From Diabrotica undecimpunctata (Eukaryota > Arthropoda > Insecta > Coleoptera > Chrysomelidae), in NCBI RefSeq assembly GCF_040954645.1, contig NC_092807.1, positions 49,670,991-49,734,990 of the forward strand: a stretch of DNA of 64,000 bases, in the 5' to 3' direction. Of the stretch, positions 1-64,000 are shown piece by piece. The notes below the pieces were generated by a model, which saw only the letters and a list, made by a program, of their open reading frames with translations, was not told the DNA's origin and did not search any database. The number at the start of each line of letters is the position of its first letter. The stretch's first letter is position 1. Both the position numbers and the translations under genes were made by a program.

Positions 1-132
1 CTCTACTATGTATGTTACTATAAGATATCTTCTGTTATTGTTAGTATATCCTACATTTCTAATTATTTTTCTTGATCTAAGCAATTCCAAATCTTCAAAT
101 GTCAATAAATCTAAAGTTACGCTTTCACTGGT
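1..132 (-). CDS. CCDC61: CCDC61/VFL3 homologue, exon 3 (partial, runs off left edge)
   Basis: Read on the minus strand from 132 down to 1, this is 44 codons in phase 0, starting TSESVTLDLLTFEDLELLRS and ending RRYLIVTYIVE at the window edge. Vertebrate CCDC61 has SSESVTLDLLTYTDLESLRN followed by KRYLILIYSVEFDRI at the same place, so the order and spacing fit; a short linker (about 15 residues) between the two blocks differs. The acceptor is TTGTAG just before ACC. The preceding exon (7581-7499) ends in phase 0, which matches. Family knowledge: CCDC61 (VFL3 in algae) has an XRCC4-like N-terminal head and a coiled coil, and helps organise centrosomes, spindles and basal bodies. The coiled coil must lie left of the window. 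Intron 2 (133-7498) is filled with transposon remains. Confidence 0.93.
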
Positions 133-579
133 CTACAATAAATATTAATAGTGTGAATGTAAGAGGTCTAAAGTGTACGTTTGGTAGCATGTTATAAAAG
201 AAAACTTTATTTGAGAACTTTGTACCAATTCAAATCATTTTAAGGAATAATTAATTATGAATTAATTAATTAGAATTAATAGAACAGAGAAAATCATCAA
301 CAAAGAGGACAAAATTCGATATGGGCAGCTCTCATCCCATATCCAAAGTGGTTATAAATAAGTTTATAATAGATATCTCAACAACGTTTGCGCAGAGCTA
401 CAGCAGCATGCCAGCTCGTTACAAAACAAGAGAGCTGTTTAAAAAAAAAGCAGTATGCAATGCTAACAATTCATTAGTAACAGAAATAATACAGATATGG
501 CGTAATTACGGTGAACCATTATATTTAAGCTATATCTATGGTTAGATTAGGGCAAAAGAAATGTAGTAAAAACCATTAG

Positions 580-1245
580 AGGCCATGACAAAACAAAAAC
601 AAACTCAGAACACTAAAGGTCCAAAAAGACCAAGGTCAGACGGAAGCACACCATCCGAAAGCCAACGCAAAGTAAAAAGGCCAAGAACCGAATCAAATTT
701 CATCAAAGCTTCAGCTTCTGTAAGATTGCAGCAGTACTAACAATACTAACAATATTCCCAGAAGCCAAGATGGATGTGGATAAGCTTAAGGTAGTCTTGG
801 TGGAAATTCTGGAAGCAGGACCTCAGATTCGCTTCCTGGAGACTACCCACTGGCCGGGTTTCTTAGAACTTAACTGTGCGGAGGACACAAGTGCGAGGTG
901 GCTAAAGGGGGTGATTCCAACCCTAAAGCCTAGAAAGGGAGCATCTCTCAGGTCTTTGGAGGGAAAATATATACCCAAGCGGCACTCATACACTGTCTTC
1001 ATATACGAGGAAGATAGGGAACGTCTTTAGTTCAAAAGGTTCCTTAATAGACTAACAATAAGTAGCCATGGGCTCAGGATACATCTGTAGATAATTTGGG
1101 GTAGCAAACCTTCAGATAAAGAGGTTTTGAAGACCTTCTCAATTGATTCTGAATGTCGAGAAGAGCTCCAGAAATTAAAAATGTCACCCTTTTTCGGAGT
1201 GGGAAAGTTAGCTTTCCGATATAAGAAAGGGATTCGCCGAATTTT
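580..1245 (+). pseudogene. Retrotransposon ORF1 remnant with DUF4780-like domain
   Basis: Three frames carry successive parts of one protein. 580-740 reads a basic, serine-rich leader (GPKRPRSDGSTPSESQRKVK). 770-1030 is open for 86 codons (MDVDKLKVVLVEILEAG to YEEDRERL) and contains ARWLKGVIPTLKPRKGASLR, a block I associate with the DUF4780 domain of insect retroelement ORF1 proteins. 1031-1245 continues in broken frames and ends FSIDSECREELQKLKMSPFF, the usual domain end. Stops and frameshifts show it is dead. No reverse transcriptase follows directly. The assignment rests on remembered family motifs, not on a search. It lies in intron 2 of CCDC61. Confidence 0.6.
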
Positions 1246-1576
1246 ACGGCAGACCTAATAAGCAAAGACAGGAAAACAGTCAAAGCCGTAGTAGGTCAGG
1301 CACTGTAAGCTGAATATGCAGTTGAAGCTGATGGGATACAAATTGTGTTACCTAGAAGAATATACAGCAGTATACAGCATATGTGTGTTAGTGTGACAGC
1401 CTGGCAAATGTGCATTAGGCGAAGAAAGTCACCGGAAAAGAGCTACATGGAAGGTTCAGTCACGAAGCTATTAGACCATTTAAAAAGGGTCAGGCTAGAG
1501 AATATTACCTAGGGCTAGAGGACCACAATAGATCTAAAAAGGTCACAGCGGAATAAGCCAAAAGCCACCTTATTAA

Positions 1577-1624
1577 ATATATCTATATATCTATCTATAT
1601 ATCTGTCTATCTATCTATCTATCT
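1577..1624. repeat. (TCTA/TATC)n microsatellite
   Basis: Tetranucleotide TATC/TCTA units with a few interruptions. It abuts a tRNA-like sequence on its right, the way microsatellite tails often abut SINEs. Confidence 0.85.
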
Positions 1625-1625
1625 A

Positions 1626-1675
1626 GGCTCAATATGAGTGAGCGCTTAACCACTCTACCACTCGACCAAGAGGTC
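1626..1675 (-). repeat. tRNA-derived SINE head (5' fragment)
   Basis: On the minus strand it reads CCTCTTGGTCGAGTGG then TAGAGTGGTTAAGCGCTC. TGGTCGAGTGG matches the pol III A-box consensus TRGYNNARNNG at every constrained position, and the context resembles a class II tRNA D-arm. There is no B box before the microsatellite, so it is a truncated SINE or tRNA pseudogene, not a functional tRNA. Confidence 0.5.
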
Positions 1676-1734
1676 TATTGTGACTATACTACTAATGAAA
1701 TAAACATCGATCAAAATGATTATGAAAAGAATCA

Positions 1735-2425
1735 TATATTATAATGGAAGAATTGAATCAGCTCTAAAGAAAATAGCACAACACAAATCTAATGGTGTAA
1801 ATGCAATTCCATCTGAGGTGTAAAAAAATATGGGAAAGAAAAGTCATACACTACTTATGTCAACTCATATGGACACGTTGAATGGCTTACTGACTAGACA
1901 ACTTTCGTTATTGTTCCTTTGTATAAAAAAGGTTCGACCACAGAACGTAACATCCATAGATTAATCTCGTTGAGAACACACCAAGTAAAATCCTTCTACA
2001 GATAATACACAATATATTAGATTAATTTATTGCCAGACAAATAGTTCCTGAACAAACCGGATTCGTAAAGGGAAGGAAACACGACAGCTAGTTTTAAATA
2101 TAAGACAACTTTTTAAAAAATCAAGAGAATACAACGTCCTTAAGTATCTGTTTCGTGGACTACGAGAAAACCCTAGGTAATATACCATGGTATCTACTAT
2201 GGCCAATTCTGATTAAAATGAACATTTAGTTAAAAATTCACCTAGTTAAATTCCTACAAGTTTGTATGAAAAAAATAAAGCATTCGTGAAACATATATTC
2301 TTTGTGGTATAAAATTCCTTCTAGATGAATGGGAAGAAGGCATTACAGAATGTGGAGTAAACGTGCCCAATCTTTGCTTTGCTGATGACACGGTATTTAT
2401 AGCCAAAATTGAGAAAGAGATTAAT
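1735..2425 (+). pseudogene. LINE reverse transcriptase fragment (RTE/Jockey-type)
   Basis: Broken plus-strand frames give successive reverse transcriptase blocks: KIAQHKSNGVNAIPSEV (fingers), TTFVIVPLYKKGSTTERN, then IVPEQTGFVKGRK, REYNV, and finally GITECGVNVPNLCFADDTVF. The last holds the FADD active-site motif of domain C. Several stops and frame changes separate the blocks, so it is not functional. The sequence between FADD and the following AT-rich repeat (from about 2430) is not recognisable. Confidence 0.7.
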
Positions 2426-2429
2426 AATA

Positions 2430-2985
2430 ATAATGTAATAATAATGTTTATTTATTTCCCAATATACAATATACAACAATGTTACAATATGATAGTTCAA
2501 TATAATACAATTACAAATTAATTCTAAGTTAAATATTTTGTACAAACAGTTGTTAGCAAATAAACAAAGAAGAAATTCCCTGATGAACCAGAGGTTGTGC
2601 TCAGGGATTACACTCATTTACACTATTCAATATTTATTTTGTTCTACAATACCATTAGGTTGATAATATAAAAAAATGTTACAAAGTATACTGTATAGTA
2701 TTAGTTATATGATGAATTTAATTAAAGAAGATCGCATCCAAAATTTCAGATCCAGTATTCTTTAGAAATTTTGTAAAAATGGATTTAATCATGTTAAATA
2801 AGTTGATTTTTCTTATGTAGGTTTTATAGATCTCGGGTAAATAGTTAGTAGATTACATTCATACTCGACAAACTAAAAAATGAGTTAGAGAGGAACACGG
2901 ACTACGATAATAAAAACAAGACAAAAGTAATAAAAGGTAAAAGAAATAATAAATTAGACTTACAATCAATTTAATTTAACTAATC
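2430..2985. other. AT-rich stretch, unclassified interspersed repeat likely
   Basis: Begins with an (AATAAT)n run followed by TTTATTTATTTCCCAATATA. I see no coding region. A 98-codon minus-strand frame at 2321-2617 is low-complexity and overlaps the reverse transcriptase remnant, so I do not count it. Confidence 0.35.
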
Positions 2986-2987
2986 AG

Positions 2988-3032
2988 ACGACCGGTTTCG
3001 CTTTCTACAATATGCAAAGCATCTTCAGGTCA
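2988..3032 (-). ncRNA. Hammerhead-ribozyme-like motif, Penelope-type (locus a)
   Basis: On the minus strand: GAC (stem I 5' arm), CUGAAGA, one extra U, stem II GCUUU/AAAGC around a 12-nt loop, GAAA, then a palindromic stem III (ACCGGU), C as cleavage base, and GUC pairing with the initial GAC. This is the layout of a type I hammerhead with a minimal stem III. Such ribozymes are known from the pseudo-LTRs of Penelope-like elements. The extra U after CUGAAGA is non-canonical. Activity is unproven. Confidence 0.55.
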
Positions 3033-3039
3033 CGATACA

Positions 3040-3870
3040 AAGTTAAATAAATGATGCCGGTACTCTATTAATTGATGGTTGAAAGAACATGATTCAAACT
3101 ATCTTGTATTGTTGATTGGAGAACTCAAGTCAACTATTGTAATTGTTTAACAGTAAACAGGGAAGTTCTTGAGGAGACAGATTTTATCCAATGAAGTAGA
3201 GATAGGTGAAATGTAATTGTTTGTTTGATGAGAGTAATGTTCTATACCATTAAGTTCTTTAAAGTTATTTATATTTATTCTGGAGATATATTTATGAAAT
3301 GTGTGTTATTTATTGAGATTTTTATTTTTGTTTTGGGAGGTGACAGTTGTAAGACAATGAATAAGAATAGATGTACAAATTGTGTGGGTGTGCAATTAGA
3401 TTAGCTTGTAATTATCAAATTTCTTTGATAGAGTTATCTTGTAATATGTGGCAAATGGATGTAAAGTTCACTATATAAAGTTAAAAATTAAAATTGAGAC
3501 ACTTTAAAACACACAGAAAACACACAAAAAACACTTAAAAAACGGGGGGACGAAACAGACATTAAATTTAAAAAAGGGGGAGGATTTGGAAGAACTACAT
3601 CTCTTATTTTGAGACAATGAGGTTTTTGAGACCACTACTGACAGGGATTAACTGATCGCCAAAGATCCCCAAACATCGCCCCTATCTTAACCCCCTTAAG
3701 ATCTAATCTGGGAATAAATTTAATTCTCATGCATGGATAATTTTTCGACAGAAAAATATTCCCCCAGCCCGCGGAGTGAAGAGTCTCGCCTATTAACTTT
3801 AAATAGCCTAATCGGCGCGGTATTTACTTTGATATCACGTCTATGCTGATTAAAAACTCTTTTTTCTTCT
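3040..3870. other. AT-rich intron sequence, no gene recognised
   Basis: No coding region or clear repeat seen. 3536-3545 has a short G run, and 3480-3540 has repeated ACAC/AAAAC-rich segments. Confidence 0.4.
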
Positions 3871-3872
3871 TC

Positions 3873-4217
3873 TCATTGCGCCGTCTCCTTTCGAAGGTTG
3901 GCGATCCAAATGGCAATTGTAGTTTTGGAAACTGCTGCGCGAAAGATCTCTCCGGATGAGCTTTCGAACGATCTCCTCAGGTCTTTCAGCCACGAGTTCT
4001 GGCGTCTTTCTATTGATCTTTTGCCCGGTACTTTTCCTTCCAGTATAACTTGAAGTAATCCATATCTTTCGCCTCTCAACACATGACCCAAGTATTGCAT
4101 TTTCCTCTCTTTGATTATTCTTAGTAATTCTTTTTGTTTACACATGCGACGAAGTACCTCAACATTAGTAACTCTTTGTACCCATGGAATCCTTAACATT
4201 CGTCTGTATATATACAT
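3873..4217 (-). pseudogene. LINE ORF2 C-terminal fragment (family with 'YRRMLRIPW')
   Basis: An open frame of 114 codons starts MYIYRRMLRIPWVQRVTNVE and contains RMQYLGHVLRGERYGLLQ-like and SWLKDLR blocks. These are the conserved tail downstream of the reverse transcriptase in RTE-related LINEs. It ends with a stop just after the conserved NLRKETA. The same family recurs at 47640-49095, 51340-51592 and 58260-59690. It is 5' truncated, as is usual for LINE insertions. Confidence 0.75.
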
Positions 4218-4219
4218 CT

Positions 4220-5855
4220 CAATTAAAAACTCAGTAATTATTTTTTAAATTTCTAGGTGGAACAGAGAAGAAACTTATTGAAGAGAGAGACAGTAAATAA
4301 CCATCTTAATTGAGACATCTGGCAAATTTAAATAAACACTTATTGTTCATATTTGTGAGTCGTAATTTTTACAGAGAAAGTGAAAGTTGAAATACGTGAA
4401 TTAAAACTTTATAAAGAACAGGACGTTCAAAATGCTTCAAGTTTAGATCGATAAACGTAATATGGTAGTACTGTTTAATCGTTTATCGAACTTTCAATAA
4501 TCTATTTTGGAATTCATTGCCATAAGCTTTTCTGCTCGTCTTTGTTTTTGTAAGTTAATAAACATACCATGTTCACATACGTTCGTCTCACTTTAAAACA
4601 CATTTTGGGTTTCTTTAATATCACCAAAAAATAATATCTATCTATATAAAAGGCTATGCTGACAGTGACATCTCACGCTGTAAGTCCAGTCAACTAACGG
4701 AGCCATATAGGAAAGAAATATGAACTACCATATTTCAATCATATTGATATTATACATTAATATAATTAATAATTAATTTTAATAATATTTTAAGGTACAA
4801 TTTATTATAAAACAATGTAAAGGTTTACGTTATTTTAGATTTAAAACCTTCTTTCCTAGCGTCATCTAGGAAAGAAAATATGAAAACTACTCAAATCTGA
4901 GTCAAATCTTCATATTTTGTTCTTGAAATAATACGTTCAATTAAAAATACTAAAAATATTAATTACATATATTAATACATATTAATTACACAGATAATTA
5001 ATAATACGAATATTTATTATTATTTTTTTCGCAAAATTGACAAAAATCTTGGTTGCTTTAATTTAAAGGTAAGATTTATTTTGCAAAATAATTTATATGT
5101 TAGTTTATATTTATTTGGTTTATATGCAAGAAGGTACGTGCTGGTTTTGTACATAGATCGATTTCATAAGACGACAGTTAATTTTTTTAAAACTTTTTTA
5201 TAACAACTCGAGAAATATCGGACCGACTTAGGTAATTTTGATTTTAAAATATTTGTATAAATCTGACATTTCAATCATATTTTGTTTTGAAACGGTACAA
5301 ATGGGTACAATTGATTTATTGCTAACAATTTTGATTAATGACGTATAATATATATTATACCTCATACATCACTGGTTTATAAATTTATAAAGAAATATTT
5401 ATTTAATAGAGAAATAACATTGAATATAAAGAAATAAAGGCTTTAGAAAATTTATAAAGTAATATATATTGCCTTTAATTGATTTAGAGCGTGTATATCA
5501 CTTCTACATATTTCGTAATGACATTGCTTCGTTGTATCAAATTGATATGCTAATTTAGGCACTTTTTTATTTATTTTAGTATTTTTTTTGTCAATAAATA
5601 GACTTTCTGTGGTATTTTTTATCCCATTTAGGTATGTGTTCACATGCACTTTATTGTTATTTATATTATTAACCTAACCTAACATGTTTGTTTACAAAAA
5701 ACTGTACGGAAAGAATAGCTGACACTAGTTTGCGATAAAAAGTCGCATTAATGATTTAAATAGTTTTTTAGTGTTTTGTGGTAGGTGTAGAATACATCGT
5801 CGGATCGTGACGTATGATTACATCATTGGAAAACAGAAGAGAAGGGAACAAATAT
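4220..5855. other. AT-rich intron sequence; possible Helitron-like start near 4630
   Basis: No gene was found. 4630-4670 reads TCTATCTATATAAAAGGC, which resembles the start of some insect Helitrons, but I found no matching CTRR end or hairpin. Frame 5452-5649 (minus) is unrecognised and of AT-rich composition; I do not call it a gene. Confidence 0.3.
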
Positions 5856-5857
5856 GT

Positions 5858-6370
5858 TAAGACAGAAAAAACACACATGGCGGCAATGCCAAAAGGGTAT
5901 TATATCATATCTCCGTTGTTATTAGTCCGATTGGAGCGTGTGATGTGTTGAATGAAAGGTAAGGAATAAAGAATATACTAACATAGAAAAAACAAATAAG
6001 GCAGCTACCAAAAGGGCAGTACACCGTATCTTCAATATTAATGCACATATAGCGACATAGGAGATATCATAAGACACTATGAATAAAAATATATTTACTG
6101 TAAGACAAATTTTAATTTATTGACTTAAAGAAAGTCTCTGGCTAAGTACTAAAAAAACAACTGACCGAATCCTAAAAAACAAACAAAGCAACTACCAAAA
6201 GGGCGTTACACAGCATTTCGTTATTAATGAACGTATAGCGATATACGAGATATTACATGACACTATGGATGATAATAGACACACTATAAGGTAAAATTTG
6301 CTTTATTGGCCTGAAGAAGGCCTCTGACTGAGTACAAAATATACAATAGCCAAATCCTAGCATATGACTC
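5858..6370. repeat. Three imperfect tandem units around CTACCAAAAGGGC
   Basis: The block AAAACAAA..GCAACTACCAAAAGGGCGT recurs near 5889 (short unit), 6006 and 6193. Each is followed by similar text (TATAGCGA...GAGATAT then ACACTATG). The spacing between the last two is about 187 bases. It looks like a decayed satellite-like array or the internal repeat of a non-autonomous element. Confidence 0.6.
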
Positions 6371-6438
6371 ATCAAATAAAACGACACGCAACATGTAGTA
6401 GATATAATGTATATAGGGTGCCATCAAATATATGTATC

Positions 6439-6442
<4 letters not shown>

Positions 6443-6496
<54 letters not shown>
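6443..6496. repeat. (TA)n microsatellite
   Basis: Uninterrupted TA dinucleotide run. Open frames across it (MYIYIYI) are artefacts of the repeat. Confidence 0.95.
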
Positions 6497-6499
<3 letters not shown>

Positions 6500-6724
6500 G
6501 ATACAGTAAAAAAATGGTCAAAAGAGTCAGAAGAGTATCAGATCATACTTTATATTTACTTGGTTTACATGAAAGAAGTTTATTGTTTAAAAAATTTAAC
6601 GAGTGACTTCAGAGTGCCATCAATTGAACCTTCCGTCGCATGCGATGGGCAGAATTACTAGTTGTTTTATAACATTTTAAAAGTGTCAATAAGAATTCAA
6701 TGTAAATTTTAAATAAAGTAGACA

Positions 6725-7125
6725 AAAATAGACAATATCCCTGTTTAAGGCCCTCTGATACATGTTTTCTTTAGATCCATTCTTGTCAAAACTTTAAATG
6801 GAGATTTTAAAGGTACTGTTTCGTAGGCCTTTTCGAGATCTATGAAGACAAGATCGGTAAGATTTCTAACAACAAGTTTCTCGATTACTTTTTGGAGAGT
6901 AAAAATATTGTGCATACGAGACTTTCCTGCCCGGAAGCTGCTCTGTTCCTCTATTTGTTGGAACTACGTCTCTATTCGTTTTTTAAGGATTCGGCTATAC
7001 AACCTTCTCACCGAGTTAGTGACGCTAATGCCTCTATAATTATAGCATACTTTTCTGTCTCCTTTTTTGTAGATGGGCATTATGCTAAATTCCAACCTGT
7101 AAGAATATTTCGGCTTTGACTATTA
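6725..7125 (-). pseudogene. LINE reverse transcriptase fragment
   Basis: Minus-strand reading gives MPIYKKGDRK, YNYRGISVTNSV, RRLYSRILKKRIETQ, then SFRAGKSRMHNIFTLQKVIE and DLVFIDLEKAYETV. These are reverse transcriptase domains 1 to A, including the FIDLEKAY form of the first catalytic aspartate block. The fragment stops soon after domain A. It sits in intron 2 of CCDC61, about 370 bases from exon 2. Confidence 0.7.
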
Positions 7126-7498
7126 TACTGGACTTTTCGTCCTCCAGGCTTGACGCCGGTTTCAAAATAGAATTTTAAGAAAATTAGACATTAAAGTTTA
7201 ATTTTTCAAAATAAATTTTGAAAATGGATTCTGACCATCACGTCAAATCAATCATCAAATAAAATAGTCAAAATCTTACGATTTTACTTAATTCCCATTA
7301 TATATTAATAACTTTAAAACGAAAAATTTGATACGAAAATACCTCTAGAACAATTTACCGAGAATAATGTACTAAAAATAAAATACAGAACAATCCACAT
7401 ATAGAACTTACACAAAGGCGAAAACGAAGCTTTTTTTTTAATAATTCCTACTTATCTTTTTCTAATAGCTAAGATTATATTTTAAACTGTCTACTTAC

Positions 7499-7581
7499 CC
7501 GTAAAAGACCTGATTTGATCATTGCAACAAATATATCAAACTGTTTAAAATTTCCTGTTTTACGTGTTAAGTTTTCTATAT
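7499..7581 (-). CDS. CCDC61: CCDC61/VFL3 homologue, exon 2
   Basis: Minus-strand exon of 83 nt. The acceptor is TTTTTTAG at 7583-7582 and the donor is CGG|GTAAGT at 7498. Two bases complete a tyrosine codon begun in exon 1; 27 codons follow: IENLTRKTGNFKQFDIFVAM then IKSGLLR. Vertebrate CCDC61 has IEDLTHKTGNFKQFNIFCHM here; the near-identity of LT.KTGNFKQF makes the call strong. It ends in phase 0, matching exon 3 at position 132. The two flanking introns are 7.4 kb and 4.5 kb, both mostly transposon sequence. Confidence 0.95.
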
Positions 7582-7759
7582 CTAAAAAATATTTAGAGAT
7601 GACAAAAATGTTCTATATGCATTACCTATTTATATTATCAGAAAATATGATTCTCATCTATTATTTAGGATTAGATTACTAAAAGGGAACAAAAAAGATA
7701 AATCAATATTATTCTTGTCTTCTTCAATTTTTGTTTCCTATAAATCTGAACTCTCATCA

Positions 7760-8218
7760 TCAAAAATGGCCAGAGGATGTCAGCAGGAGGGAGTTTTATC
7801 TCCTCTTTTAAGGAATCTTGTCATGGATGGGCTGATAACTAGACTAAGCAACGAAATGCATTACGTCCTGAGCTATTTGGATCTATTTGGATTATATAGT
7901 CATCTTTAAGACCAAATTTAAACACACAGTCAAAGATATAAGGCAACAGGCTCTAACTATAGTTACAGGATAGACTTCAAATGTAGCCCAGAAGTCCAAA
8001 ATCATAAAATTTACCAGAAGGAGGAATTTAATGGGATTGGAACCTCTGATCCTAAATCTGGAGAGTGAGGTAAAGTATCTTGGGATAATATTAGAATGTA
8101 GGTATACTTGGAATCAGCTAATAGAACGAATAACTAAGAGAGCGGTTACTACTTTAATGGTAGCCAGACGCACTCATAAAAAAATGTGGGATTTAAATCC
8201 AGACATGTTATATGACTG
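7760..8218 (+). pseudogene. I/Jockey-like LINE ORF2, left half of an interrupted copy
   Basis: Plus-strand frames read ARGCQQEGVLSPLLRNLVMD (reverse transcriptase domain B) and SEVKYLGIILECRYTWNQ (domain E), then AVTTLMVARRTHKK and LNPDMLY. The YADD region between is degraded. The reading resumes at about 9335 (IYSSIVW ... KCKDLIVLEF), so the copy was split by the RTE insertion at about 8225-9330. Several stops show it is dead. Confidence 0.7.
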
Positions 8219-8224
8219 AACATG

Positions 8225-9330
8225 TTATACAGACCGGACGCTAAGTTAGACTTCTATCAGCCTAGAGAACAAGCTAAATTTAGATCGGGATACTGAACTA
8301 ACGACCAGTTACCAGTGATAAAGAATCTGATAGAGAAGAAGTCTGCAGAATACAACAAACTATTGGCACTGATATTTGTCGACTACGAGAAAACATTCGA
8401 TACTATAAGCCATCAGAAAATGTTAAAAGCATTGACGGAATGCCGAATAGACCATCGCTACACTAACACATTCAAATATATCTACCAAAATGCCACAGCT
8501 AGCGTAAGACTATCTGAACAAGAAAAAAATAAATTCTGTAAACTGCGAGGAGTATGGCAAGGAGACAACGTTTCTCGTCCTCGTCGTTATAGCCGATCGT
8601 ATGTATGATGCAATAATAATATTAGAAAAATTATATCACGCCTACTTGGAGGTCAGACTAAAGAGTAGTATGAACAAGACGCAAATAATGACTAATCTGG
8701 TGCTAAATCGAAATATTGCTGTCGATGGAAGGGATATTGTGCAGACTACATCGTATAAGTACTTAGGACATGAAATACGGTTGGGCAGAGATAACCAGGC
8801 ATGTGAGTTCCCACGTCGCATAGGATTAGCCTGGGCAGCGTTAGGTAAATTAAACTATGTATTTAAATCGGATCTACCCATATGCCTCAAAAGAAAAATC
8901 TGTATTACCTTTACTCACTTATGGAGCGGAAAGATTAACACTCACAAAAAAGGTAGTGAATAAGATTCGCATCACTCAGAGGGCTATGGAGCGAAAGATG
9001 TTGAATATCTCTATGAGAGACCGAATCCCAAACGAAATACGTCACAGAACAAAAACAACAGTTGAAAGTCGAAAAAATCACGTCGCTAAAATGGAATTGG
9101 ACAGGACACGTCACTAGATTATCAGACAACCGATGGACAAAACGTATTGTCGAGTGGAGACCAAGACAAGAAGCGGTGCGGAGCAGAGGATGCCCACCAA
9201 CTAAATGGACTGACGACCTTAAGCGTGTTAGCAATAATTTAATGCAAGCCGCACAAGACAGAGACAGATGGAAAGAACTGAGGGAGACATATGTTCAACA
9301 GTGGACGCATACAGGTTGATGACGATGATG
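8225..9330 (+). mobile_element. 5'-truncated RTE-type LINE inserted in the I/Jockey-like copy
   Basis: Starts about 8245 with FYQPREQAKFRSGY and LALIFVDYEKTFDTISHQKM (domain A). After a deletion covering the active-site domain it reads TSYKYLGHEIRLGRDNQ, then KVEKITSLKWNWTGHVTRLS and CPPTKWTDDLKRVSNN, ending YVQQWTHTG and a stop. The tail after the stop is GATGACGATGATG, the short ATG-rich repeat typical of RTE 3' ends. Frameshifts near 8600, 8900 and 9060 disable it. ACATGTTATA occurs twice at the left junction (near 8206 and 8219), so the exact target duplication is unclear. Confidence 0.75.
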
Positions 9331-9334
9331 CTTT

Positions 9335-9585
9335 ATCGGATTTATAGCATGGTGGCAAAATCAACAACTATATATTCATCAATAGTGTGGTGCACTATAG
9401 TGTCACCCTTGAATTAAGCAAAGTGCAAAGACTTAATTGTCTTGGAATTCCAGTGTTTTATGAGAGGCAGACTAATGGCAGCTAGAGAGGCCTTAGTGGA
9501 CCTTCCTCCTTAACGCATGGTTATAAGGAGGAAGCGAGAATGGAATATTATAGACTGCGAAAAAACTTGAGAGCAACTTAACGGC
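9335..9585 (+). pseudogene. I/Jockey-like LINE ORF2, right half of the interrupted copy
   Basis: Continues the 7760-8218 reading: MLYRIYSMVAKSTTIYSSIV, then KVQRLNCLGIP-like and LVDLPPL-like text in broken frames. The expected gap between LNPDMLY and this block matches the intact family order, which supports a clean interruption by the RTE. Confidence 0.6.
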
Positions 9586-9620
9586 TGTGTGTGTGCGTGT
9601 GTGCGTGTGTGTGTGTGTAT
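9586..9620. repeat. (TG)n microsatellite
   Basis: TGTGTGTGCG-type run directly after the LINE 3' region. Confidence 0.9.
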
Positions 9621-9821
9621 TGGCCAGCTCAAAATTTTATTAAAATTATCATTTTTATAGATACAATTTCCCAGCTTTAGCTGAGATGCATTATATTTTA
9701 ATAAATATTAATAATGTACCGTTTTTCAATAAAACGAGCAGTTCTAATTTAGGTAAATATATTTATTTATAAGTTTAAAATACGATAGTATCCTAACAAC
9801 TGAGCTAGCTAATATTCCCAT

Positions 9822-10180
9822 CCTTTTGGCTTTACAACCCTGTGTGGGTCCTAGCCTCCCCAAGAATTTTTTTCCAGTCGTCCCTATCCATCGCCTTCCT
9901 CCGCCAAGCACGTATTTCCATATTTCTCATATCTTGGTCTATGTTGTCTAGGAATCTTGTTCTAGGTCTTCCTCTTCTTCTTTGGCCAATAGGTCTATCA
10001 AGGAGCGTTTTTCTAGCTGGGTCGGTTTGCTCCATTCGCATTACATGGCCTACCCACCTCAGACGTCCTATCTTAATGTGTTGTACGATATCTGGTTCCT
10101 GGTATATTCTATAGAGTTCGAAGTTGTATCGTCTTCTCCAGACGCCATTTTCATGTACCGCGAATCTATGGAGCGGTAGC
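9822..10180 (-). pseudogene. RTE-type LINE 3' fragment (family RTE-1), near-twin of 62938-63285
   Basis: Minus-strand reading: YRIYQEPDIVQHIKIGRLRW, VGHVMRMEQTDPARKTLL, RRRGRPRTRFLDNIDQDMRN, ending ILGEARTHTGL and a stop. By eye it is about 95 percent identical over 350 bases to the copy at 62938-63285, so both inserted fairly recently. It is 5' truncated. Confidence 0.85.
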
Positions 10181-10184
10181 TAAT

Positions 10185-10740
10185 ATTAGCGATACTTATA
10201 AATACAAGTTATTATGTACTAGAATATTCTGGAATAGTCCACCTTTACTTACTTGCATTAACGCTTCGATTCTATTCCGGTCGATCCATCCGGAAGGTTC
10301 TCGAAGGCAGATCATCGTCGTCTCGAGATGCAACCATTATATGGGCTACGTCGAAATAAGCAAGTTCGGTACACTGCTCCCCTCTTAGATCTAAGCGTCC
10401 CGATCAGCAACTCTATATGTAGGCTCAGGATGGTGGAATCTACAGAACTCTCCAGCTCTGCATGAACCCCTCAGAAAGAAATAACAGTCTACTTGTCTTT
10501 GAAGGGCACAATCTCTTTGGATTAATGCAACACACAGTAATTCGTACGCCGGTTATTCGGAAGATCACGTCAAGCATGCTTCAGACAATCTTCCAATCCA
10601 TATTTTCTAGTGCATTTCTTCCTAGTCACCATATACAGCAAAGATCGAGGACCATCTTCTAATCTCAGTACTCTTCCAAATTTTTCAAAACTTTTTCAAA
10701 TGACTGAACTTCTTATAAAATACTGACGAGATTCCTTTAG
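10185..10740. other. No gene recognised
   Basis: Mixed composition, somewhat less AT-rich near 10260-10400. No frame resembles a known protein. It may be an unidentified repeat. Confidence 0.35.
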
Positions 10741-10741
10741 T

Positions 10742-11005
10742 CATCTCAAGATCTTGGGCAACACAGTGGTGTGGATTGCTGGTGTGGATTGCTGGTGTGG
10801 GAACGTAAAATTCTTCGAATGATATATGGCCCTTGCAGAGACAGCGTGACAAACGAATGGAGTGGCAGATACAATAACGAGCTAGAGTCTCTATTCGGAA
10901 AAGAAAATCTAGTCAGATATATAAAGGCCAATAGACTCAGATGGGCAGGCTCACGAAGGCTCAAGACTCACGAAGAGTTGTAGCGCCATTGATGATGATG
11001 ATGAT
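10742..11005 (+). pseudogene. RTE-type LINE 3' fragment
   Basis: Open frame WERKILRMIYGPCRDSVTNE followed by RYNNELESLFGKENLVRYIK and ANRLRWAGSRRL, the post-reverse-transcriptase tail of an RTE-like ORF2. The stop is followed by CCATTGATGATGATGATGAT, the RTE-type ATG-rich tail. The start has a 12-base tandem duplication (GTGTGGATTGCT). Confidence 0.75.
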
Positions 11006-11059
11006 AATAAAAAGTCGTGGCTGAGAGTTCGCATATCCATGATTAAAAACTGATCTTTT

Positions 11060-11275
11060 CACTTCAACGGTCGCTGAAAACTGCCGGTTTTGCTCGCCAG
11101 TAGTGATACACGCGCAGTTTTAAATGACGAGCCAAGTAAAAAATAAAACAAACTGACGAGCTACAAGCCAGGCTCGTCGGTATATAAAACCGCGGTATTG
11201 CAGTGATACACTGGCGAGTTTTACCGACGAGCCACAAAATCGCGGTTTTACTCGCCTGTCGATCAGGGCCTTTAC
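11060..11275. repeat. Short element with internal inverted and direct repeats
   Basis: GACGAGCC and CTCGCCAGT/ACTGGCGAG recur several times on both strands. GTGATACAC occurs at 11103 and 11211, and GGTTTTGCTCGCC at 11085 against GGTTTTACTCGCC at 11252. It is GC-richer than its surroundings. It looks like a MITE with subterminal repeats; I could not identify its ends. Confidence 0.45.
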
Positions 11276-11689
11276 TGAGGTATTGCAATCGAGGTAGTAC
11301 AAATATCTAAATAAAATTGATCGTAGGGTTACAAAAAATATGCTTTTACACGTTCGGTGCAAAGTGACCCTGCTCACTGCAAAGTGATATAAGTAGTAAC
11401 CCAAATAAGTAACCCCGGTACTACGGTAAGTATTACATGCCACAGAAAGCAAAGTTTAATATAATACGTAATATGTATATCTTTGTATTGTATTTGATGA
11501 CATACATATTTTTTATTGATTTATGTAGAAAATGTAAGAAGCCAAATGTATGTACTAGATTATCTTAGTAAAGAGAAACAAATAATATGTATTTTTTTAT
11601 TTATATCTTAATAATCGTCATCTCCCTATATTGTCATTTTCAACAAATATTCGTTGCCGGTATTTATAGGTTTTATTGTAACAGGTTTA

Positions 11690-11960
11690 GGATATCACAC
11701 GGAGTCATGGAACGATATATTATTGGTAATTTCTCTAACATGAGGAGATACAAAAGAAAACAAATGTGTAAGATGTAATCGGTAACAGATGAAATGCAAC
11801 TGACTGGAACACGTAGCATGATAAAATATTGGACAAGAAACAATGAGAACACAAAGGTAGTTGAAGACGGCTACAGAAACGGTGGCTAGATGAATCAAAG
11901 CAATAGTGGGTAGATCTTAGCACCAACCGGCAGAGAACAGATAAGAGTGAAATGCTCAAG
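11690..11960 (+). pseudogene. Degraded RTE-type LINE C-terminal fragment
   Basis: Broken frames align with the family at 8225-9330: SHGVMERYIIGNFSNMRRYK for the 'AMERxxLGISxRDR' block, then VTDEMQLTGT and RSMIKYWTRNNENTKVVE for the 'RWGTKVLEWRPR' block. Many stops. The level of decay suggests an old insertion. Confidence 0.45.
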
Positions 11961-12123
11961 AGTAGGCCTACATCCGAAAGCCGCAGAAAGCAGGGTAACT
12001 AAAGAAGAACGAGAAAATAATAACCCATATTTTAGACATTTTCAGAGAATATTAATTATAATTCCAGAGAACAGTAATTAAAAAGATTATAAATAAATAT
12101 TAATTAAGTAAACTAAAACTTAC

Positions 12124-12268
12124 ATGATGCATCGTAGCTACATTGCCATTCTTCGCCAGAACTTTTGTCAGTTATTAATATTTCTAAATTATTACATATT
12201 ACATTCATTTTAAATAAAAATTCTTCTCCGTGGAAGTTGCATGTTGTAACCAAATTAGGATCACCCAT
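12124..12268 (-). CDS. CCDC61: CCDC61/VFL3 homologue, exon 1 (start codon to first donor)
   Basis: Minus-strand ATG at 12268-12266, then 48 codons plus one base to a perfect donor (CATCAT|GTAAGT, GT at 12123-12122). The protein starts MGDPNLVTTCNFHGEEFLFK and goes on VICNNLEILITDKSSGEEWQ, ending YDAS. Human CCDC61 has the same pattern (V.F.G.EH...V...LELEVED...DQWRGEFDA). The open base T joins AT of exon 2 to make tyrosine, where CCDC61 has an aromatic residue before IE. This is the N-terminal strand/helix head of the XRCC4-like fold. The sequence right of the ATG is AT-rich and should hold the 5' UTR and promoter; no clear core element was recognised. Confidence 0.93.
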
Positions 12269-12845
12269 AGTGTAAAAGTTTATTTATACTGGTAAAAAAT
12301 AGAAAACGTTGACATTATTATGTATTATTTGTGTACGCAAGTCTAATTCTATGTTTCTTTAAAATCGGTTGTCAAATTGACATTTGCCCGTGTTAACCAT
12401 CACATTTTAACCATAATTTTCATTGTTTGGTCGAAATGGTATGAAATCAGTATTAAGGACGGTGCCATATAGCCATTTTTTTTATTATTATAATGGCTTA
12501 GGTTTAGCCAATTAGCCAGACTATTTGTGTTAAGTTTGTTATCTTTATCATAAATTTATTGACATATTATTTTTTTTAATGACTTTTTATCTAATTTTTA
12601 AATTTTTTTTTTTTGATATATATATACTCAAAAATGTTTTGCATATTATCTGTAACGCCTCTGAACGTTTCTCATTTGAAATTTTTTGCACTGTTTTCTT
12701 TTTGTCTACTAAAATAATGTATTTTATTGCTTTTTGTTTCTTAATCATCGCAAAGATTCTCAGTATTCATATTGTGTTCATCAGTTTTCGAAAACCGATA
12801 TTTATAAAAATTGGTTTGCGTTTTATTCACTTTGTAGTGAACAAT

Positions 12846-13826
12846 ATGAATAGACAAGTGATATCTGAGTTCAACAGAGCTAGAATCGTTACTTTGATTG
12901 AGGAAGGCCACACACAAGTCGACGTTGTTGTCCGGGTTGAAGTTAATTAGAGTGATGTGTCCCGGATTGTGAAAAAATATCGAGAGGCGAATTCTGTTAG
13001 CGATCGTCCAAAAAGCGGAAGACTCAGAATTACTACCAATGTCCAAGAACGCTTTTTAACGTTAACTGCCCGGAGAAACCCCACTATGACTGCCCCAGCT
13101 ATTAGAAGAGAGCTCCAGCAAGCTGATAATATTGTAATTTGCGATCAGACTATTAGAAAAAGGTTACATTCGGCGAATTTATTTACAAGAAGACCATTGT
13201 TTGTACCAAAGCTTACGTTAGAGCAGAAAAGGACTAGACAGGAATGGGCCAATGAACATTTACAATGGCATGACAACAGATGGGAAAACGTTTTATTTTC
13301 TGATGAAACAAAAGTTAGCCTTTTGTCGGGTAATCGCCGAATTAGGATTTGGAGGAACCCAAATCGACAGGATAGACTTAACCAAGCTGTCCAAAGAGTC
13401 TCATATCAAGGTGGCTCCATAATGCTTTGGGGCGGCATCATGCTAAATAATAAAACTCCTTTAATTCCTATTGTTGGTAACGTGAATGGACAAATTTATA
13501 TTGATACTATTCTTAGGCCTGTTGTACGCTTGTGGCGAGGAGCTGTTGGTCCAGAATTTATTTTTATGGACGGCAATGCGCCTCCCCATCGTATGAGACA
13601 TGTGGCAGATTTTTTAGAGACAGAAGATATTGAACACGGATGGGATATGCTCAAAAGAAAAATTCAGTCTCGGCAGCCACCCCCAAGGACACTACAAGAC
13701 CTTAGAATAGCAGCAATTGAAGAATGGGGTATCATGGACCAGAACTACATTAATACACTTATAAGAAGCATGGGATATCGCATGCAGTCTTGCATTGATG
13801 CAAGAGGTGGAAATAGGGTATATTAA
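12846..13826 (+). pseudogene. Tc1 transposase with premature stop and catalytic-region deletion
   Basis: ATG at 12846 (MNRQVISEFNRARIVTLIEE) opens the helix-turn-helix region. A TAG at 12948 stops it after 34 codons, and the same frame then runs open from 12957 for 289 codons. Catalytic signs: LFSDETKVSL (first D), MLWGGIM, and FMDGNAPPH (second D). The DWP..SPDLNPIEH.WD block expected next is missing: ETEDIEH is joined directly to GWDMLKRKI. Only about 20 residues separate the second D from the surviving IE, instead of the 34 of a DD34E enzyme. The protein must be inactive. The C-terminus is otherwise complete. Confidence 0.92.
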
Positions 13827-13943
13827 GTATTAGTTCATATATCTGTACAAATTTAAAAAAATATATTTATAATACATATTATAAATAATGATAACAAATT
13901 GTTAATACTTTAAATTTTGTTTATTGTTTTTTTCAAAACATAC

Positions 13944-13948
<5 letters not shown>

Positions 13949-14015
<67 letters not shown>
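13949..14015. repeat. (TA)n microsatellite
   Basis: TA run with one TAATA interruption, inside the 3' non-coding part of the Tc1 element. Confidence 0.95.
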
Positions 14016-14018
<3 letters not shown>

Positions 14019-14108
14019 GTATATAAGTATTTTGTTAAAAAAAAATAGATTTTACCAGATTAGGTGGATAATTTTGAAAATATTACATTATGCAAAACAT
14101 TTTTGAGT

Positions 14109-14115
14109 GTATATA

Positions 14116-14190
<75 letters not shown>
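14109..14190. repeat. (TA)n microsatellite with CATA interruptions
   Basis: Right flank of the Tc1 insertion; probably the original target repeat. It abuts the palindrome at 14194. Confidence 0.95.
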
Positions 14191-14193
<3 letters not shown>

Positions 14194-14437
14194 TATGAAA
14201 GTAAAAGATTGCATTTCATTTCAATAGGAACTCCACCATTGCTCTACACGTGTTTCGAGTTATTCAACTCATCATCAGGAACACTTGTGGAAGTTCAACT
14301 GAAATGAAATGCAGTCTAGTCTAGTTCATTTCAGTTGAACTTCCACAAGTGTTCCTGATGATGAGTTGAATAACTCGAAACACGTGTAGAGCAATGGTGA
14401 AGTTCCTATTGAAATGAAATGCAATCTTTTACTTTCA
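14194..14437. repeat. Near-perfect 113-115 bp inverted repeat with two hammerhead-like motifs (locus b)
   Basis: Left arm 14194-14308 and right arm 14325-14437 are almost exact complements, with a 16-base spacer. Each arm holds a hammerhead-like motif: 14240-14283 on minus and 14350-14393 on plus. The plus copy reads UGUUC, CUGAUGA, extra U, GAGUU-GAAU-AACUC, GAAA, palindrome CACGUG closed by an A-U pair, A as cleavage base, then GAGCA, which pairs with UGUUC (one G-U). Inverted pairs of pseudo-LTRs are usual around Penelope-like elements. No reverse transcriptase remains between these arms. TA repeats lie on both sides. Confidence 0.75.
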
Positions 14438-14618
14438 TTTAAACGTCTTTCTCTACGTAAAGAGCGAAAAAGATAGTAATTTTCAAAGGTGAATCGTAGA
14501 TGCATGGTGAAGTAAAAGGATACTTCTAGCGTCGTTAAAAGTCTCTAGTAAGAGGCTTTGAATTTGCGGTTCACCTAATTTACTATCAGAGAGAGGTCTC
14601 TGGACTTCTTGTTACTTC

Positions 14619-14682
<64 letters not shown>

Positions 14683-14691
14683 GTATATATA
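14619..14691. repeat. (TA)n microsatellite
   Basis: TA run ending with two TGTA interruptions. Confidence 0.95.
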
Positions 14692-15195
14692 TCTTTGATG
14701 TTATGGCAGAAGTTGATATGTCCAAAAAATCGCGTTTTTCGTTTTCAATTGATATGTACTCTAAAAATGATGTTTAACAAGGTGGTATAAGTAGATATGT
14801 GCCTAAATGAAAAATGAAGGTGTTATATGTAGTGGCATAAGTTGCTATGCCAAAATTAAGAAAAGTTTAAGTAGCCAGAACATGATATGTTACATATCAA
14901 GTATTACCCAACATAAAAAAATGCAATGATAAAAGTCAGATGTTGGCAAAAGATGATATGTAGACATCAATTTTTCCTTACTAATGTAGGTAATGTACTA
15001 ATGTAACGATACAACATAACTGATCGGAAAATTGTCTAACTAGTATTACGGTAGAAGCTCTTCGCTTTTGACAGTAACATTGAACGATCGATCATTCAAA
15101 ATTGATATTGAATGGTCATCAGAAAATATCATACATGTTATAATTAAATTTGTCTCTAGATGTCAAGTCGACGTAATACATTTGCAATCACAGAG
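14692..15195. other. Non-coding stretch with a recurring 'GGCATAAGTTGATATG'-like motif
   Basis: TGGCAGAAGTTGATATGT, TGGTATAAGTAGATATGT, TGGCATAAGTTGCTATG and TGGCAAAAGATGATATGT occur at about 14705, 14784, 14834 and 14943. Their spacing is irregular (50-110 bases). No coding region seen. It could be an internal part of the element that carries the integrase at 15240. Confidence 0.4.
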
Positions 15196-15198
15196 AGT

Positions 15199-15239
15199 CA
15201 TTATAAATTTGTAATCAGAACGATTACAAATTTATAATG
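15199..15239. repeat. Perfect 18-bp hairpin
   Basis: CATTATAAATTTGTAATC and its exact complement are separated by AGAAC. It lies at the left edge of the integrase fragment. Confidence 0.85.
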
Positions 15240-15715
15240 GTATACCAAGACCATTTAACCAAGTTTGTTCAGCTACGACCATTAAAACCAAGAGAGCGGA
15301 ACAACCTTATCATCTTCTTAAAATTTTTTTAACATTTGGTGCTCCCGCCATATTACATTCGGATAACGGTAGAGAGTTTAGTCATCGAGTTATACCTGAG
15401 CTATGCACTATGTAGAAAGATGTTACAATAGTTCACGGAAAGCCTCATAGTCAAACTCATCGATAGAAAGAGCCAATCAGGACATACAGAATATCTTAAC
15501 TGCGTGGATGCAAGATAATGATTCAAATAAATGGTCAAAAAATTTGCCGTTTATTCAATTCGCCAACAACATAAGTTATCACGAAGGAATACGCCAGAGT
15601 CTATATGAAGCCATGTTTGGCGTTAAACCGAAAAGGGACATAACGTCGTCATCTCTGCTTTACGGTGAAATTGAAAATATTGAAACTGTGGAACAGCTAG
15701 AGACCTAGAATCCTA
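15240..15715 (+). pseudogene. Retroviral-type integrase core fragment (Ginger/KRBA2-like)
   Basis: Plus-strand frames read YQDHLTKFVQLRPLKP, a degraded NNLIIFLKFF block, then ILHSDNGREF-like text (DNGREFSHRVIPELCTM) and GKPHSQT. A 66-codon open frame from 15508 reads MQDNDSNKWSKNLPFIQFAN then YEAMFGVKPKRDI. These are the DDE integrase core and downstream part seen in KRBA2/SCAND3-like host proteins and in Ginger or Gypsy-type elements. Stops and shifts disable it. Which of these classes it belongs to cannot be settled here. Confidence 0.7.
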
Positions 15716-15910
15716 CTGTCAGAAATGTTCGCGCCAACCCCGCACCAATCCTAGCGCCCATCCCCACACTAAACCCCACGCCAACCTCCACCCAAACCAA
15801 GTCACCAGTGACGGTATAAACGAACCGTCCTTTGTTCTCAGTACCAGTAATGTATTCGTTAGTGATCAGTGTAGTAGAGTCTGGGGGCTGGGGAGAGTGA
15901 GACTTCGGAA

Positions 15911-15950
15911 GCCCTGAAGAAGACATCGAAGAAGATCTCGAAAGCTGGGC
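15911..15950 (+). ncRNA. Degraded hammerhead-like motif (locus c)
   Basis: GCC, CUGAAGA, extra A, a GA.AUC/GAU.UC hairpin, GAAA, AGCU palindrome, then GGC pairing with GCC. The cleavage position is G, which hammerheads do not tolerate, so this copy is probably inactive. The C-rich segment before it (15720-15780) may be the end of a Penelope-like ORF. Confidence 0.45.
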
Positions 15951-16459
15951 GCTATAATAATCAACGCTATTCAACCCGGAAGACTGTTTAATATTAATTC
16001 CTATAATAGTATTAATCTTAGCTCTAGGTTTAATTGTTAAATAAAAATCTTTGTTTTTTCTAAAGCTCAATATTTTGCCATTTATTTAATAGCTTCATCG
16101 GGAGTAACTGTAAAAAACAGACATTTAAAAAAACTGACGTACACTAAGCCCCCTTTCAAATAAGGATACTGTATCCGAGATACGCGTATCCGAGACGCAG
16201 ATATTACATAGACTCAAATGGAGCTTTTCACACGGGACGCGCGAGGGATACAGTATGCGAGATACCGAATTCAGTATCTCGGACCTTCCTGTCGCCGACG
16301 ACTGAATGGGTATGCCAGATACAGAAGAAACATTACGTTAAATGAACGCTTTCAGACACGAATACTTTTGCACCACATTCCATAGACGCGCGATTTTCTG
16401 TCGAATAATTATGAATGAGCAACGAAAAAAATAAGGTGTTTTCTGAATATAGTTAAATA

Positions 16460-16643
16460 ATGGAGCGTGCTGTATTTGATAATGACAAATTTATTTGTTT
16501 GGTACAATAAAATCCCTGTCTATGGGATACAGCATCGCCAGATTACTGCAATAGAAATAAAAAGCAGCAGTGCTGGGTCGAAATTTCTAAGCAAATGTGC
16601 GACAATTTTGAGGCCATGACTGCAGTACAGCAAAATGAATATG
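16460..16643 (+). pseudogene. MADF-domain accessory ORF of PIF/Harbinger, exon 1
   Basis: ATG at 16460 reads MERAVFDNDKFICLVQ, a TAA, then NPCLWDTASPDYCNRNKKQQ and CWVEISKQMCDNFEAM up to a donor ATG|GTAAGA. The LI..V...P.LWD...Y.NR..K...W..I pattern is the MADF (Myb/SANT-like) DNA-binding domain that accompanies insect Harbinger transposases. The in-frame TAA after 16 codons breaks it. Confidence 0.75.
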
Positions 16644-16869
16644 GTAAGAAATAAACATGTTTTTATTATAAATACATAGGTATTTTGTTTCATACGTATA
16701 CAGTTTAGTTTTAAAAGTTTGCTAATTGGAATATTGATTATTTAACGAATATAAAACTACAATATTGTGAAAGGAATACGGTCATTTTTTATTTAGGGCG
16801 AGGTAAACAATTTACAAATTGGAGATAAGTACACAGATTTATTTTAAATTTAAGTGATAGACTTTAACT

Positions 16870-17103
16870 TTAACTTAAAGTCATAGAAAGCCGTTCTGTT
16901 GATGAAATACTTTTACGCATAGTTGTGTCTTTTTTACTCAATTGAATTTCCAAAATTTTATGAAGTTCTTCAAACGACTTCACAGACATTCGAAAATTAA
17001 AAAACTTCGATGGATATTGCAATAAATCTTGATACAGCAAATTATACGTTCCCCTGGTTTCTCTTAATTCTACAATAGGATGAACCCACAAATTACGTCA
17101 TCT
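16870..17103 (-). pseudogene. HARBI1-like transposase N-terminal fragment
   Basis: Reads LWVHPIVELRETRGTYNLLY, QDLLQYPSKFFNFRMSVKSF and EELHKILEIQLSKKDTTMRK, then stops after RLSMTL. This is the conserved start of insect HARBI1/PIF transposases (WVHP..., FF.Y.RMS...F). The DDE nuclease domain is absent, so the copy was internally deleted. Confidence 0.85.
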
Positions 17104-17394
17104 TTTCAGTTTCTTTTTCTTTTTTTTTTTTATATGTACCACAGCATAACACACTCTTCTACATCCATAATCCAAAAATATAACCGCACTGCACTGCTAC
17201 TATTTTCATACTGACGAGCATGCCCGTGAATCCGATACGGCAGTCATCTCAAATTCTGTATCTCGCATACAGTATCATCGTCTGAAAACCCTCTTAGATT
17301 TACAATACTTACAGAAATTAAAAGATTATACACATAAATAAAATTGAACCATTAAAATAACATTATTCCTGATATTTCTGTTATATTGCTGTTA

Positions 17395-17867
17395 GAGACA
17401 GTCTAACTCAGTCTGTCATATCCATATTTAAAGATGTTTCCAATATTAAGATAGCTAAATATAATATCATAAATAGCAAATAACTTTTTTCTCAAATTAA
17501 AGACCCAGTACCAACCTTATATATGATTAATGTGGTATATGAAATACCGTGTCTAGGATGTGAAAAAACCTACATTGGCCATACATCACAGTGGCTAAAA
17601 CAACGTATCACACAGCATAAAAGGGATTGCCGCTTACGAAAAAATACTTGTACAGTAGTCGAGCACTATAAAAACACCGGTCATCTGTTAGACTACAACA
17701 ATGCTCGTATTTTGGCACAGACTGAAAATTACAAAAGTAGGTTATTTTTGGAGATGTACCACATTAAGAAAAATAAACAAACTTTAAATTATAAAACAGA
17801 CACTGGGCAATTAAGCAACATAATATTGCAATATATTGAACAAAATTTAAAACTACACTCACCTTAA
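17395..17867 (+). pseudogene. Penelope-like GIY-YIG endonuclease domain (C-terminal part)
   Basis: The open frame from 17523 reads MINVVYEIPCLGCEKTYIGH, TSQWLKQRITQHKRDC, then a VVEHYKNTGH block and LFLEMYHIKKNKQTLNYKTD. VYEIPC..C...YIGHT is the GIY-YIG core with the Penelope-specific cysteine pair; H-K-R-D-C and the E in RLFLEMYHI are the expected downstream residues. Upstream (17395-17520) a broken frame continues the linker to the lost reverse transcriptase. GIY-YIG nicks target DNA to prime reverse transcription. Confidence 0.88.
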
Positions 17868-18276
17868 TGATTAATCATACTAACTAGCCTTAATGATTAA
17901 TTAAAGAAATAATGTTCCTCTAATGTTTTCTTACATTGTGATTTTTTGCATTTTGAAATAACTTTTACTTGTTCCATCTTATTTATTGTTAACGAACGTG
18001 CTCAAAGATATTTTAAAATTTTAACATGCATTTTATTGGATGTACATATACATCAGCAATAATGTTATTTTAATGTTTCAATTTTATTTATGTGTATAAT
18101 CTTTTAATTTCTGTAAGTATTGTAAATCTAAGTGTACGTCAGTTTTTTGAATTGTTTGTTTTTTACAGTTACTCCCGATGAAGCTATTAAATAAATGACG
18201 AAATATTGAGCTTTAGAAAAAACAAAGATTTTTATTTAATATAGACCACATACCCGATATTTCCAACATACTTATA

Positions 18277-18278
18277 TG

Positions 18279-18316
<38 letters not shown>
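18277..18316. repeat. (TA)n microsatellite
   Basis: TA run just right of the Penelope-like element, at its 3' boundary. Confidence 0.95.
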
Positions 18317-18391
18317 CAAGAAAAAGGTTAATGCAAGTTGATAGTAAAATAAACGTAAAAGGTATCGGCATAGCTCGATAAAATATGTGTA

Positions 18392-18600
18392 TAAGATGGA
18401 AGGCAACCGTATATACGTATTTCTGACTATTGGTCGTCTTCAGTACGGTGCAGCCAAGTTAGAAAAGGAGCATATTAACTTGGGAAAGGATCACTACAGG
18501 AGATACACTGCACCGTACTGAAGACGACCAATAGTCAGAAATACGTATATACAGTTGCCTTCCATCGATATACCATTTTTGGTTTTCTGTTTTGCGAGAC
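18392..18600. repeat. Head-to-head pair of Penelope-type ends with hammerhead-like motifs (locus e, copies 1 and 2)
   Basis: 18392-18504 (minus) and 18505-18600 (plus) are inverted copies around GGATCACTACAGGAG. Motif e1 is 18407-18448 minus and e2 is 18513-18554 plus: CCGUA, CUGAAGA, C, GAC-CAAUA-GUC, A, GAAA, palindrome AUACGUAU, A, UACGG. In e1 the two stem I arms (CCGUA/UACGG) pair perfectly. In e2 one arm reads UACAG and loses a pair. Confidence 0.7.
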
Positions 18601-18652
18601 ATGTAATTACTTTTTACTTTTATTATTCACTCGCATTATCCTTTTCCATTTA

Positions 18653-18690
18653 TTTTAAACGTTTCGACGTTTGGCATTCCTTTCCCCAGG
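18653..18690 (-). ncRNA. Weak hammerhead-like remnant (locus f)
   Basis: Minus strand: CCUGGGGAAAGGAAUGCC then AAACGUCGAAACGUUUAA. The GAAACGUUU box and partial hairpin resemble the other loci, but the 5' box and stem I are poor. Confidence 0.3.
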
Positions 18691-18782
18691 TAGCTGCAGC
18701 TTCCTCCGTGGTTTGTGTTAGTTGTTGCTCTGGAAACCATCAGGGTTTTCTAACTCTAATGCCACAAATTGGTTGCATTGCT

Positions 18783-18940
18783 CCTGTAGTTATCCTTTCC
18801 CAAGTTAATATGCTCTTTTTCTAACTTGGCTGCACCGTACTGAAGACGACCAATAGTCAGAAATACGTATATACGGTTGCCTTCCATCGATATACCATTT
18901 TTGCTTTTCTGTATTGCGAGACATGCCATTACTTTTTACT

Positions 18941-18942
<2 letters not shown>
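18783..18942 (+). repeat. Third copy of the locus e end with hammerhead-like motif
   Basis: Nearly the same as copy 1 in opposite orientation, extending from CTCCTGTAGT to ACTTTTTACTCT. Motif e3 is 18835-18876, with perfect CCGUA/UACGG stem I. It runs directly into the (TA)n at 18943. Confidence 0.7.

Positions 18943-19028
<86 letters not shown>
18943..19028. repeat. (TA)n microsatellite
   Basis: Pure TA run of about 85 bases at the 3' edge of the locus e copy. Confidence 0.95.
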
Positions 19029-19029
<1 letters not shown>

Positions 19030-19299
19030 CACTTGTTTATTTTTCTAAAAATTTTTATTATCCACCCACTTCGTTGCCTGTTATAATGCACATTTTGAGA
19101 AACAGTTAATTTAGAATTCATCCAGATACCTACTTGTTTTCCAAGTGAATTATGGTATTGTTAAATTCGAAGAGAAAAGATCTTACTTTTAAATACGCGA
19201 AACAATTAAAGGTGCAGTCAAATCAAAATTGCTAGAAAGTTTAGAATTTCACAAGATCAGTTGTAGAGTAATGTAGTGTAGAAAATAAGCCTGCTTTGT

Positions 19300-20090
19300 C
19301 ACAACTATATAGACGGCTTTGACAGTTGAAATGAGATAGTACAAAAATACTTTTTTCTTCAAACGTCAAATAATGATGACATTACTTATCTAACTTGATC
19401 CTGTCAAAGTTTGATGTCTCCGCGGAGGGAAAAATGTTGTCATGGCAACAATATGAAACATGTCACAAAGCAACAATACAAATGTCATTAACAACAATTA
19501 AACATTATTTTTATTTATAGTAATATTAAAAGTACAATTAGTTAATGAGGCATTTTCAAAATTGAAACCGTGCAAAAATGTTCCCGACTCTTGATACGCA
19601 TTGGTAATTGTTGATGATACTGATGGTCGAGAACAACTTTCAGCAATCATTCCCGATGGTGGCGAATCATGAGGGTTTAAAATTTTTTGAGCATTATCGT
19701 TCTTATTTCTTATTTCGTTTAGGTTTTCCATTTTCGCACTAAATTTGCGCTTGCGGTTGCAACAACAATAAGCTGTCTTTAATAATTGCAAACAACTGTC
19801 AAACAACTGTAACCAGGGAGACCCAAATCCCACCGACTACTTAATTATTTTAATTTCTAACATCTAGACGACTTTGATAGTTGTCACAGTTAATTTCGAG
19901 GAAAAAGAGCGTATGAATTGTACTATTTATGGTTGAAAATTGCTACGTTTGAAGAAAAAATAGTATACTTTATTCGGCAAAGAAGCGACTTTTCTTGACT
20001 TGCCCTCTATTACGCGCTTCTCTTCGTTCGGCGCGTAATATCGGGCGCGTCAATAAAAGTCATGCTTCTCCGCCTCATAAAGTAATATAC
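19300..20090 (-). mobile_element. Unclassified element with inverted ends, a small ORF and a GC-rich hairpin
   Basis: AATACTTTTTTCTTCAAACGT at 19351 faces ACGTTTGAAGAAAAAATAGT at 19945 as an inverted repeat. A 111-codon minus frame (19833-19498) begins MGFGSPWLQLFDSCLQLLKT, has a KRKF basic patch, and ends ENASLTNCTFNITINKNN. The NCTFNITIN tail resembles C-termini of Crypton-type tyrosine recombinase ORFs, but that is a weak memory match. At 19966-20084 a GC-rich hairpin with 52-54 base arms follows (TACTTTAT..GG / CC..ATAAAGTA). Confidence 0.45.
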
Positions 20091-20099
20091 TATTATCTA

Positions 20100-20935
20100 G
20101 GGATTCATCAATTTTTTAGTGGAACTATTTTTAAATAAACAATCAAAACGTCAAACTCATTATTTTGGTTATAACTTAAAAACCTGTCTATTTATAGATT
20201 TGACGTCAACAGACAACTTTTTCAGAAAAAAAGAAACACAAGATATGCTAAATTAAAATCGGTTAATAAAAAAAAAGTTATTGCAAAATGAACAACAAAA
20301 TCGCTCTTTTTAAATACTGTAATACATTTTTTAATGATGATTAAAATTTGTTCAAAATGTACCTGTACTTGAGGATCTTATAGTGTTAGAATTGTGTGCA
20401 AAAGATGGGCCAGATAGGTTGGATAGTTTTTGCGAAAATTAATTTATTTATAATTTTTTTTTTTTAAATAAGCTTATTTCTACGAGGCTTGTCTAGATAA
20501 TTTAACCACATTGATCTCAAATAATCCGAGGAATATGTTCTTTGTTAAGACGTACCTATATTATAACCTATGGAAAAAAAGTATAAAAAAATTACATTTA
20601 TGTACACAAAATGATTTAATAATAAATATGTATAATCGGTTCACAATTTGTCGATAGCTCACTACAAGTTGAATCCCAATTAGAGAACAAAAATACAGAG
20701 TGGATAGGTTTAATTGAAAATTGAAAATATTGCATGCAAAAGAAACTTTTTATTTATTCTAATAAATATTTCATTTTGCCTTTAAATTTTTCAAAAATCC
20801 TTTGTAGTTTTCTCAGGATTTGAAAAAAAATGTATACATTTAAAACACATTGAACATTTTGACAGGCGACATTTTGTGCCTTTCCCCTTTAATACCTTAC
20901 GATAACAACTACTATTACCTTATATAATTACGATT
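20100..20935. other. AT-rich stretch, no gene recognised
   Basis: No coding frame or repeat structure identified. Confidence 0.35.
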
Positions 20936-20941
20936 AGAAAA

Positions 20942-22245
20942 CTATTCAAATTCAAAATAAATAGGATCAACTTCGGAATCCGAGTCGTCTTGAGGGTTAA
21001 TAATTAGCGGTTGTGTCTCTACGGTCGCATCAATTATTATGTTATCAAGATCCCACATATTGTGTTCTTCTTCTAGTATATGTCTTACTGTATCTTTCCA
21101 GTTTTGTTCTGTAATATGTTGTAAAGACTCGTATAACAATTCACGTACAGCTTGTATTTTATATGACGTATTTTTTCTAGCCACATAACTTTTCATTTGT
21201 GCCCAAATGAGTTCACTTGGTTTTATTTCGCAGTGGTAGGGTGGAACTCTAAGGACCTTTCCGCCATTTTGTCAACTACGTATTTCTTGAACTTAGATTT
21301 GTGTTGCCGGGCAATTCGTAAGGCAGATACTTATTCCGCAGCTAGTCAAGAATATCCTGTTTCTTCCACGCAGTCGTTGGAAGTCTTTCTACTAGTCGTG
21401 AATGATAAGGTGCATTATCTAATACTATAATTGAATTTGGTGGTATGTGTTCAATTATCTGCTCAAAATACTCTTCGAAAACATCAGCTGTCATCTCCTC
21501 GTGATAGTCTTTTGTGCTTTTGGACTGAAATTCCAACAAACCATCTACTGCCTTTACCAGAAGGCGGGGAGATACCAGTAGACCAACCTTCCATAAAGGC
21601 TCGCCTGGAGCTTAATATATTTTTATCTGATCAAATTTTTTTTTAGAGTATGACCTGAGTTTACCCACGTTTCATCCTTGTAGAAGATTGACCTTCCTTC
21701 AGCCCGGAATTTTCGTATGGATCTTAGATAATTTGTTCTCCAACATATTATCTCCTCCCGGTCAATCAAAAGTGATTTTCGGTCTGATTTCTCCCACCGG
21801 AAATTTAATTTTTTTAAAACTTGCCATAATTTAGTTCGTCCGATATGAGGCAAATTCGGGTCGTCTCTAACTTCTTGTAAAATTTTGTTTAGGTTTGGTA
21901 TTTCTTTTTTGAAAAAAAAATCCATAAATTTTCCTTCGAATACTATTTTTGGCAAATTCATCAATTTCAATAGGCTTTTTCCCTCTCTTTAAGTGTTCGT
22001 TTGTGTTTGGGTTAGCTATACCGTGTTTTTTTTCTTTCTGATAGGAACCTATATATAGTTGACTCCCCTACGCCAGTCATGTTGGCACAACTTTCGGCTA
22101 TGTTGCGAACAGTGTTTGTGGGATTCTAAGAAACCAGAGCATCATGAACATTCAGGACAATAGTCTTCTCCCTTGGTGAATAGACAGACTTACTGACTGT
22201 ACGCAACAGTACCGGTGTAAAACTTGATGTTGATGATGAAGCCAT
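20942..22245 (-). pseudogene. IS630/Tc1/mariner-superfamily transposase (insect DDE_3 type), broken
   Basis: Minus-strand pieces in the right order: MASSSTSSFTPVLLRTVSKS at about 22243, NTVRNIAESCANMTGVGEST (helix-turn-helix), IPNLNKILQEVRDDPNLPHI and LRSIRKFRAEGRSIFYKDET (first catalytic D in YKDET). Next come SIIVLDNAPYHSRLVERLPT (second D in LDNAPYH), LRVPPYHCEIKPSELIWAQM (third residue E in SELIW) and a tail ending in an acidic DDSDSEVDP. The parts lie in different frames with stops, so it is inactive, but all three acidic residues survive. The gene is close to full family length (about 350-400 residues). Confidence 0.82.
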
Positions 22246-22249
22246 CACA

Positions 22250-24175
22250 AACAATCCAACAAAATGACCACGAGCGAAAGGTACGTATATGTTCGTAGGT
22301 ATATGGAATAAAAAATCACTTACGCACTGCATATAATTCGCAAAAAAAATATTCGAGACGCTAATTACATGCAATCAAAAACGTACTAAACAAAAACATT
22401 GTTTTCGTTCATAATAACTTCACCCGTTCAAGTTAAGTTTCGAATATAAACTGAACAGACGAGGCACGTGGCCAAAGCCGGCATCTTTATACCCATTATA
22501 TTATTAAAAATCTGGGGAATTCCATCCTAATTATCTTGCAACGAATAGTACCTTCGGATATGAATTCCAGGTTTTCTAGTAAAGTAATTAAACGCGATGA
22601 TTAGTATTGAAATTTCCAAAGAGATAAGGTATTCTTATTTACAAAATTGTTAATGGTTAAATTTTTATTTTTATTAATATAATAAAATAACCAACATTAG
22701 CCGTGAAAGTTTTAATTGTTTTTTGCTAAATATATTAGTATTAAAACATTATGAATATTATATATAACAGTATTAAAATATTATATTATTATTTAATGAA
22801 TTAACACCTCAGGAACGCCTATGATAATACAAATTTTACGACCGTTTTATGACTTTGAGGCACATTTCGTGCTCTCAACAATTTGTGAACGGAGAATAGC
22901 TATTTCGCGACCGCAAAATAATGACATGTTACGACACTCATATTTTACTTGTTGTAATGTGTTAAAAAAATGATACTTTATCCACTAATATGGGTTTAAA
23001 AATATTTAATTTTTAATTTTTATAACGATAGGAGAAAAAAATAATTTATTTATTTGCGCAATAACGTGTAAACAAAAAGTCCATATATTATTATAAAACT
23101 GCACAACGCTGTTTTTACATAATAGATGTTATTTAAGCCACTCTGTAGAGTATGTACTATGTCAACAGTTTTAATTAAAACTAAACATTCGAGTAATGTA
23201 GTTTTGAGGATATCACATTACACATTCAAAGGAATCCAACAACAGAAACTATAATCTCATTTGCAATATGATTCAGCCAATGTAATAATTTAGTTAAAAT
23301 ATTATAAAAGATCAGGTTTTGTAGTAACCTTCTAACGAGATTAGTCTACGAAAATGTTTATTTCTGGTGCTTAGTTGGTCATTAAACATCCAAACAATTG
23401 ATAATTCGTTAATTGATTGTTAAATAGAAATATTTGTTTTAGTAATGATGGCAAGGGTTTTAGGAAAAGAAATTATAAAAGTGATTGATGTATTTTGTAA
23501 CGTGGTGGTCAGTTAGTGAAGATGTTTACAAATTATTCTGTGTGTAAGGTCAGTAAAGTAAATTTTATTTCTATTATATTAGTTATTCAGTATACACAAG
23601 TAATCTATTTTGTTTGTCAAATAATCTTCTATCAAAATTTCGTATTTTACCAAATATTTGGTACATATGTTCAACCCAAAAACATTTTTTGTTCAATTAT
23701 TTTTATATATATATATTTTTCTTTTATTTTCGTTTTCATTTTATGTACCATTTTTAAGGCTCTTGCTTTTACATTGCAGTAAAGATTCATCAAACGATCA
23801 TGGAGGATATGTTTAGAAGCAGTAAAATATACCTTACTTTTTTTACATTTGTTGGTGTTAGTAATAACCAACTAAACAGACTATTTTTGTCTTATTTTCA
23901 TATTATAACCATAAGATTTTTGCAAGCTTTTTAATTCAAAAAATGATTATAATCGTTCCTTTACAAATTGCCAAATTGCCTCAGAGGTTAATTGAAATAT
24001 TGGTTAAATGTTAAATTTACTTATTATTTTTTCATTGTTTTTTTCGACATATATTTCTTTTTCAAGTGCCATAAGCTTCCAACATGTAAACTTTCATCTG
24101 CAACTTATTGGTAATTGTTACTTTTTAGCAAATATTTCTCCTGCATTTAAAATTCCACACCAAACTCCTACTATA
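22250..24175. other. AT-rich stretch, no gene recognised
   Basis: No homologous frame was found. A plus frame at 23521 (MFTNYSVCK followed by GTCAGT) could be a short first exon, but nothing supports it further. Frames at 23516-23782 and 24008-24223 are low-complexity. Confidence 0.35.
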
Positions 24176-24179
24176 TGCC

Positions 24180-24480
24180 GGAGCTCCGATATTAAAATCA
24201 TCTTAATATCCCATGATATCTAGCGTGCTTATGCATTTCTTGAGGGTTTGGATCCTTAACGTTGCCGATTGATTGCAGTATAGATTTTAAATAACCTGGC
24301 GGTCCCTTTTTTCAAATTCAATTTTCTTTGGAGTTTTGCGTTTTTCATTGTTTGATATGTTATGCTACGGGAAGCATTTTGCTAGTCTATAAATGCTATA
24401 AAGACGTCTCTCCGTAGGTCATAACATTTTTGAGTGATCAATTGCATATATATTGCATTGTATGGATTCTTCTGTACAAA
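24180..24480 (-). pseudogene. Degraded LINE reverse transcriptase fragment
   Basis: Minus-strand text LRRDVFIAFID then QNAS, matching the domain A block (VYVAFIDFQKAFD) of the LINE family at 47640-49095. LKKGTARLFKIYTA follows. It has several stops and is a weak match. Confidence 0.35.
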
Positions 24481-24506
24481 TTTTGTTTTACTACTGAGTT
24501 CTTCAC

Positions 24507-25111
24507 ATTTTGACGTGACAACGTCTTAAATTAGGTTGTGGCTCGGAGTCACTCATGAAAAAGTGTAACGCCCGCTCCCGTCTGTTACGATGAGTCACCG
24601 AACGAGAGAGAGGCCCGCCGGACCGGCGAATGCCTTGCGTCTCTCTCCCACTCAAACATGATCGGTCCGCTGCGCGCGCAGCACTAGAGAATTAGGCGCG
24701 TTGAATCGGTGCGTGCTTGTGTCTCTGTCTTTCTCGAGCGTTCTTGGCGTTGGAAAACCGAAAAAGCGTCATAATACAAGTTCACACGTGTGGTTAAAGT
24801 ATCGTCAGCTGTGTCTGTAGTGAAAATGTGGAGTACTTAGATTCGTCATTTACAACTACAACAATAAAGGTAAATAATTGTACACTAATATTTCATTATC
24901 GTAAACTATGATTGATTGATTAATTGTTAGATTGACACAAAAGTTGAGAAACTGAGTTTACATGTACAATGTTTTACTAAACAAAATATATTTCTATAGT
25001 TAAAATTTGTGCAATTATTATTTTCATTCAATTCCTTGTTCCTATTGTGCAATTTAATAATATTCATATCAATAAATATTCTACCGAGAAAAAGACGTTG
25101 TCACGTAAAAT
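24507..25111. mobile_element. Non-autonomous element with ACGTGACAACGTCTT inverted ends and CpG-rich core
   Basis: ACGTGACAACGTCTT at 24513 and its complement at 25092-25106 face inwards, with similar TTTT flanks. The interior 24560-24800 is unlike its surroundings: CpG-rich, with GAGAGAGGCCCGCCGG and TGCGCGCGCAGC. It ends in a possible donor (AATAAAG|GTAAAT at 24861). The core looks like a promoter plus 5' leader. Either this is a deleted DNA transposon keeping its promoter, or a host first exon captured between repeats. Confidence 0.5.
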
Positions 25112-25227
25112 CTTCGTCCGTAAAACCGACTTTACAGGCAACCGATTTTTTTTTATATTCTTGAATGGAAGAATTTTTAGGAATATTTTCAATACATTAC
25201 CTAAGCTCTGACGTCACAATAGCCGGG

Positions 25228-26669
25228 GCTTTTAAAAATCTTTCCAAATGCACACGTTTGTATGTATTTGTCCCATAAGAAGTTGGAAATATTGGTTTTT
25301 TTAATTGTTTGAAGAATAAATAAGGACGTTTGCTTATAAAAATTCATTCTGTCGGATTGGTATTATTTGTTGTTCGTGAACTTGTGAGGTAAGAATATCA
25401 AAGGATTAAGATATTTACTATAAATGTTCATATTTTAAGGTTATGTTATGGTTTGATTAAAACTTTATTTATTTTTTACTGTATTTCAAGGTATTTTGTT
25501 ATTGTCTTTATCAGGGTTAATTAAAAAGTAATCAATAAATCATTGAATTTATTTACGAAGTTAAAAAATAGTTAAATTAATGTTTTAATCTTTTTTGTGC
25601 TAGTGATTTTATCCCCTAAAAGACTCAATATATACATTTTCTCTAAGTTTAAATAGTAGTTTTGTTGTCATTACTGAAAATTCAGTAATACTGTATATCT
25701 TTAACACATGTTTACTAGCCATTATATGCCCAGATCTAAAAAATAAACCCAAAAACTATTACAACATGCAAAAAACATTTTTTTTATAACACTTATTATG
25801 GCAATTTGATAGAAAGGTTTCCACAGAATGTTATATTACAACTTAGACTAACGCAAAATTAATAAAACATTAATTTAAATATTTTTCAACTTCTTAAGTA
25901 AATTCAATGATTTATTGATTTATTTTGAATTAAACCTGATAAAAACAACAACAATATACCTTGAAATAAAGTAAAAAAATAATTAAAGTTTTAATCATAC
26001 AATAATCATACATCTAACATCACAAGGAAAACCAAATCCAAAATATAGAAGACCCTGATAAAACCGGTCCTTGTATATAGATCCAAGACATGGACACTGT
26101 CGAAAAGCGATGAGAACCTATTAGATACGTTCGAAAGAAAAATCCTTAGACACATATATTAGAGGGTGAAAGAAAATGACATATGGCGCAGAAGATATAA
26201 TTTTGAACTATACATAGTATACAATGAACCCGAGGCCATAACATCCATAAAGATCGGACGTCTGCGCTGGATGGGCCATGTTGAACGGATGTTGGAGACT
26301 GAAACACCAAAACATCTGAAAACACCCAAGATTACCAACTGGAAAAATTTTAAATTACCAAAGCAAGGAACAGAACAGAATGGCCGAAAATCCTAAAACA
26401 AGCCAGGACCCAGAAAGGGTTGTCGAGCTACTGATGATGATGAATCATACAATAACATAACCTTAAAATATGAACATTCATATTAAATATCTTAATACTT
26501 TGATATTCTTGCCTCACAAATTCGCGAAAAACAAATAATACCAATCAACAGAATGAATATTTATAACCAAAAGTACTTATTTATTCTTCAAACAATTAAA
26601 AAAATATATTTTTTCCAACTGCTTGTGGGACAAACACAAATTAGAAATGCTTGGAAAGGTTTTTAAAAC
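25228..26669. mobile_element. Foldback element: about 360-400 bp inverted arms, one holding an RTE insertion
   Basis: Left arm 25228-25590 and right arm 25857-26669 (minus an inserted 26004-26453 segment) are inverted copies, about 85 percent alike by eye. Both arms include GATATTCTTRCCTCACAA (a GTAAG-type donor on the left-arm strand), ATTTATTCTTCAAACAATTA, and GGAAAG.TTTTTAAAA at the tips. The 266-base centre is AT-rich and unrecognised. There is no coding capacity, so it is a non-autonomous foldback or long-TIR element. Confidence 0.75.
26004..26442 (+). pseudogene. 5'-truncated RTE-type LINE in the foldback right arm, with 11-bp target duplication
   Basis: AATCATACAAT occurs at 25993-26003 and 26443-26453, on both sides. 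Inside, frames read TRKTKSKI, LIKPVLVYRSKTWTLSKSDE, then ENDIWRRRYNFELYIVYNEP and SIKIGRLRWMGHVERMLE. The end is GCTACTGATGATGATG, the RTE-type tail. The left arm of the foldback shows the uninterrupted site (GGTTATGTTATGGTTTGAT in complement). Confidence 0.85.
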
Positions 26670-27299
26670 CCACGTCACAATGTCGTCGGAAATCAGTTAA
26701 ATTTGGTAAAGCTGGTCGGTCATACCTACACGGTTTTAATATATTTTTCCCGGGCATGTGAATATAAGTGTTTGTTAATATTTTGTTGTGGTTGTGTTGT
26801 TTAATTAACTTCTGCTACTTTTTTCACGTTCATCTTTATACACTCATGGTTAAAAATATGGAATAATTTGACTTTATCGTTAATATGTTCATTTTATTGG
26901 GTTCATGTTACCAAAATACTTTTTTCTGAAAAGGAAATTTGCACGTTTTAAGTGAATAATTAAAAAAATGAAACGGGTAAACAAAAAAAAACATAAACAT
27001 TGAAATTTTTGGAATGGAAACAAAAAATAGCTTGAAACTAAGTAGGTACAGTAGAACCCCTAGGCCCCGATTATCACACTTCAAAACTTAAAATACTACT
27101 GTTACAACTGTTAACAACATATATTTATATTTATATTTTCTAATGTTCCACATTTTACTAGACATTTCAGGAATTTTAAATAACATCTCGAAAATTCTAG
27201 ACTTTTTCATTACTTCTTCTTCTCATCAAGAGTTCTATATGAAATAATTTTCACGGAACTGTCGTAACACTGCTCCCTCCTTTATAGTTATTAGCCTCG

Positions 27300-29495
27300 A
27301 ATAACTGGACTATCAGGAATCGGTGATAGCCATCACATGCTTTGAGCGTAAAAATATACACAAAGGCACTTGGGTTATCCCAGACGGTAACACAATCAAT
27401 AAAATTGATCATGTTGGTGTGGACTCAAGACATTACAGCGATGTTATGAATGTACGTACCAGACGTGGAGCAAACATTGACTCCGATCACTACCTGGTCC
27501 AGGTTAAACTAAGAGCACGAATCTCTAACGGGAAAAAAGGTAAAGGAAGCAAAGAAGATAAATTCGAGGTGGACAGACTACGAAACCCTGAGATGGTTAG
27601 AAAATTCGAACACCAGCTTAAAGAAAAACTAGAAGACCAAATGAGTAGTACTGTTGAAAACATAGATAATTACTGGAATGAGTGCGAAAATATCCTGAAA
27701 GAAGTAGCATCAACAGTTTTAGGAAAGAAGAAACAAGAAAGGAAATGGAACAGAATGGTATTTAGAAAACCAGCTACAGGAACTAGAAAGACTCAATTCA
27801 CAAAGCGAAGCGCGAAAATTTTATAAAAATGTGAACCACAACAGAAAAGAATTTAAACCGAGAATAACCATAATAAAAAGTAAGGAAGCCGAAATTATCA
27901 ATGAGCCGGATTAAATAGTGGAGAGATGGGCGGAGAATTTTGCTGAGAGATTAAATATAGGCAGCCGAGAATAAATGACCACAGTGGAGACGTAGACGAT
28001 GATGGAGAAAAATAATATACCAACAGAAGAAGAAGTTGGCGAGGCAATAAAAAGGTTAAAAAACAACAAATCCCCTGGAGAAGATGGTATACCCCCTGAG
28101 CTGTTCAAGTATTGAGCAAACGCGTTAAAAAATAGATAATAAAACTTGTTGCATCCATTTGGAGAGAAGGAAAACTCCCAGAGAGTTGGAATGTAGGTAT
28201 TATAATACCTATTAACAAGAAAGGGGATCCACTAATATGTGACAACTATCGAGGCATTACCCTCTTAAATACGGCTTACAAAGTACTGGCTTATATACTT
28301 TATGATCGTTTACTAGTATATACTGAGGAAAAAATAGGCAAATACCAATGTGGATTCCGAAAAGAAAGGTCAACAATTGATCAGATTTTCCTTCTCAGAC
28401 AAACCTTAGAAAAGACATATGAATATGTAATCGATACCCAACACCTCTTCATAGATTTTAAAAGCGCTTATGACAGTGTAGACAGAAGCGCACTTTATAA
28501 TGCCATGGCAGAACTAGATATTCCGTCGCATCTAATAACATTGGTAAAAGCAACTCTTTCGAAAGTTGAGTGCAAAGTCAAGGTACAAAACAGAGTGTCA
28601 AGGTCTTTTCAAACACATACTGGATTACGCCAGGGAGACAGTCTATCGTGCCTATTGTTTAACATCGCGCTAGAAAGAGCCATAGAGAAATTGGGCATAA
28701 CAACCAGAGGTACGATCATCAATAGAAGTGTACAGATATTGGCCTACGCAGATGACATTGACATAGTAACACGGACAAAAAGAGACGCAGGTCAACGTAT
28801 CCAAAACAAAATACATGAAGGTCACGAACAGCACACAAATAGCGGCACCACAAGATCTGGTGACAGAAGCACACACATTCGAAGGGGTCTCGGAGTTTAT
28901 ATATCTTGGAACACAACTAAATAACAGCAACATAGTAAGCGTAGAAATTAAGAGAAAAATATACCTGGCGAACAGAGCTTACTTTGGACTAAAGCAGCTC
29001 TTATTATCACAAATAATTAGCAGGAAAACCAAGATACTAATGTATGAAACTCTTATTAAACCTGTCCTATTAAACGCGTCAGAGACATGGACTATGGTAA
29101 AAAGCGACGAAGAACTGTTAGGCCGCTTTGAAAGAACAATACTTAGTCACATATACGGCGGAGTACAAGAAAGCGGGATATGGCGCAGGCGCTACAATTT
29201 TGAGTTGTATCAATGCTATGAAAAATGCAACATCGTCCGGTCTATTAAAATTAATAGACTAAGGTGGCTAGGACACCTTGAAAGAATGGACACTGGAGAC
29301 CCTCAAAGACAGATATTATATCAAGAGCCAGTAAGAACCAGGAAGAGAGGCAGGCCAAGATCTAGATTTAAAACTTAAGTCGAAGATGACTTGAGGAATC
29401 TAGGGGTTAGAAATTGGAAAACCAGGGCGAAAGATAGGGGGAAATGGAGACTAATTCTTGAACAGGCCAAGATCCACACAGGGTTGTAGAGCCAA
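27300..29495 (+). pseudogene. RTE-type LINE (family RTE-1), longest copy: endonuclease end to 3' tail
   Basis: Starts inside the APE endonuclease: NKIDHVGVDSRHYSDVMNVR then GANIDSDHYLVQVKLRARIS, with the SDH catalytic motif. A linker (27530-27826) follows, then EAIKRLKNNKSPGEDGIPPE, LFIDFKSAYDSVDRSALYNA (domain A), GLRQGDSLSCLLFNIALERA (domain B) and QILAYADDIDIVTRTKRDAG (domain C, YADD). The C-terminal tail reads GVQESGIWRRRYNFELYQCY and LGHLERMDTGDPQRQILYQE. Frameshifts at about 27826, 28120, 28500 and 28810 disable it. The 3' end is GAGCCAAAGATGATGATGAG. It is 5' truncated. Confidence 0.9.
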
Positions 29496-29499
29496 AGAT

Positions 29500-30559
29500 G
29501 ATGATGAGAAAAAATAAAAGTAATATTTTGTAATATCTTCATCAGCATTGATAAGAGCTTGTAGTCTTCGGTCCATCTGCGTGAAAGGAATTATGGAATT
29601 GTCTTCTTCAGAGAGCTCTTCCCAAACCTATTGTATACCGTGTCACAGCTCTTCAGCATTTTAAGGTATACAATTACGCCGATACAACCGTTTTATAATA
29701 ACCCCCCCCCCCCACACATTCTTAATTGGGTTTAAATCTGGACTGTAGCTGGGCCATGGTATGGTTTCGATGTTATGTCGAGTTATTCTGGAGCCACTGG
29801 TTTATTATATTTGCAGTGTAAACAGGACAAGTATCTTGTTGGAGGATAAAATTATTTTCTGTATACAACTGTTCTACACTGGGAAACATGATGTTTTCTA
29901 AAATATTCAGATAAGCCTGCTTAACAAACCTGTCACCAATACGCCATACCATTCCCATTGATCTAGATGAAATCCATCCCCTTGCATTGGTGCTAAAATG
30001 ACCAGCTGCTCGATATCTATCAACATATAGAGGATTAAATCTATTATTATCTGTTCTATACACCCCAATGTTGGCCTTTTTAGAAGATTGAAAAATTTTC
30101 TCATCTGTAAATATTACCCTGTCCCAAAAATCTTGATTTTATAGCTGATGATTTAAAGCAAATATAAGTCTTGTTTGCTTCTGTTGTGGTGTAAGAGATT
30201 TTTTTTTGTTGTAGTTCGGTACCTAAGATGTGATGCTTTAATTCTGCGCGTCGAGTTCTTGTCTTTCTTGCCGGAAACTGTGACATAATTCTTGCAGTTT
30301 TCGCATCTTCAAAAGGATTCTCTTCTAATCTCTCAAAAAACGTACGATCTTCATGCCCGGTACATATTTTTGGTCTTCCAGAACCTTGCTTTCTTTCGAG
30401 AGTTTCTTGTTCTCTCCATCTTTTATTAATATTAAAAACCGTTGTTCTGCTTACGTTAAAATGGTTCGCTACGGCAGATAGTGACCAACCATCTTCTAAT
30501 TTCGTTATAATTCTTGCTTTTAGTTCTTTGCTAGCATGTGGAGCCATTTTAAGCCACAT
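29500..30559 (-). pseudogene. Tc1-type transposase, frameshifted, third catalytic residue changed
   Basis: ATG near 30545 (MAPHASKELKARIITKLEDG) opens the helix-turn-helix part (SLSAVANHFNVSRTTVFNIN, GSGRPKI). After 30101 the frame shifts: VYRTDNNRFNPLYVDRYRAA, NFILQQDTCPVYTANIINQW (second catalytic D), then PDLNPIKNVW. The residue that should be E in NPIEN is K here. The C-terminal QMDRRLQALINADEDI follows at about 29570. It sits directly next to the RTE tail (29495). Confidence 0.85.
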
Positions 30560-31033
30560 AAAAATTTTAGGATTTGGCAGTGACAGTGACAGTATATAAA
30601 TAATAAGTATTTATCCTTCAAAATACACTGCTCAATTTTCTACAAAATACGCTTTAATAGTCGTATTAGTTTTTTGAGAACAATCTGTAGATGTATATAT
30701 ACATACATAAGTTCAAACTAATTTTAACATTGCATAAAACAATACATAACAGAAAAAAAACAGAATTCTACATAAATAAACTTTTACACTAAACGGAAAA
30801 ATAAAAACTACATAGGTATATAGATTAACTTGCTTTTACATAAAGCGGTTATATATTTTATGTAGCCTTTGTTTTTAAAAAAGTCAGTCATCTTGGCCTG
30901 TGTTAAAAGTCTTCAATTTTTTAAATCTTCTGACGTATTCTGCGCAAGTTCAAAATGTCGACAAGGTCCTAAGGTTCTCATTTCTCAAAATAGTCTAATA
31001 GAAGATTGGCAGCTTCCTAAGCCTCTTGGTTCG

Positions 31034-31309
31034 TTATTCTTTTGATTCATACCCTTCCATCATTTTCTTGATTATTATTTTCGGAAGAATCAGGTTGTAT
31101 CGAGGCTGATTCAAAACTAGTTCGACAATATCGTCGTTGCTTAGGAGCTGATAACCTGTCTCATCTTTGTCACAGCGTGTCCACTTCTTAACCTCGGTTT
31201 CATCAATTTTTTCAAACTCATCGGTGTTGCGCACTAATGCAGTTAGTTCAGCTATGATAGTTTCTTTATTGCCATATTCTATGGTGTTTTTATCTTTCTG
31301 TAGCGTCAT
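31034..31309 (-). pseudogene. pogo/Jerky-type transposase C-terminal fragment
   Basis: A 91-codon frame, MTLQKDKNTIEYGNKETIIA onwards, contains KWTRCDKDETGYQLLSNDDI and VELVL. The W..CD.D..G.Q.L.D.EIV pattern is the tail of DDE_1 (pogo, Tigger, Jerky) transposases. No DDE core precedes it. Confidence 0.55.
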
Positions 31310-31719
31310 TATTTTGTAAAAAGTTCATTTGAAGGTCTTCTTTTTCATTCCACTTCATGCATTTGCCACTGTAAAAATTACATATTTATTGGTAAACCAT
31401 TTCCAAAATTTCGTCAGATCAACATCGTTAAAACATTTCTCTTGCGTTTAATGTAGCAAATCTTATCTATCGCGCAACTAAATCTTACACATTGAATATG
31501 AGATATTTCGATAATTCCTCAAAAATTCAATTTGAATAATTACAAATCGTAGTATGAATAATCCGTAGTCTGGATAACCCGCGCATTGATATTCGGTGTT
31601 CTACTGTATTACTTAAGACGTCATATTTTAATGTTTCTTTAAAAAACAATAAAATTAATAGCGACTATTCCATCCTCGAGAGTTGACTACTGATTGTAAC
31701 CCTCTTGGAAGGTTCTAAA

Positions 31720-32437
31720 TTAAATCTTGAATATATACTTAAGAAATTGCATTACATTCTTCTTGTGTGCAATTCTAAGCTCACCCAGTGTCATAGGAAC
31801 GGGATTTCTTTTCCAAACGCGACATTTTAAAGTGTCCCACAAATACTCGATCGTATTCAAATCCGGGCTATATGGTGGCCAACATAATATTTCAAATTGA
31901 ACCTCATCAAGATAAATATTCACTATTCTAGCGACATAAGGACGTGCATTATCGTGCATTAGCACGAATCTGTCATATTCAATATGGCCGGCAAATGTCG
32001 AAACATAATCTTTTAAAAATATTTTCAATGTACATATCAGCTGTCATTCGCCCAATCACCTTTACAAGTTCGGTATGTTCTTTCCAAGCAGTACCGCCCC
32101 AATATACCGCCACCACCGAAGCTAACTCTCTATATGAGGTTAAAATTGGCATACCGTTCGCCAACTCTTCTGTAAACTAAGTTTCGTTCATCTGGCTTCT
32201 ATATCTGAATTCCAGTCTCACATGTGAAGCATTTTTTCACTACTCGATAGTCCAATTAACATTGTGTTCTACTTTGGCAAATTCTAATCGACACCTTTTG
32301 TCGTTTTGGGAGAGCCGTGGAACTTTAGCCGGTCTTGGTTTTAGGTTTGCATCTTTTAACCTTCGTCTACATGTTTTAGTACTAACATTAACTTGCCTAG
32401 CATTTAACAACTCGTTTTTAAGATGCATTATTGACAT
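31720..32437 (-). pseudogene. Tc1-type transposase, C-terminal two thirds, frameshifted
   Basis: Pieces in order: MSIMHLKNELLNARQVNVST, RPAKVPRLSQNDKRCRLEFA, then VYWGGTAWKEHTELVKVIGR (WGG block), YDRFVLMHDNARPYVARIVN (second D) and ILCWPPYSPDLNTIEYLWDT (third residue E). The HDNARP and SPDLN.IE blocks are intact. The first catalytic D region (about 32190-32240) is degraded and there are at least two frameshifts. The N-terminal DNA-binding part is absent. Confidence 0.85.
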
Positions 32438-32439
32438 TC

Positions 32440-33460
32440 AGTCAATTAACAAAATTTCTAATTCTATGTATTAATTAATAAAATTTCTAATTCTATCCAC
32501 TTATATTGGTGGCAGTGTTTTTTTTTTTGTTTTTGTTTTAATTTCTTCTTCTTTAGACTTGTTGTGGTGATGGTAACTTCGTATTTTTTTAACGTATTGT
32601 CATTTTCGCTAACTCTTCTTCATGTTCATGTTCTCTATTTTTGTTCTTGTATTTTTTAGTCACAAATACATTGTTTCAATTATTTAAGAGTCGTTTTAAT
32701 TGACTTAATTATACATCCATTTGCTCTTTTTTTTTATCTTAATAATCGTTATTTTATCTTAGCTCGTTCTCTTGTAATTATACCTGATTTTGCTGTGCTA
32801 ATAGTATCTCTCCAGTTGTCAATGGTCCGTTGGCACATGGATTGTTGTATCTGCTGTTGACATTGGCTACTGCATCGTTGGTGATTCATACATTGTAATT
32901 ACTGTTTTTGTGTTATGTGTTTTATATTTTGTTTTAATGTAGTTAACTTAAGTCCGCAATATCTACAAAAACCGTCAAAAAATAATATCTTTCTGGGAGA
33001 TCTCAAAAATAAATCACACATGGCAATTTACCATTGCATTTCCTTCGCCACTAGAAAATAGCTTTATCCCATGAAAGTTAAGTAGAATTGCAGAAATACT
33101 GTACCATCATAGTCCTTTAAATTAGGTGGTCAGTGTTTTACCAAATTTTACATTAGAAGTTATGTTCGTGTACATTTGTTTATAAATGTTTCACCCACTT
33201 GTCTTTATAAGATCCTTAAATACCATTATAGGTTTTTTATTACACTTTATTTCTGAGAAAATATTGTCAGTTCTAAATCGTCTAGCTTTAAAATCTGCCC
33301 TTTACATCTGGCTAATCTTTTCCTACGCACACTTGTATACCTACTCAAAACACCCGATCGTTTAAATCCATAAATCATTCTAAATATTATATTTACGATT
33401 TACCAGTATATGGTATTAAGTCACAATTATTGGTTGTAATGAAAATCACATTTTTAACTT
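32440..33460. other. AT-rich stretch, no gene recognised
   Basis: No coding frame or structured repeat identified. Confidence 0.35.
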
Positions 33461-33467
33461 ACTAGTG

Positions 33468-33508
33468 TTTGACGTTTCGATTTCCACTCAGTAAATCGTT
33501 TTCAAAAA
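33468..33508 (-). ncRNA. Degraded hammerhead-like motif (locus g)
   Basis: Minus strand: UUU, UUGAAAA (for CUGANGA), extra C, stem II GAUUU/AAAUC, GAAA, ACGU palindrome, C, AAA pairing with UUU. Further text (TTGTGACTTAAT) matches the family at 55882-56076. The two changed core bases suggest it is inactive. Confidence 0.45.
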
Positions 33509-33509
33509 A

Positions 33510-34120
33510 AGTTTCAGAACCTTGCACAAATTAGTTTTCGTGACTATTGATGATTTTTATTTGAGAAACTGAAATATTTTCTGAAATTTATTGACAAACT
33601 CCTACAAGACCCTGTATATTAGTTTTTCTACTAAAATTAACGATTTATCTATCGCTCGGACCGGTTCCTTTTTTTCCGGAGTAGGCATGGACCGATCTGT
33701 TCAGTAATACTGTTTATTTAAACAGAAAAACGTTAAAAGAAAGAGGGTGTAAAAACGTGTTTTGACTGTGCAATAATAAAAAATATATTTAGTACTCATT
33801 AAATATTTAGAATTTTGATGTTCAATGACGTTGATGCCAAACACGTAAGGTACCAATTCTATAATAAACTTATTATTTTTATCGACACACCGAAAAATTT
33901 ATAGGAAAAGTGTTTTATGAATAGAACTGTTTATTTTCTATTTGTTTTGTGCATTGTTTAGATCAAGATAGTTATTATTTTCTTAATTATTGTTTAATCA
34001 AAATTTTGATAAAGTTACTATCAAATAAATACACTGATCAATAGTTAATATCAAATATAAGTTGAAGTTAATGCATTAACATTAGTAAAATTTATTTATT
34101 TTATTTTTATTTATTTTATA
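33510..34120. other. AT-rich stretch, no gene recognised
   Basis: Nothing beyond low-complexity AT-rich text and a CGGACCGGTTCC-like patch at 33658. Confidence 0.3.
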
Positions 34121-34124
34121 ATCA

Positions 34125-35860
34125 GTTGATTATATATTTATATTAGTCCATTGAAAAGTTACATTGAGGTTGCATTTTTGACAGGACGCAGTTTTATTTT
34201 TTTGATGTGTTGCGATGGTGGTAAGAATATGCTTAAGTTCAAGGTTGTGGGGTCGCCACCCTTGTATCTAATAATTTTTACTACAAATTTGTTTAATATC
34301 ATCAATTCTCTGGGTTTTACTCAGAAAATTAAATACACGATAATAAAGAACCATTAAGCTTATTCTTCTATTATTTATATTTTTTACTCATAAAGTTAAT
34401 CATTTTGTTAACATTTCTATGTTTTTATTAGTTTATTATCGAACGTAATCCTGGTCACCGATAAGGTAGAGTCTGAAGGCGCGTTTTTAAGTTGTATCTC
34501 CATTAGACAGAATCCATGGACAATTTACAGGCGAGATAATATTGAGCACAAATATATATATTTGAAAAGTTGTCTTCTAACTATTGTTGTCCGGACTGCG
34601 GTTCTAATTAAGTATCGGAAGTGACTATTGGCAGAAGTACGGGAGTTAAAAGAAGGGGTGGTAAGTTAAATGTATTTTTGGACACTGTCCTTGCTGATCG
34701 TTTGTATCTCATGCTGTCAGAGTTCAGAGATTCAGCTTTAGGTCGCGGCATATTATCGTGCACGTATAGTTTCCGGCACGTAGCGTTTCCACTCCAGCAA
34801 TCGGACTGCGCGTTCACATTTTCATACATAGAACGTTTCAGTTTCGTTCTGTGAAGATATGATCTCGCTTTTCTCGACAAAAATTATGTGCAATTGCTCT
34901 TCTAATTAACGATGCAGAATGAAAAACTGTGTTAAAAAGAAGGTTTGATGAAGATGAAATATATTATGGATATTTTAGAATGAATAGGATTCAGTTTAAA
35001 TATGTTTTAAATTTAATTACACCTCCAGTTAAAAAACAAAATACTACATTTAACGAAGCCATACATATCAAACCAAAAAGTATTTAAAAAAAAGAGGTAT
35101 ATCTTCCGTACAATAGTCCTAATTGTTTATCACTTCCGTGATTAATTGTCAAAAAGCAATAAAAACACATGCATAAATGACAAAATAGCCTCGAAAATTA
35201 TTTTTTTAAATACTCTGTATCAAAATCAAACAAATACCTAAATAAACAACGAGGGGAAAACGACGGACACCTAATTCACATTATCCTTACCAACCGGTTA
35301 CGACTCGTTACGTAGCCGTCGGCATCAGTAAAATATTGTTTTCGGATATACTGAACAGAAACGTTAGGTGTCTTATAAGATACGTTCCGGGCAGTGTGAG
35401 TTGTTCATATTTAAAACCATTTAAATTATATTTTTCGGAAACTAAACGCTATGTGCTGGAAACGCAACGTGCATGATAATATGCCACGACCTTTTATTTT
35501 CACCATATAAATAGCCAAAAAACGTTCCCCAACGTCAGTGAGAAAAGATAGCTTGGCTTTGTCACTGAGAAATAATCCTGTTCCGTTGTAAGCGGTTGAT
35601 GTTGTATCGCATCCTGAAAAAGCATGGAGAAACAGCAAACTTTCTGCAATGACTTCGAAATACATAAAACTTTTGTATAATTGGTGCGACTTACACCCTT
35701 GAGCAAGACAAACAAGTCAATATTCTGACCCCACAAACTTGAACTTAAGCTTGTACTTACTCTCCCAACATATTAAAAAAATAAAATTGCATCCTCTAAG
35801 AAATGCACGCTAAGGTCTAAAAAATGTAACATTTCAATGGACTATAAATATACTCATATA
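34125..35860. mobile_element. Inverted-repeat element with a 'HAFSGCDTT' ORF remnant
   Basis: Left arm 34125-34262 and right arm 35728-35858 are inverted copies (TTATAGTCCATTGAAA, CAATTTTATTTTTTTAATAT, CTTAAGTTCAAG...GTGGGG). A second inverted pair lies inside, near 34740-34800 and 35440-35495 (GGTCG.GGCATATTATC). In the right half, minus-strand frames (35736-35426) read QNIDLFVLLKGVSRTN and ESLLFLHAFSGCDTTSTAYN. The LFLHAFSGCDTTSA block recurs in many arthropod repeat-borne ORFs; I do not know its function. The reading is split between two frames. Confidence 0.5.
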
Positions 35861-35864
35861 ATCA

Positions 35865-36550
35865 ATAATGATTAGAAACATGAGAATGCTGATTGATGCA
35901 GTCATTGTCATAGGTGCTCTGGGATATATAAAGTTACAATAATAAGTTATCAGAACATTTCAATGTTTAATTTTTTTAACGACTCAGTTTATTAAAAACG
36001 CTATGTAATTGAAATTTAAGATGTACTTTTAAGTAATTCTGTTAAAATTTGTTTTAACATAAAACACATAAAATGTCAATTTAGCCCTAGTCATTTAAAT
36101 TTTTGCTAGCGTGCCTTTAAATATTATTTGTTTTAATACAATTACTTTTTCTTATACAAAGATTAATGTTATGAAAATAAAAATTTGTTGACTCATGACA
36201 TTCTCTGCACATATTGACAAAAGTAAAATCAATAACCTTTGTAAATTATTATTATTTTTATATTTTCAAAATTAATACGTGTATATAGGCTGTCAAACAT
36301 ATAACAATTATAGATATTTTTAATTATATATTATTTATCTTCGAATAAAAAATTCTTCTTTTGAATAACCATATTATTGCCAGGTTTAGGACATCTCTGT
36401 TTGTCATCTTTTAACTTTTTTCTGATATATTAGCAATGCATTTCTTCTTTAATTTTTCTAATTTCGTTTTGTTATTATTATTCCTTTTGGTATATTAGTT
36501 GCATCTTTGGTTGTTTTATGAATATGTCAACATAGATTTTCTCATGATCA
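35865..36550. other. AT-rich stretch, no gene recognised
   Basis: No coding frame or repeat structure identified. Confidence 0.35.
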
Positions 36551-36554
36551 TTCC

Positions 36555-36930
36555 TCGTCATCATTCTGGCTTTAGAACCCAATTTAGGTCCTAACCTTCT
36601 CTTAATTTTTTTTCAATCTACCTATCCGTCTCTTTCCTATACCAACCACCAATTGACGTATTCTTCATGTCTTCATTAATGTTATTAAGGAATTTTCTTC
36701 TGAATCTTCTTCTTCTCCTCTGCTCAATGCAGGAGCCGGATCCATCCGCATTAATGTCCTACCCAGTTCAGATGGGTTGTGCTAATGTCTTTGGCGATAT
36801 CTAATTTCTGTTTTAGTCTGTAAAGTTAGAAGCTGTATCATCTATTGCTTACGCCATTGTCATTTACTGCTCCGTAAATTCTCCTTAGTACTTCTCCCAA
36901 ATTATTCTGGGGAGAAGAATTTAGTTTTAG
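36555..36930 (-). pseudogene. Degraded RTE-type LINE 3' fragment (family RTE-1)
   Basis: Broken minus frames give EVLRRIYGAVNDNGV, LYRLKQKLDIAKDI, then NWVGH and RRLGPKLGSKARMMTRND, parallel to the better copy at 62908-63300. The 3' end has an ATGATGACGAGG tail. Many stops; an older insertion. Confidence 0.65.
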
Positions 36931-36934
36931 TTTA

Positions 36935-37260
36935 ATCCTCAGTCGTTTGTTATTTCATTATTCCATCTGTTGTAAACAGGTCGTACTTCAACCAGTTGAC
37001 TTATTGTACACCTTCCATTCAATCATGTTACTCATTCCAGAATTCTGTGCCAGCATATGCAGGTCTAGAGGATGGGTATCATATGTTTTTAAAGTCATTC
37101 GGTGGTCTCGAGATGTGAGTGAGAGAAGAGGTGACCTACAAAAAATGGTTCACTATTTCAGATCTTGTAGCTAATCTCTCTAGAATCTGTAGCTAAAGTC
37201 TCCATAAAACAGTCCTATTATATGCAGGTATCCCTTAACTGGCGCATATCCAAGTAAGGA
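36935..37260. other. No gene recognised
   Basis: No homologous frame identified in the gap between two LINE remnants. Confidence 0.3.
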
Positions 37261-37266
37261 GGGCTG

Positions 37267-39850
37267 TTATGACTCTAAGCTAATTCCTGCTTGATTTTCG
37301 CAGTACTTGCACAGCCCTATAAGCAGATTTCCGTCCAATATACATTTTGCCATGTGTTTGGCCAGGTATGTTTTCCCAGTGGGAGTTATGTTGCCTTCGT
37401 ATCCAAGCTTTTTCCGGTCGCGAACTATGCGTTTTGACACTCCCATGACCGGCTCTGGGTCGAAGTATTTTGTAGCTGATGCTCTTCTGGCAAGTTCATC
37501 AGGTGTTTCATTGCCGTGTATTTCCAGGTGATCTGAAGCCCATACCCGCGGGACATTGTTTTGTTCCTCCAGTCTGTCGAGTTCTTCTCGGCATTCCCAC
37601 ACTGCAAGATTGTAAAAATCTCTCCTTAAAATACAGGGGTATATTCTCCTGGTGGAATAAAAATGTTTAAATTTTCACCACTAAATATTTCTGCACCCCA
37701 CCCTTCTTAATTTTTAGACCTTTCTGTGTACCAGATATAATTCTACAGTCTGGGTCGACTGTTTCCTCTGCCCCACCCCTTTCGTAGGCAATTATCCACT
37801 TGGAAAAGTACTTTAAGCCTGTATCTGGATACTATATGGTCAGAAATCACCATCTATTCGGTATCCGTAATTTCGTTTATGATGTTACTATATCCCGATC
37901 TAACCGTTACGTTGTTCAGGTTTTCTCATAGTCTATAACATCCAATTCTCTCCTCCCCCTGATAACTATATGTAAAGGAGGAGGTCCACTAGGATCTCCA
38001 CAGCTTAGTTACCGTATCTTGCTTAGTTTGATGCTGGCACTTTTTTGTTGTACTTTTAGCCACCATACCATTGATGTGTATATAATTGTTGGTTTTACCA
38101 CCATGTTATAAATAAATGTATGTGTTATATAGTGGCATAAGACATAAGAGATAATTACACCACTCACCTGATCTTTTGGCGAAATTAAACTTTCGACTTA
38201 CTTCTGTCCTTTGATTTGCAAGGTTTTCATTTCACCAATATATTCCCGTTGAAATTCCTAACTATTTTCGGACAATTGTCTTCAAATGCTTACATGACAA
38301 CCTCTTGAAATTGTTCGGCCGGCATCCATGTCTAAATCCAGTGTATGTCTTATCGTCCCTTTAAGTGTCTTTAAAGGCGCATTATCTGTTATTCCAAAAC
38401 AGATAGGTACGTCAATTATTTAAGCAAGATACTTGATCACCTGAGTCTTGCTCACTGTTATATCAATTACTTAATTTCGTTGTGAAGTTACAAAAGTTGG
38501 TTTGTTTCCTACGTTTAGTATGTCTAAATCATTTTCCATAACTGCTCTTTCATTGGTGTTTGTACTACCCCAGGTCAGATGGTGCGCATTCGCATCACAG
38601 TCGATGATCAATTGCGGTCCATTCTTTTTGTCATCTTTCACTAGCCCTTTCAACCCCTTTGGTGGTGTTTGTTCGGGATCATCACATGAGAGGTATACTA
38701 ATCCGAGAAATAAATCCATTCCATACTTCCTCTGTGGTCTTCATATTTACCGTCTTTAATTACATACGGAGAAAGATTTATCAATGGCAGTGTTCTGTTA
38801 TGTCGTTTGACTAATATACAGGTTCTCGGGGATTCGGCAGATCGGCTCTATATAAGCTCTCCAGCAAAGCCCAATGTACTTTTTATTTTGTCCTTATAAA
38901 TCCAAGGTTCTTGTATTAAAGCTACATCAAACCTTCTCATAGCATCAGTAAACTCTACCGAAGCTACCTTAATATACCGTAGGTTCGCCTAAACGATTCT
39001 GATTGGAGCCATTAAGGCCTCTGATGGTTTTGAAGGATATCTTTCCAAGTCTGTAATATGCTTTGAAGTGAGCTGCCCTTAATGCTTTGTAAAAGACATC
39101 GCTTTCAACAACCAGTCTTCAGGTGTTGATTTTGTTTCCTTATTACATTTATGTGTGCCCTCTTTCATAAGCCACCTATAGTCCTTACCACCACACTATC
39201 TTTGTATACTCATTTGCACAGTTTGCCCACAAAGTCACTGCGCTGAATGATATTTTATAGAGCTACAGAAGTTGACTTCTTATAGGAGTCTCATCTGCTT
39301 GAGCGTAATCTAGTTAAGTATTAGGATGGTGTCTGTATGCCACCGCCATCCTATATACTTTTGTGATATTGTTATATAAACTAGTTTTCTCCTTAGAGTT
39401 CCTTGTGTAATACCTGGTATTCTGCCGAGGTTTTTTTTACCATCGGGTTTTGCCGGCATCTCCGCATTAGTTTTATGTAGATTTGCTGTGGTCCATGTCC
39501 CAGCAGTCATTTTTACCTCTTTCTTCGCCCTCTTCTGTTAAGTCCCAGAGAGGCGTTTTTTGATGACTGGCTTAAAGTCTGTTTCTTTCGGAATACCTTC
39601 CGACTCAGTATTTGGGCGAAGACGAATCCGCGACTATAATTGCCTCTCTGATCGTTCCTGTTGTGTTTATGTTTAAAAACTCAGAAAAGTTACTCAAATC
39701 TGAGCCCTTTTCTGAGTGATCACTTTTTATTCTTATCCCGCTTGCTCGATTTGTTCTCGAGTTTGGACCAAATACTGTCAGGCAAGGCAGTGCGCTCTTA
39801 CCACACTAAGGCTACAATCTGAATCCACCAGTACATATAAACAATTAACG
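37267..39850 (-). pseudogene. I-clade LINE: ORF1, endonuclease and RNase H parts, reverse transcriptase deleted
   Basis: On the minus strand in order: an ORF1-like N-terminal text (39800-39300, GIRIKSDHSEKGSDLSNFSE); an APE endonuclease (about 39000-38470) with ALIQEPWIYKDK, LVYLSCDD and LIIDCDANAHHLTWGSTNTN; then, after a gap, TSMVWWLKV-like text (38110) and CRIISGTQKGL. Last comes the RNase H end NNVPRVWASDHLEIHGNETP then DELARRAS. A terminal RNase H with a GNE.ADELAR motif marks the I clade. The catalytic reverse transcriptase (about 1.5 kb) is missing between 38460 and 38110. Many stops. Confidence 0.75.
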
Positions 39851-39941
39851 TTCTGATAAACTGCGTTAGGCTTTCACGGCCATCGTCTAACTTGTTAAAC
39901 TGTTTGTTCGGGCTGTTAGGCTGTTGTCTTCTGAAATTAGT

Positions 39942-39984
39942 TCTCGACGTTTCGCCAATACTAGGGGTTGGCATCTTCTGGAGA
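39942..39984 (-). ncRNA. Hammerhead-like motif downstream of Jockey copy A (locus h)
   Basis: Minus strand: UCUC, CAGAAGA (U4 changed to A), extra U, stem II GCCAA/UUGGC, GAAA, ACGU palindrome, C, then GAGA pairing with UCUC. The GUC cleavage triplet is intact. It lies 3' of a proline- and lysine-rich ORF end (40200-39990) and of the Jockey RT and Penelope GIY-YIG, all on minus. Confidence 0.55.
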
Positions 39985-40260
39985 TGTTACTGCTTCGCTT
40001 GTAACCTCAAACTGCGTTGTACCATTGTTGTGTTTGTCTTGTGTGCTTTAGGGTGTTTTCTTGGGATTGGTTGGCTGTGCTGTCCTGTTTTAGGCTTTTG
40101 CCTCTTCAGGTTTTTCTTTGTGTTGGGTGTGGCTGGCACTGGATTTGATGTTGTATCTGCTGGTGTGCGGTGTGTTTGTTTGTTGGAGGTTGCTGCTCTC
40201 ACTAGTCCTGGACAATCGGGGGCGAAAGGTATGTAAGTGAACGGTTCTTTTCAGAATTTT
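39985..40260 (-). pseudogene. Possible Penelope-like ORF tail or shared 3' module
   Basis: A 71-codon minus frame, MRAATSNKQTHRTPADTTSN to SLRLQAKQ, is rich in K, T and P and ends just before hammerhead-like locus h. The start CCCCGATTGTCCAGGA and the segment KTGQ are also present at 43960-43750, again right after a Jockey 3' end. It could be the C-terminus of a Penelope-like ORF separated from its GIY-YIG domain by the Jockey insertion, or part of the Jockey 3' UTR. Confidence 0.4.
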
Positions 40261-40299
40261 TTTGAATCTAAAACAGAGATTAGTAAATATATGAAATTG

Positions 40300-41812
40300 A
40301 ATTATAAATTTATTAATTTATTAAATTAGTGTATGTATATCGCGACGCGTGAGGGCAGCTGTGGACTGGTACCTCAAAAAATAGACAGGTATCGTTGTGC
40401 AATGGGATCGGAAAACCACAAAAAACCGATCCCCCCTGTCTATGCCAGTTCGAAGTGAACATTTAGTGTTATAAGCGACGGTAAAAGAGGGGAGTTGCCT
40501 CCTGTATGTCAATGTATTCATCAGGGAGCTCGTTGCTGGCGAGTTCCAGCAGAATTGCGGGTAGGAATGGGAGTTTGGGTTTGGGTTTTCTTCTGAATAC
40601 ATTGCCGATGGATGAGCAGGTAGTTTTGGGGATGCTTTGGGCTCTGAGATTTTGGCCCCGGATGGTGCGAATTGTGTAACTCCTGCTCAGAGAGGAAAGC
40701 CTCTCATTGATGGGCTGGATGTTCGACAGGCGATGAATATGTGCGGAAGGATAGTCGTAACGTTTTCTGTTTAGTCTCCGTAAGATTCTCCTTTCCAGTG
40801 ACAGTAGTCTATTATTGAGGTGTTTGGGCATCACAGCACAAATACAAGATTTGTACTCGATGACCGGTCTGATGAATGTTTTGTATGTATGAATAAGTGT
40901 ACGTGTGTGTGTGTGTGTGACCGAATTTGCCACTAAGAGCATTGAGAAGTCCGAGTCGGCTCCTAACCTTGTTACAGGTTCTGTCCATGTCGTTACTCCA
41001 GCGTAATGTTTGTGTAAACAACACGCCGAGATATTCGATCTGGTTTCGGAGTCGGAGTCGTTCTCCCCATAAACTCAAATTATACCTTTCGGTGATGATG
41101 GGTGTGATATATTGACTGCGGTATGGATGTCTGAAAAGGATTCATCTGTGTTTTGTTTGGGTTAGGTGTCACTCTCCACCTCTGACACCATCGCTCGACT
41201 AGGAGCAGATGATTTTGAGCTAACCTAAGTGTAGCGTCGATGTTTTGTGTTGTTGTGAGAAGTGCTGTATCGTCTGCGTATAGTAGGGTGGTTGTGTTAG
41301 TGTGTCGAGGGTTAGGGAAGTCGCTATTGTAGATAGAGTAAAGTATTGGTGCCAACACGGAACCCTGAGGTACTCCCGCTGTGGGAGTGAAGGATGTAGA
41401 GAATTGATCACGCTCCTTGACTGTGATCCGCCTCTGAGAAACATATGAATGGATAAGTCTGACGAATGGAAGTGGTAGCCCGATGCTCTCTAGTTTCTTG
41501 ACCAGTCCCACGTGCCAGATTTGGTCAAAGGCTTTTTGAACATCGAGGAAGACACCTAGTGAAACTTTGCCGTCGTTCAGACTTTGTGTTAAGTGTGTGA
41601 CGATTTCTGTCAATGCCGTTTTGGTCGAGTACCCTTCTCTAAAGCCGAATTGATAGGGTGGGATGATATTGTGTTCTGTGGTGAAGTCTACGAGTCTTTC
41701 TTTAAGGATTCTCTCGAAGACTTTCGCCAGGACGTTAAGAAAGAGATATCGGCCTATAAGAGTTTGGATCGGTACGTGGCTTGCCTTTTTTCAAAAGCAT
41801 AGTTGTAATTTA
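40300..41812 (-). pseudogene. Jockey-type LINE ORF2, 5'-truncated copy A with 3' UTR
   Basis: From 41812 the minus frames read KKGKPRTDPNSYRPISLLNV, IIPPYQFGFREGYSTKTALT, GVFLDVQKAFDQIW (domain A), VPQGSVLAPILYSIYNSDFP (domain B) and LLYADDTALLTTTQNIDATL (domain C). Next come RLRNQIEYLGVLFTQTLRWS and the C-terminal TYKTFIRPVIEYKS and ELPDEYIDIQEATPLFYRRL, ending at 40469. Frameshifts lie at about 41080 and 40930 (in a (TG)n run), so it is dead. The 3' UTR (40468-40300) matches that of copy B (44176-44040). Confidence 0.88.
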
Positions 41813-41814
41813 TA

Positions 41815-42445
41815 TTTCCCACTCGCCTCTCCTCCATTGGTTTCGGTTTGAGGGGGCGTGTCGTCGTTTGTAGTAGCCTTTCTTTTTTCGTGTTTGGCGG
41901 GAAGGGTGTTTGTGGATTTTAATATTGGTATCCATGTCTTGTTAATTTTCAGTCCTTCTTCTATTCGAATAAAATTATTTGGGTGCTTATATAGTTCCAC
42001 CTCTTCCCGATACAACCGTAGGTAGTACTGTGAAGTTTTGTCCAGCATCTGCGTTTCTTCAAATAGTATTCGATGTTCTCCGCTTCCCAAAACGTGTTCG
42101 GCAACGGCAGATTTGTCGATATGTCCTAAACGACAATGGCTTTTATGTTCATTTATCCTTGTATTTGTGTGTCTTTTCGTGGTTCCCACATATACCATTC
42201 CACATGTGCATGGTATTCGATATACTCCAGCCGTTGCTAATGGGTCGTGTTTGTCTTTCACCGATCTTAAACAGTCCTTGATTTTCTTTGTAGGCTTGAA
42301 AATGGTCTTTACGTTGGCTTTCTTAAGTATTCGCCCAATTCTGTCCGTTACCCCCGATATGTAAGGCAAGAACGCTTTGCCTTTACATTCTGTTTCTTCG
42401 TTCTTTCTCTGTGTAAACCTGCATAATTTGTTTACACATCTATAA
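41815..42445 (-). pseudogene. Penelope-like element, GIY-YIG domain and linker
   Basis: From about 42445: NKLCRFTQRKNEETECKGKA, then the open frame MPYISGVTDRIGRILKKANV with VYRIPCTCGMVYVGTTKRHT, RINEHKSHCRLGH, SAVAEHVLGSGEHRILFEET and QYYLRLYREEVELYKHPNNF. VYRIPC.CG..YVG is the GIY-YIG core; the CxC form is typical of one Penelope lineage. The frame runs intact from 42369 to 41791, but the last dozen residues are probably from the adjoining Jockey junction at about 41815. The reverse transcriptase is not present upstream. Confidence 0.9.
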
Positions 42446-42639
42446 CTTTATCTAGTTGTTAAGTGAAATTGATTTTTTTTCAGTGCTTATTTTCATAAAT
42501 AACTTATGTTTTTTGTCAATATGTTTTTTTTTTCATCTCTTGCATAATTTCAATTCTGTTGCTTACAACACTGTTGCGGCCGGCCCACCATTCAAATAAT
42601 AAGAAAATTAGCGGAATAATCATTCATGAATAGTTTGTT

Positions 42640-42792
42640 TGTGTTAATGCCTTGATACTAAGTAGGGTCGGCTTTATTGCCGCTTATTATATCCGAACGA
42701 TAGTATCTCGGGTGAGAAACAATCCGATTCGAACTCGCCATCCTCGAATTTTGACTCTTAGCAAGTTACGCCCTTACCATATCACCACGTAT
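42640..42792 (-). repeat. tRNA-derived SINE
   Basis: Read on minus from 42792: ACGTGGTGATATGGTAAGGG, with an A-box-like TGGTGATATGG, and 42 bases later GAGTTCGAATCGG, a B-box-like sequence (consensus GGTTCGANTCC). The spacing suits a pol III promoter. A non-tRNA body follows to about 42640. It ends only about 50 bases before the acceptor of an anillin exon. Confidence 0.65.
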
Positions 42793-42842
42793 ATTAAAAT
42801 ATTACAAATTTTATCTATTGCTTTTTTTCATTCCAGATATAG

Positions 42843-43607
42843 TCCATCCGTATGATGACCGAACTTCAAAAATCCTCAATGATTTCAGAAGCAATTCCAC
42901 TGCAGGAAACCGTACTTAACAATACCTCATACATGTCACTTAACAAAGATAATAATCTCAACAATAACAATTCTAAGAGAGAAAATTTAAGAAAAAAGTC
43001 GAATGGTATGGACTGTTTAAACAATAAAAATCATAAGGTTTCTACATTAACCGTATCAAGTATTGATTATGACTGTAATTATATAGAGAATGATCTATCA
43101 AACCAATCTACCTTAAGCAAAAATTCGAAAGATTCATTGTTTTATCATGAGCCGTACGAAGTTAGACATAAACAACCCATAATGGGTAAAACTGCTCTAT
43201 TACGTAGATCACAAGTTGATCCATCTGATTCTTTTATAATTCAAAGCATTATTTTAAACAAATATGAAAATACTTTAAACTACTACGTTAACAGGATGTA
43301 CAGCAGGAGACAATCAAGAATGAGCAATGTGGAAGATGAAAATAATGACGATACTGTAAACGCTTTTCGGGATTCCCCAGCTGACTTAAGTGCTCTTGAC
43401 GCAAGTGAATTAAACGATTCATTTGTGAATAAAGAATTTCACTTAAGGCATTGTGCAGATAGTTTTAATGACGACTGTGAAAGAGAAGTGTTAAATATGT
43501 CAACTTGTAGTACAGAAATAATAGATGTAATGTCAACTTGTTCCGAGTATGATCCAAAGAGATTTCTGGTTAATGCATTGGGAGAATTGAACAATGAAAA
43601 CTGCAAT
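42843..43607 (+). CDS. Anillin-like gene, upstream coding exon (255 codons)
   Basis: The frame is open from 42843 to a perfect donor at 43608 (TGCAAT|GTAAGT) in phase 0, and continues without stop to 43688 inside the intron. Two acceptors are possible: TTCCAG ending 42836, which would put a TAG in frame, or TAG ending 42842, which keeps the frame open; I take the second. An ATG at 42852 could instead be a start. The protein is polar and disordered-looking, rich in N, S and D (MSLNKDNNLNNNNS, EDENNDDTVNAFRDSPADLS), and ends LVNALGELNNENCN. The next exon follows in phase and encodes the anillin homology domain start. This exon alone is not recognisable as anillin; the link rests on phase and position. 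Confidence 0.75.
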
Positions 43608-43694
43608 GTAAGTTCTACAACAATAATTTTATGTAACAATAAAACACTGAAAACTTTTGTTTTTAAAACTTTCACAAAATTATTATAATTTATT

Positions 43695-43735
43695 ATCACT
43701 ACAGCTGTTTCGGCAGGGTGCTTTTCTCAAGTGAT
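43695..43735 (-). ncRNA. Hammerhead-like motif downstream of Jockey copy B (locus i)
   Basis: Minus strand: AUCAC, UUGAGAA (degraded core), a weak GCA/UGC hairpin, GAAA, palindrome ACAGCUGU, A, then GUGAU, which pairs perfectly with AUCAC. It lies 88 bases inside the intron after the anillin-like exon donor. Confidence 0.4.
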
Positions 43736-43739
43736 CTAT

Positions 43740-44035
43740 TTTTGTCGCATTGTCACGATGGTCTTTCTTTGTGGTTGGATGTTTTCTCGTTTTGTGATTT
43801 CTTGTCCTGTTTTAGAGTTTTCACCTCTTCAGGACGTGTTTTGTTTTTTCTTTGGTTGATTGACTTTTTTCGCTGTGTGGGTTCCACTGGTGAATGGCTT
43901 CGTGGGCGTGTCGGCGGAGGAGGATCCTGGACAATCAGAGGTGAAAGGGTTGTTGAGCTAAAACGGTCCTTTTCAGAATTTTTTAGTAAAAAATATGTTT
44001 ATGAATTGAGTGAATTTATATGTATACAATTTAAT
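43740..44035 (-). pseudogene. Lysine-rich ORF tail or shared 3' module (twin of 39985-40260)
   Basis: Minus frames hold PDCPG, TAKKVNQPKKKQN and SKTGQEITKRENIQPQRK. The stretch TTTCACCTCTGATTGTCCAG and the preceding AAAAAATTCTGAAAAGGACC align with the segment after Jockey copy A. Confidence 0.4.
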
Positions 44036-44176
44036 TAATTATTGAATGTATATTGTGACTCGCGTGAGGGCAGCTGTGGCTGTATTCTCTGCAATAGACA
44101 GGTATCATTGTGCAATGGGTTCGGGAAACCACAGAAAACCGATCCCTCCCCGTCTTGGCAAGCTCGAAGTGAGCAT

Positions 44177-45180
44177 TTATTGATTGATACGACGGTAAAA
44201 GAGAGGAGTTGCCTCTAGGATGTCAATATATTCATCAGAGAGTTCGTTGCTGACAAGGGCCAGTAATTTTGTGGGTGGGAAAGAGAGTTTGGGTTTAGGT
44301 TGTCTTTTGAATACATTGCTGATGGATGAGCAGGTAGTTTTCAAGATATTTTGGGCTCTGAAGTTTTGGCCAAGGATGGTTTTGATTGTGTAACTCCTGC
44401 TCAGAGAGAAGAGCCTTTCATCGATGGGCTGGATATTCGACAGTTGATGAATAAGGGCGGAGGGGTAGTCGCGTCGTTTGTTGTTTACTCTACGCAGGAT
44501 TCTCCATTCCAATCCCAGCAGTCTTTGTGTGAGGTAACGGTGGATCGAAATATAGAGGTTGGATCTATACTCGATCACCGGCCTGATGAATGTTTTGTAA
44601 ATATGTATAAATATGCGTGGGTGTGTCCTTCCGAACTTACCACAATCATCATTGAGTAGACCGACTCTGCTCCTAGCGTTGTTACAGGCTATGTCCAGAT
44701 CGGGCCTCCAGTTTAGTGTTTGTGTAAACACCACACCGGTGTACTCAATCCGGTCGCGGAGTTGGAGTCGGTCGCCCCAGAGTCTAAGGTTGTTTCTTTC
44801 AGCTATGTTAAGTGAGGTGAATCTGCTGCGACTGGGGTGTCTAAAGAGAATCATTTGAGTTTTATTTGGGTTAGGTGTTACTCTTCATCTCCTGCACCTC
44901 CTGTCGACCAAGTCAAGGTGATTTTGAGCAAACCTAAGTACTGAGTTTACGTCTCGTGATGTTGTTACGAGAGCGGTATCGTCTGCGTAGAGCAAAGTGA
45001 GTGTGTTAGTGTATCGTGAGTTAGGGAAGTCACTGTTGTATATAGTGTATAATATGAGTGCCAACACTGAACCTTGTGGAACTTTTGCTGTAGGAGTAAA
45101 TGAGTCGGAGAAATGACCTCGCACTTTCACCGTGATTTGACGTTGAGAGAAATATGAGTGGATAAGTCTAACGAAAGAGA
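44177..45180 (-). pseudogene. Jockey copy B reverse transcriptase, domains B to C-terminus
   Basis: SFTPTAKVPQGSVLALILYT (domain B), LTLLYADDTALVTTSRDVNS (domain C), QLRDRIEYTGVVFTQTLNWR (domain E), then IYKTFIRPVIEYRSNLYISI and ELSDEYIDILEATPLFYRRI to a stop at 44177. The last 225 codons are one open frame (44854-44177). A stop near 44886 and a frame change separate it from the YADD part. About 70-75 percent similar to copy A at protein level by eye. Confidence 0.88.
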
Positions 45181-45249
45181 AGGGAAGAAAAGAGAAGTTC
45201 TGAACATCGGGAAAAATGTAAAGGTTTTGGTGAGATCGGCGTCGGTATA

Positions 45250-46108
45250 GAGCTTGTCTACACCTTTAACGACCACCATGTGGGAGTGGCAGGACGGGTG
45301 GGATTTCTGGGAGTGGGTTTGTGTTTCGGTGAGATCTGTATTTTAGGATCACCTGATGTCTCACGGAGCTTCCTCTGTAACTCAACGTGATTGATCGGGT
45401 GGGTGGTGGTGAGGTGCGCTATCTGTGTAGGCAGTACTTTCAATGAGGAAATCTGGTTTAATAGGAGTTCTCTTATGTTATTCACCCTGAAGAAGTCACG
45501 TTGTGTGGACTTCTCCAGAGGGATGTGGGTAATGGTGTAGTCGAAGGTTTTGGATTGTGTGGGTGGGTTTGCTGAGGTAGAGGGGATAGGGGAGGAGGGG
45601 GAAGGCTGTGGTCTTGGGGTATGTATGGCAGTTGCATACGATAACGTGTGCTAGGTGGTGGGTTAGTATATACTGTCGGTATAGGTTGTATTTGGGTGGT
45701 TTGAGTGGTTGATGTAGGTTGTAGGGTAGATGCTAAGGTGGTGGTGGAGGGTAAAGTAGGGAGAGGGGAGATAGATGCACGGGACAGCTGCAAAGTAGCG
45801 ATCAACTGGTCAATGGTCTACTGGAAGAGTATGGATGAGATCGGAAACAAAGGAATCGGTGTAGGTATTCATAATAGGTGTGGTAGTATTTTCAGGGATG
45901 TGTAGGGTGGGTATAGGTGACGTATTGTCAGTGTGGGTAATATTGGGAGGTAGTGTGTGAACATTGTGGGGTAGAGTAGGTGAAGTGTTGCCTGTGTGTA
46001 TTGTGCGTGGGTAGGGGTGGAAAGCCTGTGGTGTCTTGAGTGGTGGTGGTGTTTGGTGTAATGGTGTGCGGGGGATCAGGTGGTTCAGAGCGGGTCGAGC
46101 GGGGCATA
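45250..46108 (-). pseudogene. Jockey copy B ORF1 (proline/threonine-rich gag-like)
   Basis: Starts MPRSTRSEPPDPPHTITPNT at 46108 and continues with strongly T/P-rich text in several frames (TNPPPSTRYRMQLPYIPQDH, SLPPPPLSPLPQQTHPHNPK), then NIRELLLNQISSLKVLPTQI. The composition suits a degraded Jockey ORF1. I see no zinc knuckles in the readable part. A plus-strand frame over the same DNA (46036-46530) is a shadow. Confidence 0.55.
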
Positions 46109-46724
46109 ATTGTCGCCTAATGGAAAGAGTTAAGAAGACACCGGTTTACTTCTACCTTGTGCAATGTACAAGTTGGCGGGTTGCCGGACTATACTCAACT
46201 ATTGGTTGTGCTAGCTGTCCCACGTACTGTACTCTTAACGCAGTGTACAGCCTACGGGTAGGGTGTAAAGAGTACTTTTCTCAGATAAAATTTAAATATC
46301 AGACGGGACCAGTCGGTTTAGCCTGGTTACACTGTTACCGTCAGAGACGCCAGAAAAAGTATAAAGCACTAACCTGCCAAATATCGCAAGCTCTCCTGTC
46401 TTCTGGTGTGATGCACGTGGCGACTCACAGATTTCGATTACTGCTTACACTCAGCAGCCTATTGCTGGTAGCACGCGTCGATCTCACCGTATTTCTTCAC
46501 TTGTTTGTTTTGCTTCTGCGCCTTTCTTGAGCAGCGTAGACGTTCCAAGCGGTCAGAACTGAGATTAGCCTATGGCTACCGTCTGACCCTGCGCTGTAGG
46601 GTACGCCTTCTTCCACCTAAAAACGAAACAACACTACGCGCTGCTAACTTCGAACTATACTGTACTCTACTGTACATACGGGTCAAATCTATTTTTTTAT
46701 GCGTTCACACTTTATAATCTTCAA

Positions 46725-47635
46725 CTGAATAAGATGAGGGGGGAGAACTCTTTGACTTTGATCATTCAGAATTATGTCTGTATTTTTAAATTTGTTAGTT
46801 TCCATAGATTCTAATAAAGATAGCTTACGGCCTTTATTTTGAATGTGAAGAATTTAAAATTGGTCATTAAAAGAATGATTATGGTCTATAAGGCAGTGTT
46901 CGTAAGTAGAATCTGTTTTTCTATTATTAAAAGCCCTTTTGTGTTCCGCAATCCGTTTTTTATAAGTTCTTCCAGTTTGACCGATGTAAGTTTTTGGACA
47001 GTCGCCACATATTAGTTTGTATACACCACTGCGTAAGTGCTTTTTCCTTTCACGCTTGTTGTTCTTAATATATTTATCTAAATTATTGTTTGTTCTGAAA
47101 GTTGGTGTTATTCCTTTCTTTTTTATGTGTTTGGCTGTTTTTGTTGAAATCTTGCCTGTATATGTAATCGAGCAGATGGAACTGTTTTTTCTTTGGTGGT
47201 GGAAATACTAATTGCAGGGCTTTATTATGTAATTTTTGATTAAAATATTTACTGTTTGTTCGTTGTACCTATTGTTTACTACTATTTGCTTAATAATATT
47301 CAATTATATCTCGAAGTCGTTTGCTGATATGGAAATTTCTATTAATCTATATAACATGCTATGGTAGATGATGAATTGTGTATAGTCGTGTCAGTATGGG
47401 TAGGTTTTTGCAATACAGAGAACTAACGTTTGTTTTTAAGTCTGATAATTTTTAAATCTACAAAATTTATGGATTATGTTCGTATTGTAAATTCAATACG
47501 ACTATGGAGTCAATTAATATACGATAAGAATTGGTCAAGTTGCCTATTAGTTCCTGTAAAACATACCAGTATATCGTCTACATATCTCCATTAATTTAAA
47601 AACTGTTTGAATACCGGATGTTTTGAAATCTTTAT
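46725..47635 (-). pseudogene. Penelope-like element: palm/thumb end of reverse transcriptase and GIY-YIG
   Basis: Minus-strand frames: ISKHPVFKQFLN then RYVDDILVCF (YVDD active site at 47584-47573), FLSYINLHS-like and SINFVDLKIIRL, KPTHTDTTIH, then KTAKHIKKKGITPTFRTNNN, SGVYKLICGDCPKTYIGQTG, RTYKKRIAEHKRAFNNRKTD and HNHSFNDQF. YKLICGDC..TYIGQTGR is a typical Penelope GIY-YIG core. Single-base shifts break it. Its N-terminal half lies at 49095-49560; an RTE-like LINE (47640-49095) separates them. Confidence 0.88.
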
Positions 47636-47639
47636 TTCT

Positions 47640-49095
47640 TCTTCTTCTTGTAGTTCCTTCTCCTACCGGAGGTTGGCTATCATCACAGCTATCCGTACGT
47701 TATTGGCGGCTGCTCTGAAAAGATCTACTGAGCTGTAACTATACCACTCTCTTAGGTTTCTTAGCCAGGAAATTCTTCGTCTTCCTATGGATCTTTTACC
47801 CTTGATTTTACCTTGCATTATGAGCCTTAACATCTCACATTTCGCACATCTGGTAATGTGGCCTAAATATTCCAGCTTTCTTGTTTTGATGTGCTTTATG
47901 ACCTCGCAATCCTTTTATAGCCTTCTTAACACTTCTGCATTTGTAACTCGTTTGGTCCATGGTATTTTCAAAATCCTTCTATAGCACCACATCTCAAATG
48001 ATTCCAACTTCTTTATATTATCCACTTTTAGTGTCCAGCTTTCCATTCCATACAACAAAGTCGAGAACACGTAGCATCTTAAGGCTCTTATCCTCAGCTC
48101 CAGAGGAAGGTCTCGATTAACAAACATTGCTTTCATTTTTATAAATGCTTGTCTTTCAATTCAATGCGTGTCCTTATTTCTCTGCCTTGGTCATTGTTTT
48201 CATTTACCCAGGTTCCCAGATATTTGTAGTTATTCACTCTTTCCTGTTATTGTTGTTACTTGTTTCCCTCGATATCTAGCCTTCCTACTGTATGTTGCTT
48301 AGAAATATTCATGCATTTGGTTTTCTTAACGTTTATTTGTAGTCCATATTTTATACTGACTTGATGTAATCTATTTACTAAGCGTTGCAGTGATTCTAGA
48401 CTGTCTGCAAAAACAGCGATGTCCTCTGCGATTGTTCTTGTTCCCCTGATATTGCTTCCTTAACAATATCTTCGCTGTACAGATTGAATCACAGTGGGGA
48501 CAGCACGCAACCATGTCTAACACCCTCTTTTGATTTCTATAGTTTCTGTATCGACATTTTCGTTTCTAACCTTTGCTTTTTGATTCCAGTACAGATTGAC
48601 AATAACCCGTAGATATATCTCGACTATCCACATTCTTTTCTTTTAACAGTTTTACGAGTTTCTGATGTCGTACTCTATCATGGAGATCCTGGTTCATATC
48701 TAGTCGTCTTTGCGCGAGAACGTTAAAAGCGAACAGAGCCTCTCTCGTTCCTAGTCCTCCTCTAAATCCAAATTGGGTGTCATCTATTCTTCTATTTTTT
48801 TTTTGTATAGTCTTCCATTTGTTATTTTGAGAAATATCGTAAGTGTGTGGCTTATTAAGGAAATTGTTCTGTACTGGAAGCATTCTGTCGCATATACGGA
48901 CTGTGGTAGTGTCCACAAACGTGAAAAGTAACCAATCTTCGGGTATTACTCCTGTTGTATATACTTTGTTGAACAGATCTAAAAGTATATGCAGTGTTTC
49001 TTCGTCAATGCATTTAATTAGCTCAGTGGGTATCTGATCTGCGCCTACTGATTTTGCCGTCTTTGCATTTCTAATTACCTGTTCTAATTCGCACA
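47640..49095 (-). pseudogene. LINE (family of 3873-4217) nested in the Penelope-like element
   Basis: From 49095: EQVIRNAKTAKSVGADQIPT (fingers), GVIPEDWLLFTF, DTQFGFRGGLGTREALFAFN, QDLHDRVRHQKLVKLLKEKN, then a degraded middle and MKAMFVNRDLPLELRIRALR, LLYGMESWTLKVDNIKKLES and FEMWCYRRILKIPWTKRVTN, ending in broken frames at about 47640. Between TF and DTQFGF about 40 residues read as unrelated text where the 'PKK....YRxISL' block should be. The active-site YADD domain is lost in 48140-48560. Confidence 0.8.
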
Positions 49096-49560
49096 TTATT
49101 TCTAGATGATCCATAATAAGTCCTGCACTGTTATTTGTATATATTTAATAATTAAATTTAAAGGAGTCCTGGTTTATGCAAATTTTAAGAAGACGTAAAA
49201 TTTCAGATGTAATGATTGAATTTGGTTTTGATTGGAAAAGGTTTTTTACTACAACAAAAGTTTCTATAGAAGGTACACTACGAAAAATGTTCTTTACGCC
49301 AAATGAAATTAATCTGGAGTTATTGGTTAACTGAAAATGTTGTATTTTATTAACTAGTTCTATTGTATTTTTTACGGTAAATTTAGGTGGAAATTTAGTG
49401 TTCTAAAATAATCTCTAACAGTTTTTTTTTGAAAGTTTATATGACGGAGCTGTATAAAAAGAAACTACAGGTGTTATTAGGTGATCCGGTTTATGTAGTT
49501 TAATAAAAGTGTATAATTTAGGAGGTTTTTGTAGTTTTCATCAAGTAACGATCGAATGCA
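49095..49560 (-). pseudogene. Penelope-like reverse transcriptase, fingers part
   Basis: From 49545: PPKLYTFIKLHKPDHLI-type text, PVVSFYTAPSYKLSKKLLEI, then KFTVKNTIELVNKIQHFQLT, NNSRLISFGVKNIFRSVPSI and LRLLKICINQDSFKFN. These match Penelope reverse transcriptase (P.LYG.PK.HKP, IVS..N.P.Y.L.K, SFDV..LFTSVP). The catalytic D of SFDV is G here (SFGV), so the enzyme would be inactive. The reading continues on the other side of the LINE insertion at 47635. Confidence 0.85.
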
Positions 49561-49659
49561 TCACTTAACACTACCTAATTTTAGTTTAGTATGACTGGTT
49601 ATATTTGTATTTTGAGCCTAATATTAAAAAATTAATAATAATTTGTTATTGAAAATAAA

Positions 49660-49910
49660 AACAAAAAAACTGGTCAAAACATTTTATTATTCCGCTTTAG
49701 ACATACACTCAATAGTTTTCCAATACATTAACGGCTTTCTCTGCCGACGAAAAGCGTTGTTCGCGCAATTTATTCTTTACGTTTGGGAGCTAAAATATGT
49801 TATTTGAAGCCAGATCAGGACTGTTTAGCGGAAGACTCAGGCAGGAATTAGATTTTTTAAATATTTGGTTATTAGACTATATATGTGTCAAATGGTATTG
49901 TTTTCATAAA
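49660..49910 (-). pseudogene. mariner transposase C-terminal fragment
   Basis: Minus text LNSPDLASNNIFLLPNVKNK-like, then LREQRFSSAEKAVNVLENY and CFDQFFCF. It matches the PPYSPDLAP.D.F.FP..K..L.G.RF...E.AV block of mariner transposases, which holds the last catalytic aspartate (SPDLA). The rest is absent. Stops present. Confidence 0.6.
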
Positions 49911-50599
49911 GAATGTTCTTAGCTTTATTTCACCAAATGATATTTGTTTCCTTTATTTCACCGACGACTTCTGGCAAACAAATGGTTGTAATAATAGTCA
50001 TAATTAACCTAATCCTATGTTCTTCTAAAGGCTCTGTTGCCACATGTTTGTTAGAATAGTATGCCACAAGTTTTTTGAAGTACCTTATCCACATCATTTT
50101 TTACGTCGTTCGCACTAATCGGAACATCTTTTTAAGATGTAGGATTATGTGGGACCTAATGAAACAAACATTTCAAGAAATATTTTATACAACAACTATG
50201 TTTTACATATCTATTTTATGTAACGTCTTAAGTTCTTTCAATATTCCATTTTCAAAAATTCACTTTTTTCTTCTATGTAAGTAAGTCTTTTCTCTTCTAA
50301 GATCTTTACAATAGTGTTGCTTTTCCCTAGTTCTTCATTGTTGCATAAGTTTATATGCATCATTTTTTCTTCGGGTGTAACGTGTCCAAAAGCTCATTGT
50401 TATATCTTGTCCAATTTTCGTTTATTTTATTAAATTTTATAAAAACACTGCATGACTTTAATTTTTGTAAAAATGTCTCGAGAAATTATTTTAGACCACT
50501 AATACTTCCTAATAAAAGAACCGTTAAAGATGTTTAGCTACCTTCGATGAACCGTTTTAAAAAGTTTTTAAGAATTATTTTTTAAATATGGGTACCTTT

Positions 50600-51135
50600 G
50601 TCTATTAAAATATTTTCTATAAAAAGACATACCAATCCAATTTTATTTCATTTTCCACTGTGCATCAAGATGTAAGCTTTTGTTTCTTTATAGTTGTCTC
50701 TTTTGCTTTTTCGCATACCTGATTTGTATTTTCTCCATTCAATTAGTGGCCGAGGTTGTACCAAGTTAGTCACAGGTTGTTTCATTGGGAATCCAAATTT
50801 ATCCTTTTGGGAAATCCAAATTTTCCCTTATTGGGAATCCCAGTTCCCCCGCATCTAAGTATGGAGATTAATCTTTTTCCATCATAACCACTGGTTTACG
50901 TACACTTCTGCTGTTCTCATACTGCCACGATATCATTTTATTTCCCCTAGCAAAAATCCACGTTTCGTCTAAAAATACAACTTCTCGTGGATGTGTACTA
51001 TTTCTGTTTTTCATATATTTACGTAAGAAACACGCTCGTTATGCTGCGATATGAGTTCTTTCAATTAAATCTCTTTGTTCGTATGATTTTTACAGGTTCA
51101 GTGGCATTTTAATCTCTGACCACTGCAGTATATAA
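50600..51135 (-). pseudogene. Degraded IS630/mariner-type transposase fragment
   Basis: Minus text LIERTHIAA, RACFLRKYMKNRNSTHPREV, VFLDETWIFARGNKMISWQY and SVRKP. FLDETWIF is the first catalytic aspartate block (compare YKDET at 20942-22245) and WQ....S is the next conserved patch. What follows is not readable. A short tandem GGGAATCC/GGAAATCC cluster lies at 50787-50840. Confidence 0.6.
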
Positions 51136-51325
51136 TACACTAAACAGTTGTACTATCATACATAAGTCATATATTTTGACATGTCATTTTTCAACAAAGT
51201 CAAGAAAACCTCTAATTTTCCAAATTTTTTTAAATCGTATTTAAGCACAAATTAATTTATTGTAATGTATATACTATCATAATACACAATAAATGCTTTT
51301 AAGAAATATTGAATTATTTTTATGC

Positions 51326-52304
51326 AGTGTGGAAACCACAAACAATTCGAGAGTTACAATATTTCTGTCATGTGATGAAACATCCAGAAAAAGGTATAAG
51401 CTTCTACACCTCATAATTCAGGGCTAGATCGCCGGAAGAAGCGGGCCAGGACGAAGAAGAACATCCTGGCTCCGAAATATCCGAGAGTGGTATCAAGAGA
51501 CATCCGCTAATCTGTTTTGAGTTGCCGCACCCAAAGTTATTAATGCCAATATGATCGCCAACGTTCGATAATCGGGCAGGGTTCTGAAAGAAGAAACCAC
51601 TTATGGAATAAAACTATTTATTAATTTATTTGTTTATATACTAATTATAGAAAACGCTGAGATCCGTCGACTTTTATATAAATGTGGGCTTTTTAAACAT
51701 AAATTTAAATCCAAAGTCTGATACATGCAAGCTTAGCGTAGTCCATAAGCTTTATTTTTAATGGAACACCTTGTATATTTTTATAAAAAGCTGCTTAACA
51801 ACCTGATCTCAACAAACTGTATCATGTAGGTTCTATTATAAATAATACAGAGTAAAATTTTGAAATTATAAAGTGTGGAAATCTATGAAAATTATGAAAA
51901 ACGCTGGGACACGTGAACTTTTAAACTCAAACGTGGGCATTTTATTAAACATAAATTTCAGTAATAGATATTTCACGCAAGTCTAGCATAGTCCATCATC
52001 TTTATTTTTAATAAAACACCTAGTATATTTTTATGTTTTTAGAAGCTACTTAACAACCTTATCTCAAAAAGTATATCATGTATGTAGGGTCTATTATGAA
52101 TAATTCAAGATGGAATTTTGAAACTATGTATAATTTTCGTTAAGGCATTAAATACATAAACTTTTGAAATTATTAATTTATCACACTTTAAATAATGCTA
52201 TTTTAAATTAGCTAAATACATATTTCAATTTTCTACTATCTACTATTTCTACTATCAATATTTAAGGACACAAACGATTTTATTCCGTAAGTGGTTTCCA
52301 CACT
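51326..52304. mobile_element. MITE with AGTGTGGAAACCACTTA ends, interrupted by a LINE fragment
   Basis: The left end is AGTGTGGAAACCAC at 51326, resumed after the insertion as AACCACTTATGGAATAAAA at 51595. The right end in complement is AGTGTGGAAACCACTTACGG ending 52304. The ends match over about 27 bases. The interior holds two tandem units of about 250 bases (51645-51893 and 51894-52140; ACGCTG.GA..CGT.GACTTTT, AACATAAATTT, TAGTCCAT, ATCATGTA) at roughly 75 percent identity. No coding capacity. It ends 73 bases before the acceptor of the next anillin exon. Confidence 0.75.
51340..51592 (+). pseudogene. LINE C-terminal fragment inserted in the MITE, 8-bp target duplication
   Basis: GAAACCAC lies at 51332-51339 and 51593-51600. 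Inside, plus frames read RELQYFCHVMKHPEKG, then RRSPGRRRTSWL-like and IREWYQE-like text in broken frames, ending NANMIANVR-like. Same family as 3873-4217 and 47640-49095. Confidence 0.75.
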
Positions 52305-52377
52305 TAGTTTTTACGTTTTTATTCTACTGACCCTAGTATTTATCATAGGATTATTTAGAATTATTTTATAATTTTAG

Positions 52378-52678
52378 GCTACCGTAAATACACAACACTG
52401 TGACGAAAGTGTTGGAACATCGCATATTTCATCTTTACTCTCCACAAATGATTCTATGAAACGAAAACTAAAACGAAAAAAGTCGCATGATGTATTGTCA
52501 GAAGATTGCAGTGAAAACGGAAGTACAGATTCCATAATTGAGCAGTATAAACAAGAGTTATTCCAACAGCACTCTACCATATTCCAAATAACCAAAGCCC
52601 TCAAATATTGTAAAGCATCAAAACAATTTATTGTTGGAAAGGAGAGGATTGAAGCAGAAAAGATTCTTCTAGTTGCTA
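52378..52678 (+). CDS. ANLN: Anillin, exon encoding the start of the anillin homology domain
   Basis: Acceptor ATTTTAG at 52371-52377; donor GCTA|GTAAGT at 52679. Phase 0 in, phase 1 out, 100 codons and one base. It reads ATVNTQHCDESVGTSHISSL, a basic patch MKRKLKRKKS, then SIIEQYKQELFQQHSTIFQI, TKALKYCKAS and KERIEAEKILLVA. In anillins the homology domain opens with a helix that has QALN.C, then S.E..EAER.LL.AT, which this matches. Family knowledge: anillin crosslinks RhoA, septins, actin and myosin II at the cytokinetic ring; this helix starts the region that binds RhoA and lipids. The Drosophila gene is scraps. It lies between a MITE and another repeat element. Confidence 0.93.
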
Positions 52679-52830
52679 GTAAGTATAAATTTACATCAAG
52701 TAAAAAACTGAATATCCCTTCTCTCTAATCCAAAAGGATTACAAATGGATAAATTTTAAATTATATTTTTAATTAAATATACCATTATATATTAGAAGTT
52801 ATTACTTCTATGTAAGTTTTTTAAAGTACG

Positions 52831-53671
52831 GTATACAGCCAACCACTGGCATTGCCCATAAGGCATCAGGAACAAACCCGTCGTCACCACTGTTGTAAAT
52901 GCAAAACAATTATCGTTGCACGTCATTACCAACATTTAATCGAGTGACATATGAATGAACATTTGGCATTAAAGGTTACATCCAAGTGACATTTATTCCA
53001 TTTATGTAACATTTGACGTTAACATTTAATCGAGATTTGACATTTGTATTTATGTGATATTTGACACAGTAAGTGACATAAATGCGATATTTAATTGACA
53101 TTTGACATAAAAGGTGATAAATTGACATTTATATGTTATTCATCTGACATGTGACATTTGACGTAAAAAGTGATATTTATATGACATTAAATATCTGACA
53201 AAACGAGACATGCTTCTTTAGTTTATTGGCCTACAGATACTCGAAAAGATACACTTATGTGACATTTAATTAAAGTTTGACATTTGACATAAAACGTGAA
53301 ATTTTGACATTTATGTTTAATATGTCCAATCTTTTTGTAGTTAAGATATTTCATTCCTTTGACTTTATCAGGGTAATCTTTCGATTTGTGCCCCGGCGTA
53401 TTTTTTATACGTCTCCGTTTTAAACGATTTATGTGCCGTCTGCCCTTTAATTATATCGCACAATTTAATTTTCTCTTTAAACTTATTAAGGTTTTTTGCA
53501 CCATAAAGTATAACTTTATTAAGTAGTAGGGTCGTCATAATTGTAGTCACATTTACTTTAAAATTATATCCAAATTTACTACAATATAACAAAAATACAG
53601 TAATTGATCACAATAAATGAACAAATTATATAAAATTAATGGGAAAAACCCCGTAGTTGGCTGTATACCAT
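52831..53671. mobile_element. Non-autonomous element with GGTATACAGCCAACYAC ends and TGACATTT repeats
   Basis: The left end GGTATACAGCCAACCAC (52833) faces the right end, GGTATACAGCCAACTAC in complement (53671). Between, from 52935 to 53320, TGACATTTGACRTAAAA-type words recur about twenty times in a degenerate array (e.g. 53037, 53097, 53153, 53278). The right part is AT-rich. A 74-codon minus frame (53592-53368) is unrecognised. It sits in the anillin intron 150 bases after the exon donor. Confidence 0.65.
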
Positions 53672-53675
53672 CGTT

Positions 53676-54057
53676 AAAAAAAAAACACAGAAGTTAAAAC
53701 ACTTTACACTTGTATTGTGGTATAAAAACATATAGTTAAAACTTTATAAAAAGTGTCGTCAAAAGTTTATATACTGGCATAACGTTTTCGATCTATGATC
53801 AAATGATCCATTGTCATCGACCTAGAGTCACAACTTAAACCAAATGTAACATTCGGAATGATGTAAACCCATATAGGAGGTCACACATTTAACTTTATTG
53901 TTAGCTACAATTACATAAGGCACTGAGGATGATCTGTTCAGATCGAGAACGTTATGCCAGTATATAAATTTTTGACGACACTTTTTATAAAGTTTTAACT
54001 ATATGTTTTTATACCACAATACAAGTGTGAAGTGTTTTAACTTCTGTGTTTTTTTTG
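53676..54057. repeat. Inverted pair of Penelope-type ends with hammerhead-like motifs (locus j)
   Basis: Left arm 53676-53798 and right arm 53935-54057 are inverted copies (AAAAAACACAGAAGTTAAAA ...). Motif j2 at 53919-53958 plus: GGCA, CUGAGGA, extra U, GAUCU-GUUC-AGAUC, GAGA (for GAAA), palindrome AACGUU, A, UGCC pairing exactly with GGCA. Motif j1 (53774-53815 minus) keeps GAAA, AACGUU and UGCC but has a changed 5' half. No ORF lies between the arms. Confidence 0.65.
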
Positions 54058-54379
54058 AACAAATTATACTTTTGGATCAATTATTACAAAAATACAACAA
54101 TTGTTACATTAAAACAACAAAGCTAATTATTAAGGAGTTTTAAGCAAAACTCACCTCAATAAGTCGATTTTCTTTTGGCCGAAAATTGCACTGAACTTTA
54201 CTGTATTTTGCGGCACTTTACAACGTTTGCGTCTTCCTTAGATCGCGCTTGAGCCCTCAAAATTGCAGGATTCTTTGAAGACACGTAATATAAAAGTCCG
54301 TGTGATGTTAAAAAGTTTTTTATATTAGCACAGACACAATTAAATGCTAGTTGCGTATACATACTGTAGATTACCAAAT

Positions 54380-55630
54380 TACTAGAATATGTAGATTTGT
54401 ATATAATTTGGATTCCTGGATATAAACCGCCAACAAGAAAAACTTTGTCAGGTTCATTACTTCAGAAATGTTATATCAAAACTGAGCAAATTATTAGATC
54501 ACAAGTTGTTAAAGAAGTAGAAAATATCTGTATTACTAATGACCTCTGGATATCTGGAGTAACTGAGAGTTACATCGCATTAACAGGACAATATTTAACC
54601 GAAAATTTAGAATTTAAAACGGTTTTATTAGGCTCCTGCCATTTTTCTGGAAATCATAATTCAGAAAACATCGCTTTTGAAATTAGTGAAATTATTAATC
54701 GGTGGGGTCTAAAACGAAAAGTAAATTTTGCAGTAACTGATAATGCCTCAAATATGGTCAAAGCTATTAAAGATGTTTTGGAATGAAAACATTTAAATTG
54801 TTTTGCTCATACGTTAAATTTATTGGTGGAGGACGCACTTAAATGCTGTCGTGTACAAATAGATAAAATAAAAAGTCTTTTTTTTCGACAATTCGGCAAA
54901 AAACACATTTTAAAAAAAGTACCTTTATCTTCAGAAAGTCTTTTAAAGTATCAATTACAACATAACAAAGTTCCCAAACAACCAATCCAAGACGTGGAAA
55001 CTAGATAGAACTTCACCTATTACATGTTAAAAAGAATGACCGACTTAGAAGAGGCAATCCGTTCCACATTGGTATTAGTTAATACAGACTTAGACTTAGA
55101 CCAAATCTAAATAATGAAGACTGGATTATTTGTTCTCAACTTTCCCAAATTTTACGGCCTTTTAAAGAAATAACAAGTACAATGAGTGGCCAAAAATACT
55201 TGAAGGGTAGTTCAGTGATTGTTATGGTACGCTGCCTGCAAGAATCTTGCAATAAAATTTTAGCAAACGGTAACCTTACATCCATAGTATCCGACGTCGT
55301 ACAATTACTAATATCGGGTTTAGCAAAAAGATTTAGAGGGATAGAACAGAGTCGCACATTGTCATTATGTACATTTATGGATTCACGATTTAAAGTGCAG
55401 AGATTTTCTGATAAAAATGAAGGTAAAAAAACAAAAGAAAGAGTTAAGAAGCTGGTTACTTCTATAATTAAAGAACAGGAAGATTGTACTATTGAAAATC
55501 AACCAGTACAAGAAAAAGAAACCGATAAAGATGACTTAAGTCCATGGTGTATTTTTGATCAATTAATTGGACATGACTCATCTAAACGTACACTTGTATC
55601 GAGAGTCCATTACAATGGTGAATTTTAAAT
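54380..55630 (+). pseudogene. hAT transposase (ZBED-type), broken
   Basis: Frames in order: YKPPTRKTLSGSLLQKCYIK, ICITNDLWISGVTESYIALT (catalytic D region, T.D.W....ESY), FAVTDNASNMVKAIKDVLE (second catalytic D, TDNA.NM), HLNCFAHTLNLLVEDALKCC (CxxH region), QDVETR then TYYMLKRMTDL, and MSGQKYLKGSSVIVMVRCLQ, FMDSRFKVQRF. This is the order in ZBED/hAT transposases. A stop at 54784 and frameshifts at about 55005, 55110 and 55180 break it, and the C-terminal hATC dimerisation domain is cut short by a stop at 55626. The BED finger is not seen upstream. Confidence 0.85.
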
Positions 55631-55881
55631 AAAAGAAGAACACGGTTAACAAGAAGTAAAGTAGAAAAACTTATGTTTTTAAATGTCAATTTAGACGATT
55701 CGCGATTTAATAATAACGTGTAATGTAAATGTAAGTACGTTTACGATAAAAACGTCAACGACCCACCTCTACTCGTTACCTCTGTCCCAACTTTGATTCG
55801 CTGCTTTGACCACGGGAGACGAGACGTTGCCAAATTATTTTGTATGAAGGTTTTTTATTGCGGCGTCATATGCGGTGTATT

Positions 55882-56076
55882 ATTTTTATTGGGAATAAGG
55901 CACAATGTGACTTTAAAATAAGCTTATTTTGATGTTTAGATTTTTAATTCGGAAATCGTACTTAAAATACGAAACATTAATAAATATCATTTATATAAAA
56001 CGATTTCCGAAGTGAAAATCAAAATGTTATATTACACTTATTGTAAAGTAAAATTGTGGCATATTCCCAATAAAAA
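55882..56076. repeat. Inverted pair of degraded Penelope-type ends (locus k)
   Basis: Left arm 55882-55959 and right arm 56000-56076 are inverted copies starting TTTTTATTGGGAATA. Each holds GAUUUCCGAA...AAUC as stem II with degraded GAAA boxes (UAAA, AAAA). The outer part (CCACAATTTTACTTTACAAT) matches the text next to locus g at 33420, so g and k are one family. Confidence 0.55.
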
Positions 56077-56318
56077 ACAGTAAGCTGCCTTTTAAATCCA
56101 TTTCGACCAAATTTGAGTATCTTAGAACGTTGTTCAAATGCTAAAAAGACAACAGGTCAAATAAAACCAATAAGTTTGGCAACGTTGAACTTTTTTATTA
56201 TATCCATTGCATGTTCGGCGATTTAAAGGGCGGACCTAATATACCTCTCTCTTTTTAAACAGGTGTTTCTCACTCCATCTCACATAAAGTCCATACCGAC
56301 CATAAACTTTTACCTATA

Positions 56319-56450
<132 letters not shown>

Positions 56451-56455
56451 GTATA

Positions 56456-57121
56456 CAGTGATGAGTGCCTTAAGAACTGGCAAGATAGAAAACATAATAC
56501 GTTGTGAAATAAAAAGAGATGAAAGTAGTAGATATGGGAAATTATCGATAGAAACCTCTAATTTACATTACATTACATTAGGACTATCGATAGTTTCCCA
56601 CCTTTAGACGTTAGCTTATAAGCTAGTTGACTTCAGTCATAATATTACAAGTATGACGTCGAACATTAACATTTTTTAAATTTCGCATAAAGTAAAAACT
56701 GATTGAAGGCAATAAAGCAAATGTAAATAAACAATTTAATTAGTAGTAATTTGATAATTAATTCTGTTGACGAATACAGAATAACAAGCTATGATAATTC
56801 TGTATTGAGAAGAGTGTATGCGACGTCTCAAATCATAGTTTATTATTGATCAATAGTTTAATTTTGAATAAAAAAATACTCCTACTTAAACTGTTTTTAC
56901 TTACATTACGTGATACGTATTACTATGACTGAAGTGAATCAGCTCATAAGCTAACGTTCAAAGGTGGGAAATTTTCGATAATTCTAATGTAATGTAAAGT
57001 AAATTATAGGTTTATATCGATAATTTCTCACCTCTACTACTTTCATCTCTTTTTATTTCACAAAGTATTATGTTTTCTATCTTTTGCGTTATTTTGCCGG
57101 TTCTTAAGGCACTCATCCCTG
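56456..57121. mobile_element. MITE with about 195-bp inverted ends in TA target
   Basis: The left end CAGTGATGAGTGCCTTAAGA (56456) and the right end, in complement CAGGGATGAGTGCCTTAAGA (ends 57121), are each flanked by TA. The arms 56456-56650 and 56925-57121 match closely (AGATAGAAAACATAATAC, AAATAAAAAGAGATGAAAGT, ACGTTAGCTTAT). The right arm has one small insertion. No coding capacity. Its right end is 46 bases before the acceptor of the next anillin exon. Confidence 0.85.
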
Positions 57122-57167
57122 TATATCTGTTGTAAGACAACCATTTTGAATTTGTTTTTAATTACAG

Positions 57168-57502
57168 CTATCGCAAAGGAAGCTCTCATAAAAGAAATAA
57201 GTATAATGGAAAGCGACACGAGCTCATTTGCAGCTGACTTCAGATGTATAGGAGAAATAATATTTTCTGACTTTGCACTTAACTTAAAACCAAAGCCATA
57301 TGACGAAAAACCTCAGGATTGTGAAGAATACTTTTTATTAATTATAAAATGTGGAAAAACTGTCTTATCTAGTGATATATTGAGAGAAGTGAAGAACTCG
57401 ATACATATTTCGAAGGAGTATAAGTTCTCTGAATTACATTCTAACTTTGAAGTTGACATTAGAGTTTATTCTTTAGCTGTTGAAAATAGGGATACAGGCA
57501 AG
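57168..57502 (+). CDS. ANLN: Anillin, exon within the anillin homology domain
   Basis: Acceptor TTAATTACAG at 57158-57167; donor GGCAAG|GTAGGT at 57503, phase 0. The first two bases complete a threonine codon with the A of the previous exon: ...EKILLVA-T-IAKEALIKEI, where human anillin has LLLIATGKRTLLIDEL. It continues FRCIGEIIFSDFALNLKPKP, EEYFLLIIKCGKTVLSSDIL, ISKEYKFSELHSNFEVDIRV then YSLAVENRDTGK. In the family, G.I.LS...LPLK...F, YY.LI.LK.G...V.., and F...F.I.IEVYS follow in the same order. This is the first half of the C2-like part of the homology domain. The rest and the PH domain must be right of 64000, as no later exon was found. Confidence 0.94.
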
Positions 57503-57533
57503 GTAGGTCTAAATTAAAAATAACGAAACATTG

Positions 57534-57563
57534 GTTGACTGTCTTTCATTATAGACAGTCAAC
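57534..57563. repeat. Perfect 11-bp hairpin just downstream of the anillin donor
   Basis: GTTGACTGTCT and its complement AGACAGTCAAC around an 8-base loop, 31 bases after the exon end. It could be a footprint or small structured intron element; no function is implied. Confidence 0.6.
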
Positions 57564-57565
57564 AT

Positions 57566-58178
57566 TATATTTTTACATTCTTACACAATGAAAAAGTCAT
57601 AAGGTATTTTTGTAATATCGTAAAATAAATTTAGGTGATTGCTTAAACTATTTTTTATTACTATAACACTTCGCTATATGTATTTTTATTACTTAATAAA
57701 TAATCAAAATATAATAATGACCATTTTATCAAGTAATAATTAAAAAAGCGGAAAATGCCATTTAATGTTTAGTATGTGCATTTAGTCAAATGTCATCACT
57801 AAAAGCGGATACAGTTCTCAATTAGCAGTAAACAGTAACCTTAAATGAAGAAGATAAACAAATGGAAAAGCTGATCTTTTAGAATCACCCTGTTGTCAAT
57901 TAGCAGTAAAGTAAACAGAAGTAGAAATTTATCCCTGGTTGTGCATTGCCTAGAGCAAGACGAGCATAACCTTACATGTACTGGGTAAATGATTATATAA
58001 TCGAAACCCAAAAACAAACGAGAAGAAAAGCGGATACTAAAAGAAATATACAACCACTTATTTCTCTTATTACTCAGATATACATAAGTTACCACTGATA
58101 AATAAAATTTTTGACCCACATTCAAGTGCGTCAATTCCACTCAAGAACAAGGGTATACATTCTCCATAATTATTTAAA
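57566..58178. other. AT-rich intron sequence, no gene recognised
   Basis: Only a short direct repeat (CAATTAGCAGTAAA at 57818 and 57897) stands out. Confidence 0.35.
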
Positions 58179-58179
58179 G

Positions 58180-58258
<79 letters not shown>
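58180..58258. repeat. (TA)n microsatellite
   Basis: Pure TA run of about 78 bases. Confidence 0.95.
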
Positions 58259-58259
<1 letters not shown>

Positions 58260-58260
<1 letters not shown>

Positions 58261-58705
58261 ACGATGGGGAACATATATGAGTATACCGCTTGACTGATTA
58301 AAAAGGACATCTCAATAAATTACCTAAAAATAAACAACGTACATTTTGAGGATGATGCAGCCCTTCATGCAAATAGTCAAAAGACCTGATTGGCCTCATT
58401 CGACTAGTTGAAAATGAGAGTCAAATATTTGGTATGTAGTTAAACACTCCGAAGACAAAATCGCGATAGTGAATAGGCAACACAACAAACATCCACCAAT
58501 AACCAAGAGTGATCAGTCCGACGTTGTAAATTTATATTTATATCCGGGATCATTGATCATAAACACAGTGACATTACAGGAGGAGCTAAAACGTAGATGT
58601 GATCTAGCAAGAATCGACATATGGAAATCTCTATACCTACATGAGATTTGTCAACTATTTAAAATTCGCAATACTGACATACGGAGGCAAATCTTGAACC
58701 CTTAG
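58260..58705 (+). pseudogene. Degraded LINE reverse transcriptase fragment (domains C to E)
   Basis: Plus text INNVHFEDDAALHANSQK (domain C, FADD changed to FEDD), then LIRLVENESQIFG and ELKRRCDLARIDIWKSLY, parallel to the KYLGSII...EI..R...A..A block of the family at 58702-59695. Many stops. Confidence 0.55.
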
Positions 58706-59695
58706 GTAATCAAAAAGGAGAAATATGTTAGGATGCCATAGGATAAAGATGGAGCTGGAATGTTCTGTTGAAGAAGAACGTTATGAATTCTATTATAGCT
58801 TTCGAGATTTGATGGTGGTCTCGGTTTTTTTATTCTTCTGAGGACCTCCTCATTTGCGACTCGGTGAGTCCACAGGATCTTAACTATTCTCCGATATAGC
58901 CACATCTCAAATTCTTCCAATCTTCTGTACATATCTTCATTCAAGGTCCACGATTCAACATCCGAAAAATGAAAAGTGAAGAAAATCGCAGCATTCTTAC
59001 TTTTATACCAAGAGAGAGGTTCTTGAAAAGGGCTTCCATCGGGTTGAAGGTGGATCTAGCTTTTCCGATGTTCTTCTTGTTCTCTCTTCTTGGTCTCTGT
59101 CATTTCATTCTTCATTTATTATGGTGCCGATATAGTTGTAGTGTAGTGCGTCACTCTTTCTACTGCGTTGTTGTTGACATAGATTTGCCCTCTGTTATCT
59201 TTTTCTTGCTAATTATCATGAGCTTTGTCTTCTTGACGTTTATATTGAGTCGGTCTATATTTTTGGCTTGTACTGGTGGTTACATTACTCTCTCTGATAT
59301 TGGTGTAAAGTTACTAACGTATTTGGCAACCTTAGACGATTACTCCATCTCCATATTTATGTGGTCTATCACTTTTTTCCGAGTAGTGTAATTTGTGATC
59401 TTCCACTTGTGTTTTCTAGAATCTAGCCATCTCATTTCTGCTATTCACATTATTTCAATATGCATTCTCTTCATCTCCTGTATTGCATTATGGATTTTTC
59501 CTACTTTGTATAAGGTTTTTACATTACATGTGCAGATCTGGATATTCTTTCTGCTCTTCAATTTATTATCTTTTGGTAAACTCAAAACTGTCCACCCTGG
59601 AGATTCGATCGGAGAACTTACTCCGAAATAGATTTTAGTATTGAGCATTGCCATAATTGATTCACTAGGGCGTCTTCTTCTTCTTCTTCGTCTAG
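58702..59695 (-). pseudogene. LINE (family of 3873-4217), endonuclease start joined to the C-terminal part
   Basis: From 59690: SLPKDNKLKSRKNIQICTCN then VKTLYKVGKIHNAIQEMKRM, the start of an APE endonuclease (IGTWNV.TL). From about 59430 it reads KITEGKIYVNNNAVERVTHY-type text and NYIGTIINEE, then MYRRLEEFEMWLYRRIVKIL and VANEEVLRRI. The whole reverse transcriptase is missing between, so this is an internally deleted copy. Broken by stops. Confidence 0.7.
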
Positions 59696-59699
59696 CCAT

Positions 59700-59950
59700 T
59701 CACGTCCACATCTGAACATAAGCCTCTTCAAGTCTTCCTTTCCATTGTTTTTTATTGTACGCTACTTGTAGCCAATTTTTCCCGGCAGTCCTTTTCAGAT
59801 CATCTGTCCATCTCATAGGAGGTCTGCCTCTGGGTCTTTTGTGTTGGTATGGTCTCCAGGTTAAAATTGATCTGTGCCATTGGTTTAGATCGCTCCTAGC
59901 TACATGTCCAGCGTATTCCCATTTCAACTTTAATGATTTTTGTACCACTA
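59700..59950 (-). pseudogene. RTE-type LINE C-terminal fragment (family of 8225-9330)
   Basis: An 82-codon frame, MVQKSLKLKWEYAGHVARSD then RGRPPMRWTDDLKRTAGKNW and EEAYVQMWT to a stop. It is followed by a GAAGAAGAAG-type tail, in which the next LINE start is embedded. Confidence 0.8.
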
Positions 59951-59954
59951 GGGC

Positions 59955-61555
59955 GTATAGCTGTGTATATTTAATGGGGTGTTTGCCCTACTTGTGCTTC
60001 CCTAACCTTATACCTTATCCCTAAATCTTCGAGGCCGATTTTAAATCTCAGGAAAAAAATGGTGCCCTACCACTTACCAACTCACCGCCCGAAGCCGTGG
60101 GGGATTGCAAGATGGATTGAATCTGAAAAAGCCAATGCACGAATTATTAAAAATGACAGAGACAGAAATCTATCGAAATAGACTATACAATCAGACGACC
60201 ACTATACTCCCTCCGAAGGATCAATATTAAAGATAGAAAGCGTTGCGTTAAAAATATGTGTTTTATCGTGAAACGACTTTATTTAATTTTAGACGAGATA
60301 CAGGTGTAGGTTTTTTTCAAACTGACCCATGAGAATCTCATATACTTCATCCAGAAATATTCGTTCAAGCAACATCCAAAATGAGGACTCAAGATGGATT
60401 TTTTAGTTTTAGCCGCCAAAAAGCAACTAATAATTGTGTCATCTGAATTGGTTATCAACTTACACCTGGTACCGTTCGCGTCATAAAAAACTGGTACAAC
60501 TATTATAACCAAAAACCGTGTTTTTTAAGTTGTGTAAGTTGGTCTTGTCACATGTGTCATTCTAATTTCTAGGGCACTGTTGGCAGTTCAACGAAAATAT
60601 ATGAAACCAGCTAAAAGCAGGGCTGTGCGACAGACCGCCAGTTTTGAGCATACTAAAAACTAAAACATTATCGAACATTCTCTATCAGTCAGTCACATTT
60701 ATTTAAACATGCATCCTAAAAAATTCTCCTATTACTATTGTAATTTTCCATAATCTCAATTAAGTACCCACACATTGATTTGTGTTTTATTATAATTTAT
60801 GAAAATATTTCAATTCAAAAATAATGATAGATAATCAATCTAGACATAACTAAATTATTATAATAAAACATTACAGTGAGATATTGGATTGTAACTGTAA
60901 CGTTTTGAAAAGCGTTTTTTTTTTTGTCCCGGATATTTTATAGTTTATAATACGTAGGATAAAGTATATTGTAAGTTTTTCATATTTATCGTTCACGTAA
61001 TAAATAATGATTTAATTTTGGTAGTTTGCCTGTTACTAAACTTATTGACACAAAATACAACTCGTGTTCGGTAGGTAATTGAAGTATAAAATTACAGTAT
61101 ATGCATTCCAATGTTCCCTGTGCCAATAAAGTTCCCTAGGTTTAAAGATCCTTCAAACATTTTGGATATTAGCTCAAACCCTATCTCTGGTTATTAAATT
61201 TATTAGATACGGTTTTTTGTTGTTAATGATAAAAATAATACCTATCTAAAAACTTTGTACATTTTTGAACGTTATTTTTTATATATTTAGATTTTGTGCA
61301 ATTTCGTTATCTGTGATGGCAACAACGAATTGATTCACGGACCATTGTGTCCAGTCTGAAGACAGGTTTACATTGGGAAAAAAAAGTGTACCAGTTTTAT
61401 ATGACGGGAAGTGTAGGTGATACATGATAAAATTATAGGCACAGATAGTGTAAGAAATCGTTTGCATAAGCAAGTATCCATATTGGGAAACCACTTAGGT
61501 TCTTACCTCTTTCCAGATGTAATCGCACTGTGAGATTCGAGTGAGATCAAAAATT
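59955..61555. other. No gene recognised
   Basis: Mixed AT-rich text. A 77-codon minus frame (60512-60279) reads FYDANGTRCKLITNSDDT and looks less random than most, but I cannot place it. Nothing else is seen. Confidence 0.35.
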
Positions 61556-61599
61556 TTAAATTTCTTCTTCTTTTTATGTAGACATGACTGTCCGTTTTT

Positions 61600-62530
61600 C
61601 AATGTGCTTTCAATAAGTTGTTGCTCCATCGTTTTCGTGGTCTTCCTACTGATCGTCTTCCTATTGGGGAGCCGTCTCTTGCCGTCTTTACTATTCTGTT
61701 TGTTGTCATTCGTTTATATGACCGTTCCATTCTACTCTTCTATTTATTACCCAGTGCTTGATGTTCTCCACCTTGCATCTATGTTGTATATCTGTACTTT
61801 TAGCTCTGTCCCATAGTGCTTTACCAGCAATTTTTTGTGTGTTTCGTGTATTGTTATTTCAAGTGTTTTCATTCATATTTGTTTTTTCTTTTTGTCTTCT
61901 CTGTGTCAGATCTTGCTTCTGCCGCGTATGTAATTATTATTGGTCTAATGGCGGTTTTGTAAATTCTGCCTTTTATTTATTTCCCGATATTTTTATTTTT
62001 CCATATTGTTTCATTCAGGCAACCTACGGCTCTGTTTGCTCTATTCACTTGATCTTCCACTTCTGTTTTCGTAGATCTCCGTAGCTAGATAATGTGATGC
62101 CTAGATATTTAAAATCCATCACTTGTTCTATTATCTGACCTTCTAGCTCCAGTTTAGATCTTAGTAAATTTGCTGTTGTAACCATGCATTTTGTCTTTTT
62201 ACGGGAAATTAACATGTTAAATTTTCTGGCGGTTATATTAAATTGGTGTAGCATACGTTGTAAATCATCTTCACTTCACTTTGAGAGAGTAGTATTACGT
62301 ATCTTGCACTTGCCTCGTTATAAATATAGCGTCGGTGCATAATCTTCCTGGCCTAAGACCTTGTTGTTCTTCTGCTAGTGTTATAATTTTATTCAGTTTA
62401 TTTGTTGTCACTTTGGTTGTTAATTTTGGTGTTAATGTTAATGTTAAATTAATTCCTATGTAATTTTCCAAGCTCCATTTGTGTCCTTTTTTGAAGAGAG
62501 GTACTAAGATGGTTGATCTCATTTCTTGAG
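61600..62530 (-). pseudogene. LINE ORF2, fingers plus C-terminal part, internally deleted
   Basis: From 62525: STILVPLFKKGHKWSLENYI then IITLAEEQQGLRPGRLCTDA (reverse transcriptase fingers to before domain A). After a junction near 62285: MLHQFNITARKFNMLISRKK, KLELEGQIIEQVMDFKYLGI (domain E), then ANRAVGCLNETIWKN and, in broken frames to 61600, an IGRRSVGRPRKRWSDN-like end. Catalytic domains A to C are missing. Confidence 0.75.
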
Positions 62531-62534
62531 GTCG

Positions 62535-62935
62535 TTTAGTCAGATCTGGTTCTCTGTAATTTAGGAGTTGGTAGTTTATTATGTCGAAAGTAGTCTGTCC
62601 ATCTGTCTAGTTTAAATTATTGTTGAAAATTATTGGAATAAATAACTTCAAATTGGGGGTTTCTTGAGATTCTCGTCGGATAAGAGTGTGGAGATGATCT
62701 GGAAACGTGACAGGCGTAAAACGTGTCCAGAGTGTTTACACATACGCATTTGATACAATAACGGTATAGAGAGAGATAAGGATGGTAGCAGAAACAATCT
62801 CGTTTTACCAAATTACTTCCTAAAAGGCAGTACCTTGATACCATTCTTTAATCTATTTTTCATTTGGTGACTCTTTTACCAAAATTCATACCCGATGCAT
62901 GATAATGCTACTCCAGATGGATCTCAATCCAATAG
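62535..62935. other. No gene recognised
   Basis: Gap between two LINE remnants; no homologous frame identified. Confidence 0.3.
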
Positions 62936-62937
62936 AT

Positions 62938-63645
62938 CATCATCATTTTGGCTTTACAACCCTGTGTGGGTCCTAGCCTCCCCAAGAATTTTTTCCAGTC
63001 GTCCCTATCCTTCGCCTTCCTCCGCCAAGCACGTATTTCCATATTTCTCATATCTTGATCTATGTTATCTAGGAATCTTGTTCTGGGTCTTCCTCTTCTT
63101 CTTTGACCAATAGGTCTATGAAGGAGCGTTTGTCTAGCTGGGTCGGTTTGCTCCATCCGCATTACATGGCCTACCCACCTCAGACGTCCTATCTTAATGT
63201 GTTTTACGATATCTGGTTCCTGATATATTCTATAGAGTTCGAAGTTGTATCGTCTTCTCCAGACACCATTTTCATTTACCGCTCCATAGATTCGAATTAG
63301 TATTTTTCTTGCGAAGCATCCTAACATGTTTTCATTGCTTTTTGTTAAGTCCAGGTTTCTGAACCATATGTTAGGACTGGGCGTATTATTGTTTTGTAGA
63401 GTTTTACTTTTGTATTTCTTGATATAACTGTAGATTTAAAAAGGAGATTAAGCCCAAAATAGCATCTATTAGCCGTGCAAATTCTGCGGTTTATCTCTGC
63501 GGTAGTGTCATTTTCAGTATTGACGAGCGTTGCCAGGTATACAAATTCGTTAACTGCTTCGATGACGTCGTTTTCTATATCACATGGCCGTAGTATTTGT
63601 GGTTGCGCGTACCTATTTTTATGTATTTCGTAAAAATCCAATAGA
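62938..63645 (-). pseudogene. RTE-type LINE 3' part (family RTE-1), best-preserved copy
   Basis: From 63641: MDFYEIHKNRYAQPQILRPC, NEFVYLATLVNTENDTTAEI (domain E), FKSTVISRNTKVKLYKTIIR and PVLTYGSETWT. After a one-base shift at about 63345 it reads MLGCFARKILIRIYGAVNEN, LYRIYQEPDIVKHIKIGRLR, WVGHVMRMEQTDPARQTLLH, RGRPRTRFLDNIDQDMRNME and FLGRLGPTQGC. The tail AAAATGATGATGA at 62953-62938 is of RTE type. It is 5' truncated and shares about 95 percent identity with 9822-10180. Confidence 0.9.
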
Positions 63646-63649
63646 TCAT

Positions 63650-64000
63650 GTGTGGAATATGCTTAAGAAGGAACTACTCCTTAAACAACTAGAAGATCAT
63701 ACTTTATATTAAATTTAATTTTTTCAAATATTGAGATTTTTGTAGTAACTAAAAAATGTTGTTTTTTACTATTTATGGATAGTACTCTAGTATTTCTTTT
63801 TATTTTAAACAAATTTTGTTATATGTATATTCACACCTTTCAATGCTACATATTTATCTTGCTATAAAAATATCCCTAGACTTTTTCGAGGTGCGTAATT
63901 ATTTATATAAATTGTACATTAAACGTTATCTAGGTTTTATTTCTTTAATATTTCCAATTTTAACTGCTGGATAATTAATGATTTTGAAGGATTCGAAATT
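63650..64000. other. AT-rich stretch, no gene recognised
   Basis: Nothing identified up to the window end. Confidence 0.35.

What the first reader, a model, noticed from the sequence alone, without database searches (positions are those of the whole stretch)
2988..56076. About twelve hammerhead-ribozyme-like loci with systematic covariation and one extra base after CUGANGA
Loci a (2988), b (14240, 14350), c (15911), d (16066, 18172), e (18407, 18513, 18835), g (33468), h (39942), i (43695), j (53774, 53919) and k (55882, 56000) share no overall sequence but have one design. The stem I arms differ between loci yet stay complementary: GAC/GUC, UGUUC/GAGCA, CUC/GAG, CCGUA/UACGG, UCUC/GAGA, AUCAC/GUGAU, GGCA/UGCC. 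Stem III is always a full palindrome (ACCGGU, ACACGUGU, AUACGUAU, ACGU, ACAGCUGU, AACGUU), which suits action as a dimer. Hammerheads in Penelope-like pseudo-LTRs are known. What looks unusual is that in at least seven loci one extra base (U, A or C) sits between CUGANGA and stem II. Either this is a distinct hammerhead variant or the motif does something else.
Basis: partly seen in the sequence, partly recalled or inferred. Interest (0 to 1): 0.9.

Follow-up and report, generated by a model that had tools for sequence, protein, structure and literature searches.

The report
Retrotransposon hammerhead ribozymes with extra base
The window carries small self-cleaving RNA motifs of the hammerhead kind that belong to Penelope-like retrotransposons; most have one extra base next to the active core, and in one family that base seems to complete the start codon of the element's own protein.

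Summary
Hits with at most one core mismatch: 5 in the window, 0.13 per shuffle. They are minimal type I hammerheads tied to Penelope-like elements (PLEs) in a 1.74-Gb genome, probably Diabrotica or a close relative. The extra base is systematic: of 100 listed matches to CTGANGA...GAAACGT, 72 have a stem II and 65 of these have exactly one extra base (A 36, U 27, G 2). A second class pairs U3 with A8 (27,807 matches, control 3,524) and mostly has C. In family h the extra U makes A9-U-G10.1 an AUG, in frame with the PLE protein in the one intact copy read. The experimentally studied Anolis element PAc has the same layout, and several other PLE proteins fit it. Families a, b and j have the AUG but a closed frame, so the start codon is a use of the base, not its general cause. 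Dimer cleavage, the U3-A8 pair and insertions of one or two bases are already in print.

The parts
2987..3031 (-). locus a: hammerhead, stem I GAC/GUC, CTGAAGA, extra T, stem II 5 bp, GAA, ACCGGT, C17; AUG frame closes after 5 codons
14240..14283 (-). locus b1: hammerhead with perfect core and extra T, in the left arm of a 117-nt inverted repeat
14350..14393 (+). locus b2: inverted partner of b1 (16 nt between arms); perfect core, extra T; AUG frame closes after 2 codons
16066..16104 (-). locus d1: degenerate hammerhead (2 core mismatches), extra A; in an inverted repeat flanking a PLE remnant
17484..17867 (+). PLE endonuclease remnant between d1 and d2 (GIY-YIG match just under the Pfam cut-off; tblastn matches to PLE proteins)
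18172..18210 (+). locus d2: degenerate hammerhead-like copy with extra A, about 308 bp downstream of the endonuclease ORF on the same strand
   Evidence: read; not found by the scan
18407..18448 (-). locus e1: hammerhead-like, C-A mismatch at 10.1/11.1 in place of a bulge; palindrome ATACGTAT
   Evidence: read; not found by the scan
18513..18554 (+). locus e2: as e1, inverted partner
   Evidence: read
18835..18876 (+). locus e3: as e1, inverted partner
   Evidence: read
33468..33508 (-). locus g: U3-A8 class hammerhead (TTGAAAA), extra C, ACGT
39942..39984 (-). locus h: hammerhead (CAGAAGA, U4 to A as in the intact genomic copy read), extra T giving AUG; frame MPTPSIGETSRTNFRRQQPNSP, cleavage predicted 26 nt after the AUG
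41851..42519 (-). PLE endonuclease-region remnant upstream of h on the same strand; an RT ORF of another kind (RVT_1, 41080-41790) lies between
43695..43735 (-). locus i: degenerate U3-A8 class (TTGAGAA), ACAGCTGT, stem I AUCAC/GUGAU; homologue in L126 lies 3' of a PLE endonuclease match
   Evidence: read; not found by the scan
53776..53799 (-). locus j1: inverted partner of j2; only the 3' half of the motif is recognisable
   Evidence: read
53919..53958 (+). locus j2: hammerhead, extra T, AACGTT (GAG in place of GAA; a genomic copy in L122 has GAA)

Best explanation
The motifs are minimal type I hammerhead ribozymes of Penelope-like retrotransposons, present as 3' terminal repeats, solo repeats and inverted repeat pairs. 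They keep a three-helix fold with palindromic stem III but usually carry one extra nucleotide (here called 9a) between CUGANGA and stem II. Two core classes exist: C3-G8 (mostly A or U at 9a) and U3-A8 (mostly C). In tandem PLE transcripts the ribozyme should cut once per unit, as a dimer or with protein help (inferred from related elements). In family h, as in Anolis PAc, the extra base is the middle letter of an AUG in frame with the element's ORF. If translation starts there (published for PAc, inferred for h), the ribozyme straddles the start of translation and its cut falls 26 nt downstream of the start codon, so an uncut RNA is an mRNA and a cut RNA has lost its start codon (geometry shown; switch inferred). 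In the A-type family (CTGAAGA-A-GCTAC) candidate AUGs lie just 3' of the cut, so cleavage would spare translation (inferred).
For: Structure above chance. Stems of different sequence stay complementary: 47 of 48 stem I cells and 63 of 64 stem II cells over 16 families, against means of 21.2 and 38.6 when 3' halves are shuffled. Genome-wide: CTGANGA...GAAACGT 8,768 matches against 906 for the reversed pattern. 65 of the 72 listed rows with a stem II have one extra base. 22 of 30 fetched loci have the whole structure although stem I was not in the pattern; 22 of 22 have one extra base. PLE context: 11 of 30 loci have a PLE protein match within the roughly 3 kb fetched; 8 of 30 carry a full hammerhead 172-486 bp downstream of a same-strand match (read from the table; in L145 it is a second hit, not the pattern match). 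Window d2 lies about 308 bp downstream of its ORF. Start codon: an intact h-family copy (open frame 906 aa) reads HLQKMPTPSVGETSRTN, with the Met codon at A9-U-G10.1. The PAc paper puts its start codon in the same place and the cut 26 bp downstream; my geometry gives 26 for h and PAc. PLE proteins with M-x(n)-ETS at the start: P0029, P0031, P0032, P0038, P0062, P0065; internal in P0037 and P0057. Where residues before that Met are given they are compatible with CTG-ANG-ATG: PLRM in P0034 (a host gene model carrying the PAc peptide), PLKM in P0037, SLTM in P0057, MM in P0038.
Against: No cleavage was tested here. Only one intact copy's start was read (L159, 131 bases): its frame is open for 22 codons upstream of the AUG without a stop or another Met, so that this Met is the start rests on analogy with PAc. 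Its core is CAGAAGA, so the ribozyme of that family may be weak. The AUG frame closes after 5, 2 and 12 codons in a, b and j and soon in L131, L132 and L155, so these U9a hammerheads do not start a PLE ORF there. In the 200-kb sample, 6 of 7 hits at <=1 mismatch had no extra base, mostly in two repeat arrays. Of 46 listed PLE proteins whose N-terminal domain my pattern recognised, 8 have ETS before it; in P0104 it is at the domain itself, and P0062 and P0065 do not fit the stem II codon rule. P0030, a close Anolis relative, begins elsewhere. 28 of the 100 listed genome matches have no stem II. Listed rows come from the start of contig C1 and are dominated by a few families (25 and 14 identical rows), so they are not independent. 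19 of 30 fetched loci show no PLE match. The PAc authors found that hammerhead mutants still insert and saw no reads ending at the cut.
Confidence: 0.8

Rival explanations
1. The extra base exists because it makes the start codon AUG; families with A or C are decayed.
For: U9a gives AUG in a, b, h, j and PAc, and several PLE proteins fit such a start.
Against: In the listed C3-G8 rows A at 9a is at least as common as U (36 and 27), in high-copy families such as CTGAAGA-A-GCTAC with 25 identical rows, and AUG frames are closed in a, b, j, L131, L132 and L155.
Confidence: 0.1
2. Base 9a is a purely structural tolerance or gain of the minimal PLE hammerhead, with no role in translation; the AUG overlap is an accident of A9-N-G10.1.
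For: A, U and C all occur; both core classes have it; solo and inverted repeats with closed frames have it.
Against: In PAc the ORF is published to start there, in h the frame continues into the PLE ORF, and the cut geometry is identical; other PLE proteins show a compatible L-[KRT]-M...ETS signature.
Confidence: 0.3
3. The motifs act as DNA: palindromes or hairpins in inverted terminal repeats used in integration; the ribozyme likeness is left over.
For: b, d, e and j are in inverted pairs; a mismatched core (CAGAAGA) is present in an intact copy.
Against: With positions 3 and 8 free, the scanned hits use C-G, U-A and once C-A only; DNA palindromes have no need of that. Inverted terminal repeats are ordinary for Penelope elements (PMC3846280, passages).
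Confidence: 0.05

Closest known systems
PAc, Poseidon element of Anolis carolinensis (PMC11167929)
   Same: Same extra U between CUGAGGA and stem II, same 19-nt stem II segment, ACGU stem III, AUG at A9-U-G10.1, cut 26 nt after the AUG, GETS peptide
   Different: PAc core is CUGAGGA; the intact h copy read here has CAGAAGA. PAc cleavage needed PLE protein in vitro; nothing was tested here
Small hammerhead variants of Penelope-like elements that cleave as dimers (Lunse et al. 2017; seen only as a title in reference lists)
   Same: By its title: small variants, PLE association, dimers
   Different: Whether that paper or Cervera and de la Pena 2014 records the extra base could not be checked; neither is held
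U3-A8 covarying hammerheads (Perreault et al. 2011, PMC3088659, passages)
   Same: The same compensatory core pair
   Different: There several examples; here 27,807 pattern matches (control 3,524) in one genome; of 27 printed rows with a stem II, 24 have one extra base
Metazoan non-LTR retrozymes (PMC7229834, passages)
   Same: Type I hammerheads in tandem repeats; a 319-bp tandem repeat with a hammerhead is present in this genome (L112)
   Different: The L112 and L126 array hammerheads have no extra base; that L112 is a retrozyme was not tested

Membership tests
Hammerhead ribozyme (type I) | CUGANGA ... GAA(A) core with stems I, II, III and H17 | tested here: met
   a, b1, b2 perfect; h, j2 one mismatch; shuffles 0 and 0.13
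Hammerhead ribozyme (type I) | compensatory changes in stems across families | tested here: met
   16 families that I picked (one of them PAc; e, c, k and the no-extra-base arrays left out): 47 of 48 and 63 of 64 cells pair; 0 of 5000 shuffles reach either value. Part of the families were found with a stem criterion and several share a stem I; the 22 of 30 pattern loci were not chosen on stem I
Hammerhead ribozyme (type I) | no base between A9 and stem II in the canonical form | tested here: not met
   one extra base in 5 of 5 window hits at <=1 mismatch and 65 of 72 structured genome rows; published PAc also breaks this rule
Hammerhead ribozyme (type I) | match to an Rfam hammerhead model | tested here: inconclusive
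   none at gathering or E<=10 in the window; but the perfect-core copies without extra base in L112 and L126 are also missed at E<=1, so Rfam does not see motifs of this size
Hammerhead ribozyme (type I) | self-cleavage at H17 | not testable with these tools
   needs RNA
Penelope-like element terminal repeats | repeat 3' of an RT/GIY-YIG ORF, direct or inverted | tested here: met
   d2 in the window; 8 of 30 genome loci; inverted arms; layout as in PMC3846280. Not shown for a, b, g, j
Penelope-like element terminal repeats | terminal repeat includes the start of the ORF | tested here: met
   h family, one intact copy; not shown for a, b, j

The most novel reading that the evidence does not exclude
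PLE hammerheads form their own ribozyme class with a near-obligatory nucleotide 9a whose identity is biased by the 3-8 pair (A/U with C3-G8, mostly C with U3-A8; L125 and i, with U3-A8 and A, are exceptions). In lineages from beetles to lizards this nucleotide has been used to place the start codon inside the catalytic core, so that protein-assisted self-cleavage switches one RNA from messenger to transposition template.
Probability: 0.3. Interest if true: 0.75.

Novelty: new member of a known kind. Interest (0 to 1): 0.5.

Why it matters
The activity and role of the minimal hammerheads in Penelope-like elements are called a mystery in a 2020 review (PMC7761336, passage). If the start codon lies inside the ribozyme core in several lineages, while in others candidate AUGs lie just outside the cut, then comparing the two tests whether cleavage competes with translation. 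A genome with more matches to the U3-A8 pattern than to the C3-G8 pattern, and with 9a in most listed structured copies, is also a ready natural mutagenesis of the best-known small ribozyme.

Tried and rejected
Rfam as a test: uninformative, since it misses perfect-core hammerheads in the same genome. A pattern scan of viral contigs gave 107 stretches, 1 with full structure. PLE scans of viral and prokaryote collections matched 2 and 35 stretches, none a relative. MAFFT alignment of the loci was too poor for a covariance model, so I used descriptors; no model was built and no R-scape run. Reading 9a as always the start codon was rejected (see rivals). The control counts for the mismatched 3-8 combinations (C3-A8; U3-G8) were asked for and not answered, so covariation of 3 and 8 rests on the 264-kb scan (CG 8, TA 3, CA 1, other pairs 0, of 12; 724 shuffles average 0.47) plus two raw counts. 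L128, fetched to find the 5' part of the i-family element, gave no PLE match and no hammerhead.

Full report
What is there. The window lies in a 1.74-Gb genome (2,867 contigs). PLE ORFs of that genome match a Diabrotica balteata protein at 87-98% (P0129), so the host is probably Diabrotica or a close relative (inference). A descriptor scan finds hammerheads at a, b1, b2 (perfect core), h, j2 (one mismatch), g and d1 (two mismatches), against 0, 0.13 and 1.6 in 60 shuffles. Loci c and k fail on reading; e has a C-A mismatch instead of a bulge; i is degenerate but has a homologue 3' of a PLE endonuclease match in L126.

The extra base. The 5 window hits with at most one mismatch have exactly one extra base, T. 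In 200 kb taken at fixed positions on ten contigs there were 5 strict hits: one j-family copy with the extra T, three units of a 319-bp tandem repeat with no extra base, and one copy in another array with none; at one mismatch allowed, 6 of 7 hits had none. So hammerheads without the base exist in the genome, mostly in tandem arrays, and in this small sample the base goes with the PLE-type motifs. Genome-wide, CTGANGA...GAAACGT has 8,768 matches against 906 for the reversed pattern. Of the 100 rows listed (from contig C1), 72 have a stem II of at least 3 bp: one extra base in 65 (A 36, T 27, G 2), none in 1, two in 1, three in 5. By distinct sequence, the rows with one extra base are T 14, A 8 and G 2. 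Of 30 fetched loci 22 have the whole structure, each with one extra base. 11 of the 30 have a PLE match in the fetched stretch, and 8 of the 30 have a full hammerhead 172-486 bp downstream of a same-strand match.

A second core class. With positions 3 and 8 left free, 264 kb gave 12 hits: C-G 8, U-A 3, C-A 1, and none of the other 13 combinations; shuffles gave 0.47 in all, 0.076 of them U-A. The 3 U-A hits (g; an inverted pair in L125) have one extra base. TTGANAA...GAAACGT has 27,807 matches against 3,524 for the reversed pattern. Of the 30 rows printed with letters, 24 have one extra base (C 19, T 4, G 1), 2 have two, 1 has three and 3 have no stem II (closing G-U pairs allowed there, not); one family supplies most of them. 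C3-G8 changing to U3-A8 was reported in natural hammerheads in 2011 (PMC3088659, passages). The mismatched controls could not be obtained.

Start codon. In h the bases A9, 9a and G10.1 read AUG, and the frame runs MPTPSIGETSRTNFRRQQPNSP. A search of the genome with the Henosepilachna PLE protein P0037 scored 49 of 36,600 candidates: 48 of 49 have no stop inside, 35 of 49 have open frames of 906 aa, and several lie in head-to-tail copies about 2.6 kb apart, some pairs facing each other. One start was read...CTCCAGAAGATGCC..., frame HLQKMPTPSVGETSRTN; the frame is open for 22 codons upstream in the 131 bases read, with no other Met. The PAc paper prints its template RNA with the start codon in capitals at the same place and gives the cut 26 bp after it; my geometry gives 26 for both. 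The third protein search scored 7,994 candidates, found 1,635 relatives and listed 120. Among 123 proteins (P0029-P0151; two are host genes), my pattern recognised an N-terminal domain in 46; 8 of these have ETS before it, 7 of them shortly after a Met. P0037, which that pattern missed, adds MSLAVRDETS by reading. The codons of residue 2 and of the residue before ETS can pair as stem II by Watson-Crick rules in P0029, P0031, P0032 and P0038, with a G-U pair in P0057, and not in P0062 or P0065 (chance 0.07, or 0.12 with G-U). By my reading P0037 also fits (S, TC / D, GA). Upstream residues, where given, are compatible with CTG-ANG-ATG in P0034, P0037, P0057 and P0038; P0054 is not.

Limits of the start-codon reading. 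The AUG frame closes after 5, 2 and 12 codons in a, b and j. In the A-type family there is no AUG at 9a; the candidates are in MNPLLGHSQMTRSKPGRRINYNSDSGRGSLRF (L134, L146), just 3' of the cut, and the second Met lines up with the start of P0059. The base is therefore a general trait of these ribozymes that some lineages use for initiation.

Mechanism, shown and inferred. Shown: structure, covariation, PLE context for part of the loci, and the overlap of an in-frame AUG with the core in h and PAc. From the literature: PAc cleavage is abolished by C3G or G8C, partly rescued by both, and needs PLE protein; minimal PLE hammerheads are reported to cleave as dimers (title only). Inferred: in tandem transcripts each cut in an h-type or PAc-type element leaves the AUG on the upstream piece, so cutting ends the RNA's life as mRNA and may commit it to being a template; in the A-type family the cut leaves the AUG on the downstream unit.

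Novelty. The fold, the PLE link, U3-A8 and short insertions are in print, and PAc shows the same extra U without remark in the main-text section I read. In eight searches of the held library and the passages I opened, I saw no paper that treats the extra base as a class feature or ties it to the start codon beyond PAc, but the two most relevant papers are not held. The names retrozyme-like and hAT-like used for other repeats are my recall.

Noticed in passing
L112:7230-7868 (-), G000 contig 3: Three tandem units of 319 bp each carry a hammerhead with perfect core and no extra base (CTGATGA, ATGATCAT): a retrozyme-like or satellite-like repeat.
   Followed up: partly
L126:4300-5800: Tandem and inverted array with hammerheads without extra base (stem I 8 bp); one copy has G8 changed to A.
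   Followed up: no
P0033, P0034 (Anolis carolinensis): A serpin isoform begins with the PAc peptide MPAIDVGETSGENASGTWP, and an endothelin-converting-enzyme model carries it at residue 13: the PLE start codon may serve in host first exons (or these are gene-model errors).
   Followed up: no
G000 C6:23483608-23494661, also C44, C3:151771813-151787188, C5:122472967-122484085, C8:60084007-60092824: PLE copies without internal stops, in single copies or head-to-tail groups that face each other head to head.
   Followed up: no
window 46863-49528 (-): A further PLE remnant (RT and endonuclease parts); the scan found no hammerhead beside it.
   Followed up: no
window 43797-43832 and 40056-40109 (-): Two similar stretches hold CCTGAAGAGG..AAAAC..CTAAAACAGGAC or close to it, a hairpin whose inner stem differs between copies and still seems to pair; read by eye, not a hammerhead.
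   Followed up: no
h family, L159 and window 39974-39980: The intact PLE copy read and window h both have CAGAAGA (U4 to A), while the copy in L153 has CTGAAGA: the family may have lost ribozyme activity.
   Followed up: partly
window 12951-13826 (+) and 54370-54786 (+): A Tc3-type transposase HTH match and a weak DUF659 match (hAT-like by recall).
   Followed up: no
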